33,972 nt of DNA from a virus. The stretch lies in the IMG/VR virus record IMGVR_UViG_3300009422_000806, positions 1 to 33,972 of that record; one strand, 5' to 3'. The notes under the pieces were generated by a model. That model saw nothing but the letters and a program-made list of their open reading frames with translations, had not been told where the DNA came from and ran no database searches. This document shows, one piece after another, positions 1 to 33,972 of this stretch; the first letter of the stretch is position 1, and every line of letters begins with the position of its first letter. The position numbers were made by a program, and so were the translations under genes.

Positions 1-654
1 AGCCATCTGTTTCAAACATATGACGACATTGGTGAAGTTGTTGTGCAAATGACATACTGGAATCGTTTTAGATTAGCAGTACAATATCCAATGCACTACG
101 AAAATCTTATTCCTCTTGATATATTATATACCAAAGACACTACTAAAGGAAAAATTGATTGTTGGTTTCCAAAGAATGGAACTGAAGATAATAAGGTATG
201 GGATATTCCAATGCAGGCTTTTAAAGAAGACTTTCAAACAGAATTACCGTTTGTAGTTAGATACGATCCTGAATTTAAAATAGACGAACCTGACCTTAGA
301 TCAATACCTTACATGACTGTAAAGACACATATGGAAATTATGAGCCTGAAAGCACAACGTGAATGGTTTAAGGAGATATATATTTTACAAGAGATGTGTC
401 GACAGAAAGGCGCAAGTCTAAAACTGTTTGGTCTGAACAGTTGGACTTGGATACCTAAGTTAAAAGAAATGAACAAGTACTTTGATTTTAACTATATTCA
501 AGTTGCAGAAGATACTGTAGAAGATTGGTTTCTACAGAAAAAAGACATCAACGTGGGTACGCATACACTCGACGGTGAACATTTTGATAATGAATTACAC
601 AAGATGATTGCACTAGAGTATATACCATCCCAATTTAGAAAGGAAGATAAATGA
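1..654 (+). CDS. SGNH-hydrolase-like phage protein, C-terminal part (5' truncated)
   Basis: The reading frame is open from base 1, so the gene starts outside the window; a GTG at 43 is in frame but lies inside what looks like conserved sequence (EVVVQMTYWNR). The layout parallels the complete SGNH-like protein at 3352-4293: a V-V-Q strand followed by an R-rich turn, a helical WFKEIY segment, and a C-terminal block containing D-G-E-H followed by a helix, which fits the DxxH catalytic block of SGNH/GDSL hydrolases. The N-terminal GDS block would be upstream and cannot be checked. The stop codon overlaps the next ATG (ATGA), implying translational coupling. Such proteins occur in T4-like marine phages with unknown substrate; esterase or glycan deacetylase activity is possible. 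Family assignment is by resemblance only. Confidence 0.55.
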   Translation, partial: SHLFQTYDDIGEVVVQMTYWNRFRLAVQYPMHYENLIPLDILYTKDTTKGKIDCWFPKNGTEDNKVWDIPMQAFKEDFQTELPFVVRYDPEFKIDEPDLRSIPYMTVKTHMEIMSLKAQREWFKEIYILQEMCRQKGASLKLFGLNSWTWIPKLKEMNKYFDFNYIQVAEDTVEDWFLQKKDINVGTHTLDGEHFDNELHKMIALEYIPSQFRKEDK

Positions 655-848
655 GAGAACAACTACTAGAAGCGGCAGTTAAACATGCAGAAGGACAAAT
701 TGCAGTACATAAAACAAACGTCGAAGTGTATTTGAATAATCCTGCAGGTATCGGTGAACATAGTGACATCGTTGAAACAATTCAAAAAGAATTGGATTTG
801 TTAGCAAGTGCTGACGATAGATTAGAAATGCTCAAAAAGTATTTTTAA
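651..848 (+). CDS. Small conserved phage protein
   Basis: A 65-residue acidic, mostly helical protein with no recognisable catalytic motif. I recognise closely similar sequences (MREQLLEAAVKHAEG start, NPAGIGEHSDI centre, EMLKKYF end) as a conserved hypothetical of T4-like cyanophages, so the gene is very likely real. The start is clear: AAAGGAAG lies just before the ATG, which overlaps the previous stop by four bases. The helical content and charge pattern would fit a small coiled-coil binding protein, but no function is assigned. Confidence 0.8.
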   Translation: MREQLLEAAVKHAEGQIAVHKTNVEVYLNNPAGIGEHSDIVETIQKELDLLASADDRLEMLKKYF

Positions 849-861
849 GTGTATTTTATAC

Positions 862-890
862 TTGACAAAAACCTAAATACTTGTTATAAT
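862..890 (+). promoter_or_regulatory. Consensus sigma70 promoter upstream of folE
   Basis: TTGACA at 862-867 and TATAAT at 885-890 are both perfect consensus boxes with a 17-base spacer, and TG at 882-883 gives an extended -10. A start near 897 would give a leader of about 40 bases before the folE ATG at 938. The spacer also contains CCTAAATA (872-879), resembling the T4-type late box, so the site may be used at two stages of infection. This is the best promoter in the window. Confidence 0.9.
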
Positions 891-937
891 ATATATAACA
901 TTGAAGGCAATCCACTGCCAGAACATCGGAGAAGTAA

Positions 938-1621
938 ATGAGTAAAGTAGAAGAAATTAAAGCTCGCCTAGTACAAGCAGACATGCGTTACTGGGCGGGT
1001 GACAACATTAGTAAAGTATTGCATACAGGCGATAAGGAACAACTTATTGACGAAGCAACTGTAGCATTTGAAGAGGTGCTAGACGCACTATTAATTGATC
1101 GATACAACGATCCTAATAGTAAAGGCACAGCAAGACGTCTTGCTAAAATGTACTACAATGAAATTATGGTAGGACGCTATGAGCCTTCTCCAAGTGCAAC
1201 AGCATTTCCAAATGATAGTGATGACCGCTATGATGGTATGCTAGTAGTACGTAGTGAACTTAAAAGTATGTGTTCGCATCATCACCAGCCAGTAGCAGGG
1301 GTTGCATACATTGGTATTATTGCCGCAGACAAATTAATTGGTCTAAGCAAATACACACGTATTGCACAATGGTGTGCTAGACGTGGTACGCTACAAGAAG
1401 AACTTGCAAACGATATTACTAAAGAAATTCAAAAGGCAACTGATGCAGAACACTTAGGTGTTTATATTCAAGCAACACACGGTTGTTGCGAGAACAGAGG
1501 CATTATGGCAACTAGCAGTCTTACACAAACAACTGTACTTAAAGGTAGTTTTAAAGATGATGCCGGTACAAAGAAAGAGTTCTTTGACAATATTAAACTA
1601 CAACAGGAGTATGCGAAATGA
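938..1621 (+). CDS. folE: GTP cyclohydrolase I (FolE), phage type
   Basis: Converts GTP to 7,8-dihydroneopterin triphosphate, the first step of both folate and 7-deazaguanine (preQ0) synthesis. The family hallmarks are present: C-S-H-H-H at residues 112-116 and H-G-C-C at 181-184 supply the zinc ligands corresponding to E. coli Cys110, His113 and Cys181, and the IGLSKYTRIAQWCARR stretch (134-149) followed by LQEEL is the classic FolE core. The length of 227 residues is normal. GGAGAAG precedes the ATG. Because queE lies three genes downstream, the role is most likely supply of preQ0-type precursors for modified DNA or tRNA rather than folate. The stop overlaps the next gene start by four bases. 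Confidence 0.96.
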   Translation: MSKVEEIKARLVQADMRYWAGDNISKVLHTGDKEQLIDEATVAFEEVLDALLIDRYNDPNSKGTARRLAKMYYNEIMVGRYEPSPSATAFPNDSDDRYDGMLVVRSELKSMCSHHHQPVAGVAYIGIIAADKLIGLSKYTRIAQWCARRGTLQEELANDITKEIQKATDAEHLGVYIQATHGCCENRGIMATSSLTQTTVLKGSFKDDAGTKKEFFDNIKLQQEYAK

Positions 1622-1812
1622 CAGACGGGCCTTTAAAACACGCAACAGAAGCGGGACTAAACGTTGGCAACCTTAAAGGGGTTGTTAAACAAGAGTTTAT
1701 TACGTATCGTGTTACAGACGGTATGCTACGTAAAGAAACAGTTAAACGTAGATACTTTGGTAGTGACTATCATGACTCTACAACTACTGAACCATTAATG
1801 AAGGTTGTATAA
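1618..1812 (+). CDS. Small conserved phage protein between folE and queE
   Basis: A 64-residue basic protein with a central YRVTDGMLRKETVKRRYF segment predicted to be beta-strand rich. I recognise the TDGMLRKET and DYHDSTTTEP pattern as a conserved hypothetical in T4-like cyanophages. No enzyme motif is visible. It is translationally coupled to folE (ATG within ATGA) and sits in the same transcription unit, which is the only hint of a link with deazaguanine metabolism. Confidence 0.75.
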   Translation: MTDGPLKHATEAGLNVGNLKGVVKQEFITYRVTDGMLRKETVKRRYFGSDYHDSTTTEPLMKVV

Positions 1813-1813
1813 T

Positions 1814-2002
1814 ATGCCAATACCAGAAAGAGTAATTATGCCTGCGGCAAAAGACCCAGGTAAAGGACACTTTTATGTTAGCTTGGTAAAAAGTGCAATC
1901 CGAATTGTAGCAGGTTACTTTTTAATTACAGGTAATTTTGTAGTTGCAGGTGCATTAATTATTGGTGCAGAAGTACTTGGCATTGTTGAGGAGATGGTAT
2001 AA
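1814..2002 (+). CDS. Small hydrophobic membrane protein
   Basis: A 62-residue protein starting MPIPERVIMPAAKD, with a hydrophobic stretch at roughly residues 31-58 interrupted by a G-N turn, consistent with one long transmembrane helix or a short hairpin. A TTG nine bases upstream is in frame, but ATG at 1814 is preceded at good spacing by GAAGG and avoids overlap with the previous stop, so I prefer it. The stop overlaps the queE ATG. No cleavable signal peptide is apparent. Function is unknown; small membrane proteins of this kind are common in marine T4-like phages. Confidence 0.75.
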   Translation: MPIPERVIMPAAKDPGKGHFYVSLVKSAIRIVAGYFLITGNFVVAGALIIGAEVLGIVEEMV

Positions 2003-2895
2003 TGAAGCTAAGATATTCAGAAGCATTTTATAGTGTACAAGGCGAAGGCAAGTTTGTAGGAGTACCTAGTGTATTCTTACGTACCTTTGGTTGTAACTTT
2101 CGTTGTATGAACTTTGGACTGAATAACGAACCTAGTCGTGCTGAAAAGCAAAAGCAAGGTGTTATTCATAATCAAGAAGTAAAAGATTTGTTAAATGATG
2201 GTATTATTGCAAAGACTGAAAAGTTTACAGACTTGCCTATTATACACACAGGTTGTGACACTTATGCAAGTATCTATCCTGAGTTTAAGCACTTTAATAA
2301 ACAAGCAGATGTCGACGAAGTAGTTGAACATTTGCTTTCGCTCACTCCAAATGGTAAGTGGGTACAAGATAATGGTCAAGATGTACATTTGATTATGACC
2401 GGCGGCGAGCCGTTGTTAGCGTGGCAACGATTATACGTAGAACTATTTGAACACCCACGTATGGCGGATTTAAAAAATGTTACATTTGAGACAAACACTA
2501 CACAACACTTACACCAAGATTTATTCAACTATCTTAACGATCAAGAAAGAATTTCTGTTACATGGTCTTGTTCCCCTAAACTTAGCGTTTCAGGAGAATC
2601 TTGGGAAGATGCTATTAAACCTGATGTTGCTAGTGAGTATAACTTGCTTGACTGTGGTGACATTTATCTCAAGTTTGTTGTCGCTACTCAAGCTGACTTT
2701 GAAGAAGTTGAAAGAGCTGTCGATGAGTATCGCAAAGCAGGGGTGGAATGTCCTGTGTATCTTATGCCGTTGGGTGGACGTTCGGAAGAATATGTCCTCA
2801 ATGTTAAACAAGTTGCCGAAGCGTGTATGGAAAAAGGATGGCGATTTACCCCAAGACTCCACATATCCTTATTCGGAAATGCATGGGGAACTTGA
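2002..2895 (+). CDS. queE: 7-carboxy-7-deazaguanine synthase (QueE), radical SAM, phage type
   Basis: Radical SAM enzyme that contracts 6-carboxytetrahydropterin to 7-carboxy-7-deazaguanine, two enzymatic steps before preQ0. The QGEG-x3-GxPSVFLR start (13-27) contains the substrate-binding Glu and Arg of the family, TGGEPLL is the SAM-binding GGE motif, and RLHISLFGNAWGT is the typical C-terminus. The cluster motif is unusual: C31-N-F-R-C35 is followed by M-N-F rather than by the third Cys at C+3. The likely third ligand is C85 in GCDT, which resembles the C-D-T that follows the cluster in ordinary QueE proteins, so about 49 residues appear inserted inside the cysteine motif. I know similar inserted forms from phages. 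SD GAGGAG precedes the start. Confidence 0.93.
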   Translation: MKLRYSEAFYSVQGEGKFVGVPSVFLRTFGCNFRCMNFGLNNEPSRAEKQKQGVIHNQEVKDLLNDGIIAKTEKFTDLPIIHTGCDTYASIYPEFKHFNKQADVDEVVEHLLSLTPNGKWVQDNGQDVHLIMTGGEPLLAWQRLYVELFEHPRMADLKNVTFETNTTQHLHQDLFNYLNDQERISVTWSCSPKLSVSGESWEDAIKPDVASEYNLLDCGDIYLKFVVATQADFEEVERAVDEYRKAGVECPVYLMPLGGRSEEYVLNVKQVAEACMEKGWRFTPRLHISLFGNAWGT

Positions 2896-2986
2896 TGCAT
2901 ACAAAAGTGAGCAACATAAAAAAGCTATGAAGGCTACAATTAACAAACCTCTTGATCAAGAGTTAAGAGAAAAAGGACTAATATAA
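2879..2986 (+). CDS. Possible 35-residue protein downstream of queE
   Basis: An ATG at 2879 opens a short frame overlapping the last 17 bases of queE and running to 2986, exactly filling the otherwise empty space before the next gene. The product (MHGELDAYKSEQ start, DQELREKGLI end) is charged and helical, with ordinary-looking residue composition, unlike the upstream continuation of the same frame, which is a shadow of queE. There is no strong ribosome-binding site, though coupling to queE termination is possible. I do not recognise it; conservation in related phages would decide whether it is real. Confidence 0.4.
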   Translation: MHGELDAYKSEQHKKAMKATINKPLDQELREKGLI

Positions 2987-2996
2987 AGGATACAAT

Positions 2997-3365
2997 ATGA
3001 TTGATAAACTTAAAAATATGTTTAAGAAAACGGAACCTGTAACAGGTGAACCTAATTCGAGAGCAGTACTAGAAAAAGAAAAGGCGGCGGCTACTAAAGC
3101 TAAGAAGCCTTGGGTTGGTGTACTTGATACACAAGTTAACCCTACAGATATTAAGAACGGATTCTTTGAACTTGATTGGAATAACGAGTTTATTGAACAA
3201 CTACTTGATGCTGGATACAAAGGCGAAACTAACGAAGAAATTGTAGATGGTTGGTTTAAAGACGTTGCAAGAACTATTTTAACAGAAGAAGGTCATAATC
3301 CTAAAAGAGAAGCAGGCCATATTAAGATAGAGAAAAGGGCTGACGGCAAAAGTGAAGCATTTTAA
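2997..3365 (+). CDS. Conserved phage protein of unknown function
   Basis: A 122-residue protein. A lysine- and alanine-rich, probably disordered or helical N-terminus (to about residue 37) is followed by a conserved domain beginning KKPWVGVLDTQVNP and containing NGFFELDWNNEFIEQLLDAGY and a tryptophan-rich EEIVDGWFKDV segment. I recognise this combination as a conserved hypothetical of T4-like cyanophages. AAAGGA lies before the ATG. The end overlaps the next gene by 14 bases. No catalytic motif is visible, and the function is unknown. Confidence 0.82.
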   Translation: MIDKLKNMFKKTEPVTGEPNSRAVLEKEKAAATKAKKPWVGVLDTQVNPTDIKNGFFELDWNNEFIEQLLDAGYKGETNEEIVDGWFKDVARTILTEEGHNPKREAGHIKIEKRADGKSEAF

Positions 3366-4293
3366 ATGGAAATATATTAATCCTATCCAAGGGTTAGATA
3401 CTCGGTCGTTAAACGTTATTACTGAAAAGACAACGTTACATACCCGAGAGTCTAGTAGTAAGCCTGATTGGATTAGTGCAATTAATACAGAAACCATTGT
3501 TAAGAACAAAAAGAACAGTCTTCTTATTGTTGTAGGTGAAAGCTGGTCGTACGGTGAAAACTTTGCCGGAGTAGAAAGCGGTCTTGGTAACGACAGTCTA
3601 ACATATCGAATTAATAATTCGTTTGCAGGACATTGTGCAAAAGCATTAGATAGTGATTTATTGTTATCAGCAGTTCCTGGTAACTGTAACCAAAACATGA
3701 TACACGACTTAGATAGACTGTTAGAAGAATATGCTATACACTACGAAGAAATTAAAGTAATATTACAATTAACTAGCCCGGGCAGAGATCAATCTAAAAT
3801 TGAAGATTGGTATCAAACGTTAGAACATTACAATACATTATACTCTGAAACACAAACACTAGATAAAAAAATGTCTGATGTTGAATGGTTTAAACTGTAC
3901 GACACAATGATGTTAAAAGAATTCAATCGTATCATTACATCACATACAAATGTAGAAGGTCTAGTTTGGAAGAATTTCAATCCATTTATGGTTGACTTTG
4001 CTACAGATTCGTGTACAATAGTAGTATGTCCGTGGGTTAGATTAACTGCACAGATGCATGGTAGTGTTTTTGAATTGCCTGTTATTAACGAAGCAGGTTG
4101 GTGGCAAGAGCATTATCGCAAGTATGAGAATGTAGAGAGTGATAGTAACTATATAATGAAGCAACTAGATAATTTAGAAAGTAGTAATACACTACTAGGC
4201 AACAGTAGCATTAATGGATTTCATCCTAAAGAAGAATTTCATATGCTATGGGCAACTTACTTATTAGGCAAAACGGAGTGGACAACAATATGA
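3352..4293 (+). CDS. SGNH-hydrolase-like phage protein
   Basis: A 313-residue protein with SGNH/GDSL-type blocks: LLIVVGESWSYG near residues 58-68 (block I, GES instead of GDS), PGNCNQNMI (block III Asn) and a C-terminal NGFHPKEEFH block where the usual catalytic DxxH reads N-x-x-H. The missing Asp may be supplied elsewhere, or the enzyme may work as a Ser-His dyad. It resembles the truncated protein at the window start. GTG start at 3352 overlaps the previous gene by 14 bases, an arrangement repeated at 5745 and 10630. The stop overlaps the next ATG. A hydrolase acting on cell-surface or glycan esters is plausible; the substrate is unknown. Confidence 0.65.
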   Translation: MKHFKWKYINPIQGLDTRSLNVITEKTTLHTRESSSKPDWISAINTETIVKNKKNSLLIVVGESWSYGENFAGVESGLGNDSLTYRINNSFAGHCAKALDSDLLLSAVPGNCNQNMIHDLDRLLEEYAIHYEEIKVILQLTSPGRDQSKIEDWYQTLEHYNTLYSETQTLDKKMSDVEWFKLYDTMMLKEFNRIITSHTNVEGLVWKNFNPFMVDFATDSCTIVVCPWVRLTAQMHGSVFELPVINEAGWWQEHYRKYENVESDSNYIMKQLDNLESSNTLLGNSSINGFHPKEEFHMLWATYLLGKTEWTTI

Positions 4294-5279
4294 AATACGT
4301 ACTAGTAGATACAGCAAATACTTTTTTTAGAGCAAGGCACGTTGTACGTGGCGACTTGGATACTAAAGTTGGTATGGCTTTTCACATTACATTAAACAGC
4401 GTGAAGAAAGCATGGGAAGACTTTAATGCTGATCATATTGTATTTTGTTTAGAAGGACGCAGTTGGCGTAAGGATCATTATGCTCCTTACAAAGCAAACC
4501 GTAAAGAAACTAGAGATGCAATGAATCCTTCACAGGCACAAGAAGAAAAGATCTTCTGGGAAACGTTTGATGCATTTAAAGACTTTGTTACAGACAAGAC
4601 TAACTGTACTGTTATGCAACATCCTGAGCTAGAAGCAGATGACTTAATTGCAGGTTGGGTACAACATCATCCTAATGATGAACATGTTATTATTAGTACA
4701 GATGGTGACTTTGCACAACTTATTAGTCCTACTGTAACACAATACAATGGTGTAAGTAATACTATCATTACACACGAAGGCTACTTTGACGATAAGAAGA
4801 AGAAGCCTGTAATAGATAAAAAAACAGGTTTAGAAAAGCCTGCACCTAATCCCGACTACATGTTATTTGAAAAGTGTATGCGAGGCGACACTAGTGACAA
4901 TGTGTTTAGTGCTTATCCAGGTGTACGTAAAAAAGGCACTAAGAACAAAGTAGGTCTACAAGAAGCATATGCAGATAAAGATACTAAAGGCTACAATTGG
5001 AACAACATGATGCTACAACGTTGGGTAGATCATAACGGTACAGAACATCGTGTACTAGATGATTACAATCGTAATGTTATCCTTTGTGACTTAACTGCAC
5101 AACCGCAGAACGTTAGAGACAAGATTGATAACACTATTATCGAAAATGCACAACCTAAGAATATATCACAAGTTGGGCTACGACTAATGAAGTTCTGTGC
5201 ATTATATGACATGCAACGAATTAGCGACAATGCACAATCTTATGCTAAACCATTACAAGCGAGGTATCCAGTACTATGA
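4290..5279 (+). CDS. 5'-3' exonuclease / flap nuclease (T4 RNase H-like)
   Basis: A 329-residue PIN/FEN-family nuclease. The acidic metal site is visible: D in VLVDTANTFFRARH at the N-terminus, the helical-arch segment with W-R-K and YKANR, the pair of acidic residues in PELEADDLI, S-T-D-G-D-F, and G-D-T-S-D-N preceding the helix-hairpin-helix region. This is the phage enzyme that removes RNA primers and 5' flaps during lagging-strand replication. The longer frame begins at 4248, but ATG at 4290 overlaps the preceding stop as ATGA and starts right at the first conserved strand, so it is preferred. Acts in the cytoplasm with the phage replisome. Confidence 0.88.
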   Translation: MKYVLVDTANTFFRARHVVRGDLDTKVGMAFHITLNSVKKAWEDFNADHIVFCLEGRSWRKDHYAPYKANRKETRDAMNPSQAQEEKIFWETFDAFKDFVTDKTNCTVMQHPELEADDLIAGWVQHHPNDEHVIISTDGDFAQLISPTVTQYNGVSNTIITHEGYFDDKKKKPVIDKKTGLEKPAPNPDYMLFEKCMRGDTSDNVFSAYPGVRKKGTKNKVGLQEAYADKDTKGYNWNNMMLQRWVDHNGTEHRVLDDYNRNVILCDLTAQPQNVRDKIDNTIIENAQPKNISQVGLRLMKFCALYDMQRISDNAQSYAKPLQARYPVL

Positions 5280-5758
5280 CACGACTTAAAGCAAACGAAA
5301 TATTAAAGAATAAATTTTGGATTATTGAAGATACGGATTCAAATGAAAAGAAAGGCACCTTGTCAAAAGATGCTGATAACAAATATATGTATAGTTGTGA
5401 AACAGGAACATACATGTATGACAACAAAAGTGTTGTAGAAAAGAACCTTGGAACATTAGTATGGAATAAAGCAACCGTTAGCAATTCCGAGAAAGCTGAC
5501 GACAAACTAATTTACGGTTTGCCTACAAGTGCTAGTCCGTTTAATTCAATGTTTGATGTTAAAAGAAAGTTTGGATTATTTACAAAGAGTAAAAAATCAA
5601 AGAGCTTGTATGCGGCAGGTTATTTTTGTATTCACTTTGACAAAGGTTGGGTCAAGAGTTTTTGCCCTAAAATGGTAACCTTAGAGTCATACGAATATAG
5701 AGGTCCGTTTAAAACAGAATTAGAAATGCGACAGGAGTTATCACGTGCCAACCGTTAA
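5276..5758 (+). CDS. Conserved phage protein downstream of exonuclease
   Basis: A 160-residue protein beginning MTRLKANEILKNKFWI and ending in GYFCIHFDKGWVKSFCPK and YRGPFKTELEM. I recognise this as a widely conserved hypothetical of T4-like cyanophages and related marine phages, usually carried in the same neighbourhood. It is mixed alpha/beta with two halves: an N-terminal 60 residues rich in strands and a C-terminal domain with conserved aromatic residues. No catalytic motif is evident. Start overlaps the exonuclease stop by four bases, so the two are probably co-translated. Confidence 0.82.
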   Translation: MTRLKANEILKNKFWIIEDTDSNEKKGTLSKDADNKYMYSCETGTYMYDNKSVVEKNLGTLVWNKATVSNSEKADDKLIYGLPTSASPFNSMFDVKRKFGLFTKSKKSKSLYAAGYFCIHFDKGWVKSFCPKMVTLESYEYRGPFKTELEMRQELSRANR

Positions 5759-5990
5759 CCCCTTAAATACAATTCCGTTACAGCAGTTTATTGACAAGGT
5801 CAAGACTGCTGACAACACACAAGAGAAACAAATCACTCTTAATATACGAGATGCAAAGAACTTAGCACTAACCCTAGGTAGTGTAATGAGTCGCTTACAC
5901 GGCGAATTAGAAGCTCTAGTACACCAGGAAAAGAACGCTGAAGAAGTCATTAACGTAACTGTTGATGGCGGCGGACAAGGTTGGAAGTAA
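5745..5990 (+). CDS. Small conserved phage protein, GTG start
   Basis: An 81-residue protein beginning MPTVNPLNTIPLQQFIDKVKTAD, with a helical core containing RDAKNLALTLGSVMSRLHGELEAL and a glycine-rich C-terminus. It matches a conserved small protein I know from T4-like cyanophages. GTG at 5745 is the only sensible start: it overlaps the previous gene by 14 bases and has AGGAG ten bases upstream inside that gene. The helical heptads would fit oligomerisation. Function unknown. Confidence 0.8.
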   Translation: MPTVNPLNTIPLQQFIDKVKTADNTQEKQITLNIRDAKNLALTLGSVMSRLHGELEALVHQEKNAEEVINVTVDGGGQGWK

Positions 5991-6023
5991 TCAAATAAAC
6001 TACGCATATAACTCGCTCAATTA

Positions 6024-6031
6024 GATAAATA
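6024..6031 (+). promoter_or_regulatory. T4-late-type promoter box
   Basis: GATAAATA followed by CT matches seven of eight positions of the T4 late consensus TATAAATA. It lies 20 bases before the ATG at 6052 in a 61-base gap, with GGAGAGAG between box and start. The position relative to the gene is like those at 10961 and 16021. Confidence 0.7.
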
Positions 6032-6051
6032 CTAATGGAGAGAGAATATAT

Positions 6052-6342
6052 ATGAGTAGACCTAAACCTAACGTATTGCTAGAGCACGTAAATAAAAAGT
6101 CTTATAAGAGCGAACAAGTTCTTGAGGCAGAAGCTATTTGGGCTGTATTTTACAAAGACAAACCTTTTAATTTAAAATCCTCGAATGTGTTAACTAACTA
6201 TCCAGGACCTAAATATAAAAAAGTTAGTTTTTCAAATCCCGGCCATGCACACAATTTAGCAAGTAAACTTAATGAGCTCTTCACCACAGAAGATTTTGCA
6301 GTCGTAAAATTGATATCCGGCACAATAGTAAAAGAAGACTAA
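6052..6342 (+). CDS. Conserved phage protein
   Basis: A 96-residue basic protein (MSRPKPNVLLEHVNKK start) with a central YPGPKYKKVSFSNPGHAHNLASKLNELF segment. I recognise it as a conserved T4-like cyanophage protein of unknown function. The second half reads like an alpha-beta unit that could bind nucleic acid given its positive charge, but that is inference. It is preceded by its own late-type promoter box and a strong purine-rich ribosome-binding site, which suggests late expression and possibly a structural or packaging role. Confidence 0.82.
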   Translation: MSRPKPNVLLEHVNKKSYKSEQVLEAEAIWAVFYKDKPFNLKSSNVLTNYPGPKYKKVSFSNPGHAHNLASKLNELFTTEDFAVVKLISGTIVKED

Positions 6343-6343
6343 G

Positions 6344-6739
6344 ATGAACTGGAAAGAAACCTATACTAAGGTATTCTTAAAACAGGCGGGTATTAGCATT
6401 GGTGAAAGCACGTTAAAAGAATACATGCCTCTTTGGTGGCAGAATACAAGAGAACGTTCATCCGGTGGGCTTCGCTTAACTGACGATGGACTGATGTTTC
6501 TCTCAGATAAATTGGAATTAGCAGTATACGAAATTCCGTTTCCGCCTGATTTTAAAATAACTACCCAAGTTATACTGTTCTTAGATAAGTTTATCGACTG
6601 TCCTTACTACATAACTAACAAGCATATTACTGTTACAAGCGAAAAAAAGAGCATGGAATTGCACCTTTTTAGCGGAGATGTACGCAAGTATGGACTAGCA
6701 AAAGCTCTAAAACGGACAGATGAAGAATTAAACCCTTGA
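6344..6739 (+). CDS. Conserved phage protein
   Basis: A 131-residue protein beginning MNWKETYTKVFLKQAGIS with a LKEYMPLWWQNTRE motif, SGGLRLTDDGLMFL, and a C-terminal part containing DCPYYITNKHITVTSEKKSMELHLFSGDVRKYGLAKAL. These blocks are ones I know from a conserved hypothetical in T4-like marine phages. It follows the preceding gene after a single base. No signal peptide or membrane segment. The function is not known. Confidence 0.82.
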   Translation: MNWKETYTKVFLKQAGISIGESTLKEYMPLWWQNTRERSSGGLRLTDDGLMFLSDKLELAVYEIPFPPDFKITTQVILFLDKFIDCPYYITNKHITVTSEKKSMELHLFSGDVRKYGLAKALKRTDEELNP

Positions 6740-6780
6740 TATTACTACATTCTTTTTCTTAAAATAATTGCATTTTCTGG

Positions 6781-6809
6781 TTGACCTTTTGGAAACGAGG
6801 TGCTATAAT
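6781..6809 (+). promoter_or_regulatory. Sigma70 promoter upstream of moxR-like gene
   Basis: TTGACC (6781-6786) and TATAAT (6804-6809) are separated by exactly 17 bases. Transcription would begin near 6816, giving a short leader. The 94-base gap 6740-6833 holds nothing else that I can identify. Confidence 0.85.
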
Positions 6810-6863
6810 ATATACATACTTAGAAATTAACGTATGGCACTGATAACAGAAGAGGAATATAGC

Positions 6864-7949
6864 ATGGAAAATATAGCAGTTAGAACAGTAAGTCCAAACT
6901 CTGCAAAGAAGAGCATTGTTCGGGCTTTTAAAAAGAAGCGTCCTATCTTTATTTGGGGAGCACCAGGTATTGGTAAGTCAGACATTGTAAGTCAAATATC
7001 AACCGAAATTGATGCTTACATGATTGACATTCGTTTATCATTATGGGATCCTACAGATATTAAAGGTATTCCGTTTTATAATTCAACATCAAATACTATG
7101 GAGTGGGCGGCACCAGCTGAACTTCCATCAAAAGCATTTGCTAAAAAACATAAGTTCATTGTGTTATTCTTAGACGAAATGAACTCAGCGGCACCAGCAG
7201 TACAAGCGGCGGCTTATCAATTAATTCTTAACCGTAAGGTTGGTACTTATGAACTACCTGATAACGTTCTTATTGTAGCGGCTGGTAACAGAGATGCTGA
7301 CAAAGGCGTTACTTATAGAATGCCTGCTCCGTTAGCAAACAGATTTGTTCACTTAGAACTTAAAGTTGATTTTGACGACTGGTTCCAGTGGGCTGTTTTA
7401 AACAACATACATAACGATGTTGTTGGTTACTTAACATTTGCAAAGAAAGACTTATACGACTTTGATCCAAAAAGTCCAAGTCGTTCATTTGCTACACCGC
7501 GTTCTTGGTCATTTGTATCCGAACTACTAGAGGATGATGATGACGAGAATACCACTACTGATTTAGTTAGTGGTACAGTTGGCGAAGGACTTGCTGTAAA
7601 GTTCATGGCCCATCGTAAAATTGCTTCTAAGCTACCTAACCCAACAGATATTTTGAACGGTAAGGTTAAGACTTTAGACACACGAGAAATCAGTGCCATG
7701 TATTCCTTGACTGTGTCTTTATGCTACGAGCTTAAAGAAGCGAACGATAAAGGCAATAAGAAGTTTGACGATATGGTTAATAACTTCTTAAGGTTCTCAA
7801 TGGACAACTTTGATACTGAATTAGTAGTAATGGGTATCAAACTAGGCCTTACACAATATCAACTTCCAATCGATCCAGACGAAGTTGAATGTTTTGATGA
7901 GTTCCATGAAAAGTACGGTAAGTATATTACTGCCGCACAGGCAAGCTAA
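6864..7949 (+). CDS. MoxR-family AAA+ ATPase
   Basis: An AAA+ ATPase of the MoxR group. Walker A is GAPGIGKSD near residue 32-40, Walker B is VLFLDEMN, and PAPLANRFVHLEL gives the sensor/arginine-finger region. MoxR proteins act as chaperone-like ATPases that work with a VWA-domain partner, and such a partner follows directly at 8057. The reading frame also allows ATG at 6834 (ten residues longer), but that start has no ribosome-binding site, whereas ATG at 6864 is preceded by AGAGGA at seven bases, so 6864 is preferred. It has its own sigma70 promoter and is closed by a hairpin terminator, so it can be expressed independently of its neighbour. The client in a phage is unknown. Confidence 0.92.
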   Translation: MENIAVRTVSPNSAKKSIVRAFKKKRPIFIWGAPGIGKSDIVSQISTEIDAYMIDIRLSLWDPTDIKGIPFYNSTSNTMEWAAPAELPSKAFAKKHKFIVLFLDEMNSAAPAVQAAAYQLILNRKVGTYELPDNVLIVAAGNRDADKGVTYRMPAPLANRFVHLELKVDFDDWFQWAVLNNIHNDVVGYLTFAKKDLYDFDPKSPSRSFATPRSWSFVSELLEDDDDENTTTDLVSGTVGEGLAVKFMAHRKIASKLPNPTDILNGKVKTLDTREISAMYSLTVSLCYELKEANDKGNKKFDDMVNNFLRFSMDNFDTELVVMGIKLGLTQYQLPIDPDEVECFDEFHEKYGKYITAAQAS

Positions 7950-7958
7950 CTAGGTTAG

Positions 7959-7990
7959 GGGTAGAGTATTTTCGGTGCTCTACCCTTATT
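7959..7990 (+). terminator. Rho-independent-type terminator after moxR-like gene
   Basis: GGGTAGAG (7959-7966) pairs perfectly with CTCTACCC (7978-7985), loop of 11 bases, followed by the T-rich run TTATTCTTT. It lies 10 bases after the ATPase stop and just before the next promoter, as expected for a terminator separating two units. Confidence 0.85.
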
Positions 7991-7996
7991 CTTTGG

Positions 7997-8025
7997 TTGA
8001 CAAACGTATTAAATAGTAGTATACT
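7997..8025 (+). promoter_or_regulatory. Sigma70 promoter upstream of VWA gene
   Basis: TTGACA (7997-8002) and TATACT (8020-8025) with a 17-base spacer. ATTAAATA (8008-8015) in the spacer resembles a late box at almost the same place as in the folE promoter. Start of the gene is at 8057. Confidence 0.85.
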
Positions 8026-8056
8026 ATAAGAACAATAAGGGAAAGGGAACAGGCAC

Positions 8057-9328
8057 ATGACATCAGCAATTACTTTAGAACCGCAAACTACAGAAATAGA
8101 AATTACCCAAGAACTTCGTGAAGAAGTATTGGATAGGATTATTGTAGCAAGAGTTGGGTTACTACTACGTCATCCATTTTTTGGTAATATGGCAACACGT
8201 CTTATTATTAAAGAAGCAAGTGATTGGTGTCCTACTGCGGCAACAGATGGTCGTCATTTGTTTTATAGTGTTCCTTTCTTTGCTAAGATGTCTAACAAAG
8301 AGATTGAGTTCGTAATTGCACATGAAATTTTGCATTGTGTATTTGATCACATGACAAGACGTGAAGATAGAGATCCACAGATACATAATATTGCGGCAGA
8401 CTATATTGTAAACAATACACTAGTACGTGATCGTATTGGAGAAAAGCCTAAAGATATTAAAATATTCCAAGACTTTAAATACGAAAAATGGACCAGCGAA
8501 GCAGTATACGATGATATCTTTGAAAAGTATGATCAAGATGAATTAGATCAATTAGGTAAACTACTTGACGAACATATTGATTGGGATAAAGATAGTGATT
8601 CCGGTCAACCTAGTCCAAAGAGCGGAGGTGGTAAAGGTAATAATCCTAAGCCTTCATATTCAAAAGAAGAACTTAAAAAGATACGTGACGAGATTAAAGA
8701 GAACATGTTGTCAGCGGCACAGGCGGCTGGTGCAGGTAATGTTCCTGGTGAAGTTGAACGTATGATTAAAGAACTTACAGAGCCTAAGATGACTTGGCGT
8801 GAGTTACTACGTATGCAGATACAAACTACTATACGTAATGATTTTACATTTAGTCGTCCTTCACGTAAGGGTTGGCACATTGGTGCAATATTACCAGGTA
8901 TGAACTTCCAAGAAACTATTGATATTTGTATTGCTATAGATATGTCAGGTTCAATTGGTTCTGTACAAGGTAAAGACTTCCTAAGTGAAGTACAAGGTAT
9001 TATGTCAGAGTACCAAGACTACAATATTAAGATTTGGTGTTTTGATACTAAGGTATATAACGAACAAGACTTTAGTGCAGATCAAGCAAGTGATATAAAC
9101 GACTACCAGCTTATGGGTGGAGGTGGTACAGACTTTACTACTAACTGGGAGTACATGAAAGAAAATGATATTCTTCCTAAGAAGTTTATTATGTTTACAG
9201 ATGGTTATCCTTGGGATAGCTGGGGTGATGAAGATTATTGCGAAACAATTTTTGTTATTCACGGACACCACGATAAAAACTTGCAGGCACCTTTTGGGGT
9301 TACTGCACATTATGAAGAAGGAAATTAG
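8057..9328 (+). CDS. Metallopeptidase-like/VWA protein, partner of the MoxR ATPase (DUF2201 type)
   Basis: A 423-residue two-domain protein. Residues about 20-130 carry a zinc-peptidase-like HEILH motif (89-93) followed by a downstream His, as in the putative metallopeptidase N-domain of the DUF2201 family. A charged, glycine/proline-rich linker (about 175-200) leads to a helical region and then a C-terminal VWA-like domain with a MIDAS: D-M-S-G-S at 295-299, the Thr in GGGGTDF, and the Asp in FTDG. MoxR ATPases and VWA proteins of this type are regularly paired and thought to assemble or insert metal into client complexes. The gene has its own promoter after the ATPase terminator. The intact HExxH leaves real protease activity possible. 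Confidence 0.9.
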   Translation: MTSAITLEPQTTEIEITQELREEVLDRIIVARVGLLLRHPFFGNMATRLIIKEASDWCPTAATDGRHLFYSVPFFAKMSNKEIEFVIAHEILHCVFDHMTRREDRDPQIHNIAADYIVNNTLVRDRIGEKPKDIKIFQDFKYEKWTSEAVYDDIFEKYDQDELDQLGKLLDEHIDWDKDSDSGQPSPKSGGGKGNNPKPSYSKEELKKIRDEIKENMLSAAQAAGAGNVPGEVERMIKELTEPKMTWRELLRMQIQTTIRNDFTFSRPSRKGWHIGAILPGMNFQETIDICIAIDMSGSIGSVQGKDFLSEVQGIMSEYQDYNIKIWCFDTKVYNEQDFSADQASDINDYQLMGGGGTDFTTNWEYMKENDILPKKFIMFTDGYPWDSWGDEDYCETIFVIHGHHDKNLQAPFGVTAHYEEGN

Positions 9329-9618
9329 TGCTGAATAAAAACAAGACCCCTAATGCATTTGATTTTTTTGATATAAGAGAATCAAAAACTGCTCCTAAAC
9401 ACTACGAGTTCTGCAATATTGCACCTCGTTATAACATGGAAGATTCTATACGTAAATGGATCGCCCATAATTTAAAGGGCAGGTATTATATTGGTAGAAC
9501 ATTATCAATAGTAGAAAACGGTCCAACTGCATATACACCAACACTTAGAATTGGATTTGAACAACATCGAGAGCTTAGTTATTTCATGTTGGCGTGTCCA
9601 CATTTAAAATACAATTAA
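9328..9618 (+). CDS. Small phage protein of unknown function
   Basis: A 96-residue protein with an acidic-aromatic N-terminus (FDFFDIRES), a central RKWIAHNLKGRYYIGRTL segment and a TLRIGFEQHRELSYFMLACPHL C-terminus, suggesting a compact alpha/beta fold. GTG at 9328 is the start: it shares one base with the preceding TAG and has AAGGA at proper spacing. The frame contains no alternative start nearby that would keep the conserved-looking N-terminus. Not recognised with confidence; clustered with phage genes of unknown role. Confidence 0.75.
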   Translation: MLNKNKTPNAFDFFDIRESKTAPKHYEFCNIAPRYNMEDSIRKWIAHNLKGRYYIGRTLSIVENGPTAYTPTLRIGFEQHRELSYFMLACPHLKYN

Positions 9619-9669
9619 ATACAAAGAGTAAATAATACTAGCATATAACTGAAGTATGTTTGTTATGAT
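9614..9669 (+). promoter_or_regulatory. Possible late/sigma70 promoter region before 9688
   Basis: ATTAAATA (9614-9621) and AGTAAATA (9627-9634) each resemble the late box with two mismatches, and TG-T-TATGAT (9661-9669) resembles an extended -10. No good -35 is seen. The 69-base gap otherwise holds only the ribosome-binding site AAGGAG. Confidence 0.35.
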
Positions 9670-9687
9670 CAAAACAAGGAGAATATA

Positions 9688-10029
9688 ATGTCAGAAGATA
9701 CAACAAAGGTTGCATCAACACCAGTAGCAGGAAATGATGGCGCAAGCCAGGCTCCTATGCCGGGTGGTGCTCCAGCAACACAGGCCGGTGCAGAACTAAC
9801 TGTACAAGACCTAGGTGTTTTGAAAACTATTATCGAAGTTGCACAGAGTCGTGGAGCATTTAAAGCTACTGAACTCGAAGCAGTTGGAAAAACGTTTAAT
9901 AAATTAGACACGTTTCTAACAACGGTACAAAATCAACAAGTAGGCGAATCAGCTAACGCACCGGCACAACCGGCAAAAGCACCAGGTGAAGTATCTAGTG
10001 CAGACGCATCAGCTGTATTAGGCGCTTAA
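9688..10029 (+). CDS. Ala/Pro-rich conserved phage protein
   Basis: A 113-residue protein with disordered Ala/Gly/Pro-rich ends flanking a helical core (about residues 37-82: ELTVQDLGVLKTIIEVAQSRGAF then ELEAVGKTFNKLDTFL). The core pattern is one I know from small conserved proteins of T4-like cyanophages, often abundant and possibly virion-associated. AAGGAG gives an excellent ribosome-binding site, suggesting high expression. It precedes two other genes that are also conserved near structural genes in such phages. Exact role unknown. Confidence 0.78.
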   Translation: MSEDTTKVASTPVAGNDGASQAPMPGGAPATQAGAELTVQDLGVLKTIIEVAQSRGAFKATELEAVGKTFNKLDTFLTTVQNQQVGESANAPAQPAKAPGEVSSADASAVLGA

Positions 10030-10043
10030 CAGGAGAAAATAAA

Positions 10044-10643
10044 ATGGCTTTAAAGCACATTGGAAGACTAACTAAGACAGGACGTAAAGTTGCTGTCGCA
10101 TTTAGAACACTACCAGACGATCCAGAACATTGTTTAGTAGTACAAACAGAAAACTTATCAGATCAAGATCATGATACATTAATGAATCTAATTGAGAGTA
10201 ATGCAGGACAAACTGCTGAAGAACTAGCAGATGCAATGCAAAGGACTCAATTATCAGATGGTAGTACTATGTTACCAGCTTTTCACTCAAAAGGAAAGTT
10301 AACAAAAATACCAACTGCTGAGATTACAATGACACCTGATAATACTGCAACTATTATATTAAGTGAACTTAATAAAGTAATTGCTGACCAAAAAGGCGTT
10401 ACTATCTCTGATTTAGCAGTAGGCGGAAGCTCTGTTAAAGAAGTAGGTAGTGCAAGTGCTCCAACAACTCCAGCGGCACAAGCTGAAGCAGTTGCGGCAA
10501 AAGATGCACCGTTGACAGACGATGATCTTGCAAAGCAATATAGAGCTGATGCTGATCGACTATTTAAAGAAGCAACAGATCTACGTAAACAAGCGGACGA
10601 ACTGGCACCTGTTAAAAAGGCGACCGGCCGTGGCAAGTCGTAA
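10044..10643 (+). CDS. Conserved phage protein, possibly structural
   Basis: A 199-residue protein. The N-terminal two thirds (MALKHIGRLTKTGRKVAVAF, then DPEHCLVVQTENLSDQDHDTLMNLIES and AMQRTQLSDGSTMLPAFHSKGKL) form a folded domain I recognise as conserved in T4-like cyanophages. The last 60 residues are Ala-rich and then a charged helix (DDDLAKQYRADADRLFKEATDLRKQADEL) likely to form a coiled coil, ending in a basic tail. AGGAG precedes the ATG. Overlaps the next gene by 14 bases. Function not established; the coiled coil and context suggest a virion or assembly component. Confidence 0.8.
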   Translation: MALKHIGRLTKTGRKVAVAFRTLPDDPEHCLVVQTENLSDQDHDTLMNLIESNAGQTAEELADAMQRTQLSDGSTMLPAFHSKGKLTKIPTAEITMTPDNTATIILSELNKVIADQKGVTISDLAVGGSSVKEVGSASAPTTPAAQAEAVAAKDAPLTDDDLAKQYRADADRLFKEATDLRKQADELAPVKKATGRGKS

Positions 10644-10947
10644 GAAGAGGCTTCCACAAGACGTAATAGCTAAATGGCCTGAAGTATTTAAAGATATTGA
10701 TATCGATGCCATTCCGCTAGAATATGTAGAAAGCATTACTGTACACTTCCATAACGGTAAAAAATGGGAGATTCAGATACGAGATAAGTCTTTAGTAGAT
10801 CCTTTAAAAGAGGTCGAACGATCGCTTAACGAACTATTTGATACATACAGTACTGCTATCAAAAACGTTGATTTCCGGGTAGATTCAGAACGTGTTAAGA
10901 ATGACGTGCAGAAGCGTACTAAACAGTTTTTGAAGAAGCGGAAGTAA
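10630..10947 (+). CDS. Small basic conserved phage protein, GTG start
   Basis: A 105-residue protein (MASRKKRLPQDVI start, KRTKQFLKKRK end) with a DIDAIPLEYVESITVHFHNGKKWEI strand region and a C-terminal helix. I recognise this as a conserved hypothetical in T4-like cyanophages, always ending in the lysine-rich tail. The frame is open further upstream, but GTG at 10630 is the right start: it begins the conserved sequence, overlaps the preceding gene by 14 bases and has AAAGG upstream. Positive charge at both ends suggests nucleic-acid or acidic-protein binding. Confidence 0.83.
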   Translation: MASRKKRLPQDVIAKWPEVFKDIDIDAIPLEYVESITVHFHNGKKWEIQIRDKSLVDPLKEVERSLNELFDTYSTAIKNVDFRVDSERVKNDVQKRTKQFLKKRK

Positions 10948-10960
10948 ATTAGCTTAATGG

Positions 10961-10968
10961 CATAAATA
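10961..10968 (+). promoter_or_regulatory. T4-late-type promoter box before tail-fibre gene
   Basis: CATAAATA followed by CA matches seven of eight late-consensus positions. It lies 28 bases before the ATG at 10997, with AGGAG between, in a 49-base gap. Fits late expression of a virion protein. Confidence 0.72.
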
Positions 10969-10996
10969 CATACATAAGATACTAGGAGTGCTATAA

Positions 10997-12370
10997 ATGG
11001 CTTTAAGATTAAGACGAGGAACGAACGCCCAGAGGGGCCTTATAACTCCCTTAGATGGTGAGTTGATCTATACAACAGATACTAAAAAGCTGTATGTAGG
11101 TGATGGAACCACAGCAGGCGGATTAGCAGTTGATACAGCTGGTACGTTTCTTGGTGCTGACTTAGATCTAAATAATTATAATTTAAACGGTACAGGTAAT
11201 GTAAACATAGCAGGAAACATTACTGCTACTGGTAATATTACTACAGACGGCAATTTAACTATTGGCGGCAATATTACTATTGGTGATTCATCTGCTGATA
11301 CTATAAATTTATCAGCTAAAATTGAATCAGATATTATACCAGATGTTGATGGTGCTAGAAGTTTAGGTGCTCCAACACAAAGGTTTGCAGGCGCACACCT
11401 TAATACACTTACTGTAACTGATCAAATTGATGCACTTAGTATTAATGCTAACGTTATTGGTAATGACTCTACTGTATTATTAAATGTTGCTACCGGCGCT
11501 GTCCAAGTGTCAGGAGAGCTAACAGGTACAGTTAAAGCAAACGATGCTACAACTTTTTACAACCCAGCACTAAAATCAGTTAACGCAGGAACAGGTACAT
11601 TTACAGGTACTGTTATTGCTCCAATGTTCCAAGGTATACTTGACGGTGACATGACAGGCTCAGTATATGCTGACGATAGTACTGCACTAATTGACGGTGT
11701 TGGCGGAACTGTATTACTTGATAACGGTTCAATTTATGCCACGGGTGATACATTAAGAATTAGAAACGGACTTAATATTAAAGTAGGTGACGTTACTGAT
11801 TCAAATAGTACAGGCTTACAAATTACTACAGTAGACGGTAGTCCTCCAGTTGATCTAGTTACTCTAGGACAAAGTAGCTTTGGTGGTGTAAGTAAATTTA
11901 CATTCACTGCTAGACATGGTGATATACAAACTCCGGTACAGGGTACAGCAGGCGACTACTTAGGTGCGTTTAGTGCTCAGAGTTATGATGCGGCAACAGA
12001 TGCACAGGTTCCAGCAAGTGTTATTACTTTCCAAATTGATCCAAATACAACAGCGGCAAACGATACTGCCAAAGGTAAGATAATGCTTATCAATAACAAC
12101 GGTACAGGATCAGCACCAGACTTAGTTGCAACAAGTATTTCAGCAGATGGTAGTATGGCTATTGCTAATACTATTTCATATGTGCCTCTAGCTACATTAG
12201 ACGTTAATGGTTTTGCAAAATTAAAATCACTAGCCACAGAACCAACTACACCAACACTAGGTATGATTGCAGTTGCTGACAGAGCAACATGGGATCCAGT
12301 TAGTGTAGGCTCAGGTAACCCTTATCCTGTGTTCTATGACGGTGCGGCTTGGGTCAAGTTAATAGCTTAA
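10997..12370 (+). CDS. Tail-fibre / receptor-binding-type structural protein
   Basis: A 457-residue protein. Residues 1-45 (LRLRRGTNAQRG, DGELIYTTDTKKLYVGDGTTAGG) match the N-terminal domain of the major tropism determinant family, which anchors fibres. The middle consists of repeated short glycine/asparagine-rich beta strands (NITATGNITTDGNLTIGGNITIG and similar) typical of trimeric phage fibres. The region from about 300 (FTFTARHGDIQTPVQGTAGDYLGAF and following) is a module common near fibre tips, and the C-terminus (NPYPVFYDGAAWVKL) resembles other marine-phage fibre ends. It has its own late promoter. It directly precedes the modification-enzyme island and is a candidate client of it. Confidence 0.88.
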   Translation: MALRLRRGTNAQRGLITPLDGELIYTTDTKKLYVGDGTTAGGLAVDTAGTFLGADLDLNNYNLNGTGNVNIAGNITATGNITTDGNLTIGGNITIGDSSADTINLSAKIESDIIPDVDGARSLGAPTQRFAGAHLNTLTVTDQIDALSINANVIGNDSTVLLNVATGAVQVSGELTGTVKANDATTFYNPALKSVNAGTGTFTGTVIAPMFQGILDGDMTGSVYADDSTALIDGVGGTVLLDNGSIYATGDTLRIRNGLNIKVGDVTDSNSTGLQITTVDGSPPVDLVTLGQSSFGGVSKFTFTARHGDIQTPVQGTAGDYLGAFSAQSYDAATDAQVPASVITFQIDPNTTAANDTAKGKIMLINNNGTGSAPDLVATSISADGSMAIANTISYVPLATLDVNGFAKLKSLATEPTTPTLGMIAVADRATWDPVSVGSGNPYPVFYDGAAWVKLIA

Positions 12371-12414
12371 TTCACAACTAGAATCATAACAACAATTATC
12401 AAATAAGTAAGTAT

Positions 12415-13083
12415 ATGCTTACGCTATTCACATCTGGAAGTACAGACGAACCTAAGATTGTATCGCACAAATGGTCGTACATTAATCGTTGTGCCCAAAA
12501 AAGTGTTGCCGAAATTGGTCTAACTAAAGACGATATAGTACTTGATGTGTTTCCTGCAAACACTATAGCACACTACACTATAACCGCTCTGCCAGCTTAT
12601 ATAAGCGGCGCACAGTACGTTTGTACAGCATTTAATGCTCACACCTACCCTGAGCTTTTTAATAGCGTTAAACCGACGTTTATAGCGTTAATACCGCGTC
12701 ACTTAGAACTACTACAACACACAAAGGGATTTAAAGACTTAGATATGAGTTGTGTACGTTACATGGCTACAGGTTCAAATAAAGTAGAACAAAGTTTTAT
12801 TGATGCGTTTAAAGAACGTGGTGTACAAGTTGTAGCTAATTGGTATGGCATGACTGAATTTCCACCACCGGTAATGATTGGGTATGATAGTCCTAGTTTT
12901 GACTTTAATACTATTAACGCAATGGATACGCATGTAATGTTTAATCCGTTAACTGCTACTTCTAAGTTAGGCGAATGTATTATTAACGGTCGCTCTACAG
13001 GTGATATATTTGATATGGAAACTAAAACATTTTCACATAGAGTAAAGACAGCAAAAGGACGTACTTGGAAAAATGCGTTTTAG
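12415..13083 (+). CDS. Minimal AMP-binding (ANL superfamily) adenylation domain
   Basis: A 222-residue protein with the adenylation-core motifs in order: A3 phosphate loop TSGSTDEPK at residues 6-14, an A4-like stretch with His53, A5 WYGMTE near 142-147, and A6/A7 LGECIINGRSTGD near 188-200. Full ANL enzymes are 500-600 residues; here the region before A3 and the whole C-terminal subdomain with A8 and the catalytic A10 lysine are missing, and the protein ends 20 residues after A7. ANL enzymes activate carboxylates as acyl-AMP. This could be a reduced but functional enzyme, one needing a partner, or a repurposed binder. No internal stop or frameshift suggests decay. Overlaps the next gene by 11 bases. 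Weak ribosome-binding site. Confidence 0.85.
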   Translation: MLTLFTSGSTDEPKIVSHKWSYINRCAQKSVAEIGLTKDDIVLDVFPANTIAHYTITALPAYISGAQYVCTAFNAHTYPELFNSVKPTFIALIPRHLELLQHTKGFKDLDMSCVRYMATGSNKVEQSFIDAFKERGVQVVANWYGMTEFPPPVMIGYDSPSFDFNTINAMDTHVMFNPLTATSKLGECIINGRSTGDIFDMETKTFSHRVKTAKGRTWKNAF

Positions 13084-13603
13084 ATTACTAACCAAAGACG
13101 ACACACCTCTTGTTCAAGAATTTTGCAACTCACAACAGTACAGTAATAACACCTCACTTGAAAAAATGAAATGGAATAGCTGTCCGTTATGGACTGCGGC
13201 TCTAGTTGATAATAAAATTGTTAGTATTGCTGGTACACACGAACTTCCTGAAGTTAGTCCAGATGCATATAGATGTTTATTCCGCGGAGCTCAACTTCCT
13301 GGATTTACACTAGGCACAGGTAGAGATATTTTTAAAACAGGAATACAATTAAGCCAGTTATTAAATTTACAAATTAAATGGGCGTTAGAACAAAACCCTA
13401 AAGCTGAACTTTACATTAGTACTAATATAAATGACGATGGCGGCAAGAGTAAACGCATGAACGATATTATGATGCCACTGTTAGCAAAACGTGGTATATG
13501 GACTCTTGAAAAAGAGATAATGTTGTATAATGTTCCACAGAATTTGTGGCGTATTGATGTTAAGAAGTATACGGAAGTTCGCGAGCATTCGCTAAAGTTC
13601 TAA
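13073..13603 (+). CDS. GNAT-like acyltransferase (tentative)
   Basis: A 176-residue protein whose start (MRFRLLTKDDTPLVQEFCN) has the strand-helix form of GNAT N-acetyltransferases, followed by WTAALVDNKIVSIAGTHELP as the expected central hairpin. A clear acetyl-CoA loop (R/Q-x-x-G-x-G/A) is not obvious; GRDIFKTGIQLSQLL may take its place. I therefore call it GNAT-like only. It is translationally coupled to the adenylation protein, so it may use the acyl group that protein activates. Its 3' end overlaps the convergent halogenase gene by 44 bases. Confidence 0.55.
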   Translation: MRFRLLTKDDTPLVQEFCNSQQYSNNTSLEKMKWNSCPLWTAALVDNKIVSIAGTHELPEVSPDAYRCLFRGAQLPGFTLGTGRDIFKTGIQLSQLLNLQIKWALEQNPKAELYISTNINDDGGKSKRMNDIMMPLLAKRGIWTLEKEIMLYNVPQNLWRIDVKKYTEVREHSLKF

Positions 13604-14744
13604 AACTATATTTGCAAAATAACACTTGTTTTGTTGCAGGCAATTTAACATTGTTAACTTTATCAAAACTTTTCCAGTACTCTGTATGTTCTAATTTGCT
13701 AGTCTTATAATGCATTGATAAGAAGTCTGCTAAGTGTTCGTATAGTGCAGTCCATACTCGATTAAACTTTTTGCTTCCTTTAGGATCATCTAAAAGTTTT
13801 TCTAACATCATTACAGGTCCGTGTACTAAAAACAAACCTGTTGCTTCAAGAGGTTCTAAAAATCCGCAACTTAGTCCTAAACTTAATACATTCTTTTTCC
13901 AAGGTTCTGGATTATAACTGTTTTTAATAGGAACTACAAAAACTTTATCTTTTTTAATACCAGGTGTTTTTGCAATAAATTCTTTTTTAGCATCTTCAAC
14001 ATTAATCATCTTAGAATTAAATGCATATCCGTTACCTGTGCGTTCTTGTATGCTTACACGCCAACGCCAACCGTAGTCCATACTAAAAGTTTGTGTATAT
14101 GGTAATGGTTGTTCGCCTTCTAAATATGCTCCTGGTCCACATACTGCATAATCATTGATTAATGCTTTATGTTTTTTATATTCAACACCTAGTTTACCTC
14201 TAAGTAAACTTTTAAATCCTGTACAATCAATATATAGATCTGCTGTATAATATCCGTTTTCGCATTTTATACCTGTAATACCGTTATCATCAGTGTCAAC
14301 AGATACAACTGTATCGCTTATATGTTTAACACCGTTAGGAATAGCAGACTTGTCACGAATAACATTACCTAAGCGAGTTGCATCTAAGTGGTATGCCCAA
14401 CGCCATTCTTTATCAGGCTTAATATAATCCTTCATCCATTTTAACTGTTCGTCGTGTTCTGTTTCATCAAAACAAAAATGGTGATACCATGATTCGTTTT
14501 CACCATTCCAGTTATTGTGTTGAATTGTATATTTACGAACTGCTCCGCATCCTTCAAACAAATCTTGTTCAGTAACACCAATTTTATCTAAAAAAGTTGA
14601 AATACTAGGAATAGTACTTTCCCCTACTCCAACAATAGGAATATTAGGACTTTCTATTAATGTAACTGTGTGATCAGTTTTTGTCGCAAGATATGCGGCA
14701 GTCATCCAGCCTGCACTTCCACCACCTACAATACAAATTTTCAT
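13560..14744 (-). CDS. Flavin-dependent halogenase (tryptophan-halogenase family, VirX1-like)
   Basis: Uses FADH2, oxygen and halide to form HOX, which is channelled to an active-site lysine to halogenate a substrate. Seen here: FAD-binding GGGSAG at 7-12; C-G-A-V-R-K71 placed as the catalytic Lys79 of PrnA, eight residues before a Trp; G-W226-R-W228-R-V-S at the place of the family WxWxIP motif; and GFLEPLEATG (294-303) with the conserved Glu at 300. The change of I-P to V-S is unusual. At 394 residues it is shorter than PrnA (about 540). Cyanophage Syn10 encodes the iodinating halogenase VirX1, so a phage halogenase has precedent. A flavin reductase is not seen in the window. Last gene of the minus-strand block. 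Confidence 0.92.
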   Translation of the reverse strand: MKICIVGGGSAGWMTAAYLATKTDHTVTLIESPNIPIVGVGESTIPSISTFLDKIGVTEQDLFEGCGAVRKYTIQHNNWNGENESWYHHFCFDETEHDEQLKWMKDYIKPDKEWRWAYHLDATRLGNVIRDKSAIPNGVKHISDTVVSVDTDDNGITGIKCENGYYTADLYIDCTGFKSLLRGKLGVEYKKHKALINDYAVCGPGAYLEGEQPLPYTQTFSMDYGWRWRVSIQERTGNGYAFNSKMINVEDAKKEFIAKTPGIKKDKVFVVPIKNSYNPEPWKKNVLSLGLSCGFLEPLEATGLFLVHGPVMMLEKLLDDPKGSKKFNRVWTALYEHLADFLSMHYKTSKLEHTEYWKSFDKVNNVKLPATKQVLFCKYSFRTLANARELPYTS

Positions 14745-14756
14745 AGGCTAACCCTA

Positions 14757-16001
14757 TTAATTATAAGTTTCTAAACTTAGACTAACAGGAACAAGTTTGG
14801 AAGTTTTAGCATCAAGGTCTACAATAGACATATCACCAGCAAGGCCAGCATCACTAAGATCAAACTTGTAAGGTGCTAACATTGTAACACTATCAGTATC
14901 GTTAATTGATCCTGAAGTAATGTTTGCAGTACCTAAGTCCATAACTTCATTAATTGCATTGCCTTCAACTTTAAAAACTTTAGTTGTTGGATTTACCATG
15001 CTTGGGTTTTGTATTGACGGAAACAAGTAAACGTCTCCAGCATTAATAACTGGCTTACTACCTAGTGACTCATTAGTTTCAAAGCTATCAATAGCAAGTG
15101 TATCTAAGTTTAATGATACAAACTCTTTACAGCCTTCCCAACAAGTATGTGTTAATAGTGTGTTACCATTCATAGTTCCGTATTTGAAACCCATCTGTCC
15201 GCCCATGTCATCTGTACTAGACGAATCATAAGCAACTGACTTAACAGTATCACCATCGTATACCCAGAAGTTAAACTCTGTAGTTTCATCCATAATTAAT
15301 GGAGCACCAACTGCTTTGTTGCCGTTAGTGTTGACATGATAAAATGCACCTTTAGTTGGTGCTGTGTGTGGTGTAATTTTGTTTGTTTCAAGATCTAATG
15401 TTATCAACATATCAGTTGTTTTACCATATGGAAAAAACACAACTTCATTTAATGATTCTACATACACACTATGGATAGAAGCAAACTTCTCTCCGGTTTC
15501 ATGTACAGTAAATGTATTAGCAACAGTATCAAACACAATAATCATTCCACTCATAACCGGTGGGTAAATAATTTTAGTACCAACTGTAATTGGTCGACCA
15601 AAGTTAAAGTGTCCACAGAATGTTTTAGGAGTTTCTGAGCCGTGTACGTTTACACCTTTTTCTTCAATCATTGTAACTTCATTAGTTGTTAAATCTACTG
15701 CCGCAACTCTAATGATGCTATCTACTTTGTCTTTTTGTGTACGCATTACATATGCTGTATTACCTACTACTGCAACACCACGATATCTATCACCGTTATC
15801 GCTTTTATCAAAAAAGTCTACAAACGTAGTTTTATCAGCGTTTATTCTAAGTAATCCTGCTCTTGCTCCTGCGTCTTTGTTAAAATCTCTTGTTTCTTCG
15901 CCTTCGTGACGTGCCTTACCATTAGTAATTACTGACAAAAATTCGCCATTTCCTAAGTGATATGGTTCGTCTAATACCTGTGTAAAATATGTGTTGCTCA
16001 T
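14757..16001 (-). CDS. Beta-propeller-like protein
   Basis: A 414-residue protein made of repeating four-strand units of roughly 45-50 residues, each with an I/V-Y-x-P-P or F-F-P-Y-G strand followed by an I-x-V-F-D-T/L-x-T-N segment, as in beta-propellers. The same logic is found in the two proteins at 23008 and 24242, though this one is diverged. No signal peptide. SD AGGAG at good spacing and a late-type promoter box 20 bases upstream point to strong late expression, suggesting a virion or abundant binding protein rather than an enzyme. The halogenase follows after 12 bases. Function unknown; ligand binding or host attachment is possible. Confidence 0.72.
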   Translation of the reverse strand: MSNTYFTQVLDEPYHLGNGEFLSVITNGKARHEGEETRDFNKDAGARAGLLRINADKTTFVDFFDKSDNGDRYRGVAVVGNTAYVMRTQKDKVDSIIRVAAVDLTTNEVTMIEEKGVNVHGSETPKTFCGHFNFGRPITVGTKIIYPPVMSGMIIVFDTVANTFTVHETGEKFASIHSVYVESLNEVVFFPYGKTTDMLITLDLETNKITPHTAPTKGAFYHVNTNGNKAVGAPLIMDETTEFNFWVYDGDTVKSVAYDSSSTDDMGGQMGFKYGTMNGNTLLTHTCWEGCKEFVSLNLDTLAIDSFETNESLGSKPVINAGDVYLFPSIQNPSMVNPTTKVFKVEGNAINEVMDLGTANITSGSINDTDSVTMLAPYKFDLSDAGLAGDMSIVDLDAKTSKLVPVSLSLETYN

Positions 16002-16019
16002 TATTATCTCCTGTTACTG

Positions 16020-16748
16020 TTATTTATCTGCTATATTGCAGTTTAAGGATAATAGTGAATGCATAAACGAATCGTCAACTCTAGACAATAAGTGTACTCT
16101 TTCAGTATTTCCGTTATTTTCTGTTCCATGCGGAACTAGAGTATTAATTATATATCCTTTGCCCAATTCCATATGGTATTTGCGTTCTCTGTTTTCACCA
16201 AATGTAAAGACTGCATCTTTATTAGTATAAAATGGTACATGTAGTTTCCTCGTCTTTCCGTCAGTATGTGTATCAACTTTTAATCCTGGTGGGTGCAATG
16301 CTATTAGCATTTGTCTTAGAGCTGGTAAGGTTAGCGTTTCTATCATGCTGTTTAAAATACCAAACTTATAAACTTTCATTGGTACACAATCGTAATAGAA
16401 CTTTGCTTCATCTAAATCTTGTAACTCAGGATACATGTCAATATTAGCTTGTGATTTACTCGGACAAGGTACATCTCGTTCTATAGGCCAGCTAACACTC
16501 CATCCTTGAATGTTTCCAAGATAATTACCTACACGATTATCTTTTTTAAATGTTTCGTATATGTCTGGTCTAAGATATTCTTTAGAAGTAAAGCTAAACT
16601 GCAAATGAGATAGTTGTTCTTTGAGTTGTGTATAGTAGTGTTGTAGACTATCTGAATCAATAGAAAAGTCTAGCTCGATTATATCCCATTCGAGACTATC
16701 AAACAACGTATCGACATCTGTTATATGTTTAGCTTGTAAGTGTCTCAT
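16020..16748 (-). CDS. AspH-like 2OG-Fe(II) oxygenase, group A
   Basis: A 242-residue member of the aspartyl/asparaginyl beta-hydroxylase-like cupin family. The iron triad is visible: H161-T-D163 and H207 (in VPHGTENNG), with R217 in ERVHL as the 2-oxoglutarate-binding Arg. LHPPGLKVDTHTD and KLHVPFYTN are the characteristic strands. These enzymes hydroxylate side chains, AspH itself acting on Asp/Asn in proteins. The N-terminal 80 residues are an extra domain compared with its neighbours. It is coupled to the preceding oxygenase by an ATGA overlap. Two close relatives lie at 16745 and 17695, suggesting duplication followed by specialisation. Confidence 0.85.
   Translation of the reverse strand: MRHLQAKHITDVDTLFDSLEWDIIELDFSIDSDSLQHYYTQLKEQLSHLQFSFTSKEYLRPDIYETFKKDNRVGNYLGNIQGWSVSWPIERDVPCPSKSQANIDMYPELQDLDEAKFYYDCVPMKVYKFGILNSMIETLTLPALRQMLIALHPPGLKVDTHTDGKTRKLHVPFYTNKDAVFTFGENRERKYHMELGKGYIINTLVPHGTENNGNTERVHLLSRVDDSFMHSLLSLNCNIADK
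16021..16028 (-). promoter_or_regulatory. T4-late-type promoter box (minus strand)
   Basis: Read on the minus strand, GATAAATA is followed by AC. It lies 20 bases before the ATG at 16001, with AGGAG in between, the same geometry as at 6024. It overlaps the last bases of the upstream oxygenase gene. Confidence 0.68.
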
Positions 16749-17296
16749 ATATAATTCTTTGCCGGTACTTTAAAAAATAAATGTACTCTATCTGTAGAAC
16801 CTTTATTATTAGTTCCGTGTAACCTAGTAGTATTTATTAGATATGCTTTTCCTACTTTTAAGCAATACCTTTTAGTACCAAACTCAAAGAACGATTCTGC
16901 ATTTGCTATGATTGGAATATGTACTTTAAGATATCTATCAGTATCAGTGTGTTGTTGAATAATTGTGCCTGGTGGATGTCCGCTTAAACTAAACTGCCTT
17001 GCTTCAGGAAATAACGCTTTTAACTTTTTAATAATTCCAAATGATAATTCAGTATCTCTATAATTGTCGCTTCTTGCTTTGTGTACGTTCCAAGGCGGAC
17101 AAGGTACAGTGAGATCTTCTAAATTACTTTGTATTCCCCAACCATACACGCCGTCGATGATGTGCTTTTCTGAGTCAACAGTATCTTGTACATTAGTAAA
17201 CTTAAGGTGGGGATAGTTAGTGCATACATTTATATAATAACTTCTAAAGTCAGTATACTCTATAGGGATTGTTATTTCTTTTACATTAAAGCTCAT
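16745..17296 (-). CDS. AspH-like 2OG-Fe(II) oxygenase, group A
   Basis: A 183-residue compact enzyme with HPPGTIIQQHTDTD, giving iron ligands H116 and D118, distal H160 in LHGTNNKGSTDR, and R170 for 2-oxoglutarate. It shares the LKVHIPI strand and the KVGKAYLINTT turn with its neighbours at 16020 and 17695. It is the shortest of the group, close to the minimal catalytic domain. The start overlaps the phosphatase-like gene by 11 bases, so the two are probably co-translated. Substrate unknown; hydroxylation of a protein or peptide side chain is the default expectation for the family. Confidence 0.85.
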   Translation of the reverse strand: MSFNVKEITIPIEYTDFRSYYINVCTNYPHLKFTNVQDTVDSEKHIIDGVYGWGIQSNLEDLTVPCPPWNVHKARSDNYRDTELSFGIIKKLKALFPEARQFSLSGHPPGTIIQQHTDTDRYLKVHIPIIANAESFFEFGTKRYCLKVGKAYLINTTRLHGTNNKGSTDRVHLFFKVPAKNYI

Positions 17297-17732
17297 CTAG
17301 TATATCCCTTATGATGTTGTACGCAAACTTTCCATCGTGTTTAATTCTAGTGTTATTTACATAATCTGCAACGGCTTTACTACGTGACTCGCCTTTCATA
17401 CAATGTACATGTATTGTCCCAACTGCTTCTTTAAGGAAATATGAAATATGTCGAATTTGTGTTAGTGTTGGTGCAACGGCTGTGTAGTATGCTTTTATAT
17501 CTTCACCCCAGTTAGTTTGATCTTCACTAACATCATCAAAACATAAACTTAATACGTTAGGATGAAATTGAGTAAAGTATGGTTCGCTGTCTGGGCCGCC
17601 AGTTGAATCAATACATATGTAATAGTCATTAGTATCTTCAACTGTTGTATCGGTGATGTTTTCGCTTTGCATTTTAGATACAAAGTCTTTTTTACTATAA
17701 CTTACGGCAATCATCTGTCCAAATCTTTCCAT
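17286..17732 (-). CDS. Tyrosine/dual-specificity phosphatase-like protein
   Basis: A 148-residue protein with the cysteine-phosphatase P-loop H-C111-M-K-G-E-S-R117-S near the end of a strand (GTIHVHCMKGESRS), fitting HCx5R(S/T). A D-D-V acidic stretch at 66-68 and D78 are candidates for the general acid. The size fits small DSP/PTP-like enzymes. ATG at 17732 has AGGA at nine bases; a second ATG at 17714 is possible. It overlaps oxygenase genes on both sides, so it belongs to the same operon. It could remove phosphate from a protein or small molecule; the kinase-like protein at 22590 is a possible counterpart. Confidence 0.8.
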   Translation of the reverse strand: MERFGQMIAVSYSKKDFVSKMQSENITDTTVEDTNDYYICIDSTGGPDSEPYFTQFHPNVLSLCFDDVSEDQTNWGEDIKAYYTAVAPTLTQIRHISYFLKEAVGTIHVHCMKGESRSKAVADYVNNTRIKHDGKFAYNIIRDILDEL

Positions 17733-18342
17733 ATAAATGTATCCTGTCTGTTGTACCTTTGTTTTCTACGCTGTGTGGAATAGTTGTGTTAACAACATAT
17801 GCCCAGCCTGGTTCCATATGATATTCTTCTCCTGCAATAATCCAATTACTATCTGCATTAGTGTGTATAGGAATATGTACACGAAGTTTATCTGGAGCGT
17901 CTTGGTGTGTAATTAGTTTAGTGCCTGGTGTATGAATTGTTACTAACCATTTTTTACTACGCATAGGTAAACTGTTTACAACGTCTAGTGCATAGCCACT
18001 AAAACATTGTCTAGGGTTAAGTTGATCGTTGTCATCATCTCGATACTCTGGCTTTGCACACCCTTGTTCAAATGGCTTAGGTCCTGTTTCATCGCTGTTC
18101 CAACATAGTGTATAGTATGCTGTGTCGTCCATTAGACGATGTCCTGTCTTTGCTTCAGGATCGCTAATAGGAAATTGCCATATGTGGTGTTGTTCGCCTA
18201 TAACAAACTTCCAATCACTATAGTTGTTTTCTAAATTATCATACCAAGTACGTAATTTATCAATGTCAACTTTGAATAGTTTTTTAACTGCCCAACCTAA
18301 GTTAGCTTCGTCATGCTTTTCTATATAACGCTTCATTTCCAT
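17695..18342 (-). CDS. AspH-like 2OG-Fe(II) oxygenase, group A
   Basis: A 215-residue oxygenase with iron ligands H146-Q-D148 (ITHQDAPDKLRVHIPI) and H190 (IPHSVENKGTTDRIHL), and R200 for 2-oxoglutarate. The strand VHIPIHTNAD and the GWAYVVNTT turn align with the relatives at 16020 and 16745. The N-terminal half contains an insert rich in Asp/Asn (about 92-112). The ATG shares one base with the preceding stop and GAGG lies at seven bases. As for its neighbours, side-chain hydroxylation is the expected chemistry and the substrate is not known. Confidence 0.85.
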   Translation of the reverse strand: MEMKRYIEKHDEANLGWAVKKLFKVDIDKLRTWYDNLENNYSDWKFVIGEQHHIWQFPISDPEAKTGHRLMDDTAYYTLCWNSDETGPKPFEQGCAKPEYRDDDNDQLNPRQCFSGYALDVVNSLPMRSKKWLVTIHTPGTKLITHQDAPDKLRVHIPIHTNADSNWIIAGEEYHMEPGWAYVVNTTIPHSVENKGTTDRIHLYGKIWTDDCRKL

Positions 18343-19811
18343 TAGGCGTACCTCGGGTGAGTCAACTGTACGCCATTGCGTACTCTAGAATTCATGTCAA
18401 CTGCAACATAGTCGTGTCCGTATAGTACAAGATCGTCAGGTATTTGCTGTTCAAATTTTAACCATTGCTGTTCTAACTCTTCAGGCTCTACATTCCAATG
18501 AAGCATTTCACTTGACCAAATATTAGTAGTCCATAATACTTTAGTACCATATACGCTATTAATAATGTCAAACAGTTTAGTGTTGTCATACACAAGGTCA
18601 ATTACATGAAACTCATGTTTTAGGTTTCTGTATCTATCCCACAACCTTTGAAATGCTAACGATCCACCAAACTCTCTTAATTCTTGTTCCCAGAACTTTT
18701 TATAAGTTCCCCTATACGTAGAACTAAAGTTATAATCTAAATCATGTTCAAGCAACCACTTGTCTAAGTCATAGCCGTCCCACGTTTCAAGTAAATGTTT
18801 CTTATAGTTTAAACTTGCTTCACACCAATCAAAGTAATGTACCGTTGTACCACTGTGAAATCCGTTTGCATTTAATATTGCAAGGGGTTTAAATCCTGCT
18901 GATGCTGAAAACAAATGGTCAATTTGGTTTCCATTAGTTCTAACACCTTCACTACTTAACGTTTCTGTGTTAAACGCATACACACGGTTCTTTTCTATTT
19001 CTTCTTGATATGCTTGTTTTCTAATCCAAGCACGTTGGCTTTGGTTAGTTAAATCGTCTACTAAAGGTGATTGTTTGTTGTACCAAATCTTTCCAAGTAG
19101 ATCCGAGTCAATGTATGGATATAAAAATACCTTACAAGCTCGCATATCATTATCTAAATTGTCAATACGTATGTTATTACGCATAGCGATGTCAATCCAA
19201 TTACTGCCATCACTGGTCGTATCATACTTTGTTGTTCCTTTGTTATTAATAACCCACTTGGGTGTGTAAGTACTGTGAATAGAATCTTTACTCATTTGAT
19301 AATTTTGTAGTTCAGGCTTTCTATCCCAAAAGACTCCCATTTCATCAAACGGTGGTTTACCAAGTTCAACCCACTTGGCTAAATTTACAAAAAGATATTG
19401 CCTGTGTAATCCAGGATAAGCACCTTTGGTCATGTAATGTTGTTTTGTTTTGTCCATGATATGGCCAACTACAAAGAACTGCGGATTGTTTTCAGCATAT
19501 TCTACACTTTGTTGTAGTAAACTTGGGCCTCTATGTAATAACAACCCTTGACATGCTACCATTGCAAACTCTTTGTCTGCACTTAATGCTTCTTCAAGTA
19601 TTGTTTCTACACGATTGTGAAATCCAACGTAACTACACATGCCCATTTTAATCATACGATTAATATAAAAGTATGTCATATCAAATGTGCGTTTCTGTAC
19701 TGTTGAATTTGTAATATCTCTTGAGATGTCTAGTATACCAACACCTACGTTGTTTTCAATGCTTAGGTTTTCATAGTACCTATCAACAGTTATGCTATTC
19801 CAGTCTTTCAT
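18342..19811 (-). CDS. Unrecognised 489-residue protein, possibly glycosyltransferase-like
   Basis: I do not recognise this protein with confidence. The frame is open to 19868, but ATG at 19811 lies immediately after the preceding stop with AAGGA upstream, giving 489 residues (MKDWNSITVDRYYEN start). Visible features: an alpha/beta N-terminal part with VACQGLLLHRG and FFVVGHIMDKTKQHYMTKG, then LHRQYLFVNLAKWVELGKPPFDEMG, which reads like a nucleotide-sugar-type fold; a Trp- and Tyr-rich middle; LAILNANGFHSGT and VHYFDWCEAS near residues 320-345; and a C-terminal VLYGHDYVAVDMNSRVRNG. No signal peptide or membrane segment. It is locked between two oxygenase genes, so it probably shares their pathway. 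Confidence 0.6.
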   Translation of the reverse strand: MKDWNSITVDRYYENLSIENNVGVGILDISRDITNSTVQKRTFDMTYFYINRMIKMGMCSYVGFHNRVETILEEALSADKEFAMVACQGLLLHRGPSLLQQSVEYAENNPQFFVVGHIMDKTKQHYMTKGAYPGLHRQYLFVNLAKWVELGKPPFDEMGVFWDRKPELQNYQMSKDSIHSTYTPKWVINNKGTTKYDTTSDGSNWIDIAMRNNIRIDNLDNDMRACKVFLYPYIDSDLLGKIWYNKQSPLVDDLTNQSQRAWIRKQAYQEEIEKNRVYAFNTETLSSEGVRTNGNQIDHLFSASAGFKPLAILNANGFHSGTTVHYFDWCEASLNYKKHLLETWDGYDLDKWLLEHDLDYNFSSTYRGTYKKFWEQELREFGGSLAFQRLWDRYRNLKHEFHVIDLVYDNTKLFDIINSVYGTKVLWTTNIWSSEMLHWNVEPEELEQQWLKFEQQIPDDLVLYGHDYVAVDMNSRVRNGVQLTHPRYA

Positions 19812-19812
19812 A

Positions 19813-20514
19813 TTATCCTTGGTTCGTAAAATAGCTCTGACGTAGAACGTAAAAGAAATCTCTAACACGTCTACCTAGTTCATAATGTATAATCATATGA
19901 ATACGTGGCTTGTCACTGTTATTATATACTGCATGTACGTTTGATATATCCATTAAGAAAGCACTACCGGTGTCTTCAAACGGAACTCTGCCGTGATCCT
20001 TAAAAATAAAGTTACAACCTTCTGGATTATTCAAACTAATATTACAAACACTTAACCGCTTCTCTTCGTCTTTGCGATCTTGATGCGGAAGTATGTATCC
20101 ACCTGGTTCAAGTAACATAAATCTTACACGATTTAAAAACTCTGCTGGCCAAACATCAGTTAAAAACTTCTTAGTGACAGGACATTCGTCTGCTACCCAA
20201 GTCCAATCTAACTGTTTAAGAGTTTCTGATCGTTCTCCGTATGTGTTTAGTGATTGGCTGTCTTCGTTTACTCCATGTAGTGTTAAACTTTTCCACCCGT
20301 TGCCGTATGTAGTTTCTCTATGTGAATAAAACTTGTCAGCAAGTGCTTCTGCTTCTTTGTGCATTTCTTGCCAAGGTTGGTTATCTAATGCACTTAGCCT
20401 AAAACAAGGCCAGCCACTTTCTGTTACAATCCATTTAGGATCAAACTGCTCAGGATACTGTATTGTAATATCTCTGTCGTGATCCTGTATATATTTCTGT
20501 AATTCAGGTGTCAT
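19813..20514 (-). CDS. AspH-like 2OG-Fe(II) oxygenase, group B
   Basis: A 233-residue oxygenase. EPGGYILPHQD gives ligands H144 and D146, H194 in NVHAVYNNS is the distal His, and R204 in KPRIHMIIH binds 2-oxoglutarate. It carries the block GWKSLTLHG at 73-81, shared with the protein at 28017 (GWRSLTLHG) but not with group A, so the two form a subfamily split across different operons. It is the first gene of the minus-strand block and diverges from the radical SAM gene at 20554 with only 39 bases between them. Confidence 0.85.
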   Translation of the reverse strand: MTPELQKYIQDHDRDITIQYPEQFDPKWIVTESGWPCFRLSALDNQPWQEMHKEAEALADKFYSHRETTYGNGWKSLTLHGVNEDSQSLNTYGERSETLKQLDWTWVADECPVTKKFLTDVWPAEFLNRVRFMLLEPGGYILPHQDRKDEEKRLSVCNISLNNPEGCNFIFKDHGRVPFEDTGSAFLMDISNVHAVYNNSDKPRIHMIIHYELGRRVRDFFYVLRQSYFTNQG

Positions 20515-20553
20515 ATTTCTTCTTTATCATTAAACTATCTGTTAAATATACTT
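20515..20553. promoter_or_regulatory. 39-base divergent intergenic region
   Basis: Separates the two longest divergent blocks. On the + strand GTTAAATA (20541-20548) matches six of eight late-box positions but lies only 5 bases before the ATG. No clear -35/-10 pair is seen on either strand. Promoters for both blocks must lie here or inside the flanking genes. Confidence 0.3.
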
Positions 20554-21540
20554 ATGCCATATATAACGCCATCAGCACTAGATACGATTGTAGTAGACTT
20601 CACTAGTCATTGCAATTCTATGTGCGGAAATTGCAGTAGAAATATTGGGGGAGTTGAAGTTAATCCACATATGCCTTTAGGACATATGGATTTAAAAACT
20701 TGGAAAAACTTGTTTACTACGTCAGTAGTTGACAATGTTAGAGAAGTAATATTTAATGGTAGCTATGGTGATCCATTATTTAATCCAAACTTAATTCCAG
20801 CACTTGAACATTTATTAGCAATTACAAGTACTGCACCTCCGGTAGTAACTATTCATACCAATGCTGGACTAGGAACAGAATGGCTACGATTAGCAAAAAC
20901 ATTGTCTAAGTTTCCGTATCCAAGTCATGTAGTTTTTAGCATTGACGGATTAGAAGATACTAACCATCTATATCGTAGAGGAGTTATCTGGGATAAGATT
21001 ATGACTAATGCTAAAACATTTATTGGTGCAGGCGGATTAGCACGTTGGCGTATGCTAGTGTTTGAACACAATGCACACCAATTAGAAGAATGTAAACAAC
21101 TAGCTTATGATATGGGATTTCAAAAGTTTGATATTAATGGCGGATATACGTTTAGTGCTATTAATAGTATTGCTGATAATGCTATAGAAAAATTTAAAGC
21201 AAATAAAAAAGACAAAGCACGAGAGATTAAATACGATAGCAAGTACCTCGACAATGTTGAACGGATTAAGATCATTAAAGATTTTAGTAAAACAACTATA
21301 TCATGCAAATGGAAAAATAAAAGAAAAGTACAAATAAGTCATACAGGCGAAGTACTATCTTGTTGTTACTTACTAAGTGAGAGATGGCCTAAGAATCCTG
21401 ACAACCCTTATTCACAAGACAAAATAACATGGCCTAATATAAACGATAGGTCATTAGAAGATATACTTAAAGGTGAAGAACTTATGTACCCAAGTGAAAA
21501 CAGATTTAAAATATGCGAGGTAACCTGCGGTGAAATGTAA
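20554..21540 (+). CDS. Radical SAM protein with SPASM-like C-terminus
   Basis: A 328-residue radical SAM enzyme. The cluster motif is C20-N-S-M-C24-G-N-C27. The usual GGE motif is replaced by FNGSYGDPLFNP, a form seen in SPASM-type proteins of this sort. C-terminal cysteines (ISCKWKNK, then GEVLSCCYLL, then ICEVTCGEM) fit an auxiliary Fe-S domain. SPASM proteins commonly modify peptides. It is clearly paralogous to the protein at 31210: both share the IDGL-x-DT-x-x-LYR block and the G-x-ARW-x-MLVF-x-HN-x-HQ block. It opens the plus-strand block and overlaps the next gene by 11 bases. Confidence 0.9.
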   Translation: MPYITPSALDTIVVDFTSHCNSMCGNCSRNIGGVEVNPHMPLGHMDLKTWKNLFTTSVVDNVREVIFNGSYGDPLFNPNLIPALEHLLAITSTAPPVVTIHTNAGLGTEWLRLAKTLSKFPYPSHVVFSIDGLEDTNHLYRRGVIWDKIMTNAKTFIGAGGLARWRMLVFEHNAHQLEECKQLAYDMGFQKFDINGGYTFSAINSIADNAIEKFKANKKDKAREIKYDSKYLDNVERIKIIKDFSKTTISCKWKNKRKVQISHTGEVLSCCYLLSERWPKNPDNPYSQDKITWPNINDRSLEDILKGEELMYPSENRFKICEVTCGEM

Positions 21541-22603
21541 ATATTTAGATCATCAAACATGTGTAAGATCAGATGGTCAGTTTAGACTATGCTGTGTTAG
21601 CCTTGAACAAACTAATAAAGAAAATATTAAAACACATACTCCGCAAGAATGGCATGACAGTGAATTTCATAAAAAAGTAACTGAACAAATGGACAATGAC
21701 ATTTGGCCAGACGCATGTACACGTTGCGAACAACAAGAAGAACAAGGTATTGATAGTATGCGTACTAGGGTAAAACCAGACGGTTCTAGATACGTTAGAA
21801 ACTTTTATGGCCCTGGGCTAAGTCATCTTGATATTAGATTCGGCAATAGCTGTAATCTTAAATGTGTTAGCTGTTGGGAAATGAGCAGTAGTAGTATTGC
21901 TGAAGAAGCTATTGAAATGAAGAAGGCTGGCATTATTCCATTACACGGAATATTAGAAGTTCCAAACTTTAATTGGGCGTCTGAAGAAACAATGAAAAAG
22001 TTTGACGACTTGCCTATTAGAGAAGTTTATCTAACAGGTGGTGAACCTATGATGGTTAGACACTTAGATAAGTTTCTAGAAAGACTTGACTCAAGCGTGT
22101 TAGTTAGATTTAATACTAACGGAACATTATGGAACCGTAAGATTGAAAAATTACTAAGAAGATTTAATATGGTAATTATGAGTCTTAGCTTAGATGCCGC
22201 AAGTGATAAAATTGATTATATTAGAAGCGGAAGTAAATGGAATGAGATAGAAGTTAACGCACAAAAATATGCAGACTTTTGTAAAGTTGATGTAACTCCA
22301 ACACTTAGTATTCTTAATGCGTTATACTATGACGAGCTTAAAGAATATGCTACTAAGAATAATTTTAAAATTTACGATAACTTATTGATTCTTCCAGAGT
22401 GGTTACATGTTAAAAATGCTCCTGATAGTTTAAAGGAACAGTTCCGTGGTATTCATCCTGACGTTGACGGTTGGGCTAATCATCCATCAGATCCTAAAAT
22501 TATTGAACACTTTGTAAATCAAATTACAAAACAAGATAAGTGGCGTGGGTTATACATTAAAGATTACTTGCCGGAGGTTGCACAAGCATATGGAATTAAT
22601 TAA
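21530..22603 (+). CDS. Twitch-domain radical SAM protein
   Basis: A 357-residue protein in which the auxiliary cysteine segment comes first: C3, C11, C21-C22 and C63-x2-C66 precede the radical SAM motif C108-N-L-K-C112-V-S-C115. YLTGGEPMM supplies the SAM-binding GGE motif, and RFNTNGTLW and SLSLDAASDKIDYIR are typical barrel strands. This order (reduced SPASM/twitch, then barrel) is shared with the proteins at 25347 and 29916. GTG at 21530 is the start and overlaps the previous gene. Enzymes of this type are often linked to peptide or sugar modification; the substrate here is not known. Confidence 0.9.
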   Translation: MKCKYLDHQTCVRSDGQFRLCCVSLEQTNKENIKTHTPQEWHDSEFHKKVTEQMDNDIWPDACTRCEQQEEQGIDSMRTRVKPDGSRYVRNFYGPGLSHLDIRFGNSCNLKCVSCWEMSSSSIAEEAIEMKKAGIIPLHGILEVPNFNWASEETMKKFDDLPIREVYLTGGEPMMVRHLDKFLERLDSSVLVRFNTNGTLWNRKIEKLLRRFNMVIMSLSLDAASDKIDYIRSGSKWNEIEVNAQKYADFCKVDVTPTLSILNALYYDELKEYATKNNFKIYDNLLILPEWLHVKNAPDSLKEQFRGIHPDVDGWANHPSDPKIIEHFVNQITKQDKWRGLYIKDYLPEVAQAYGIN

Positions 22604-23045
22604 AGAAAATAAAGAAATAGGTAGAAAAGTTTTTGAACTTGAAGACCGATTCCGTAAAGAATGGTCTACTGTAGAAGAAGCACGATTAGAAGAACATATA
22701 ATTATTTTAAATGAAGTTATGGCAGGCTGGGTAATTGATTGGGGTAGTGACGACACTAGTATGTTTATTGAATATCATAAAGTACCTGGAACTCCTGCAA
22801 GTAAATTTGCACACACTCCTCAATTTATTAAAAAGATATATGACTTCTGCTTATACACTATTAAAGAAACATCACCATACGCCCATTATGACTGGGTGCT
22901 AAGTAACATACTAATTGACGGTGAGAACATGTATATGATCGACTGGGACAACGTTGGTCTATATAACGAGAAACAAATTATAGATAAATTACATGCAGAC
23001 CTAACTAGTGCATTTGGAGACAAGTTTGACCCCGCAATCCTATAG
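22590..23045 (+). CDS. Small kinase-like (phosphotransferase C-lobe) protein
   Basis: A 151-residue protein. H99-Y-D101-W-V-L-S-N106 followed by MIDWD120N matches the catalytic loop HxDxxxxN and the metal-binding D of the aminoglycoside-phosphotransferase/LPS-kinase type protein-kinase fold. The N-lobe is very short, without a clear nucleotide-binding loop or Lys; EYHKVPGTPASKF may be a remnant. It may therefore be a reduced kinase or depend on a partner. ATG at 22590 is chosen because GGAGGT lies 11 bases upstream; the frame is open further up without a good site. It overlaps radical SAM and propeller genes on either side. Confidence 0.72.
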   Translation: MELIKENKEIGRKVFELEDRFRKEWSTVEEARLEEHIIILNEVMAGWVIDWGSDDTSMFIEYHKVPGTPASKFAHTPQFIKKIYDFCLYTIKETSPYAHYDWVLSNILIDGENMYMIDWDNVGLYNEKQIIDKLHADLTSAFGDKFDPAIL

Positions 23046-24249
23046 CTATGCTACACTAAGCAACAATGGAATGATTTATGTTCCGCCATATGGGCTAAAC
23101 GAATCTCTTGATCATATGCTTAAAATAGATCCAACTACATATGATGTTACAAAAATTAAACTTGATGTAGACGATAGCGTTGAGAAGTGGCAACATGGTA
23201 TTGTGTATAGACACTTTATATATTTTTTACCTTACAACGAAAGTAGAATATTAGTTGTTAATACTGAAACAGATGAAATAGAATACATTGAAGTATCTCC
23301 TAAAGGCAAAGGCAAGTATATACAAGGTCACATACATGGTAATGAAATTGTAGCACTACCTTATGGGGAACATGAACCATTTAGCTGGGTTATGCATATT
23401 AACTTAGACGACCATACACTACAATATGTGCAAATAGATATAACAACTGACGATTGTAAAAAATGGCATACTACACAAATAATTGATGGTATAATTTACG
23501 GAGTGCCACGTGGTGAAAACTTAAAAGAACATTTTCCATATTGTATCGAGTATGATTGTGTTAACATGACATATGAACTTATTAATATGAGTTACCATTG
23601 GTTTGATTTAGATAAAGAATATTGGACTAATAAAAAATATACTACAATGGCTAAAGTAGGGCGTAAACTATATGCTCCTCCTTATAGTGAAAATCCTAAC
23701 TTTGATGTATTGCTAAGATTTGATGGACAGGAATGGCATAGTGAACACACAGGATTAACTGCAACTAGCAGAATGTATTTTAGTCATACTGTTGCACGTA
23801 ACGGCAAAGTATACTTTCCGCCAGCCGGGCATGATGAGGATTGGAGTAAGATGCTTATTATTAATAGTGCTACAGACGAATGGTACACTAAGGAACTGGG
23901 CATAGGCAAAGAAAGTAAGAAGTACTTTACAGGTGTTGAAAATAGTGCAGGTAAAATATATTATATTCCTAGAGGCGGGTGTGTTTGCGAACCTGCAGAC
24001 ACTTGGAAGAGTCAAGGAGACCTTGCTGAAATATTAGTGGTTGACACAGTTGACGATACGCATTATACTATAGACGTAGGAGAGTACTTTAAAGACTCAA
24101 CTACTATTGAAAAGTATAACAACTGTATAATATATAATGATGTAATTTTTGCAATGCCATATGGAGAAAGTGAAACGTTTCAAACTGTACTAGTATTTGA
24201 TACTAAGACAGAAACAGTAATCCACACTATGGACTTAAAAAATGTATAA
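23008..24249 (+). CDS. Beta-propeller protein, seven to eight repeat units
   Basis: A 413-residue protein built from repeats of about 45-55 residues, each with a strand of the form I-Y-x-P-P/R-G/Y-G-E followed by ten or so residues and then I/V-x-x-F/I-D/N-x-x-T. Repeats start near IYVPPYGLNE, IYFLPYNES, IVALPYGEHE, IYGVPRGEN, LYAPPYSENP, VYFPPAGHDE, IYYIPRGG and IFAMPYGESE, so eight are visible. This is a propeller fold. The start is uncertain: GTG at 23008 has no ribosome-binding site, while TTG at 23026 is preceded by GGAGA. No signal peptide. It is paralogous to the protein at 24242. It could be a binding scaffold or virion protein and might be a substrate of the surrounding enzymes. Confidence 0.75.
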   Translation: MHLETSLTPQSYSYATLSNNGMIYVPPYGLNESLDHMLKIDPTTYDVTKIKLDVDDSVEKWQHGIVYRHFIYFLPYNESRILVVNTETDEIEYIEVSPKGKGKYIQGHIHGNEIVALPYGEHEPFSWVMHINLDDHTLQYVQIDITTDDCKKWHTTQIIDGIIYGVPRGENLKEHFPYCIEYDCVNMTYELINMSYHWFDLDKEYWTNKKYTTMAKVGRKLYAPPYSENPNFDVLLRFDGQEWHSEHTGLTATSRMYFSHTVARNGKVYFPPAGHDEDWSKMLIINSATDEWYTKELGIGKESKKYFTGVENSAGKIYYIPRGGCVCEPADTWKSQGDLAEILVVDTVDDTHYTIDVGEYFKDSTTIEKYNNCIIYNDVIFAMPYGESETFQTVLVFDTKTETVIHTMDLKNV

Positions 24250-25372
24250 AGCATTCCAAGATTTTTATAAAGAACAATCTATTAAACACTTATTGTTAGT
24301 TGAGCATAACAATGAATTACTAAGCCCTCCTTTTGCTACAGAAAAATGTAAAGAGTATAGTAAAGTATTTTACAAAGGTAGTTACATTGATCTAGAATTA
24401 CTACCGGCAACTAGTAAGACTAATGCTGTTGCACAAATTGATAATAGCAGTTGGTTTATTCCTTACGGTATTTGGGACGAGTTTAATACTGTAGTAGAAC
24501 TACGTGACACAACACCCTACTATCATACATTACCATTCAAAGGTAAAGGACAATTTTATAGCGTAGCAACTGATGGAAAGACTGCATTTAGTTTTCCACT
24601 AGGGTACGAAGATACAAACTTTGGATTGTACATTGATGGAATAATTAAAGCACACGAGTTACCTACCAAAGGTAAAAAGTTACACATGGGAACTGTATAC
24701 TGCAATGGAAGATATTGGAGTATGCCTCGCGGTGATGAGCCAGGATATAATACACTTTTAAGTTTTGATGGCAACGCATATCAAAGTTACGAATTAGATG
24801 TTGATGCTAACATTACAAGAAAATATTCAGATATTATTGTGAAAGGTAATATACTTTACAGTTTACCGTTTGGCGAAACTAGCGGACTTAATACTATTGT
24901 AGAGTTTGATACAGAAACAAATACAGTAACCTATCATGAAATTAACGGAGTTGACTTTGCTAAGAAATATAATTGCGGTGTAATGCTTGGCGATAGAATA
25001 ATAGCATTACCGTATGGTGATGAATTTGCAAGTGATAGTCGTTGGGGGTTAGTGTTTGATACTGTAACTAAACAAAGTTACCAATTTGATATTGGATTAG
25101 AGTTTGGTGGCAAGTATCGTTTTCGTAGCGGAATTGAATATAACGGCAATGCGTACTTCTTTCCAAGTGGCACCCCTGGATGTCCAATTTTTAAAATTGA
25201 TAGCAAAGGAACTATATTACATTACGAACAATTTGAAAATACAATGCTAGGAAGACCAATTATATACAACAATCAAATGTATGCTATTGGGCATAATATG
25301 ACAACCAATAAAGAAGCCATTTACAAGTTTAAGGAGGATCTAAGTTATGAAATGTTTTGCTCCTTGGCATAG
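24242..25372 (+). CDS. Beta-propeller protein, paralogue of the preceding gene
   Basis: A 376-residue protein with the same repeat as its neighbour: WFIPYGIWDE, FSFPLGYEDT, WSMPRGDEPG, LYSLPFGETSG, IIALPYGDEF and YFFPSGTPG mark six clear units, each followed by a V/L-x-x-F-D strand. The N-terminal 70 residues are less regular. It overlaps the previous gene by eight bases and the next by 26, so all three are probably translated together. No membrane segment or secretion signal. The tandem paralogues suggest a duplication; together with the propeller-like protein at 14757 the window carries three. Confidence 0.75.
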   Translation: MYKAFQDFYKEQSIKHLLLVEHNNELLSPPFATEKCKEYSKVFYKGSYIDLELLPATSKTNAVAQIDNSSWFIPYGIWDEFNTVVELRDTTPYYHTLPFKGKGQFYSVATDGKTAFSFPLGYEDTNFGLYIDGIIKAHELPTKGKKLHMGTVYCNGRYWSMPRGDEPGYNTLLSFDGNAYQSYELDVDANITRKYSDIIVKGNILYSLPFGETSGLNTIVEFDTETNTVTYHEINGVDFAKKYNCGVMLGDRIIALPYGDEFASDSRWGLVFDTVTKQSYQFDIGLEFGGKYRFRSGIEYNGNAYFFPSGTPGCPIFKIDSKGTILHYEQFENTMLGRPIIYNNQMYAIGHNMTTNKEAIYKFKEDLSYEMFCSLA

Positions 25373-26468
25373 TATTACTGTACGCTTTAATGGTGACATT
25401 GTACCTTGTTGTGTGTATAAAGAACGCTATGGTAACGTGCTTACAACACCGTTAAACACCGTCTTAGACAGTCTTACAGCGTCACACACAAAGGATAGCT
25501 TCCGTAATGGAGTGTTACCGCCAGCTTGTCAACAATGTACTTTAAAAGAAGAATCTGTAGGTCATAGCAGGCGTATATTCTTCCGTGATACACTTAATCC
25601 AATGTTGGATAACACCAATTACGACTACTCAAAAAACTTTACAGATATTTACTTTTTGGAGTTTAATATGAGTAATATTTGCAATTTGAAATGTCGTATG
25701 TGTAGCGGTCTTGCTTCTAGTGCTTGGGTTAAAGATGATATTAAATTACATAATTTAGACAGCAATTATCAACGCCCTGTTAAACATCCAGAGTTTGGTT
25801 ATACAAATAAAAGCGAACAAATTATAGAACGGTTGTTTGAAGATCCTAGGCCATTTATGAACTTACAATATCTAAGTATACTAGGTGGTGAACCTTATAT
25901 GGAGCCTGCTAATAAAATTATACTACAAAAATTTATAGACTTAGGTATTGCTAAAAACATTACACTTGACTGGACTACTAATGGCACTATCGTAGATGAA
26001 GAAGTACATGTACTTGCAAAACAGTTTGGAAAAACTAAATGGAATATAAGTGTTGAAGGTACTGAAGGACTATACGAATATATTAGAGGTGGTAAAAACT
26101 TTACGTTTGCACAACTAAATGAAAATTTAAAACAATTTAATTTTGATAGAGTAATTATTACCACAACTGTTATGGCATATAATATTGCACACTTAGATAA
26201 ACTACATCAGTGGTTTGAAGAAAATAAACAAGACAACTGGGAAATATATTTTACAAATGTTGTGGCAACACCTGCCTACTTAAATCCGCAAGTCTTACCT
26301 AACAGCGTATTAGACAAAATTGATTTTAGATTTCCTAATATAAATTATAATAGCAAAGACGATAGTAACTTGTTAGACTTGTTTGTTAAGTATACAAAAG
26401 ATTTAGATAAAATTAGAAACGAAAACGTACTAGACTATTGTCCAGAACTTAGTCCATTGTTTAAATAA
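25347..26468 (+). CDS. Twitch-domain radical SAM protein
   Basis: A 373-residue protein with N-terminal auxiliary cysteines (C3, C21-C22, then C61-x2-C64) and the radical SAM motif C112-N-L-K-C116-R-M-C119. SILGGEPYMEP is the GGE motif; TLDWTTNGT and NISVEGTEGLYEYIRGG are barrel strands near the substrate pocket. The architecture is like that of the proteins at 21530 and 29916. AAGGAGGAT lies just upstream of the ATG inside the preceding gene, an exceptionally good site. Last gene of the plus block; the convergent gene's stop is four bases away and no terminator is visible. Confidence 0.9.
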   Translation: MKCFAPWHSITVRFNGDIVPCCVYKERYGNVLTTPLNTVLDSLTASHTKDSFRNGVLPPACQQCTLKEESVGHSRRIFFRDTLNPMLDNTNYDYSKNFTDIYFLEFNMSNICNLKCRMCSGLASSAWVKDDIKLHNLDSNYQRPVKHPEFGYTNKSEQIIERLFEDPRPFMNLQYLSILGGEPYMEPANKIILQKFIDLGIAKNITLDWTTNGTIVDEEVHVLAKQFGKTKWNISVEGTEGLYEYIRGGKNFTFAQLNENLKQFNFDRVIITTTVMAYNIAHLDKLHQWFEENKQDNWEIYFTNVVATPAYLNPQVLPNSVLDKIDFRFPNINYNSKDDSNLLDLFVKYTKDLDKIRNENVLDYCPELSPLFK

Positions 26469-26471
26469 ATG

Positions 26472-27377
26472 TTATTGTTCTTTCCTAATGTATATATCGC
26501 TTAAACACCCGCATACACTTTTACCGCACATGATAGGTTCAGTAGGCAAGCTATATCGTTCTAGGTTTCCAATTGGTCCTCCAAACTGACAATCTGCTCT
26601 GTACATGTTACCCCACATGTCTACATTAATTCCGTCAAGTCCGGCCCAACATTTCCAACCGCTAAACTTATTCATATCAGACACAATTAAATCGTTTGCT
26701 GTAACGTATTCAGAGTCTAGTAATAAGTCTCCTCTATGAAGATGCTTGTCATTAACAGGTCTAGCAAATGGCCATAACCCAATAATTTCTTTTTGTTCTT
26801 TAGTATAAGGGGCCACTGTATTAGTAATATAGTCTCCACTAGTTTTATCTAAAATAACTTTGGGCCATATTGTCATTCTATCAGTATTTTCAAATAAGAA
26901 CTTTGCTATTTCGTATTGTTCTTTAAATGCTTCCTCGCCCTCTGGTAACATTAAGTTAACAATGATTTCACAGTTTGTTTCATTTGCAATATTAACAAAG
27001 TGTTTAGCATCAGAATATTCAGGATGATAACTTATCATCATTCCATCTGTGTACTGATCAATTTCTTTAAAGTATTCAACCTTTTGACTACCGTTAGTAA
27101 CAAAACTAAATGTGTGCCCTTGTTGCTTAACTAACTTTGCAAGATCAATAAAGTGTTTCCAATACGTAGGTTCTCCTCCGCTTAGTCGATAGCAGATTTC
27201 CTTAGGAACTTTAAAGTTCTCAACAAAATTTTTAACAGTTTCCCATTTAGGTTGTCCTGTACTTCCGTTATGTAATATGTCTGGGCAGTACGAACATCGG
27301 TAGTTACACTTATTACTTAAAGTCCAACTTACTAGGAACCAATCATTTTTTGCTTTATCTTCGTAGGTTAATTTCAT
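26472..27377 (-). CDS. Radical SAM protein with C-terminal auxiliary cysteines
   Basis: A 301-residue radical SAM enzyme: C24-N-Y-R-C28-S-Y-C31 near the N-terminus, LSGGEPTYW for SAM binding, SFVTNGS and MISYHPEYSDAKHF as barrel strands. The C-terminus contains GWKCWAGLDGI, ADCQFGGPIGN and CGKSVCGCLSD, fitting one or more auxiliary Fe-S clusters (SPASM-like). It resembles the protein at 33037 in length, motif and the GW-x-C-x-AG block. The start overlaps the preceding oxygenase stop by four bases. It is the last gene of the long minus-strand block. Confidence 0.9.
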   Translation of the reverse strand: MKLTYEDKAKNDWFLVSWTLSNKCNYRCSYCPDILHNGSTGQPKWETVKNFVENFKVPKEICYRLSGGEPTYWKHFIDLAKLVKQQGHTFSFVTNGSQKVEYFKEIDQYTDGMMISYHPEYSDAKHFVNIANETNCEIIVNLMLPEGEEAFKEQYEIAKFLFENTDRMTIWPKVILDKTSGDYITNTVAPYTKEQKEIIGLWPFARPVNDKHLHRGDLLLDSEYVTANDLIVSDMNKFSGWKCWAGLDGINVDMWGNMYRADCQFGGPIGNLERYSLPTEPIMCGKSVCGCLSDIYIRKEQ

Positions 27378-28030
27378 TCGCTCATGCTGTGCTTAATAAT
27401 TAAATCATGTGTGCGTTGATTTAATTTAACTGTGAGTATTAATGAATGTAATCCGTTAGTGTAACTAAACACACTATGCTCTTTTTGAAAGTTAATAAAG
27501 TGTACATACTCTGGATCAGGGTAGATTAATTGCTTGTCAAGTATGTGTGCATAGTTCTCTGGTTGTGCTTTGCCAAACGTGCATAACAGTCTAAAGTACT
27601 CTGGACCTACTCCTGGAAAGTCTCTGTGTGGCGGAAAGAACCCACCTTCATCTACTCTAAGTAAATGCACTCGACCAATGTCAGGTGCAAACGTATCTAC
27701 TAAACTAGCAAGTTGTGGAATATTCTTATACACTTCTGTTGGTGTTGTAAAGTTTTCTTCTTTCATTTCAACATCGTGATAACGTTGCATGTGACCAAAG
27801 CTGTTTAAATGATAGTTGTCCATTACATCACCTGTGTGACTTGTAACAGGTAATCCCCAACGATTGTTATGGGCATCTTTCTTTTGGTTATAAGGACACC
27901 AGTTATCTTTAAATTGCTCTAGTTCCTGTACAAGGTTGTGTCCGTCAACTTTTAACTTTAGTTTAACCATGTCTCCCATGTTACACAGGCTATTCCATAG
28001 TAAGGCTCTTTCAATATTATTTTGTTCCAT
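27374..28030 (-). CDS. 2OG-Fe(II) oxygenase-like protein, divergent
   Basis: A 218-residue protein with a double-stranded beta-helix signature: RVDEGGFFPPHRDFP gives H135 and D137, EHSVFSYTNGLHS gives candidate distal His185, with a basic residue after the last strand less clear than in its relatives. It does not share the GW-x-SLTLHG block or the NKGxTxR block, so it is the outlier among the six oxygenase-type proteins. A hydroxylase function is probable; a repurposed cupin is the alternative. It overlaps the genes on both sides. Confidence 0.7.
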   Translation of the reverse strand: MEQNNIERALLWNSLCNMGDMVKLKLKVDGHNLVQELEQFKDNWCPYNQKKDAHNNRWGLPVTSHTGDVMDNYHLNSFGHMQRYHDVEMKEENFTTPTEVYKNIPQLASLVDTFAPDIGRVHLLRVDEGGFFPPHRDFPGVGPEYFRLLCTFGKAQPENYAHILDKQLIYPDPEYVHFINFQKEHSVFSYTNGLHSLILTVKLNQRTHDLIIKHSMSE

Positions 28031-28661
28031 TATATTCCTTGTTGTAACTGTTGCAGACTAATTGCATAATTGTTTCATTCCACTGATCAATTGGTTCACT
28101 GTGTACAATTATATGTATCCTAGATTTGCTACTGTTGTTTGTAATTTGATGTATACTTCCTAGATCAATTAGTCTCGATTCACCTTCTTGCCATTCTACA
28201 TTACCATAATTTTCAATGTTAAACACTACTTCTTTGGGGTGTGTAATAGCAATATTGATTCCGCCTAATAATTGTCCATGTAAAAAGTCTTTGTGTGGAC
28301 TAACATACCCGCCTGGGTCAACTATCATTATTCTAATTCTTCCATACTTTTCAAAAGGTATATTTTTAGTAATCCATTGTTTAGTTAACGGAAAGTGCTT
28401 TGCTATATCAGTCCATTCTTTAGTACCTAATGTGAATCCTTTTTCTTTGTAAGCATCATCACTGTCAGTCATTATAGAACTGTGTCCGTGAAGTGTTAAA
28501 CTGCGCCAACCTTTGCCATCAGTATCCCTATGGGGGACAGCAATGTCAACACTTTTTAATATTTCATCTCTAATATCATTTGAAGGCTTTGGAATATCTA
28601 ACAGAAGTGTAGCAAGGCCGCTGTTGTGTCTAATCCAGTTAAACTTTTCTACTAGATCCAT
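28017..28661 (-). CDS. AspH-like 2OG-Fe(II) oxygenase, group B
   Basis: A 214-residue oxygenase with DPGGYVSPHKD (H123, D125), SIHQITNNSSKSR (H171) and R181 in SRIHIIVH for 2-oxoglutarate. The block GWRSLTLHG at 51-59 and the spacing to the iron site match the protein at 19813. The two lie about 8 kb apart in separate operons on the same strand, consistent with duplication. Neighbours on either side are another oxygenase-like gene and a methyltransferase-like gene, with overlaps of 14 and 10 bases. Confidence 0.85.
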   Translation of the reverse strand: MDLVEKFNWIRHNSGLATLLLDIPKPSNDIRDEILKSVDIAVPHRDTDGKGWRSLTLHGHSSIMTDSDDAYKEKGFTLGTKEWTDIAKHFPLTKQWITKNIPFEKYGRIRIMIVDPGGYVSPHKDFLHGQLLGGINIAITHPKEVVFNIENYGNVEWQEGESRLIDLGSIHQITNNSSKSRIHIIVHSEPIDQWNETIMQLVCNSYNKEYNGTK

Positions 28662-29341
28662 GGCAATTCTCTAAATTTATCGTCTAACGTCATGTCTACT
28701 AATTCACTTGCTAGTGTTTGAATATATGTTCCATTGACTGTTACCATATCAACATACCATTTAATTTTATCTTGTGCTAATAAACTAATTAATTCGTTTT
28801 GTTTTTTAAGTCTTGCCTTTGCATCAAACATTATGCAATTAGGAAAGTATAAAAATACATTACTTAAACAAAATAATCCTACATTACCTTGGCATTTTGT
28901 TAAAAACTGTTCTACAGCTCGTATATCAAATAAATCAACTTGGTTGTAATTGTAGCTCTTAGTTACATCTATATTATATTTTTCTCTTGTTTTTTCTAAT
29001 GCCATTGGACTAATATCAATAACATATGTATGTTTGGCTAGTAACTGACTTGGAGTGTCACCACTTGCTAACGCAACAACACAATCAGGATCAATTATTG
29101 TTTTTAACGGTACTTCAGTATTCTCTTTAAAATATACATTATAATTTAAAATACTATTCAACACACTGATATTTTCAACTGTATGTTTGTCATCTAAGAA
29201 GATAGTTCCTAGCGGTACTCCTTTAGTTGTAGAGTACTTAACTTTTAGTGCATGAGCAGTATGATACTCAGCAATATTTCTTGCTATACTATTAAGACTG
29301 TCGTTGTTATAGTCAATATGTTTCCAAGTTATTTTGTTCAT
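28652..29341 (-). CDS. Rossmann-fold protein, possible SAM methyltransferase
   Basis: A 229-residue alpha/beta protein. VVALASGDTPSQLL followed by TYVIDISPMALEKTREKY resembles motif I and the acidic end of strand 2 of class I SAM-dependent methyltransferases, then NQVDLFDI and GLFCLSNVFLYFPN would be the strand 3 and 4 regions. The glycine-rich loop is degenerate (a single Gly), so nucleotide or SAM binding is likely but not certain. It is coupled by four-base overlap to the tail-fibre-like gene upstream, so it may act on that protein. I would not assign a substrate. Confidence 0.5.
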   Translation of the reverse strand: MNKITWKHIDYNNDSLNSIARNIAEYHTAHALKVKYSTTKGVPLGTIFLDDKHTVENISVLNSILNYNVYFKENTEVPLKTIIDPDCVVALASGDTPSQLLAKHTYVIDISPMALEKTREKYNIDVTKSYNYNQVDLFDIRAVEQFLTKCQGNVGLFCLSNVFLYFPNCIMFDAKARLKKQNELISLLAQDKIKWYVDMVTVNGTYIQTLASELVDMTLDDKFRELPWI

Positions 29342-29916
29342 GTTGATATCCTGTACAATGGCATAGCATATTTGTTGCCATCTAATTCAACTTGAACATA
29401 TTTCTCTATTGGTCCTACTTCGTTAACTACTGTGTCTGTTATTTTTAAATTACCACTAGTTATATTACCTTGTGTAATTAAGTTACCATTACTATCAAGT
29501 TTTAATTTAATAGACATGTCTGTATTATTAGACAATGCTATAACCATCTCATTAGCAACTGCACCTTGTTTATTATAATCCTTAGATACAAAAAATTGTA
29601 TAGCACCATTCAACGGTGTTTCATCATGACAATACCCTAAACTACTGCCTGGCTTAGTTCTTCCATAAATTTGAACACCACCTAAGTTATCTCCTGGTTC
29701 AACTGGTAACTTATTCTGCTGTGTTCCTCTTGATTTAGTTATTCCAAGAAAAATAGGTTCATTGCCACCTGTGGCTCCGTCAATATATAACAACTGTTCG
29801 TTAGCAGTAGAACGCACAATAAGATTTGCATTCTTTTCTTCTGTACCAATAACAGTTTGTTCATGTAGTTCTATAGGATCTACATCATGGCAAACAACCT
29901 TATATCCTACGTCCAT
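29338..29916 (-). CDS. Tail-fibre-like structural protein embedded in the enzyme operon
   Basis: A 192-residue protein with the tip-module features of marine phage fibres: LGITKSRGTQQNKLPVEPGD, then DNLGGVQIYGR, MVIALSNNTDMSIKLKLDSN, repeated G-N-L/I strands (NGNLITQGNITSGNLKI) and a C-terminal KYVQVELDGNKYAMPLY that resembles fibre ends. It lacks the Mtd-like N-terminal anchor of the 457-residue fibre at 10997, so it is either an accessory fibre piece or a free client. It sits between a twitch radical SAM gene and a methyltransferase-like gene, with overlaps of one and four bases, an unusual place for a structural gene. A candidate substrate of the surrounding enzymes. Confidence 0.72.
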   Translation of the reverse strand: MDVGYKVVCHDVDPIELHEQTVIGTEEKNANLIVRSTANEQLLYIDGATGGNEPIFLGITKSRGTQQNKLPVEPGDNLGGVQIYGRTKPGSSLGYCHDETPLNGAIQFFVSKDYNKQGAVANEMVIALSNNTDMSIKLKLDSNGNLITQGNITSGNLKITDTVVNEVGPIEKYVQVELDGNKYAMPLYRIST

Positions 29917-31217
29917 TATATATGTTTTCCTAATTCCGGAAACGTTTTTCTAAAGTCCGTTCCGCGGCGTTCGTCTAATACTCGTAGGTAGTCTTGTAGC
30001 TGTGGTAACTTATCAGACCAATCTTCTGACATCATATAGTTAACAATTCCGTCCCAGCGTGGTTTGCCCATTGCATGATTGTTCCAATCTGTATTAAACT
30101 TCTGTCTTTGAATAAAACTTTCAATATTACCCTTAGCAAACTCTTTAAGCTCTCTAGGTAATGTTCTAACATTTAAGTAACTAGGAAAATAAACTAAATG
30201 CGTATTAATTAGTCCGCCACCAAACGGTAATACATTAACTTTACTAAAGCCTTGATCTATTTTCCACTCAGCTAGTTCATGTATGTATGCAACATTTAAT
30301 AATTGTACTGCGGCCGCAACGTTTATTATAATATTATCTAAACTTGAATCAAGTTTATGCAAGTTTTTTTGAATATCAGCCCACTTACTTGGATAACGTA
30401 TATAATCATTCCTGTCACCATATGCATCTATACTAAAATTAAATGTAATTTCTTTAAAGTGTTGCCATAGTACAAATAATTTGTCAGGCAACTCTAATCC
30501 GTTACTGTTATAACGTATACAAATATCTTTAGCATAATTATTATCAACCATAAACTGTAGTATAGCATAATGCTCTGGTATTAGCAATGGTTCGCCACCA
30601 GCAAAGTATAATTCTTTGATATGCTGTGATTGGCCTTTCATTGATTCTATAAAAGAACCTTTCTTATACCAAGTATAATCAAAGTCTTCGTCCCAACTTG
30701 TGTCTGCAATTAAATTCTTGTCTCTGTATTTGGGCTTTTGCAGTTTCCATTCTTTAATCCAACTGCTTGAATCATGTGGACTACACATAACGCACTTTAG
30801 TTGACATAGATTTCCAAGTCGTAGGTCAAAGTAAGGAATGTTAACAGGTATGTTACCTTGATCATCTGTTTTTGCTACAATACTTTCAATGTCTAACCGT
30901 TTATTCCATACTTTAGTTTCCCACTGACGCTTACTCACAATGCCACGTTCTTCTTCTGCAAAGCATTTACGACAACTTGCCGGAACTTCTTCATTAAGCA
31001 TTTGTAATCGTGTAGTACGCATATGTTCACTGTTCCATACTTCTTCAATAGTATGGTTACGCATGTTCATAGCAATGCCGTCCTTTTTAACAAGGCCTAC
31101 TGTTTTATCGTCTTCAAGTCCTGCACCTGATGCATTAGCCGTACAACAAACTCTAACGTCACCATTAGGTCGAGTTGCTAAGTGTATCCACGGTAAAGGG
31201 CAAAATGTCTTACTCAT
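29916..31217 (-). CDS. Twitch-domain radical SAM protein
   Basis: A 433-residue protein, the largest of the group. The N-terminus FCPLPWIHLATRPNGDVRVCC and C82-x2-C85 form the auxiliary cysteine segment; the radical SAM motif is C138-Q-L-K-C142-V-M-C145; LYFAGGEPLLIP is the GGE motif. The frame reaches 31241, but ATG at 31217 starts at MSKTFCPLPW and has AAAGG seven bases upstream, so I use it. It overlaps the preceding gene's stop by eight bases. Family relatives at 21530 and 25347. It directly precedes the tail-fibre-like gene in the operon. Confidence 0.9.
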   Translation of the reverse strand: MSKTFCPLPWIHLATRPNGDVRVCCTANASGAGLEDDKTVGLVKKDGIAMNMRNHTIEEVWNSEHMRTTRLQMLNEEVPASCRKCFAEEERGIVSKRQWETKVWNKRLDIESIVAKTDDQGNIPVNIPYFDLRLGNLCQLKCVMCSPHDSSSWIKEWKLQKPKYRDKNLIADTSWDEDFDYTWYKKGSFIESMKGQSQHIKELYFAGGEPLLIPEHYAILQFMVDNNYAKDICIRYNSNGLELPDKLFVLWQHFKEITFNFSIDAYGDRNDYIRYPSKWADIQKNLHKLDSSLDNIIINVAAAVQLLNVAYIHELAEWKIDQGFSKVNVLPFGGGLINTHLVYFPSYLNVRTLPRELKEFAKGNIESFIQRQKFNTDWNNHAMGKPRWDGIVNYMMSEDWSDKLPQLQDYLRVLDERRGTDFRKTFPELGKHI

Positions 31218-32208
31218 GTTCGTGCCTTTCAAATTGTGCATTTAGTTTATCAAAACTTCCACATTGTTTCGAACATTCTTTAAGTCCAGTGGAATTCCAA
31301 CAACTACTAATCTTGTTAAAGAAGCCGTTGTTAAAGATCTCTGCAAATGAATACTTATGTAAATTAGGGTATTCTTTAATTTTTATCATATAATCTATTC
31401 TTGAATGGGAGTGTTGTGGTAACCATTCTAAATCTAGCCAACAACATGGACTAACATTTCCATTAGCGGCAATATACATTTGTTTATCTTCAACTGCCTT
31501 ACAATTAATAGTTGGTAATGTTTCTTTCCTAGCTTTTTCTGCTGGTGCTATCATTTCTAAACTTTTTTGCGATGGTAATAATATGTGTGTTACATTATAA
31601 TTGTCATCAATAACTTCAAACTGTCCGTCTTTAAATCTAGTAGTGTGTTTAATACTAAATCCTTTAAAGCCCATGTCTTTACTTAGTTGCTCACATGCAT
31701 CTACTTGATGTTCGTTGTGTGCAAATACTAGCATATCCCATCTTGCATCTCCGCCTGCATCAATAAATGTTTGTGCATTTTTTAGAATCTTATTAAAGTC
31801 TGTACTAATTCTGTATAGTGAATGAGTATCTCCTAAGCCATCAATACCAAATACAATCTTTACTCCTGCTTCTGCAAGTCCTTTGAACCAACTTGAAGTT
31901 CTAGCACTTCCGTTAGTGTGCATTTGTAAAGTCATTTCAGGATTATGCTTACGTAAGTATTGCATTATGCCTAGAGTATCTTTGGCCATAATAGGATCGC
32001 CTAAGTTGCCACACATATTTAAAAACTTTAGTTGCTGTACAAAACTTATAGGAAACCACTCTATAAAAGTAGCGTAACTAATTTCTGTAAGATCTAATCC
32101 GTCAAGTTCTGGGCCTCCGTTGACTCTTCTTGGACACATAGGACAACGTGCTTGACACCTAGTTGTAACTTCTAAATGTATTGACGTTATGTCTTCGTAG
32201 TTATACAT
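31210..32208 (-). CDS. Radical SAM protein with SPASM-like C-terminus
   Basis: A 332-residue paralogue of the protein at 20554. Motif C18-Q-A-R-C22-P-M-C25 near the N-terminus; NMCGNLGDPIMAKD stands where GGE is expected, as in its paralogue; HTNGSART and FGIDGLGDTHSLYR are barrel strands. C-terminal INCKAVEDK, GNVSPCCWLD and CSKQCGSF supply auxiliary-cluster cysteines. The shared replacement of GGE by G-N/S-x-GDP marks these two as a distinct subfamily. The start shares a base with the methyltransferase stop upstream. Confidence 0.9.
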   Translation of the reverse strand: MYNYEDITSIHLEVTTRCQARCPMCPRRVNGGPELDGLDLTEISYATFIEWFPISFVQQLKFLNMCGNLGDPIMAKDTLGIMQYLRKHNPEMTLQMHTNGSARTSSWFKGLAEAGVKIVFGIDGLGDTHSLYRISTDFNKILKNAQTFIDAGGDARWDMLVFAHNEHQVDACEQLSKDMGFKGFSIKHTTRFKDGQFEVIDDNYNVTHILLPSQKSLEMIAPAEKARKETLPTINCKAVEDKQMYIAANGNVSPCCWLDLEWLPQHSHSRIDYMIKIKEYPNLHKYSFAEIFNNGFFNKISSCWNSTGLKECSKQCGSFDKLNAQFERHEHE

Positions 32209-32810
32209 TATACATTTCCTATAATCATAAATCTCTTATACTTTGATAACTCTAATTCATGTGCCGCATCAATATCTATATTACATGTTTTTTTAAATTC
32301 TTCTAACGAGCTTACACAATTAACATGTTCGTCTAACTCATAATAGTTATTACTTTGCAATATAACCTTTGTTCCTTTAGGAACTCTGTCTAACCAAGTT
32401 TTATATTGTGTAGGTGTAACGTGTTCGCAACTTGTGTTAATAACAAAATACGGATCAGTTGTGTACTCGTACTTGCACATATCTTCTGTTACTGCTTTAA
32501 AACGTCCTGCCATCTCTTGACGCTTGTTAACTGTTGATGCAATTTTTTCACAGGCGGGGTCAATATCGATACTAGTAATATGTTTAGTTCCTAGGTCTCT
32601 TTTGAACATCATACTAGCAAGTATACCATTCCAGCCTCCAAAGATAACTATATCAGCGTTAGCAATATGGGCTCTGTTTTCCATTTTTTCAATTAGCCAA
32701 GACTTGGATTGGAGTTGGCCTCCCCATAAACTTTCTAAGGTACGATCTCTGTCTGCACTATTGCGAATAGCATCTGCCCAAAACTTTATGTCTTGAATAT
32801 CAATCTTCAT
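32208..32810 (-). CDS. Class I SAM-dependent methyltransferase-like protein
   Basis: A 200-residue Rossmann-fold protein. IVIFGGWNGILASMM (about 54-68) is motif I with a G-G-W-N-G loop, and HITSIDIDPACEKIA gives the acidic residue that binds the SAM ribose. FKAVTEDM and VINTSCEHV fit motifs II-III. The size is typical for a small methyltransferase without a large substrate domain. It overlaps a small gene upstream by four bases and the radical SAM gene downstream by one, so it belongs to the same unit. Substrate unknown. Confidence 0.78.
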   Translation of the reverse strand: MKIDIQDIKFWADAIRNSADRDRTLESLWGGQLQSKSWLIEKMENRAHIANADIVIFGGWNGILASMMFKRDLGTKHITSIDIDPACEKIASTVNKRQEMAGRFKAVTEDMCKYEYTTDPYFVINTSCEHVTPTQYKTWLDRVPKGTKVILQSNNYYELDEHVNCVSSLEEFKKTCNIDIDAAHELELSKYKRFMIIGNV

Positions 32811-33040
32811 CGTTTTCCTTGTAATTTTAAATTAAGCGAAAAGTTCTCTACTAATAGTTTAGTCACAGTTGCCATCATTATCTCAGGCTCTGGCGTTCTT
32901 TGATGTATTTCCAATACGTAACTAGCCATTAATAAAAACGCTTGTTCTTCATTAATATTAAGTTCGCCCCAGTCTATAGGGTCAATACTTTCAGACTCCA
33001 TTGCTAGTGTTGCTAGGTCTTTGATGCTTAAATTAGTCAT
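32807..33040 (-). CDS. Small acidic helical protein
   Basis: A 77-residue, mostly helical, strongly acidic protein (MTNLSIKDLATLAMESESID start) with no cysteine-rich or glycine-rich core. It lies between a radical SAM gene and a methyltransferase gene with four-base overlaps on both sides. In peptide-modification clusters this position and size would suit a precursor peptide or a recognition (leader-binding) protein, but the sequence lacks the features of known precursors and I make no such call. Not recognised. Confidence 0.65.
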   Translation of the reverse strand: MTNLSIKDLATLAMESESIDPIDWGELNINEEQAFLLMASYVLEIHQRTPEPEIMMATVTKLLVENFSLNLKLQGKR

Positions 33041-33963
33041 GCTACTACCTTTGGTATTTTACTATCTGCACTACTTACACATGTAGCAGTTACACATTTA
33101 GATGGTGTCTTAAACAGCGTAAAACCGTCTTGTAGCGTACCTAGTGGTTCATCGCTACAACTATATGCTCTCTTAACTTCATTGCCACGTATGATACAAC
33201 TCTGATAGCCTGCATTGCAGTTCCATCCTTCAAATTTATTAAACCCGTATGCATTTAATCGCTCTGCTTGATCTATAAAATGCGTAGAGCCACTAACATC
33301 AGTTAGTCTAATTTGGTAGACTTCTTCTCCGTTCCATTCTTGCGGGAACCCTTTTTGCATTTTTTCGACTTGGTCGGTAGTATATCCATCGATGATAAAC
33401 GAGGCGGTAGGATCAGATTGGGGTTTGAGAGTAACATTAATGCCTCTGGCGGCAAATCGTTGTAAGCGTTCGTAAAGTTCTTCAAACATTTCAGGAACCA
33501 TAACTTGATTGATCGTAACATATACTCCACCTTTCATTAATTGTAAACACTTGTCACCAAACTCTTGCTCTTTAGCAAACTCTGCATGGTAACTTGCTGT
33601 AATACTTCTACGTTGTAGACTACTTGTAGTTTCTAACCATTTGTTCCACCATTTGCTTCCTGGACTTAGATTAGTTGTCATGTGTACGCTTTGATACTTA
33701 GCATCTGCATCATCAGCATAGTATGCTACTAGCTCACTAAACAATTTGTAGGCAGTTGGTTCACCGCCGCTAAAACTAAAATGGAATTCTGTAAATCCGT
33801 TTGCTCTTGCTTGACGTTTTATTTCGTCAATAGTATTTGTATAAAGTTCAAATGCTTGATGATCAGGTTTATTAGAATTAGCATACGGCCAGCAGTAACT
33901 ACAACTGTAATTACAGAAGCGACCAAGAATCCAACTAACATTAAACAACGGTTTGTCTAACAT
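33037..33963 (-). CDS. Radical SAM protein with C-terminal auxiliary cysteines
   Basis: A 308-residue radical SAM protein: C17-N-Y-S-C21-S-Y-C24, FSGGEPTAYK for SAM binding, VHMTTNLS and TASYHAEFAKEQEF as barrel strands, and a C-terminus with GWNCNAGYQSC, AYSCSDEPLGTL and CVTATCVSS for auxiliary clusters. It is related to the protein at 26472. ATG at 33963 fits the family start (LFNVSWILGRFCN), but the frame is open to the window edge and no ribosome-binding site is visible in the remaining nine bases, so an upstream start cannot be excluded. First visible gene of the minus block; the operon may continue beyond the window. Confidence 0.88.
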   Translation of the reverse strand: MLDKPLFNVSWILGRFCNYSCSYCWPYANSNKPDHQAFELYTNTIDEIKRQARANGFTEFHFSFSGGEPTAYKLFSELVAYYADDADAKYQSVHMTTNLSPGSKWWNKWLETTSSLQRRSITASYHAEFAKEQEFGDKCLQLMKGGVYVTINQVMVPEMFEELYERLQRFAARGINVTLKPQSDPTASFIIDGYTTDQVEKMQKGFPQEWNGEEVYQIRLTDVSGSTHFIDQAERLNAYGFNKFEGWNCNAGYQSCIIRGNEVKRAYSCSDEPLGTLQDGFTLFKTPSKCVTATCVSSADSKIPKVVA

Positions 33964-33972
33964 TGTTTGTTG

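Follow-up and report, generated by a model that had tools for sequence, protein, structure and literature searches.

The adjacent MoxR-type ATPase and DUF2201 genes of this virus are best read as a core MoxR–vWA remodelling module of T4-type jumbo-like phages, in which the DUF2201 partner is transcriptionally uncoupled from the ATPase, the pair is linked to three neighbouring genes (X, S and T), and the client would be a core phage complex and not the iron enzymes encoded nearby. We place the probability of this reading at about 0.55. MoxR–vWA pairs are widespread in large phages, and a demonstrated client was not found in the literature examined. What is new here is the core status of the pair in a marine lineage, the conserved insulation of the partner, and the recurrence of X, S and T around the pair in distant jumbo phages, which supplies concrete partners; the link to iron enzymes is demoted. 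Positions (Table 1) refer to the window, the whole 33,972-nucleotide stretch of DNA that was analysed.

Table 1. Positions of genes, motifs and predicted signals at the MoxR–DUF2201 locus
Feature	Position	Strand	Details
5'-3' exonuclease gene	4248..5279	+	syntenic landmark upstream of the pair
Gene X	6344..6739	+	131 aa, ORF before MoxR; in 66/67 relatives
Sigma70-like promoter before MoxR	6781..6809	+	TTGACC-17-TATAAT, 11/12; GG before TTGAC, TG before -10
MoxR-type AAA+ ATPase	6834..7949	+	371 aa as read; Walker A GAPGIGKS at 6957-6980
Intrinsic-terminator-like hairpin	7956..7988	+	15 bp; T-rich tail runs into the next -35 box
Sigma70-like promoter before DUF2201 gene	7997..8025	+	TTGACA-17-TATACT, 11/12
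DUF2201 protein (partner)	8057..9328	+	423 aa; N-terminal putative metallopeptidase domain and C-terminal VWA
HEILH (HExxH) motif	8321..8335	+	partner residues 89-93
MIDAS DMSGS	8939..8953	+	partner residues 295-299
ORF overlapping DUF2201 stop	9328..9618	+	96 aa; in 63/63 relatives having 300 nt or more downstream
Gene S	9688..10029	+	113 aa, simple composition; profile matches in 8/22 named loci
Gene T	10044..10643	+	199 aa; profile matches in 10/22 named loci

The upstream protein has an AAA+ core with Walker A and Walker B motifs that matches the AAA_3/MoxR family of Pfam (AAA_3, 1.2e-7; 32.1 bits against a cut-off of 27) as well as PHROG 1297, 'ATPase' (8e-101). For comparison we assembled 67 marine phage loci, dereplicated from at least 80 matching loci by leaving out identical partner sequences, one locus with an incomplete partner (L051) and one without MoxR (L059); these loci share ancestry and are not independent observations. 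Walker A is present in all 67 and the Walker B pattern used here in 61. NorQ was the top Foldseek row for the predicted MoxR model (mean pLDDT 66.4), with CHU_0153 and CbbQ2 also among the rows and many other AAA+ proteins scoring close behind, and a PDB sequence search returned midasin as its sole match. The true start of MoxR is probably at 6864, giving a protein of 361 aa, because M11 is nearly invariant among the relatives and many of them begin at that residue.

Encoded near MoxR is a vWA partner with a MIDAS site, in which domain matches place a metallopeptidase-type N-terminal domain (DUF2201_N, 1.9e-39, residues 31-271) in fusion with the VWA domain (DUF2201 VWA, 1.9e-15, residues 291-416). 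Its predicted model shows a VWA fold, the structural comparison being mainly of that domain, and a PDB sequence search gave no significant match. The original prediction of an intact HExxH plus MIDAS is borne out, both in the window and in the 67 relatives, every one of which carries HExxH and DxSGS. Across 24 named phages, which were hand-chosen from match lists and are not a random sample, HExxH is intact in 23 and DxSxS in all 24, and D115 and N119 of the partner are invariant in 25/25 aligned sequences. The one exception at HExxH is Atu_ph07, and because this phage carries HQILH, cleavage by the partner may be dispensable. In PHROG 1314 the partner is labelled 'HNH endonuclease'. Its Pfam matches at E ≤ 0.01 are to DUF2201_N and VWA and include no HNH family, and this label, which stands on many listed phage records, is probably wrong.

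With respect to expression, the two 11/12 promoters are the best among 15 promoter-like sites in 5 kb, and the segment from 7947 to 8000 folds with an energy of -25.3 kcal/mol (z -5.8). The promoter scan by itself is no evidence, since shuffled sequences give as many sites (mean 15.0) and 1.95 sites of 11/12 are expected by chance in the whole window; the weight given to these putative signals rests on comparison among relatives. Scans of the window for Rfam families (gathering threshold) and for tRNAs were empty.

In the lineage, a promoter of at least 10/12 lies ahead of the partner in 64 of the 67 loci and one of at least 11/12 in 55, against shuffle means of 2.9 and 0.05, respectively. The corresponding counts before MoxR are 64 and 20, with GG preceding the TTGAC in 57 relatives, and the partner promoter scores at least as high against the consensus as the MoxR promoter in 62. 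Downstream of MoxR, 45/67 loci have a strong hairpin (shuffle, 0.2). On uncorrected coordinates, strong hairpins were found 3' of 42/67 MoxR genes as against 10/980 other ORFs, a figure that may include a few MoxR hairpins as it predates a correction of the stops. In the named phages the same comparison gave 12/22 versus 35/315, leaving out rV5_ev146 and also Seu621, whose retrieved segment yielded no MoxR. The hairpin also shows compensatory changes across relatives, counted over 12 rows chosen by hand among loci with similar hairpins (companion set, 13 rows) and on a structure modelled on a single row, a choice that gives it an advantage against slid controls.

As to gene order, the two genes share a strand, with MoxR upstream of the partner, in 79 of the 80 loci compared, the remaining one being cut by the contig end. 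The gap between the genes is 104 nt in L034 and L060, 106 in L054 and 103 in L071, and L041 alone has a real insert (951 nt), which encodes a protein with a signal-peptide-like start. In L031 a 12/12 promoter lies further upstream of the partner, and its absence from the 10/12 count reflects the choice of start codon. Two loci, L035 and L037, have a 10-nt gap with neither hairpin nor promoter; since these lack both signals and strong hairpins are found after MoxR in 0/5 Schitoviridae loci, separate transcription units are not required everywhere.

Taken together, these observations uphold the claim that the ATPase and its DUF2201 partner are adjacent, with a hairpin and a second promoter between them. 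The further claim of two independently promoted units is supported by the conservation of both signals but is worded too strongly, as a strong hairpin was found upstream of MoxR in none of the 67 loci. For that reason the barrier may be one-way, with MoxR readable from upstream and the partner insulated. The suggestion that the ratio of the two proteins can be set separately likewise agrees with the strong conservation of the predicted hairpin and second promoter, but only with insulation in that one direction.

The neighbourhood of the pair recurs as well. It lies downstream of the exonuclease gene in 41/41 contigs with room (the 41 among 80 exonuclease loci that extend 4.2 kb or more beyond that gene, some of them also among the partner-search loci), and a T4-type capsid gene was found in 6/14 lineage contigs and in 4/4 named relatives searched. 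The gene X profile matches the ORF directly before MoxR in nine named phages, and in PA5oct a match separated from MoxR by three ORFs. Beyond the lineage, X has weak matches only (3.8e-9 to 2.5e-4), and the profile found none in Atu_ph07, SCTP-2, phage G, 2L372D, S-TIM5 or the N4-like loci. With tblastn, gene T has matches at E ≤ 0.001 in 55 phage records; PDB sequence searches gave no match for X and nothing significant for T. The ORF overlapping the partner's stop codon, perhaps co-transcribed with the DUF2201 gene, has weak matches outside the lineage in Phosso alone. A bolder and, in our judgement, improbable extension is that X, MoxR, DUF2201, S and T form one five-part ATP-driven remodelling protease of T4-type jumbo phages, with the partner kept transcriptionally apart lest subunit excess or early co-production be harmful.

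In terms of timing, the promoter class found before both genes also fronts late-sigma-factor and SbcD homologue genes in the contig that carries the window's sequence (G001), and dNMP kinase, primase and DnaB helicase genes in a second contig (G005). The genes sharing this promoter class have early or middle functions in T4. Neither contig has a site of this class in the 4 kb preceding its capsid gene; in G001 an 11/12 site is located some 120 nt past that gene, before a 135-aa ORF. A structural-gene promoter for this lineage was searched for and not found. The T4 late motif, TATAAATA, was not supported as a candidate: G001 has 3 sites upstream of ORFs (permuted words, mean 1.7, maximum 6) and G005 has 5 (mean 2.5, maximum 9).

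Building from these features and from the behaviour of related systems, MoxR would assemble into a hexameric ring, and the partner would catch a client through its MIDAS site. Hydrolysis of ATP would then alter the shape of the client, which the HExxH domain, resembling a zinc peptidase, may clip. Host-type promoters would drive both genes early or in the middle of infection, with the partner uncoupled from MoxR by the hairpin and second promoter such that its level could be set separately. The client would most likely be a core phage complex, perhaps a virion-related one, and not the neighbouring iron enzymes.

The original prediction also held that the role of the pair is not established. 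This is right experimentally as far as the literature examined goes, but the pair had already been described in jumbo phages, and a role in virion assembly and the processing of structural proteins was proposed for the group 2.2 phages in 2021, citing Acidianus two-tailed virus (PMC7824862). We regard a role of this kind as a real possibility, though one with the odds against it. Consistent with such a role, the pair lies near annotated virion structural genes in RaK2, PBECO4, BF, GAP32 and Kaldavass, and one AAA ATPase peptide was detected in UFV_DC4 virions. The PA5oct record flags MoxR 'ESI-MS/MS', but the partner carries no flag in the piece of the record at hand. Similarly, the phAPEC6 virion list includes a 49.52-kDa ATPase (the mass of PBECO4 MoxR is 49.50 kDa) and gp262c (25.02-kDa, 1 peptide), which by position and rough size may correspond to T. 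That list also contains thymidylate synthase, however, so carry-over is possible, and gp264, the expected phAPEC6 name of the partner, is absent from the text of the phAPEC6 paper. Moreover, the early/middle-type promoters of both genes, a class absent from the 4 kb before the capsid gene in G001 and G005, sit poorly with a purely structural role, and the pair is found also in N4-like phages, whose virions are different.

Alternatively, the pair may act early in infection by remodelling a complex for replication or transcription, of host or phage, in host takeover or in replication-complex turnover. In favour of this, its promoter class is common to the pair, the replication genes and the late-sigma genes. 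The 5'-3' exonuclease is nearby in the lineage and in four named phages, and phages of 70-80 kb place the pair near polymerase, helicase, dCTP/deoxycytidylate deaminase or thymidylate synthase genes. Neighbours vary by phage group, however, proximity by itself is weak, and a reported client was not found; we regard this alternative as doubtful.

A different reading of the intergenic region is that the hairpin serves chiefly to protect the MoxR mRNA at its 3' end, or does no more than attenuate, with the partner still largely read from upstream. Some T-tails are indeed weak (that of the window is TTCTTTGG), and Atu_ph07, PA5oct and RaK2 have the hairpin after MoxR and no promoter of at least 10/12 before the partner. 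The near-universal partner promoter in the lineage, which typically matches or exceeds that of MoxR, speaks against this reading, as does the rarity there of hairpins this strong after other ORFs, and we judge it unlikely.

The original prediction tentatively tied the pair to the maturation of metalloenzymes in an island of at least 13 iron enzymes. The number agrees with our count: of 38 window proteins scanned, 8 match radical SAM and 5 match Asp_Arg_Hydrox at E ≤ 0.001, one radical SAM protein (2002-2895, QueE-like) being below the Pfam cut-off. The link itself fares poorly. In two searched sets, one of 40 contigs out of at least 80 partner loci and one of 19 related records, radical SAM proteins ranged from 0 to 21 per contig, whereas presence of the pair was invariant in the lineage; G013, for one, encodes the pair but shows no radical SAM over its 236.7 kb, although this contig may be incomplete. 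Among the 24 named partner-bearing phages, 15 have no radical SAM match at E ≤ 0.001, and seven of the other nine have a single short frame, 156-168 aa long. PF05118 is over the cut-off in none (one weak match) and PF13640 in two (three at E ≤ 0.001). Six of the 24 have none of the four iron-enzyme families searched, which goes part of the way towards showing the pair to be equally common without iron enzymes, as these counts cover pair-bearing phages. Thus, even though 37/40 and 15/19 (two being MAG genomes) of the related records searched have radical SAM over the cut-off, 18/24 named phages encode a di-iron RNR subunit, and the top Foldseek row for MoxR was NorQ of NorQD, which helps iron insertion, maturation of the island's radical SAM and non-haem iron enzymes is a very improbable role for a pair found in all 41 contigs with room whatever their radical SAM number.

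The remodelling module favoured here resembles the bacterial RavA–ViaA and NorQ–NorD systems, in which a MoxR AAA+ protein is likewise joined by a VWA co-chaperone. To our knowledge, ViaA and NorD are without an HExxH peptidase domain, and each shares one operon with its ATPase. At E ≤ 1e-5, the partner has matches in 758 phage records and the ATPase in 800; a bacterial genome scan gave two loci, both in MAG contigs. Spacing differs among the phages: in the Schitoviridae the pair genes overlap or almost touch in RHph_X3_15 and IME11 and are separated by one ORF in Pa2, Presley and Roseovarius phage 1; in rV5_ev146 they lie apart on opposite strands. Schitoviridae encode a pair of the N4 gp24/gp25 type, an AAA+ ATPase with a vWFA/DUF2201 protein that has HExxH and MIDAS as in the window (PMC2784036), but a strong hairpin after MoxR, X, S and T were not found in these loci. 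In the group 2.2 jumbo phages of PMC7824862, the same two proteins occur with the same domain order; the paper names ASV44729/ASV44728, and on our reading Atu_ph07 is the example phage behind these accessions. Each Atu_ph07 protein is 38% identical to its counterpart in the window, and the hairpin after MoxR is also present; it differs in its HQILH motif and lacks a 10/12 sigma70-like promoter ahead of the partner. PA5oct, which is in the top identity group for MoxR across the phage collection, encodes gp149 (ATPase, 51% identical) and gp144 ('HNH endonuclease', 42%). Although four ORFs, one of them a putative homing endonuclease, lie between its pair genes, PA5oct shares with the window both the hairpin after MoxR and the exonuclease gene upstream.

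Both open reading frames (ORFs) of the pair were found where the original prediction had placed them, and the partner carries, as proposed, an intact HExxH motif (HEILH) along with an intact MIDAS (DMSGS). Comparison with relatives suggests that the true MoxR start is 6864. The HExxH motif is present in all 67 dereplicated lineage partners among the matches listed and in 23 of the 24 partners from more distant, hand-chosen named phages. The DUF2201 protein of Atu_ph07 (L084, 7941-9230) instead has HQILH, a natural glutamate-to-glutamine difference, so cleavage by the partner is possibly dispensable in some phages and, as a putative activity, may not be essential everywhere.

Features around the MoxR–partner pair in the window
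Feature	Positions	Length	Matches and remarks
Exonuclease	4248-5279		upstream landmark
X	6344-6739	131 aa	PHROG 15638 in RaK2-like phages; recurs beside MoxR in distant jumbo phages
MoxR promoter	6781-6809		
MoxR	6834-7949		AAA_3; PHROG 1297
Hairpin	7956-7988	15 bp	
Partner promoter	7997-8025		sigma70-like
Partner	8057-9328		DUF2201_N (putative metallopeptidase domain); DUF2201 VWA domain
S	9688-10029		
T	10044-10643		

A promoter scan of 5 kb returned 15 sites against 15.0 in shuffles, with the two tabulated promoters ranking best; because the count equals the shuffle mean, the scan is weak evidence taken alone. That a hairpin and a second promoter separate the genes by more than chance was settled by conservation in relatives rather than by the window scan. 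Specifically, we compared at least 80 related viral loci, 67 of which were left after dereplication; the figures refer to the matches listed, and the 67 loci share kinship and are thus not independent trials. MoxR lies upstream of the partner on the same strand in 79 of 80 loci, the remaining one being cut by a contig end; the two matches are separated by about 0.2 kb or less in 78 loci and by 1.0 kb in L041, and the median gap across the 67 is 106 nt. Within 130 nt 5′ of the partner, a promoter with at least 10 of 12 consensus matches occurs in 64/67 loci (shuffle mean 2.9) and one with at least 11 in 55/67 (shuffle mean 0.05), while 45/67 have a strong hairpin (a stem of 9 bp or more and a T-rich tail) after MoxR (shuffle mean 0.2). 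In an alignment of 12 hairpin rows, which were hand-picked and tested against a structure written from one of them, a bias in its favour, 93.8% of pairs are kept and 7 of 11 show changes on both sides (shuffle mean 3.1; 7 attained in 1 of 500 shuffles); sliding one strand by 1-3 columns reduced pairing to 19-55%. A second group of 13 rows has a predicted 6-pair stem with both-side changes at 3 pairs. L035 and L037, with a 10-nt gap (resembling a ribosome-binding site in L035) and neither promoter nor hairpin, represent a natural operon form. In L041, the MoxR hairpin and the partner promoter are both retained but stand on either side of a 951-nt insert (5002-5953), which encodes a protein with a signal-peptide-like start. 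A partner relative with 71% identity is encoded in L203 (PBPT01000016.1), a 335-kb contig of a Neomarinimicrobiota MAG that may be a jumbo phage misplaced in a bacterial bin.

With respect to specificity, strong hairpins follow MoxR in 42 of 67 lineage loci (45 with corrected coordinates) versus 10 of 980 other ORFs. Among the matches listed, none was found in the 160 nt upstream of MoxR (0/67 dereplicated loci), and 4/65 loci have one within 90 nt after the partner, which is followed by a 96-aa ORF in all 63 loci having room. With a hairpin after MoxR but none before it, the predicted stop would keep transcription of MoxR from reaching the partner; transcripts arriving from the exonuclease side may include MoxR, and those of the partner may continue into the 96-aa ORF. 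Of the 22 named phages compared, 12 have a strong hairpin after MoxR, versus 35 of 315 other ORFs; it is absent in S-TIM5 and all five Schitoviridae loci, and the terminator that the Munch record annotates after MoxR falls below our threshold. The partner promoter has more consensus matches, a count rather than a measured strength, than the MoxR promoter in 47 of 67 loci, equally many in 15 and fewer in 5 (matches listed).

In terms of timing, two lineage contigs, G001 (which contains the window's sequence, as checked at six sampled points) and G005, have this promoter class before homologues of a late sigma factor and SbcD, GTP cyclohydrolase, MoxR and the partner. G005 has it additionally before dNMP kinase, primase and DnaB helicase; its MoxR and primase sites have 10/12 matches, and a simple ORF finder calls ORFs that overlap some of the sites. 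In neither contig do the 4 kb preceding the capsid gene contain such a promoter. From this distribution we infer early or middle expression of the pair by the host polymerase. An apparent early-type promoter also stands amid the structural genes of G001 (97178-97206, reverse complement; 11/12), about 120 nt past the capsid gene and ahead of a 135-aa ORF.

Profiles of ten window neighbours were run against the 22 named loci. X matched 10 (L082, L083, L085, L094, L097, L195-L199), being the ORF immediately 5′ of MoxR in nine and separated from MoxR by three ORFs in PA5oct; S matched 8, T 10 and the exonuclease 4. A reverse profile, built on eight versions of X from RaK2-like and Vibrio phages, matched only X among the window, G001 and G005 ORFs (1.1e-6). 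The distant homology rests on profiles, since tblastn with X gave 23 records at E 0.2 or worse among the matches listed. Lying upstream of the MoxR promoter, X is probably transcribed with the upstream genes. S and T fall within about 0.8 kb after the partner in RaK2-like phages and Vibrio phage 2.275.O and are displaced from it in PA5oct and Atu_ph07; in Phosso, tblastn places T about 15 kb away. None of X, S and T could be matched to a family with a known function. A homologue of T (window 10044-10643) may be the phAPEC6 virion protein gp262c.

The original prediction had speculated that the pair matures metalloenzymes. As a general role this is not supported: both genes lie downstream of the exonuclease in 41/41 contigs that extend 4.2 kb or more beyond it (the usable 41 of 80 exonuclease loci), despite radical SAM counts of 0 to 21 in lineage contigs of widely differing size, and six partner-bearing named phages (IME11, Pa2, RHph_X3_15, Roseovarius phage 1, phiFa and K479) had no match to any of four iron-enzyme families. 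Among the 24 named phages with the partner, radical SAM exceeded the cut-off in 6, and 9 had a match at E≤0.001, which in seven phages was a single frame of 156-168 aa, the size of an RNR activase; Asp_Arg_Hydrox exceeded the cut-off in none, PF13640 in 2 and the di-iron RNR subunit in 18. An additional local role with iron enzymes is possible in this lineage, where 37 of 40 contigs searched contain radical SAM. The window has a dense island (12415-33972) of radical SAM/SPASM proteins and five Asp_Arg_Hydrox proteins, with a tryptophan-halogenase-like protein and an AMP-binding fragment; among relatives, single contigs have as many as 21 radical SAM matches. A 7-deazaguanine pathway is suggested by GTP cyclohydrolase I and a QueE-like radical SAM protein at 938-2895.

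We favour, with low certainty, a core client, virion-related first and replication-related second. An ATPase, and not the partner, is present in virion preparations of PA5oct (from a note in the sequence record), phAPEC6 (assigned by mass match; PMC7247149) and UFV_DC4 (an AAA ATPase, one peptide; PMC10638138). The UFV_DC4 protein we infer to be the MoxR of a pair because a 'Metallopeptidase' adjoins it in that paper's account (PMC10638138). Carry-over into the preparations is possible for all three phages. Judging by the descriptions of the 14 virion proteins detected in S-CREM1 (four structural, nine of unknown function, one without matches), MoxR is apparently missing there; the same paper assigns its cyanophage MoxR to the CGN subfamily (PMC9964418).

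In the open PMC literature, as far as it was covered, we found no description of the conserved hairpin and promoter, or of the pair accompanied by X, S and T, although such accounts may still be published. A 2007 paper named orfs 66 and 63 of 0305phi8-36 a MoxR-type metalloprotein chaperonin (PMC2147016), and a 2021 paper described the jumbo-phage form of the pair and proposed that it acts in virion assembly and processing (PMC7824862). In known MoxR-vWA systems, as described in PMC7159879, a client peptide is captured at the MIDAS and reshaped using ATP.

Follow-up and report, generated by a model that had tools for sequence, protein, structure and literature searches.

In T4-like marine phages, the hypervariable host-recognition cluster of pelagimyophages and cyanomyophages lies by the tail fibres, between VrlC and gp14, and contains glycosyltransferases and radical SAM cassettes (PMC7029224). 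The jumbo cyanophage S-SSM6a harbors a cluster with a halogenase, several 2OGFeDO proteins and a methyltransferase, and the cyanophage halogenase/2OG-oxygenase cluster was read as the source of a halogenated amino-acid or sugar product or as a means of capsule decoration (PMC7824862). An interchangeable block of 10-12 genes in the T4-related Campylobacter phages CP220 and CPt10 carries five radical SAM genes, with 11-12 overall (PMC2853527), and 12 radical SAM genes, together with an A-type Fe-S carrier, are encoded by a T4-like environmental genome (PMC5332604).

The window analysed here, a stretch of 33,972 nucleotides from a virus record of IMG/VR, contains an enzyme island of 21.5 kb (12415-33963). 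Like the host-recognition cluster, the island adjoins tail fibre genes, and Pelagibacter phage Mosig (EXVC030M) similarly has an oxygenase like island protein R beside its tail fibres. The island differs from the host-recognition cluster in its carrier, a jumbo phage of the RaK2 group, in being ordered and conserved where the other is non-syntenic, and in its propellers and adenylation domain, which have no INPHARED match. As in S-SSM6a, a halogenase, several 2OG oxygenases and a methyltransferase share one phage cluster, but the account of S-SSM6a lists carbamoyltransferases and a HemK-like methylase without naming radical SAM proteins, whereas seven of these, propellers and fibre genes dominate here. 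The CP220/CPt10 block has a glycine amidinotransferase where we find AspH-type oxygenases, a halogenase and propellers, and its two versions share no sequence relationship, while synteny is kept here at 45-70% identity. The environmental genome is alike in its many radical SAM genes and A-type carriers (the latter on 6 of 15 records here), but it was not treated as holding a modification pathway. In the library searched, a literature search on halogenase and radical SAM genes in phages found no paper on this enzyme set, in line with the sequence-only reading, which named individual members from marine phages but no account of the set as one pathway, although the idea is not wholly new (PMC7824862, PMC7029224, PMC2853527).

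Carrier phage and surroundings of the island

A 125.8-kb record, G001, bears the same, near-identical island; its MCP matches those of Phosso, Vibrio 2.275.O, GAP32, CBB and PA5oct at 66-71% and that of HTVC008M at 37%. By this protein the carrier is an uncultured marine jumbo myovirus of the RaK2/GAP32/PA5oct group, and the cyanophage or pelagiphage origin hinted at by the halogenase matches was ruled out. Genomes of this group are expected to exceed about 200 kb; the window and G001 are both fragments, the largest record bearing the island being 267.8 kb. Megablast of the island against INPHARED gave no match, nor did tblastn of Z, N, I, A and D, while tblastn of R matched only Mosig (32%); no sequenced isolate was found to carry the block.

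On one side the island is flanked by fibre-type ORFs, recognised by eye at 71.7-78.6 kb of G001 and preceded there by an ORF of 4,938 aa. On the other lies Mtd (10997..12370, plus strand), a fibre-type protein with a Major-tropism-determinant N-terminal domain (PF18454, E=3.6e-11). A carbamoyltransferase-like ORF is located far from the island, at 1158-2966 of G001. Past the end of the window the block goes on with two further radical SAM ORFs, an SGNH-like ORF and a sugar-nucleotide dehydrogenase.

Proteins encoded by the island

The island is 99.7% coding, with a largest gap of 39 bp, and 21 of its 25 junctions overlap, some of them depending on the choice of start, so that the near-universal overlap described earlier was borne out. 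The conserved block comprises about 22 packed and ordered genes for predicted hydroxylating, radical-modifying, halogenating and methylating enzymes.

Seven intact radical SAM ORFs, the number first proposed, exceed the PF04055 cut-off, and all keep the CX3CX2C motif and extra cysteines of the twitch/SPASM type. Three pass the 170-bit cut-off of NF033640 (N-terminal twitch): L (21530..22603, plus; 223 bits), P (25347..26468, plus; 245 bits) and V (29916..31241, minus; 419 bits). K (20554..21540, plus; PF04055 E=2.8e-7) has a C-terminal SPASM/twitch domain and W (31210..32208, minus; E=8.8e-8) a SPASM domain, while Q (26472..27377, minus; E=1.2e-10) has a twitch-like C-terminus by its cysteine pattern. 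Z (33037..33963, minus; E=2.1e-11) is the most widespread island member, with 212 relatives confirmed in IMG/VR, of which the best 80 were kept.

Six AspH-like or related oxygenases had been claimed, and all six retain the HxD...H iron ligands. Five match PF05118 (Asp_Arg_Hydrox) above cut-off, all on the minus strand: E (16020..16748; E=3.2e-6, HxD161..H207), F (16745..17296; E=2.4e-12), H (17695..18342; E=5.9e-13), J (19813..20514; E=2.8e-13), which also has weak PDB matches to a beta-hydroxylase and a Pro hydroxylase, and S (28017..28661; E=8.1e-12). The sixth, R (27374..28030, minus; HxD135..H185), has no Pfam match and appears to be a diverged AspH/proline-hydroxylase-type protein, its profile weakly matching L-proline cis-4-hydroxylase (E=0.016).

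The predicted flavin halogenase was clearly recovered as C (13560..14744, minus; PF04820 E=1.3e-89), a short protein whose nearest solved structures are a Trp 5-halogenase and VirX1, the halogenase of cyanophage Syn10 (PDB 6qgm). C belongs to the VirX1 family but is only about 32% identical to it (Syn10 genome match) and shorter (394 versus 531 aa). It has GGGSAG at position 7 for GxGxxG, and its Lys71, invariant in alignment A5, aligns with the Lys of VirX1. At the WxWxIP position it reads WRWRVS, so that both Trp are kept and IP is replaced by VS; since some alleles in the same slot also lack the second Trp, hydroxylation in place of halogenation is possible.

Other members of the enzyme list proposed from the sequence were weaker calls. 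A (12415..13083, plus), the mini adenylation domain, is a truncated AMP-binding protein of 222 aa that matches PF00501 (E=1e-18) only over profile positions 168-330 of 384; it starts at TSGSTxxPK without the N-subdomain and is 53-87% identical in relatives. B (13073..13603, plus) is conserved, but its GNAT-like label, given by eye, is unconfirmed because family and PDB searches with B, alone and with 13 relatives, gave no match. The optional G (17286..17732, minus; motif HCMKGESRS) resembles PTP/dual-specificity phosphatases through phrog_5614 (E=9e-9), while Pfam DSPc reached only E=0.012. M (22545..23045, plus) appears to be a compact APH/choline-kinase-type kinase (HxDWxLSN...D; best APH E=1.9e-4), APH matches being obtained for 8 of 15 proteins in a mixed alignment of 12 kinase-like proteins and three T homologues. 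As for the two methyltransferase-like proteins, X (32208..32810, minus) falls below the PF13649 cut-off (E=0.0038) and T (28652..29341, minus) was recognised by eye and has no Pfam match. For I (18342..19868, minus), the AF2 model (pLDDT 77.5) predicts a GT-A-like glycosyltransferase N-domain and a COMT-like C-domain, with weak Foldseek matches to LARGE1, mimivirus R699, PBCV-1 capsid GT, COLGALT1 and COMT; a PDB sequence search with I found nothing credible. Y (32807..33040, minus), of 77 aa, is lineage-specific and absent from most lineages.

Three ORFs are propeller-like. N (23008..24249, plus) was confidently modelled as an eight-bladed beta-propeller (AF2 pLDDT 86.6, pTM 0.88; TM about 0.6 to BamB/cd1) and carries eight P[YRFA]G[ED]-like motifs, the PDB sequence search finding nothing credible. 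O (24242..25372, plus) is its paralogue (blastp E=1e-10), and the optional D (14757..16001, minus) is weakly similar to O. U (29338..29916, minus), fibre-domain-like by eye and matching no family, forms a triplet with T and S.

Inheritance and promoter motifs

Nine of the ten radical SAM matches on G001 fall within 82.7-103.1 kb, the tenth being QueE, which argues that the island is more than chance. The core is kept together in essentially one order in 28 of 30 distinct lineages rather than being scattered independently among related phages, in agreement with the single system proposed earlier, and dN/dS is below 0.26 for nearly all island genes, indicating purifying selection. Judged from these comparisons, the island is not a chance accumulation and behaves as one co-inherited unit.

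Propellers N and O occur with oxygenase R in 28 of 28 lineages and are absent with it from two, possibly through one event, and U-T-S (fibre, methyltransferase, oxygenase) are together in 3 of 3 lineages and all absent in 27 of 27; adjacency by itself produces linkage. U-T-S would thus be a co-mobile triplet, the strict co-occurrence resting on three lineages. In a gene-distance co-evolution test, E and F (partial r 0.82) and J and I, which are kept together, tracked each other; both pairs are neighbours, so linkage may account for this. Halogenase distances did not follow the rest of the island (r=-0.03) or any propeller, and only B, which overlaps C tail-to-tail, clearly followed them. On this measure the halogenase is an exchangeable allele whose divergence is independent of the remainder of the island.

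A T4-late-like motif of the CATAAATA type is found upstream of Mtd in 18 of 18 distinct orthologues (in the window, ATAAATA at 10962-10968, plus strand), and NATAAATA lies at -20 to -60 of propeller D in 9 of 9 (ATAAATA at 16021-16027, minus strand). Several structural-region genes of G001 also carry the motif, which is rarer than chance in the window, at 4 copies against 19 expected. It precedes no orthologue of most enzymes and is lacking at N and O. The exact form TATAAATA was rejected as late promoter (0 matches), the signal coming from the relaxed NATAAATA. An operon-head walk found Mtd alone consistent, and Mtd is predicted to head an Mtd-A-B transcript; the D motif lies inside the J-D run, and C comes after D. 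Sigma-70 and terminator scans gave counts at or below chance. A conserved 17-bp element, GCATAAGTATATTTAAC, occupies the divergent gap between J and K (20541..20557, minus strand); 46 of 290 loci have it, each in a single copy (1 versus 0 expected in the window), and it is kept upstream of J even in loci without K.

Decoration of the adhesion apparatus and alternatives

The comparisons show, beside the tail fibres of uncultured marine RaK2/GAP32-group jumbo myoviruses, a conserved, co-inherited module of enzymes predicted to functionalise C-H bonds and add decorations. We tentatively favour the reading that this module iteratively decorates the phage adhesion apparatus. Twitch/SPASM radical SAM proteins and AspH-type oxygenases would add new bonds or hydroxyls to the co-encoded propellers and fibres, or to a glycan that these carry; I, with its glycosyltransferase- and methyltransferase-like domains, would extend hydroxylated sites with J; and the swappable flavin enzyme, co-transcribed late with D, would add a strain-specific halogen or hydroxyl. 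The outcome could be diversified receptor binding or a hidden adhesin.

Gene order, co-presence and the late motifs at Mtd and D fit a modification tied to adhesion, a link drawn from the adjoining fibre genes, the U-T-S triplet and those two motifs. Decoration is also favoured because the core order is shared under purifying selection, because N and O keep strictly with R, and U with T and S, because the island sits between tail-fibre-type ORFs and Mtd, and because the late motif marks Mtd, D and structural-region genes and not most enzymes. In other jumbo phages, among them CBB from the carrier's group, proteins with propeller folds are annotated as structural parts of the virion; I weakly resembles viral capsid and collagen glycosyltransferases; and the R-like oxygenase of Mosig adjoins tail fibres. 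All three points lead the same way. Against it, halogenase divergence follows no propeller, and N and O, lacking the late motif, may be partners or binding proteins and not substrates. The fibre and propeller decoration first proposed stands as to one co-inherited set linked to adhesion genes and is weakened by the untracked halogenase, the surrounding sugar-type genes and the absence of a precursor peptide. Its fullest form, a late-expressed pathway that multiply hydroxylates, radical-modifies, glycosylates and halogenates virion propellers and fibres, and in which the halogenase, an exchangeable 'serotype' gene, would diversify receptor binding, seems unlikely.

It is also quite possible that the island makes a heavily decorated product, of sugar or of sugar and amino acid: a superinfection-blocking host-surface glycan or a diffusible secondary metabolite. 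Sugars or amino acids would then be the substrates of the radical SAM proteins and oxygenases, M would phosphorylate, A would activate an acid and the halogenase would modify the product, as in the like proposal for the cyanophage halogenase/2OG cluster (PMC7824862). The GT-A-like I and APH-type M agree with such a product, as does the Mosig cluster, with its sugar aminotransferase and carbamoyltransferase. Upstream of the island lie an NDP-sugar dehydrogenase, 52% identical to its HTVC008M counterpart, and GT-like ORFs, and two lineages (L190 and L200) retain V, Q, P, M, L, K, J and I but have exchanged R, N, O, H, F, E, C and A for class III aminotransferase, NTP-transferase-like, TauD and PP-loop genes; sugar-type neighbours and half-island replacement both suit a glycan or small molecule. 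However, the 21 kb hold no complete sugar-nucleotide pathway, the matches of I are weak, propellers and fibre U sit within the island and are inherited with it, and D and Mtd resemble late virion-type genes.

That a hypervariable region merely gathers unrelated auxiliary genes is improbable. In its favour, the halogenase slot is allele-swapped, the Z-X-W-V subset stands without the remaining island in other phages, and not every lineage has G, D, K and Y, but the conserved core, the strict R-N-O and U-T-S co-presence and purifying selection argue otherwise. RiPP pathways do include twitch/SPASM radical SAM proteins, oxygenases, halogenases and methyltransferases, and the 77-aa Y might be a small precursor, modified and then exported. 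Such a cluster is nevertheless very improbable here, as Y is missing from most lineages, the coding density and gaps of at most 39 bp leave no room for a separate precursor, no precursor peptide or conserved small ORF was found in the island, and family searches of its ORFs matched no RiPP recognition element or transporter. DNA base hypermodification extending the FolE and QueE 7-deazaguanine genes of the same window (938-2895), QueE being itself a radical SAM protein, can practically be set aside, since Phosso has FolE-QueE-MoxR-VWA with no island after, family searches of the island ORFs matched no base-modification family, and we know of no base modifiers among the AspH and PF04820 families.

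Phage virions are seldom regarded as chemically elaborated objects. In the conserved block of about 22 radical SAM, 2OG-oxygenase and halogenase genes that many marine jumbo phages share, C-H chemistry would have a source still to be explored, and decoration of the adhesion apparatus could account for the ways in which these phages change or mask their adhesins. Should a glycan or metabolite turn out to be what is made, the gene set would still be defined and testable. Natural deletion variants are at hand (L190/L200 and the lineages lacking U-T-S), and Pelagibacter phage Mosig EXVC030M is an isolate that has a related cluster.

The carrier phage and the site of the island

The window is a fragment of a virus record, and its DNA is also present in G001, an IMG/VR record of 125.8 kb in which the island proteins are 99-100% identical. 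The left part of the window encodes FolE, QueE, an exonuclease-like protein, a MoxR-type ATPase, a DUF2201/VWA protein and the Mtd-N fibre protein (Mtd, 10997..12370). The right part (12415-33963) is the island, with 26 tightly packed ORFs lettered A to Z in window order. FolE and QueE, of the 7-deazaguanine pathway, lie at 938-2895 and precede the MoxR/VWA genes. ORFs resembling SGNH/GDSL hydrolases, recognized by eye only, recur in the vicinity of fibre and island genes (window 3352-4293; G001 2967-3800 and 84795-85661).

The major capsid protein of G001 is 66-71% identical to those of Sinorhizobium phage Phosso, Vibrio phage 2.275.O, GAP32, CBB and PA5oct but only 37% identical to that of Pelagibacter phage HTVC008M. 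Because of these identities we place the carrier, as judged by its capsid sequence, among the jumbo phages of the RaK2/GAP32 group; a cyanophage or pelagiphage carrier is ruled out by the same comparison. Phosso has the FolE-QueE-ATPase-VWA order of the window and no island after the VWA gene, and therefore the island was gained at, or lost from, that site. No match to Z, N, I, A or D was found in the phage collection (INPHARED).

Inheritance as one unit and enzyme content

IMG/VR was scanned with C (the halogenase), R (an oxygenase), N (a propeller protein), I and Z (a radical SAM protein) as queries, and relatives were numerous. The sequence-only reading, which proposed a phage modification system, had named scattering of the genes among related phages as its refutation. 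That objection fails, since the core co-occurs in order across relatives and the genes are inherited as one set: Z, W, X, V, R, Q, O, N, M, L and J were present in 24/24 R-seeded loci of at least 19 kb, in a nearly constant order. Of 30 lineages that span the stretch from V to L and differ from one another in nucleotide sequence, 28 had R, N and O together and two had none of the three; U (fibre-like), T and S occurred together in three and were all missing from the other 27. The two lineages missing R, N and O are L190 and L200, whose records (59.6 and 84.8 kb) nowhere encode N, O or the halogenase but do have a diverged R-like paralogue; as their replacement genes are common to both, the absence of R, N and O perhaps goes back to one evolutionary event. 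Nearly all island genes gave dN/dS values of 0.05-0.25; those of the methyltransferase-like T (about 0.48) and X (about 0.26) both come from very close pairs.

All seven radical SAM ORFs (K, L, P, Q, V, W and Z) have an intact CX3CX2C motif, and L, P and V score above the NCBIfam N-terminal-twitch cut-off. Six related radical-SAM-rich records (G014, G015, G016, G018, G022 and G024) encode an A-type Fe-S carrier (PF01521). Five island ORFs pass PF05118 and R is a sixth, diverged relative, whose own profile weakly matches L-proline cis-4-hydroxylase; the iron ligands are kept in all six. PF05118 includes enzymes with protein, lipid or free amino-acid substrates, so the label "AspH-like" alone does not imply a protein substrate. 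M is an APH-type kinase, and I was modelled as a GT-A-like domain joined to a COMT-like domain, with weak structural matches. B was recognized in neither Pfam nor PDB searches, and T was not recognized by Pfam. A (12415-13083, 222 aa), directly after the Mtd gene, is a truncated adenylation domain that lacks the N-subdomain, yet is 53-87% identical among relatives.

Late-type motifs and halogenase swapping

The T4 late promoter is TATAAATA. The T4-late-like ATAAATA is depleted in the window, with 4 copies against an expectation of 19. Three of these (6025-6031, 10962-10968 and 16021-16027) stand 20-35 bases ahead of the starts of ORF 6052, Mtd and D. In the structural half of G001, NATAAATA stands upstream of 10 of 54 genes, and it is also found at the head of the operon running from an NDP-sugar dehydrogenase into Z...Q. 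Among distinct orthologues, the late-like motif precedes all 18 of Mtd and all nine of D, and is absent upstream of most enzymes in the relatives; where one clade lacks D, the motif immediately precedes the halogenase gene. Late, virion-timed expression is accordingly predicted for Mtd, for D and for the halogenase that follows D. A separate 17-bp element, GCATAAGTATATTTAAC (window 20541-20557, minus strand), occupies the divergent gap between J and K, occurs once per locus in 46 loci, and is conserved also where K is missing.

The halogenase is swapped between lineages: its pairwise distances do not follow those of the rest of the island (r=-0.03, against 0.34-0.95 for the other genes), with the overlapping neighbour B as the exception. 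C itself belongs to the PF04820 flavoenzymes and has VirX1 as a relative; it is more than 100 residues shorter than the solved members, and its WxWxIP motif keeps both Trp but has IP replaced. Some alleles in this slot, e.g., L197 15121-16338 and L201 15173-16396, lack the second Trp of WxW and may be hydroxylases rather than halogenases.

The product of the island

The island adjoins fibre genes, and modification of adhesins is a tentative first choice for its role. N is confidently modelled as an eight-bladed propeller (pLDDT 86.6) in which a P[YRFA]G[ED]-like motif recurs eight times; O is its paralogue, and D resembles O weakly. By fold, the propellers match proteins annotated as structural components of the virion in jumbo phages, CBB among them, and the top viral hit is a Hokovirus collagen-repeat protein; these matches are no more than suggestive.

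A glycan or small molecule as the product is a possibility that we weight almost equally, because of the sugar-type genes directly upstream of the island and of the following observations. In L190 (932-15351) and L200 (927-15411) the propeller/halogenase half is replaced by a module of a class III aminotransferase, SDRs, a PP-loop enzyme, an NTP-transferase-like protein, HAD, TauD and AspH. In the cultured pelagiphage Mosig EXVC030M, whose host is HTCC1062, the tail fibres adjoin an R-like oxygenase that is clustered with a sugar aminotransferase, a carbamoyltransferase, TauD and radical SAM-like genes. The cyanophage halogenase/2OG cluster has been read as making a halogenated amino-acid or sugar metabolite, or a capsule decoration (PMC7824862). 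A RiPP cluster is unlikely, as there is no room for a precursor. Homologues of R in Bdellovibrionota have twitch and B12 radical SAMs, PP-loop enzymes and, in one case, an HTTM protein as neighbours; the R-like loci L281, L283 and L284, from Bdellovibrionota and unclassified bacterial MAGs, possibly represent a bacterial cousin pathway.

If adhesins are modified, the oxygenases and radical SAMs would act on propeller or fibre proteins, R on N/O, and S and T on U; I may put sugar on hydroxylated sites, and the halogenase slot would supply a variable finishing step. Parts of the island are covered by the cyanophage cluster and by three further precedents: host-recognition islands with radical SAM cassettes (PMC7029224), Campylobacter phages whose radical SAM module is interchangeable (PMC2853527), and a T4-like marine genome that encodes an Fe-S carrier and has 12 genes for radical SAM proteins (PMC5332604). 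Relative to the open-access literature covered, the new elements are a large, fixed set of enzymes combined with propellers and fibre ORFs, the conservation of this set in about 30 lineages of jumbo phages, and evidence from late promoters and co-occurrence that links parts of the island to adhesion genes.
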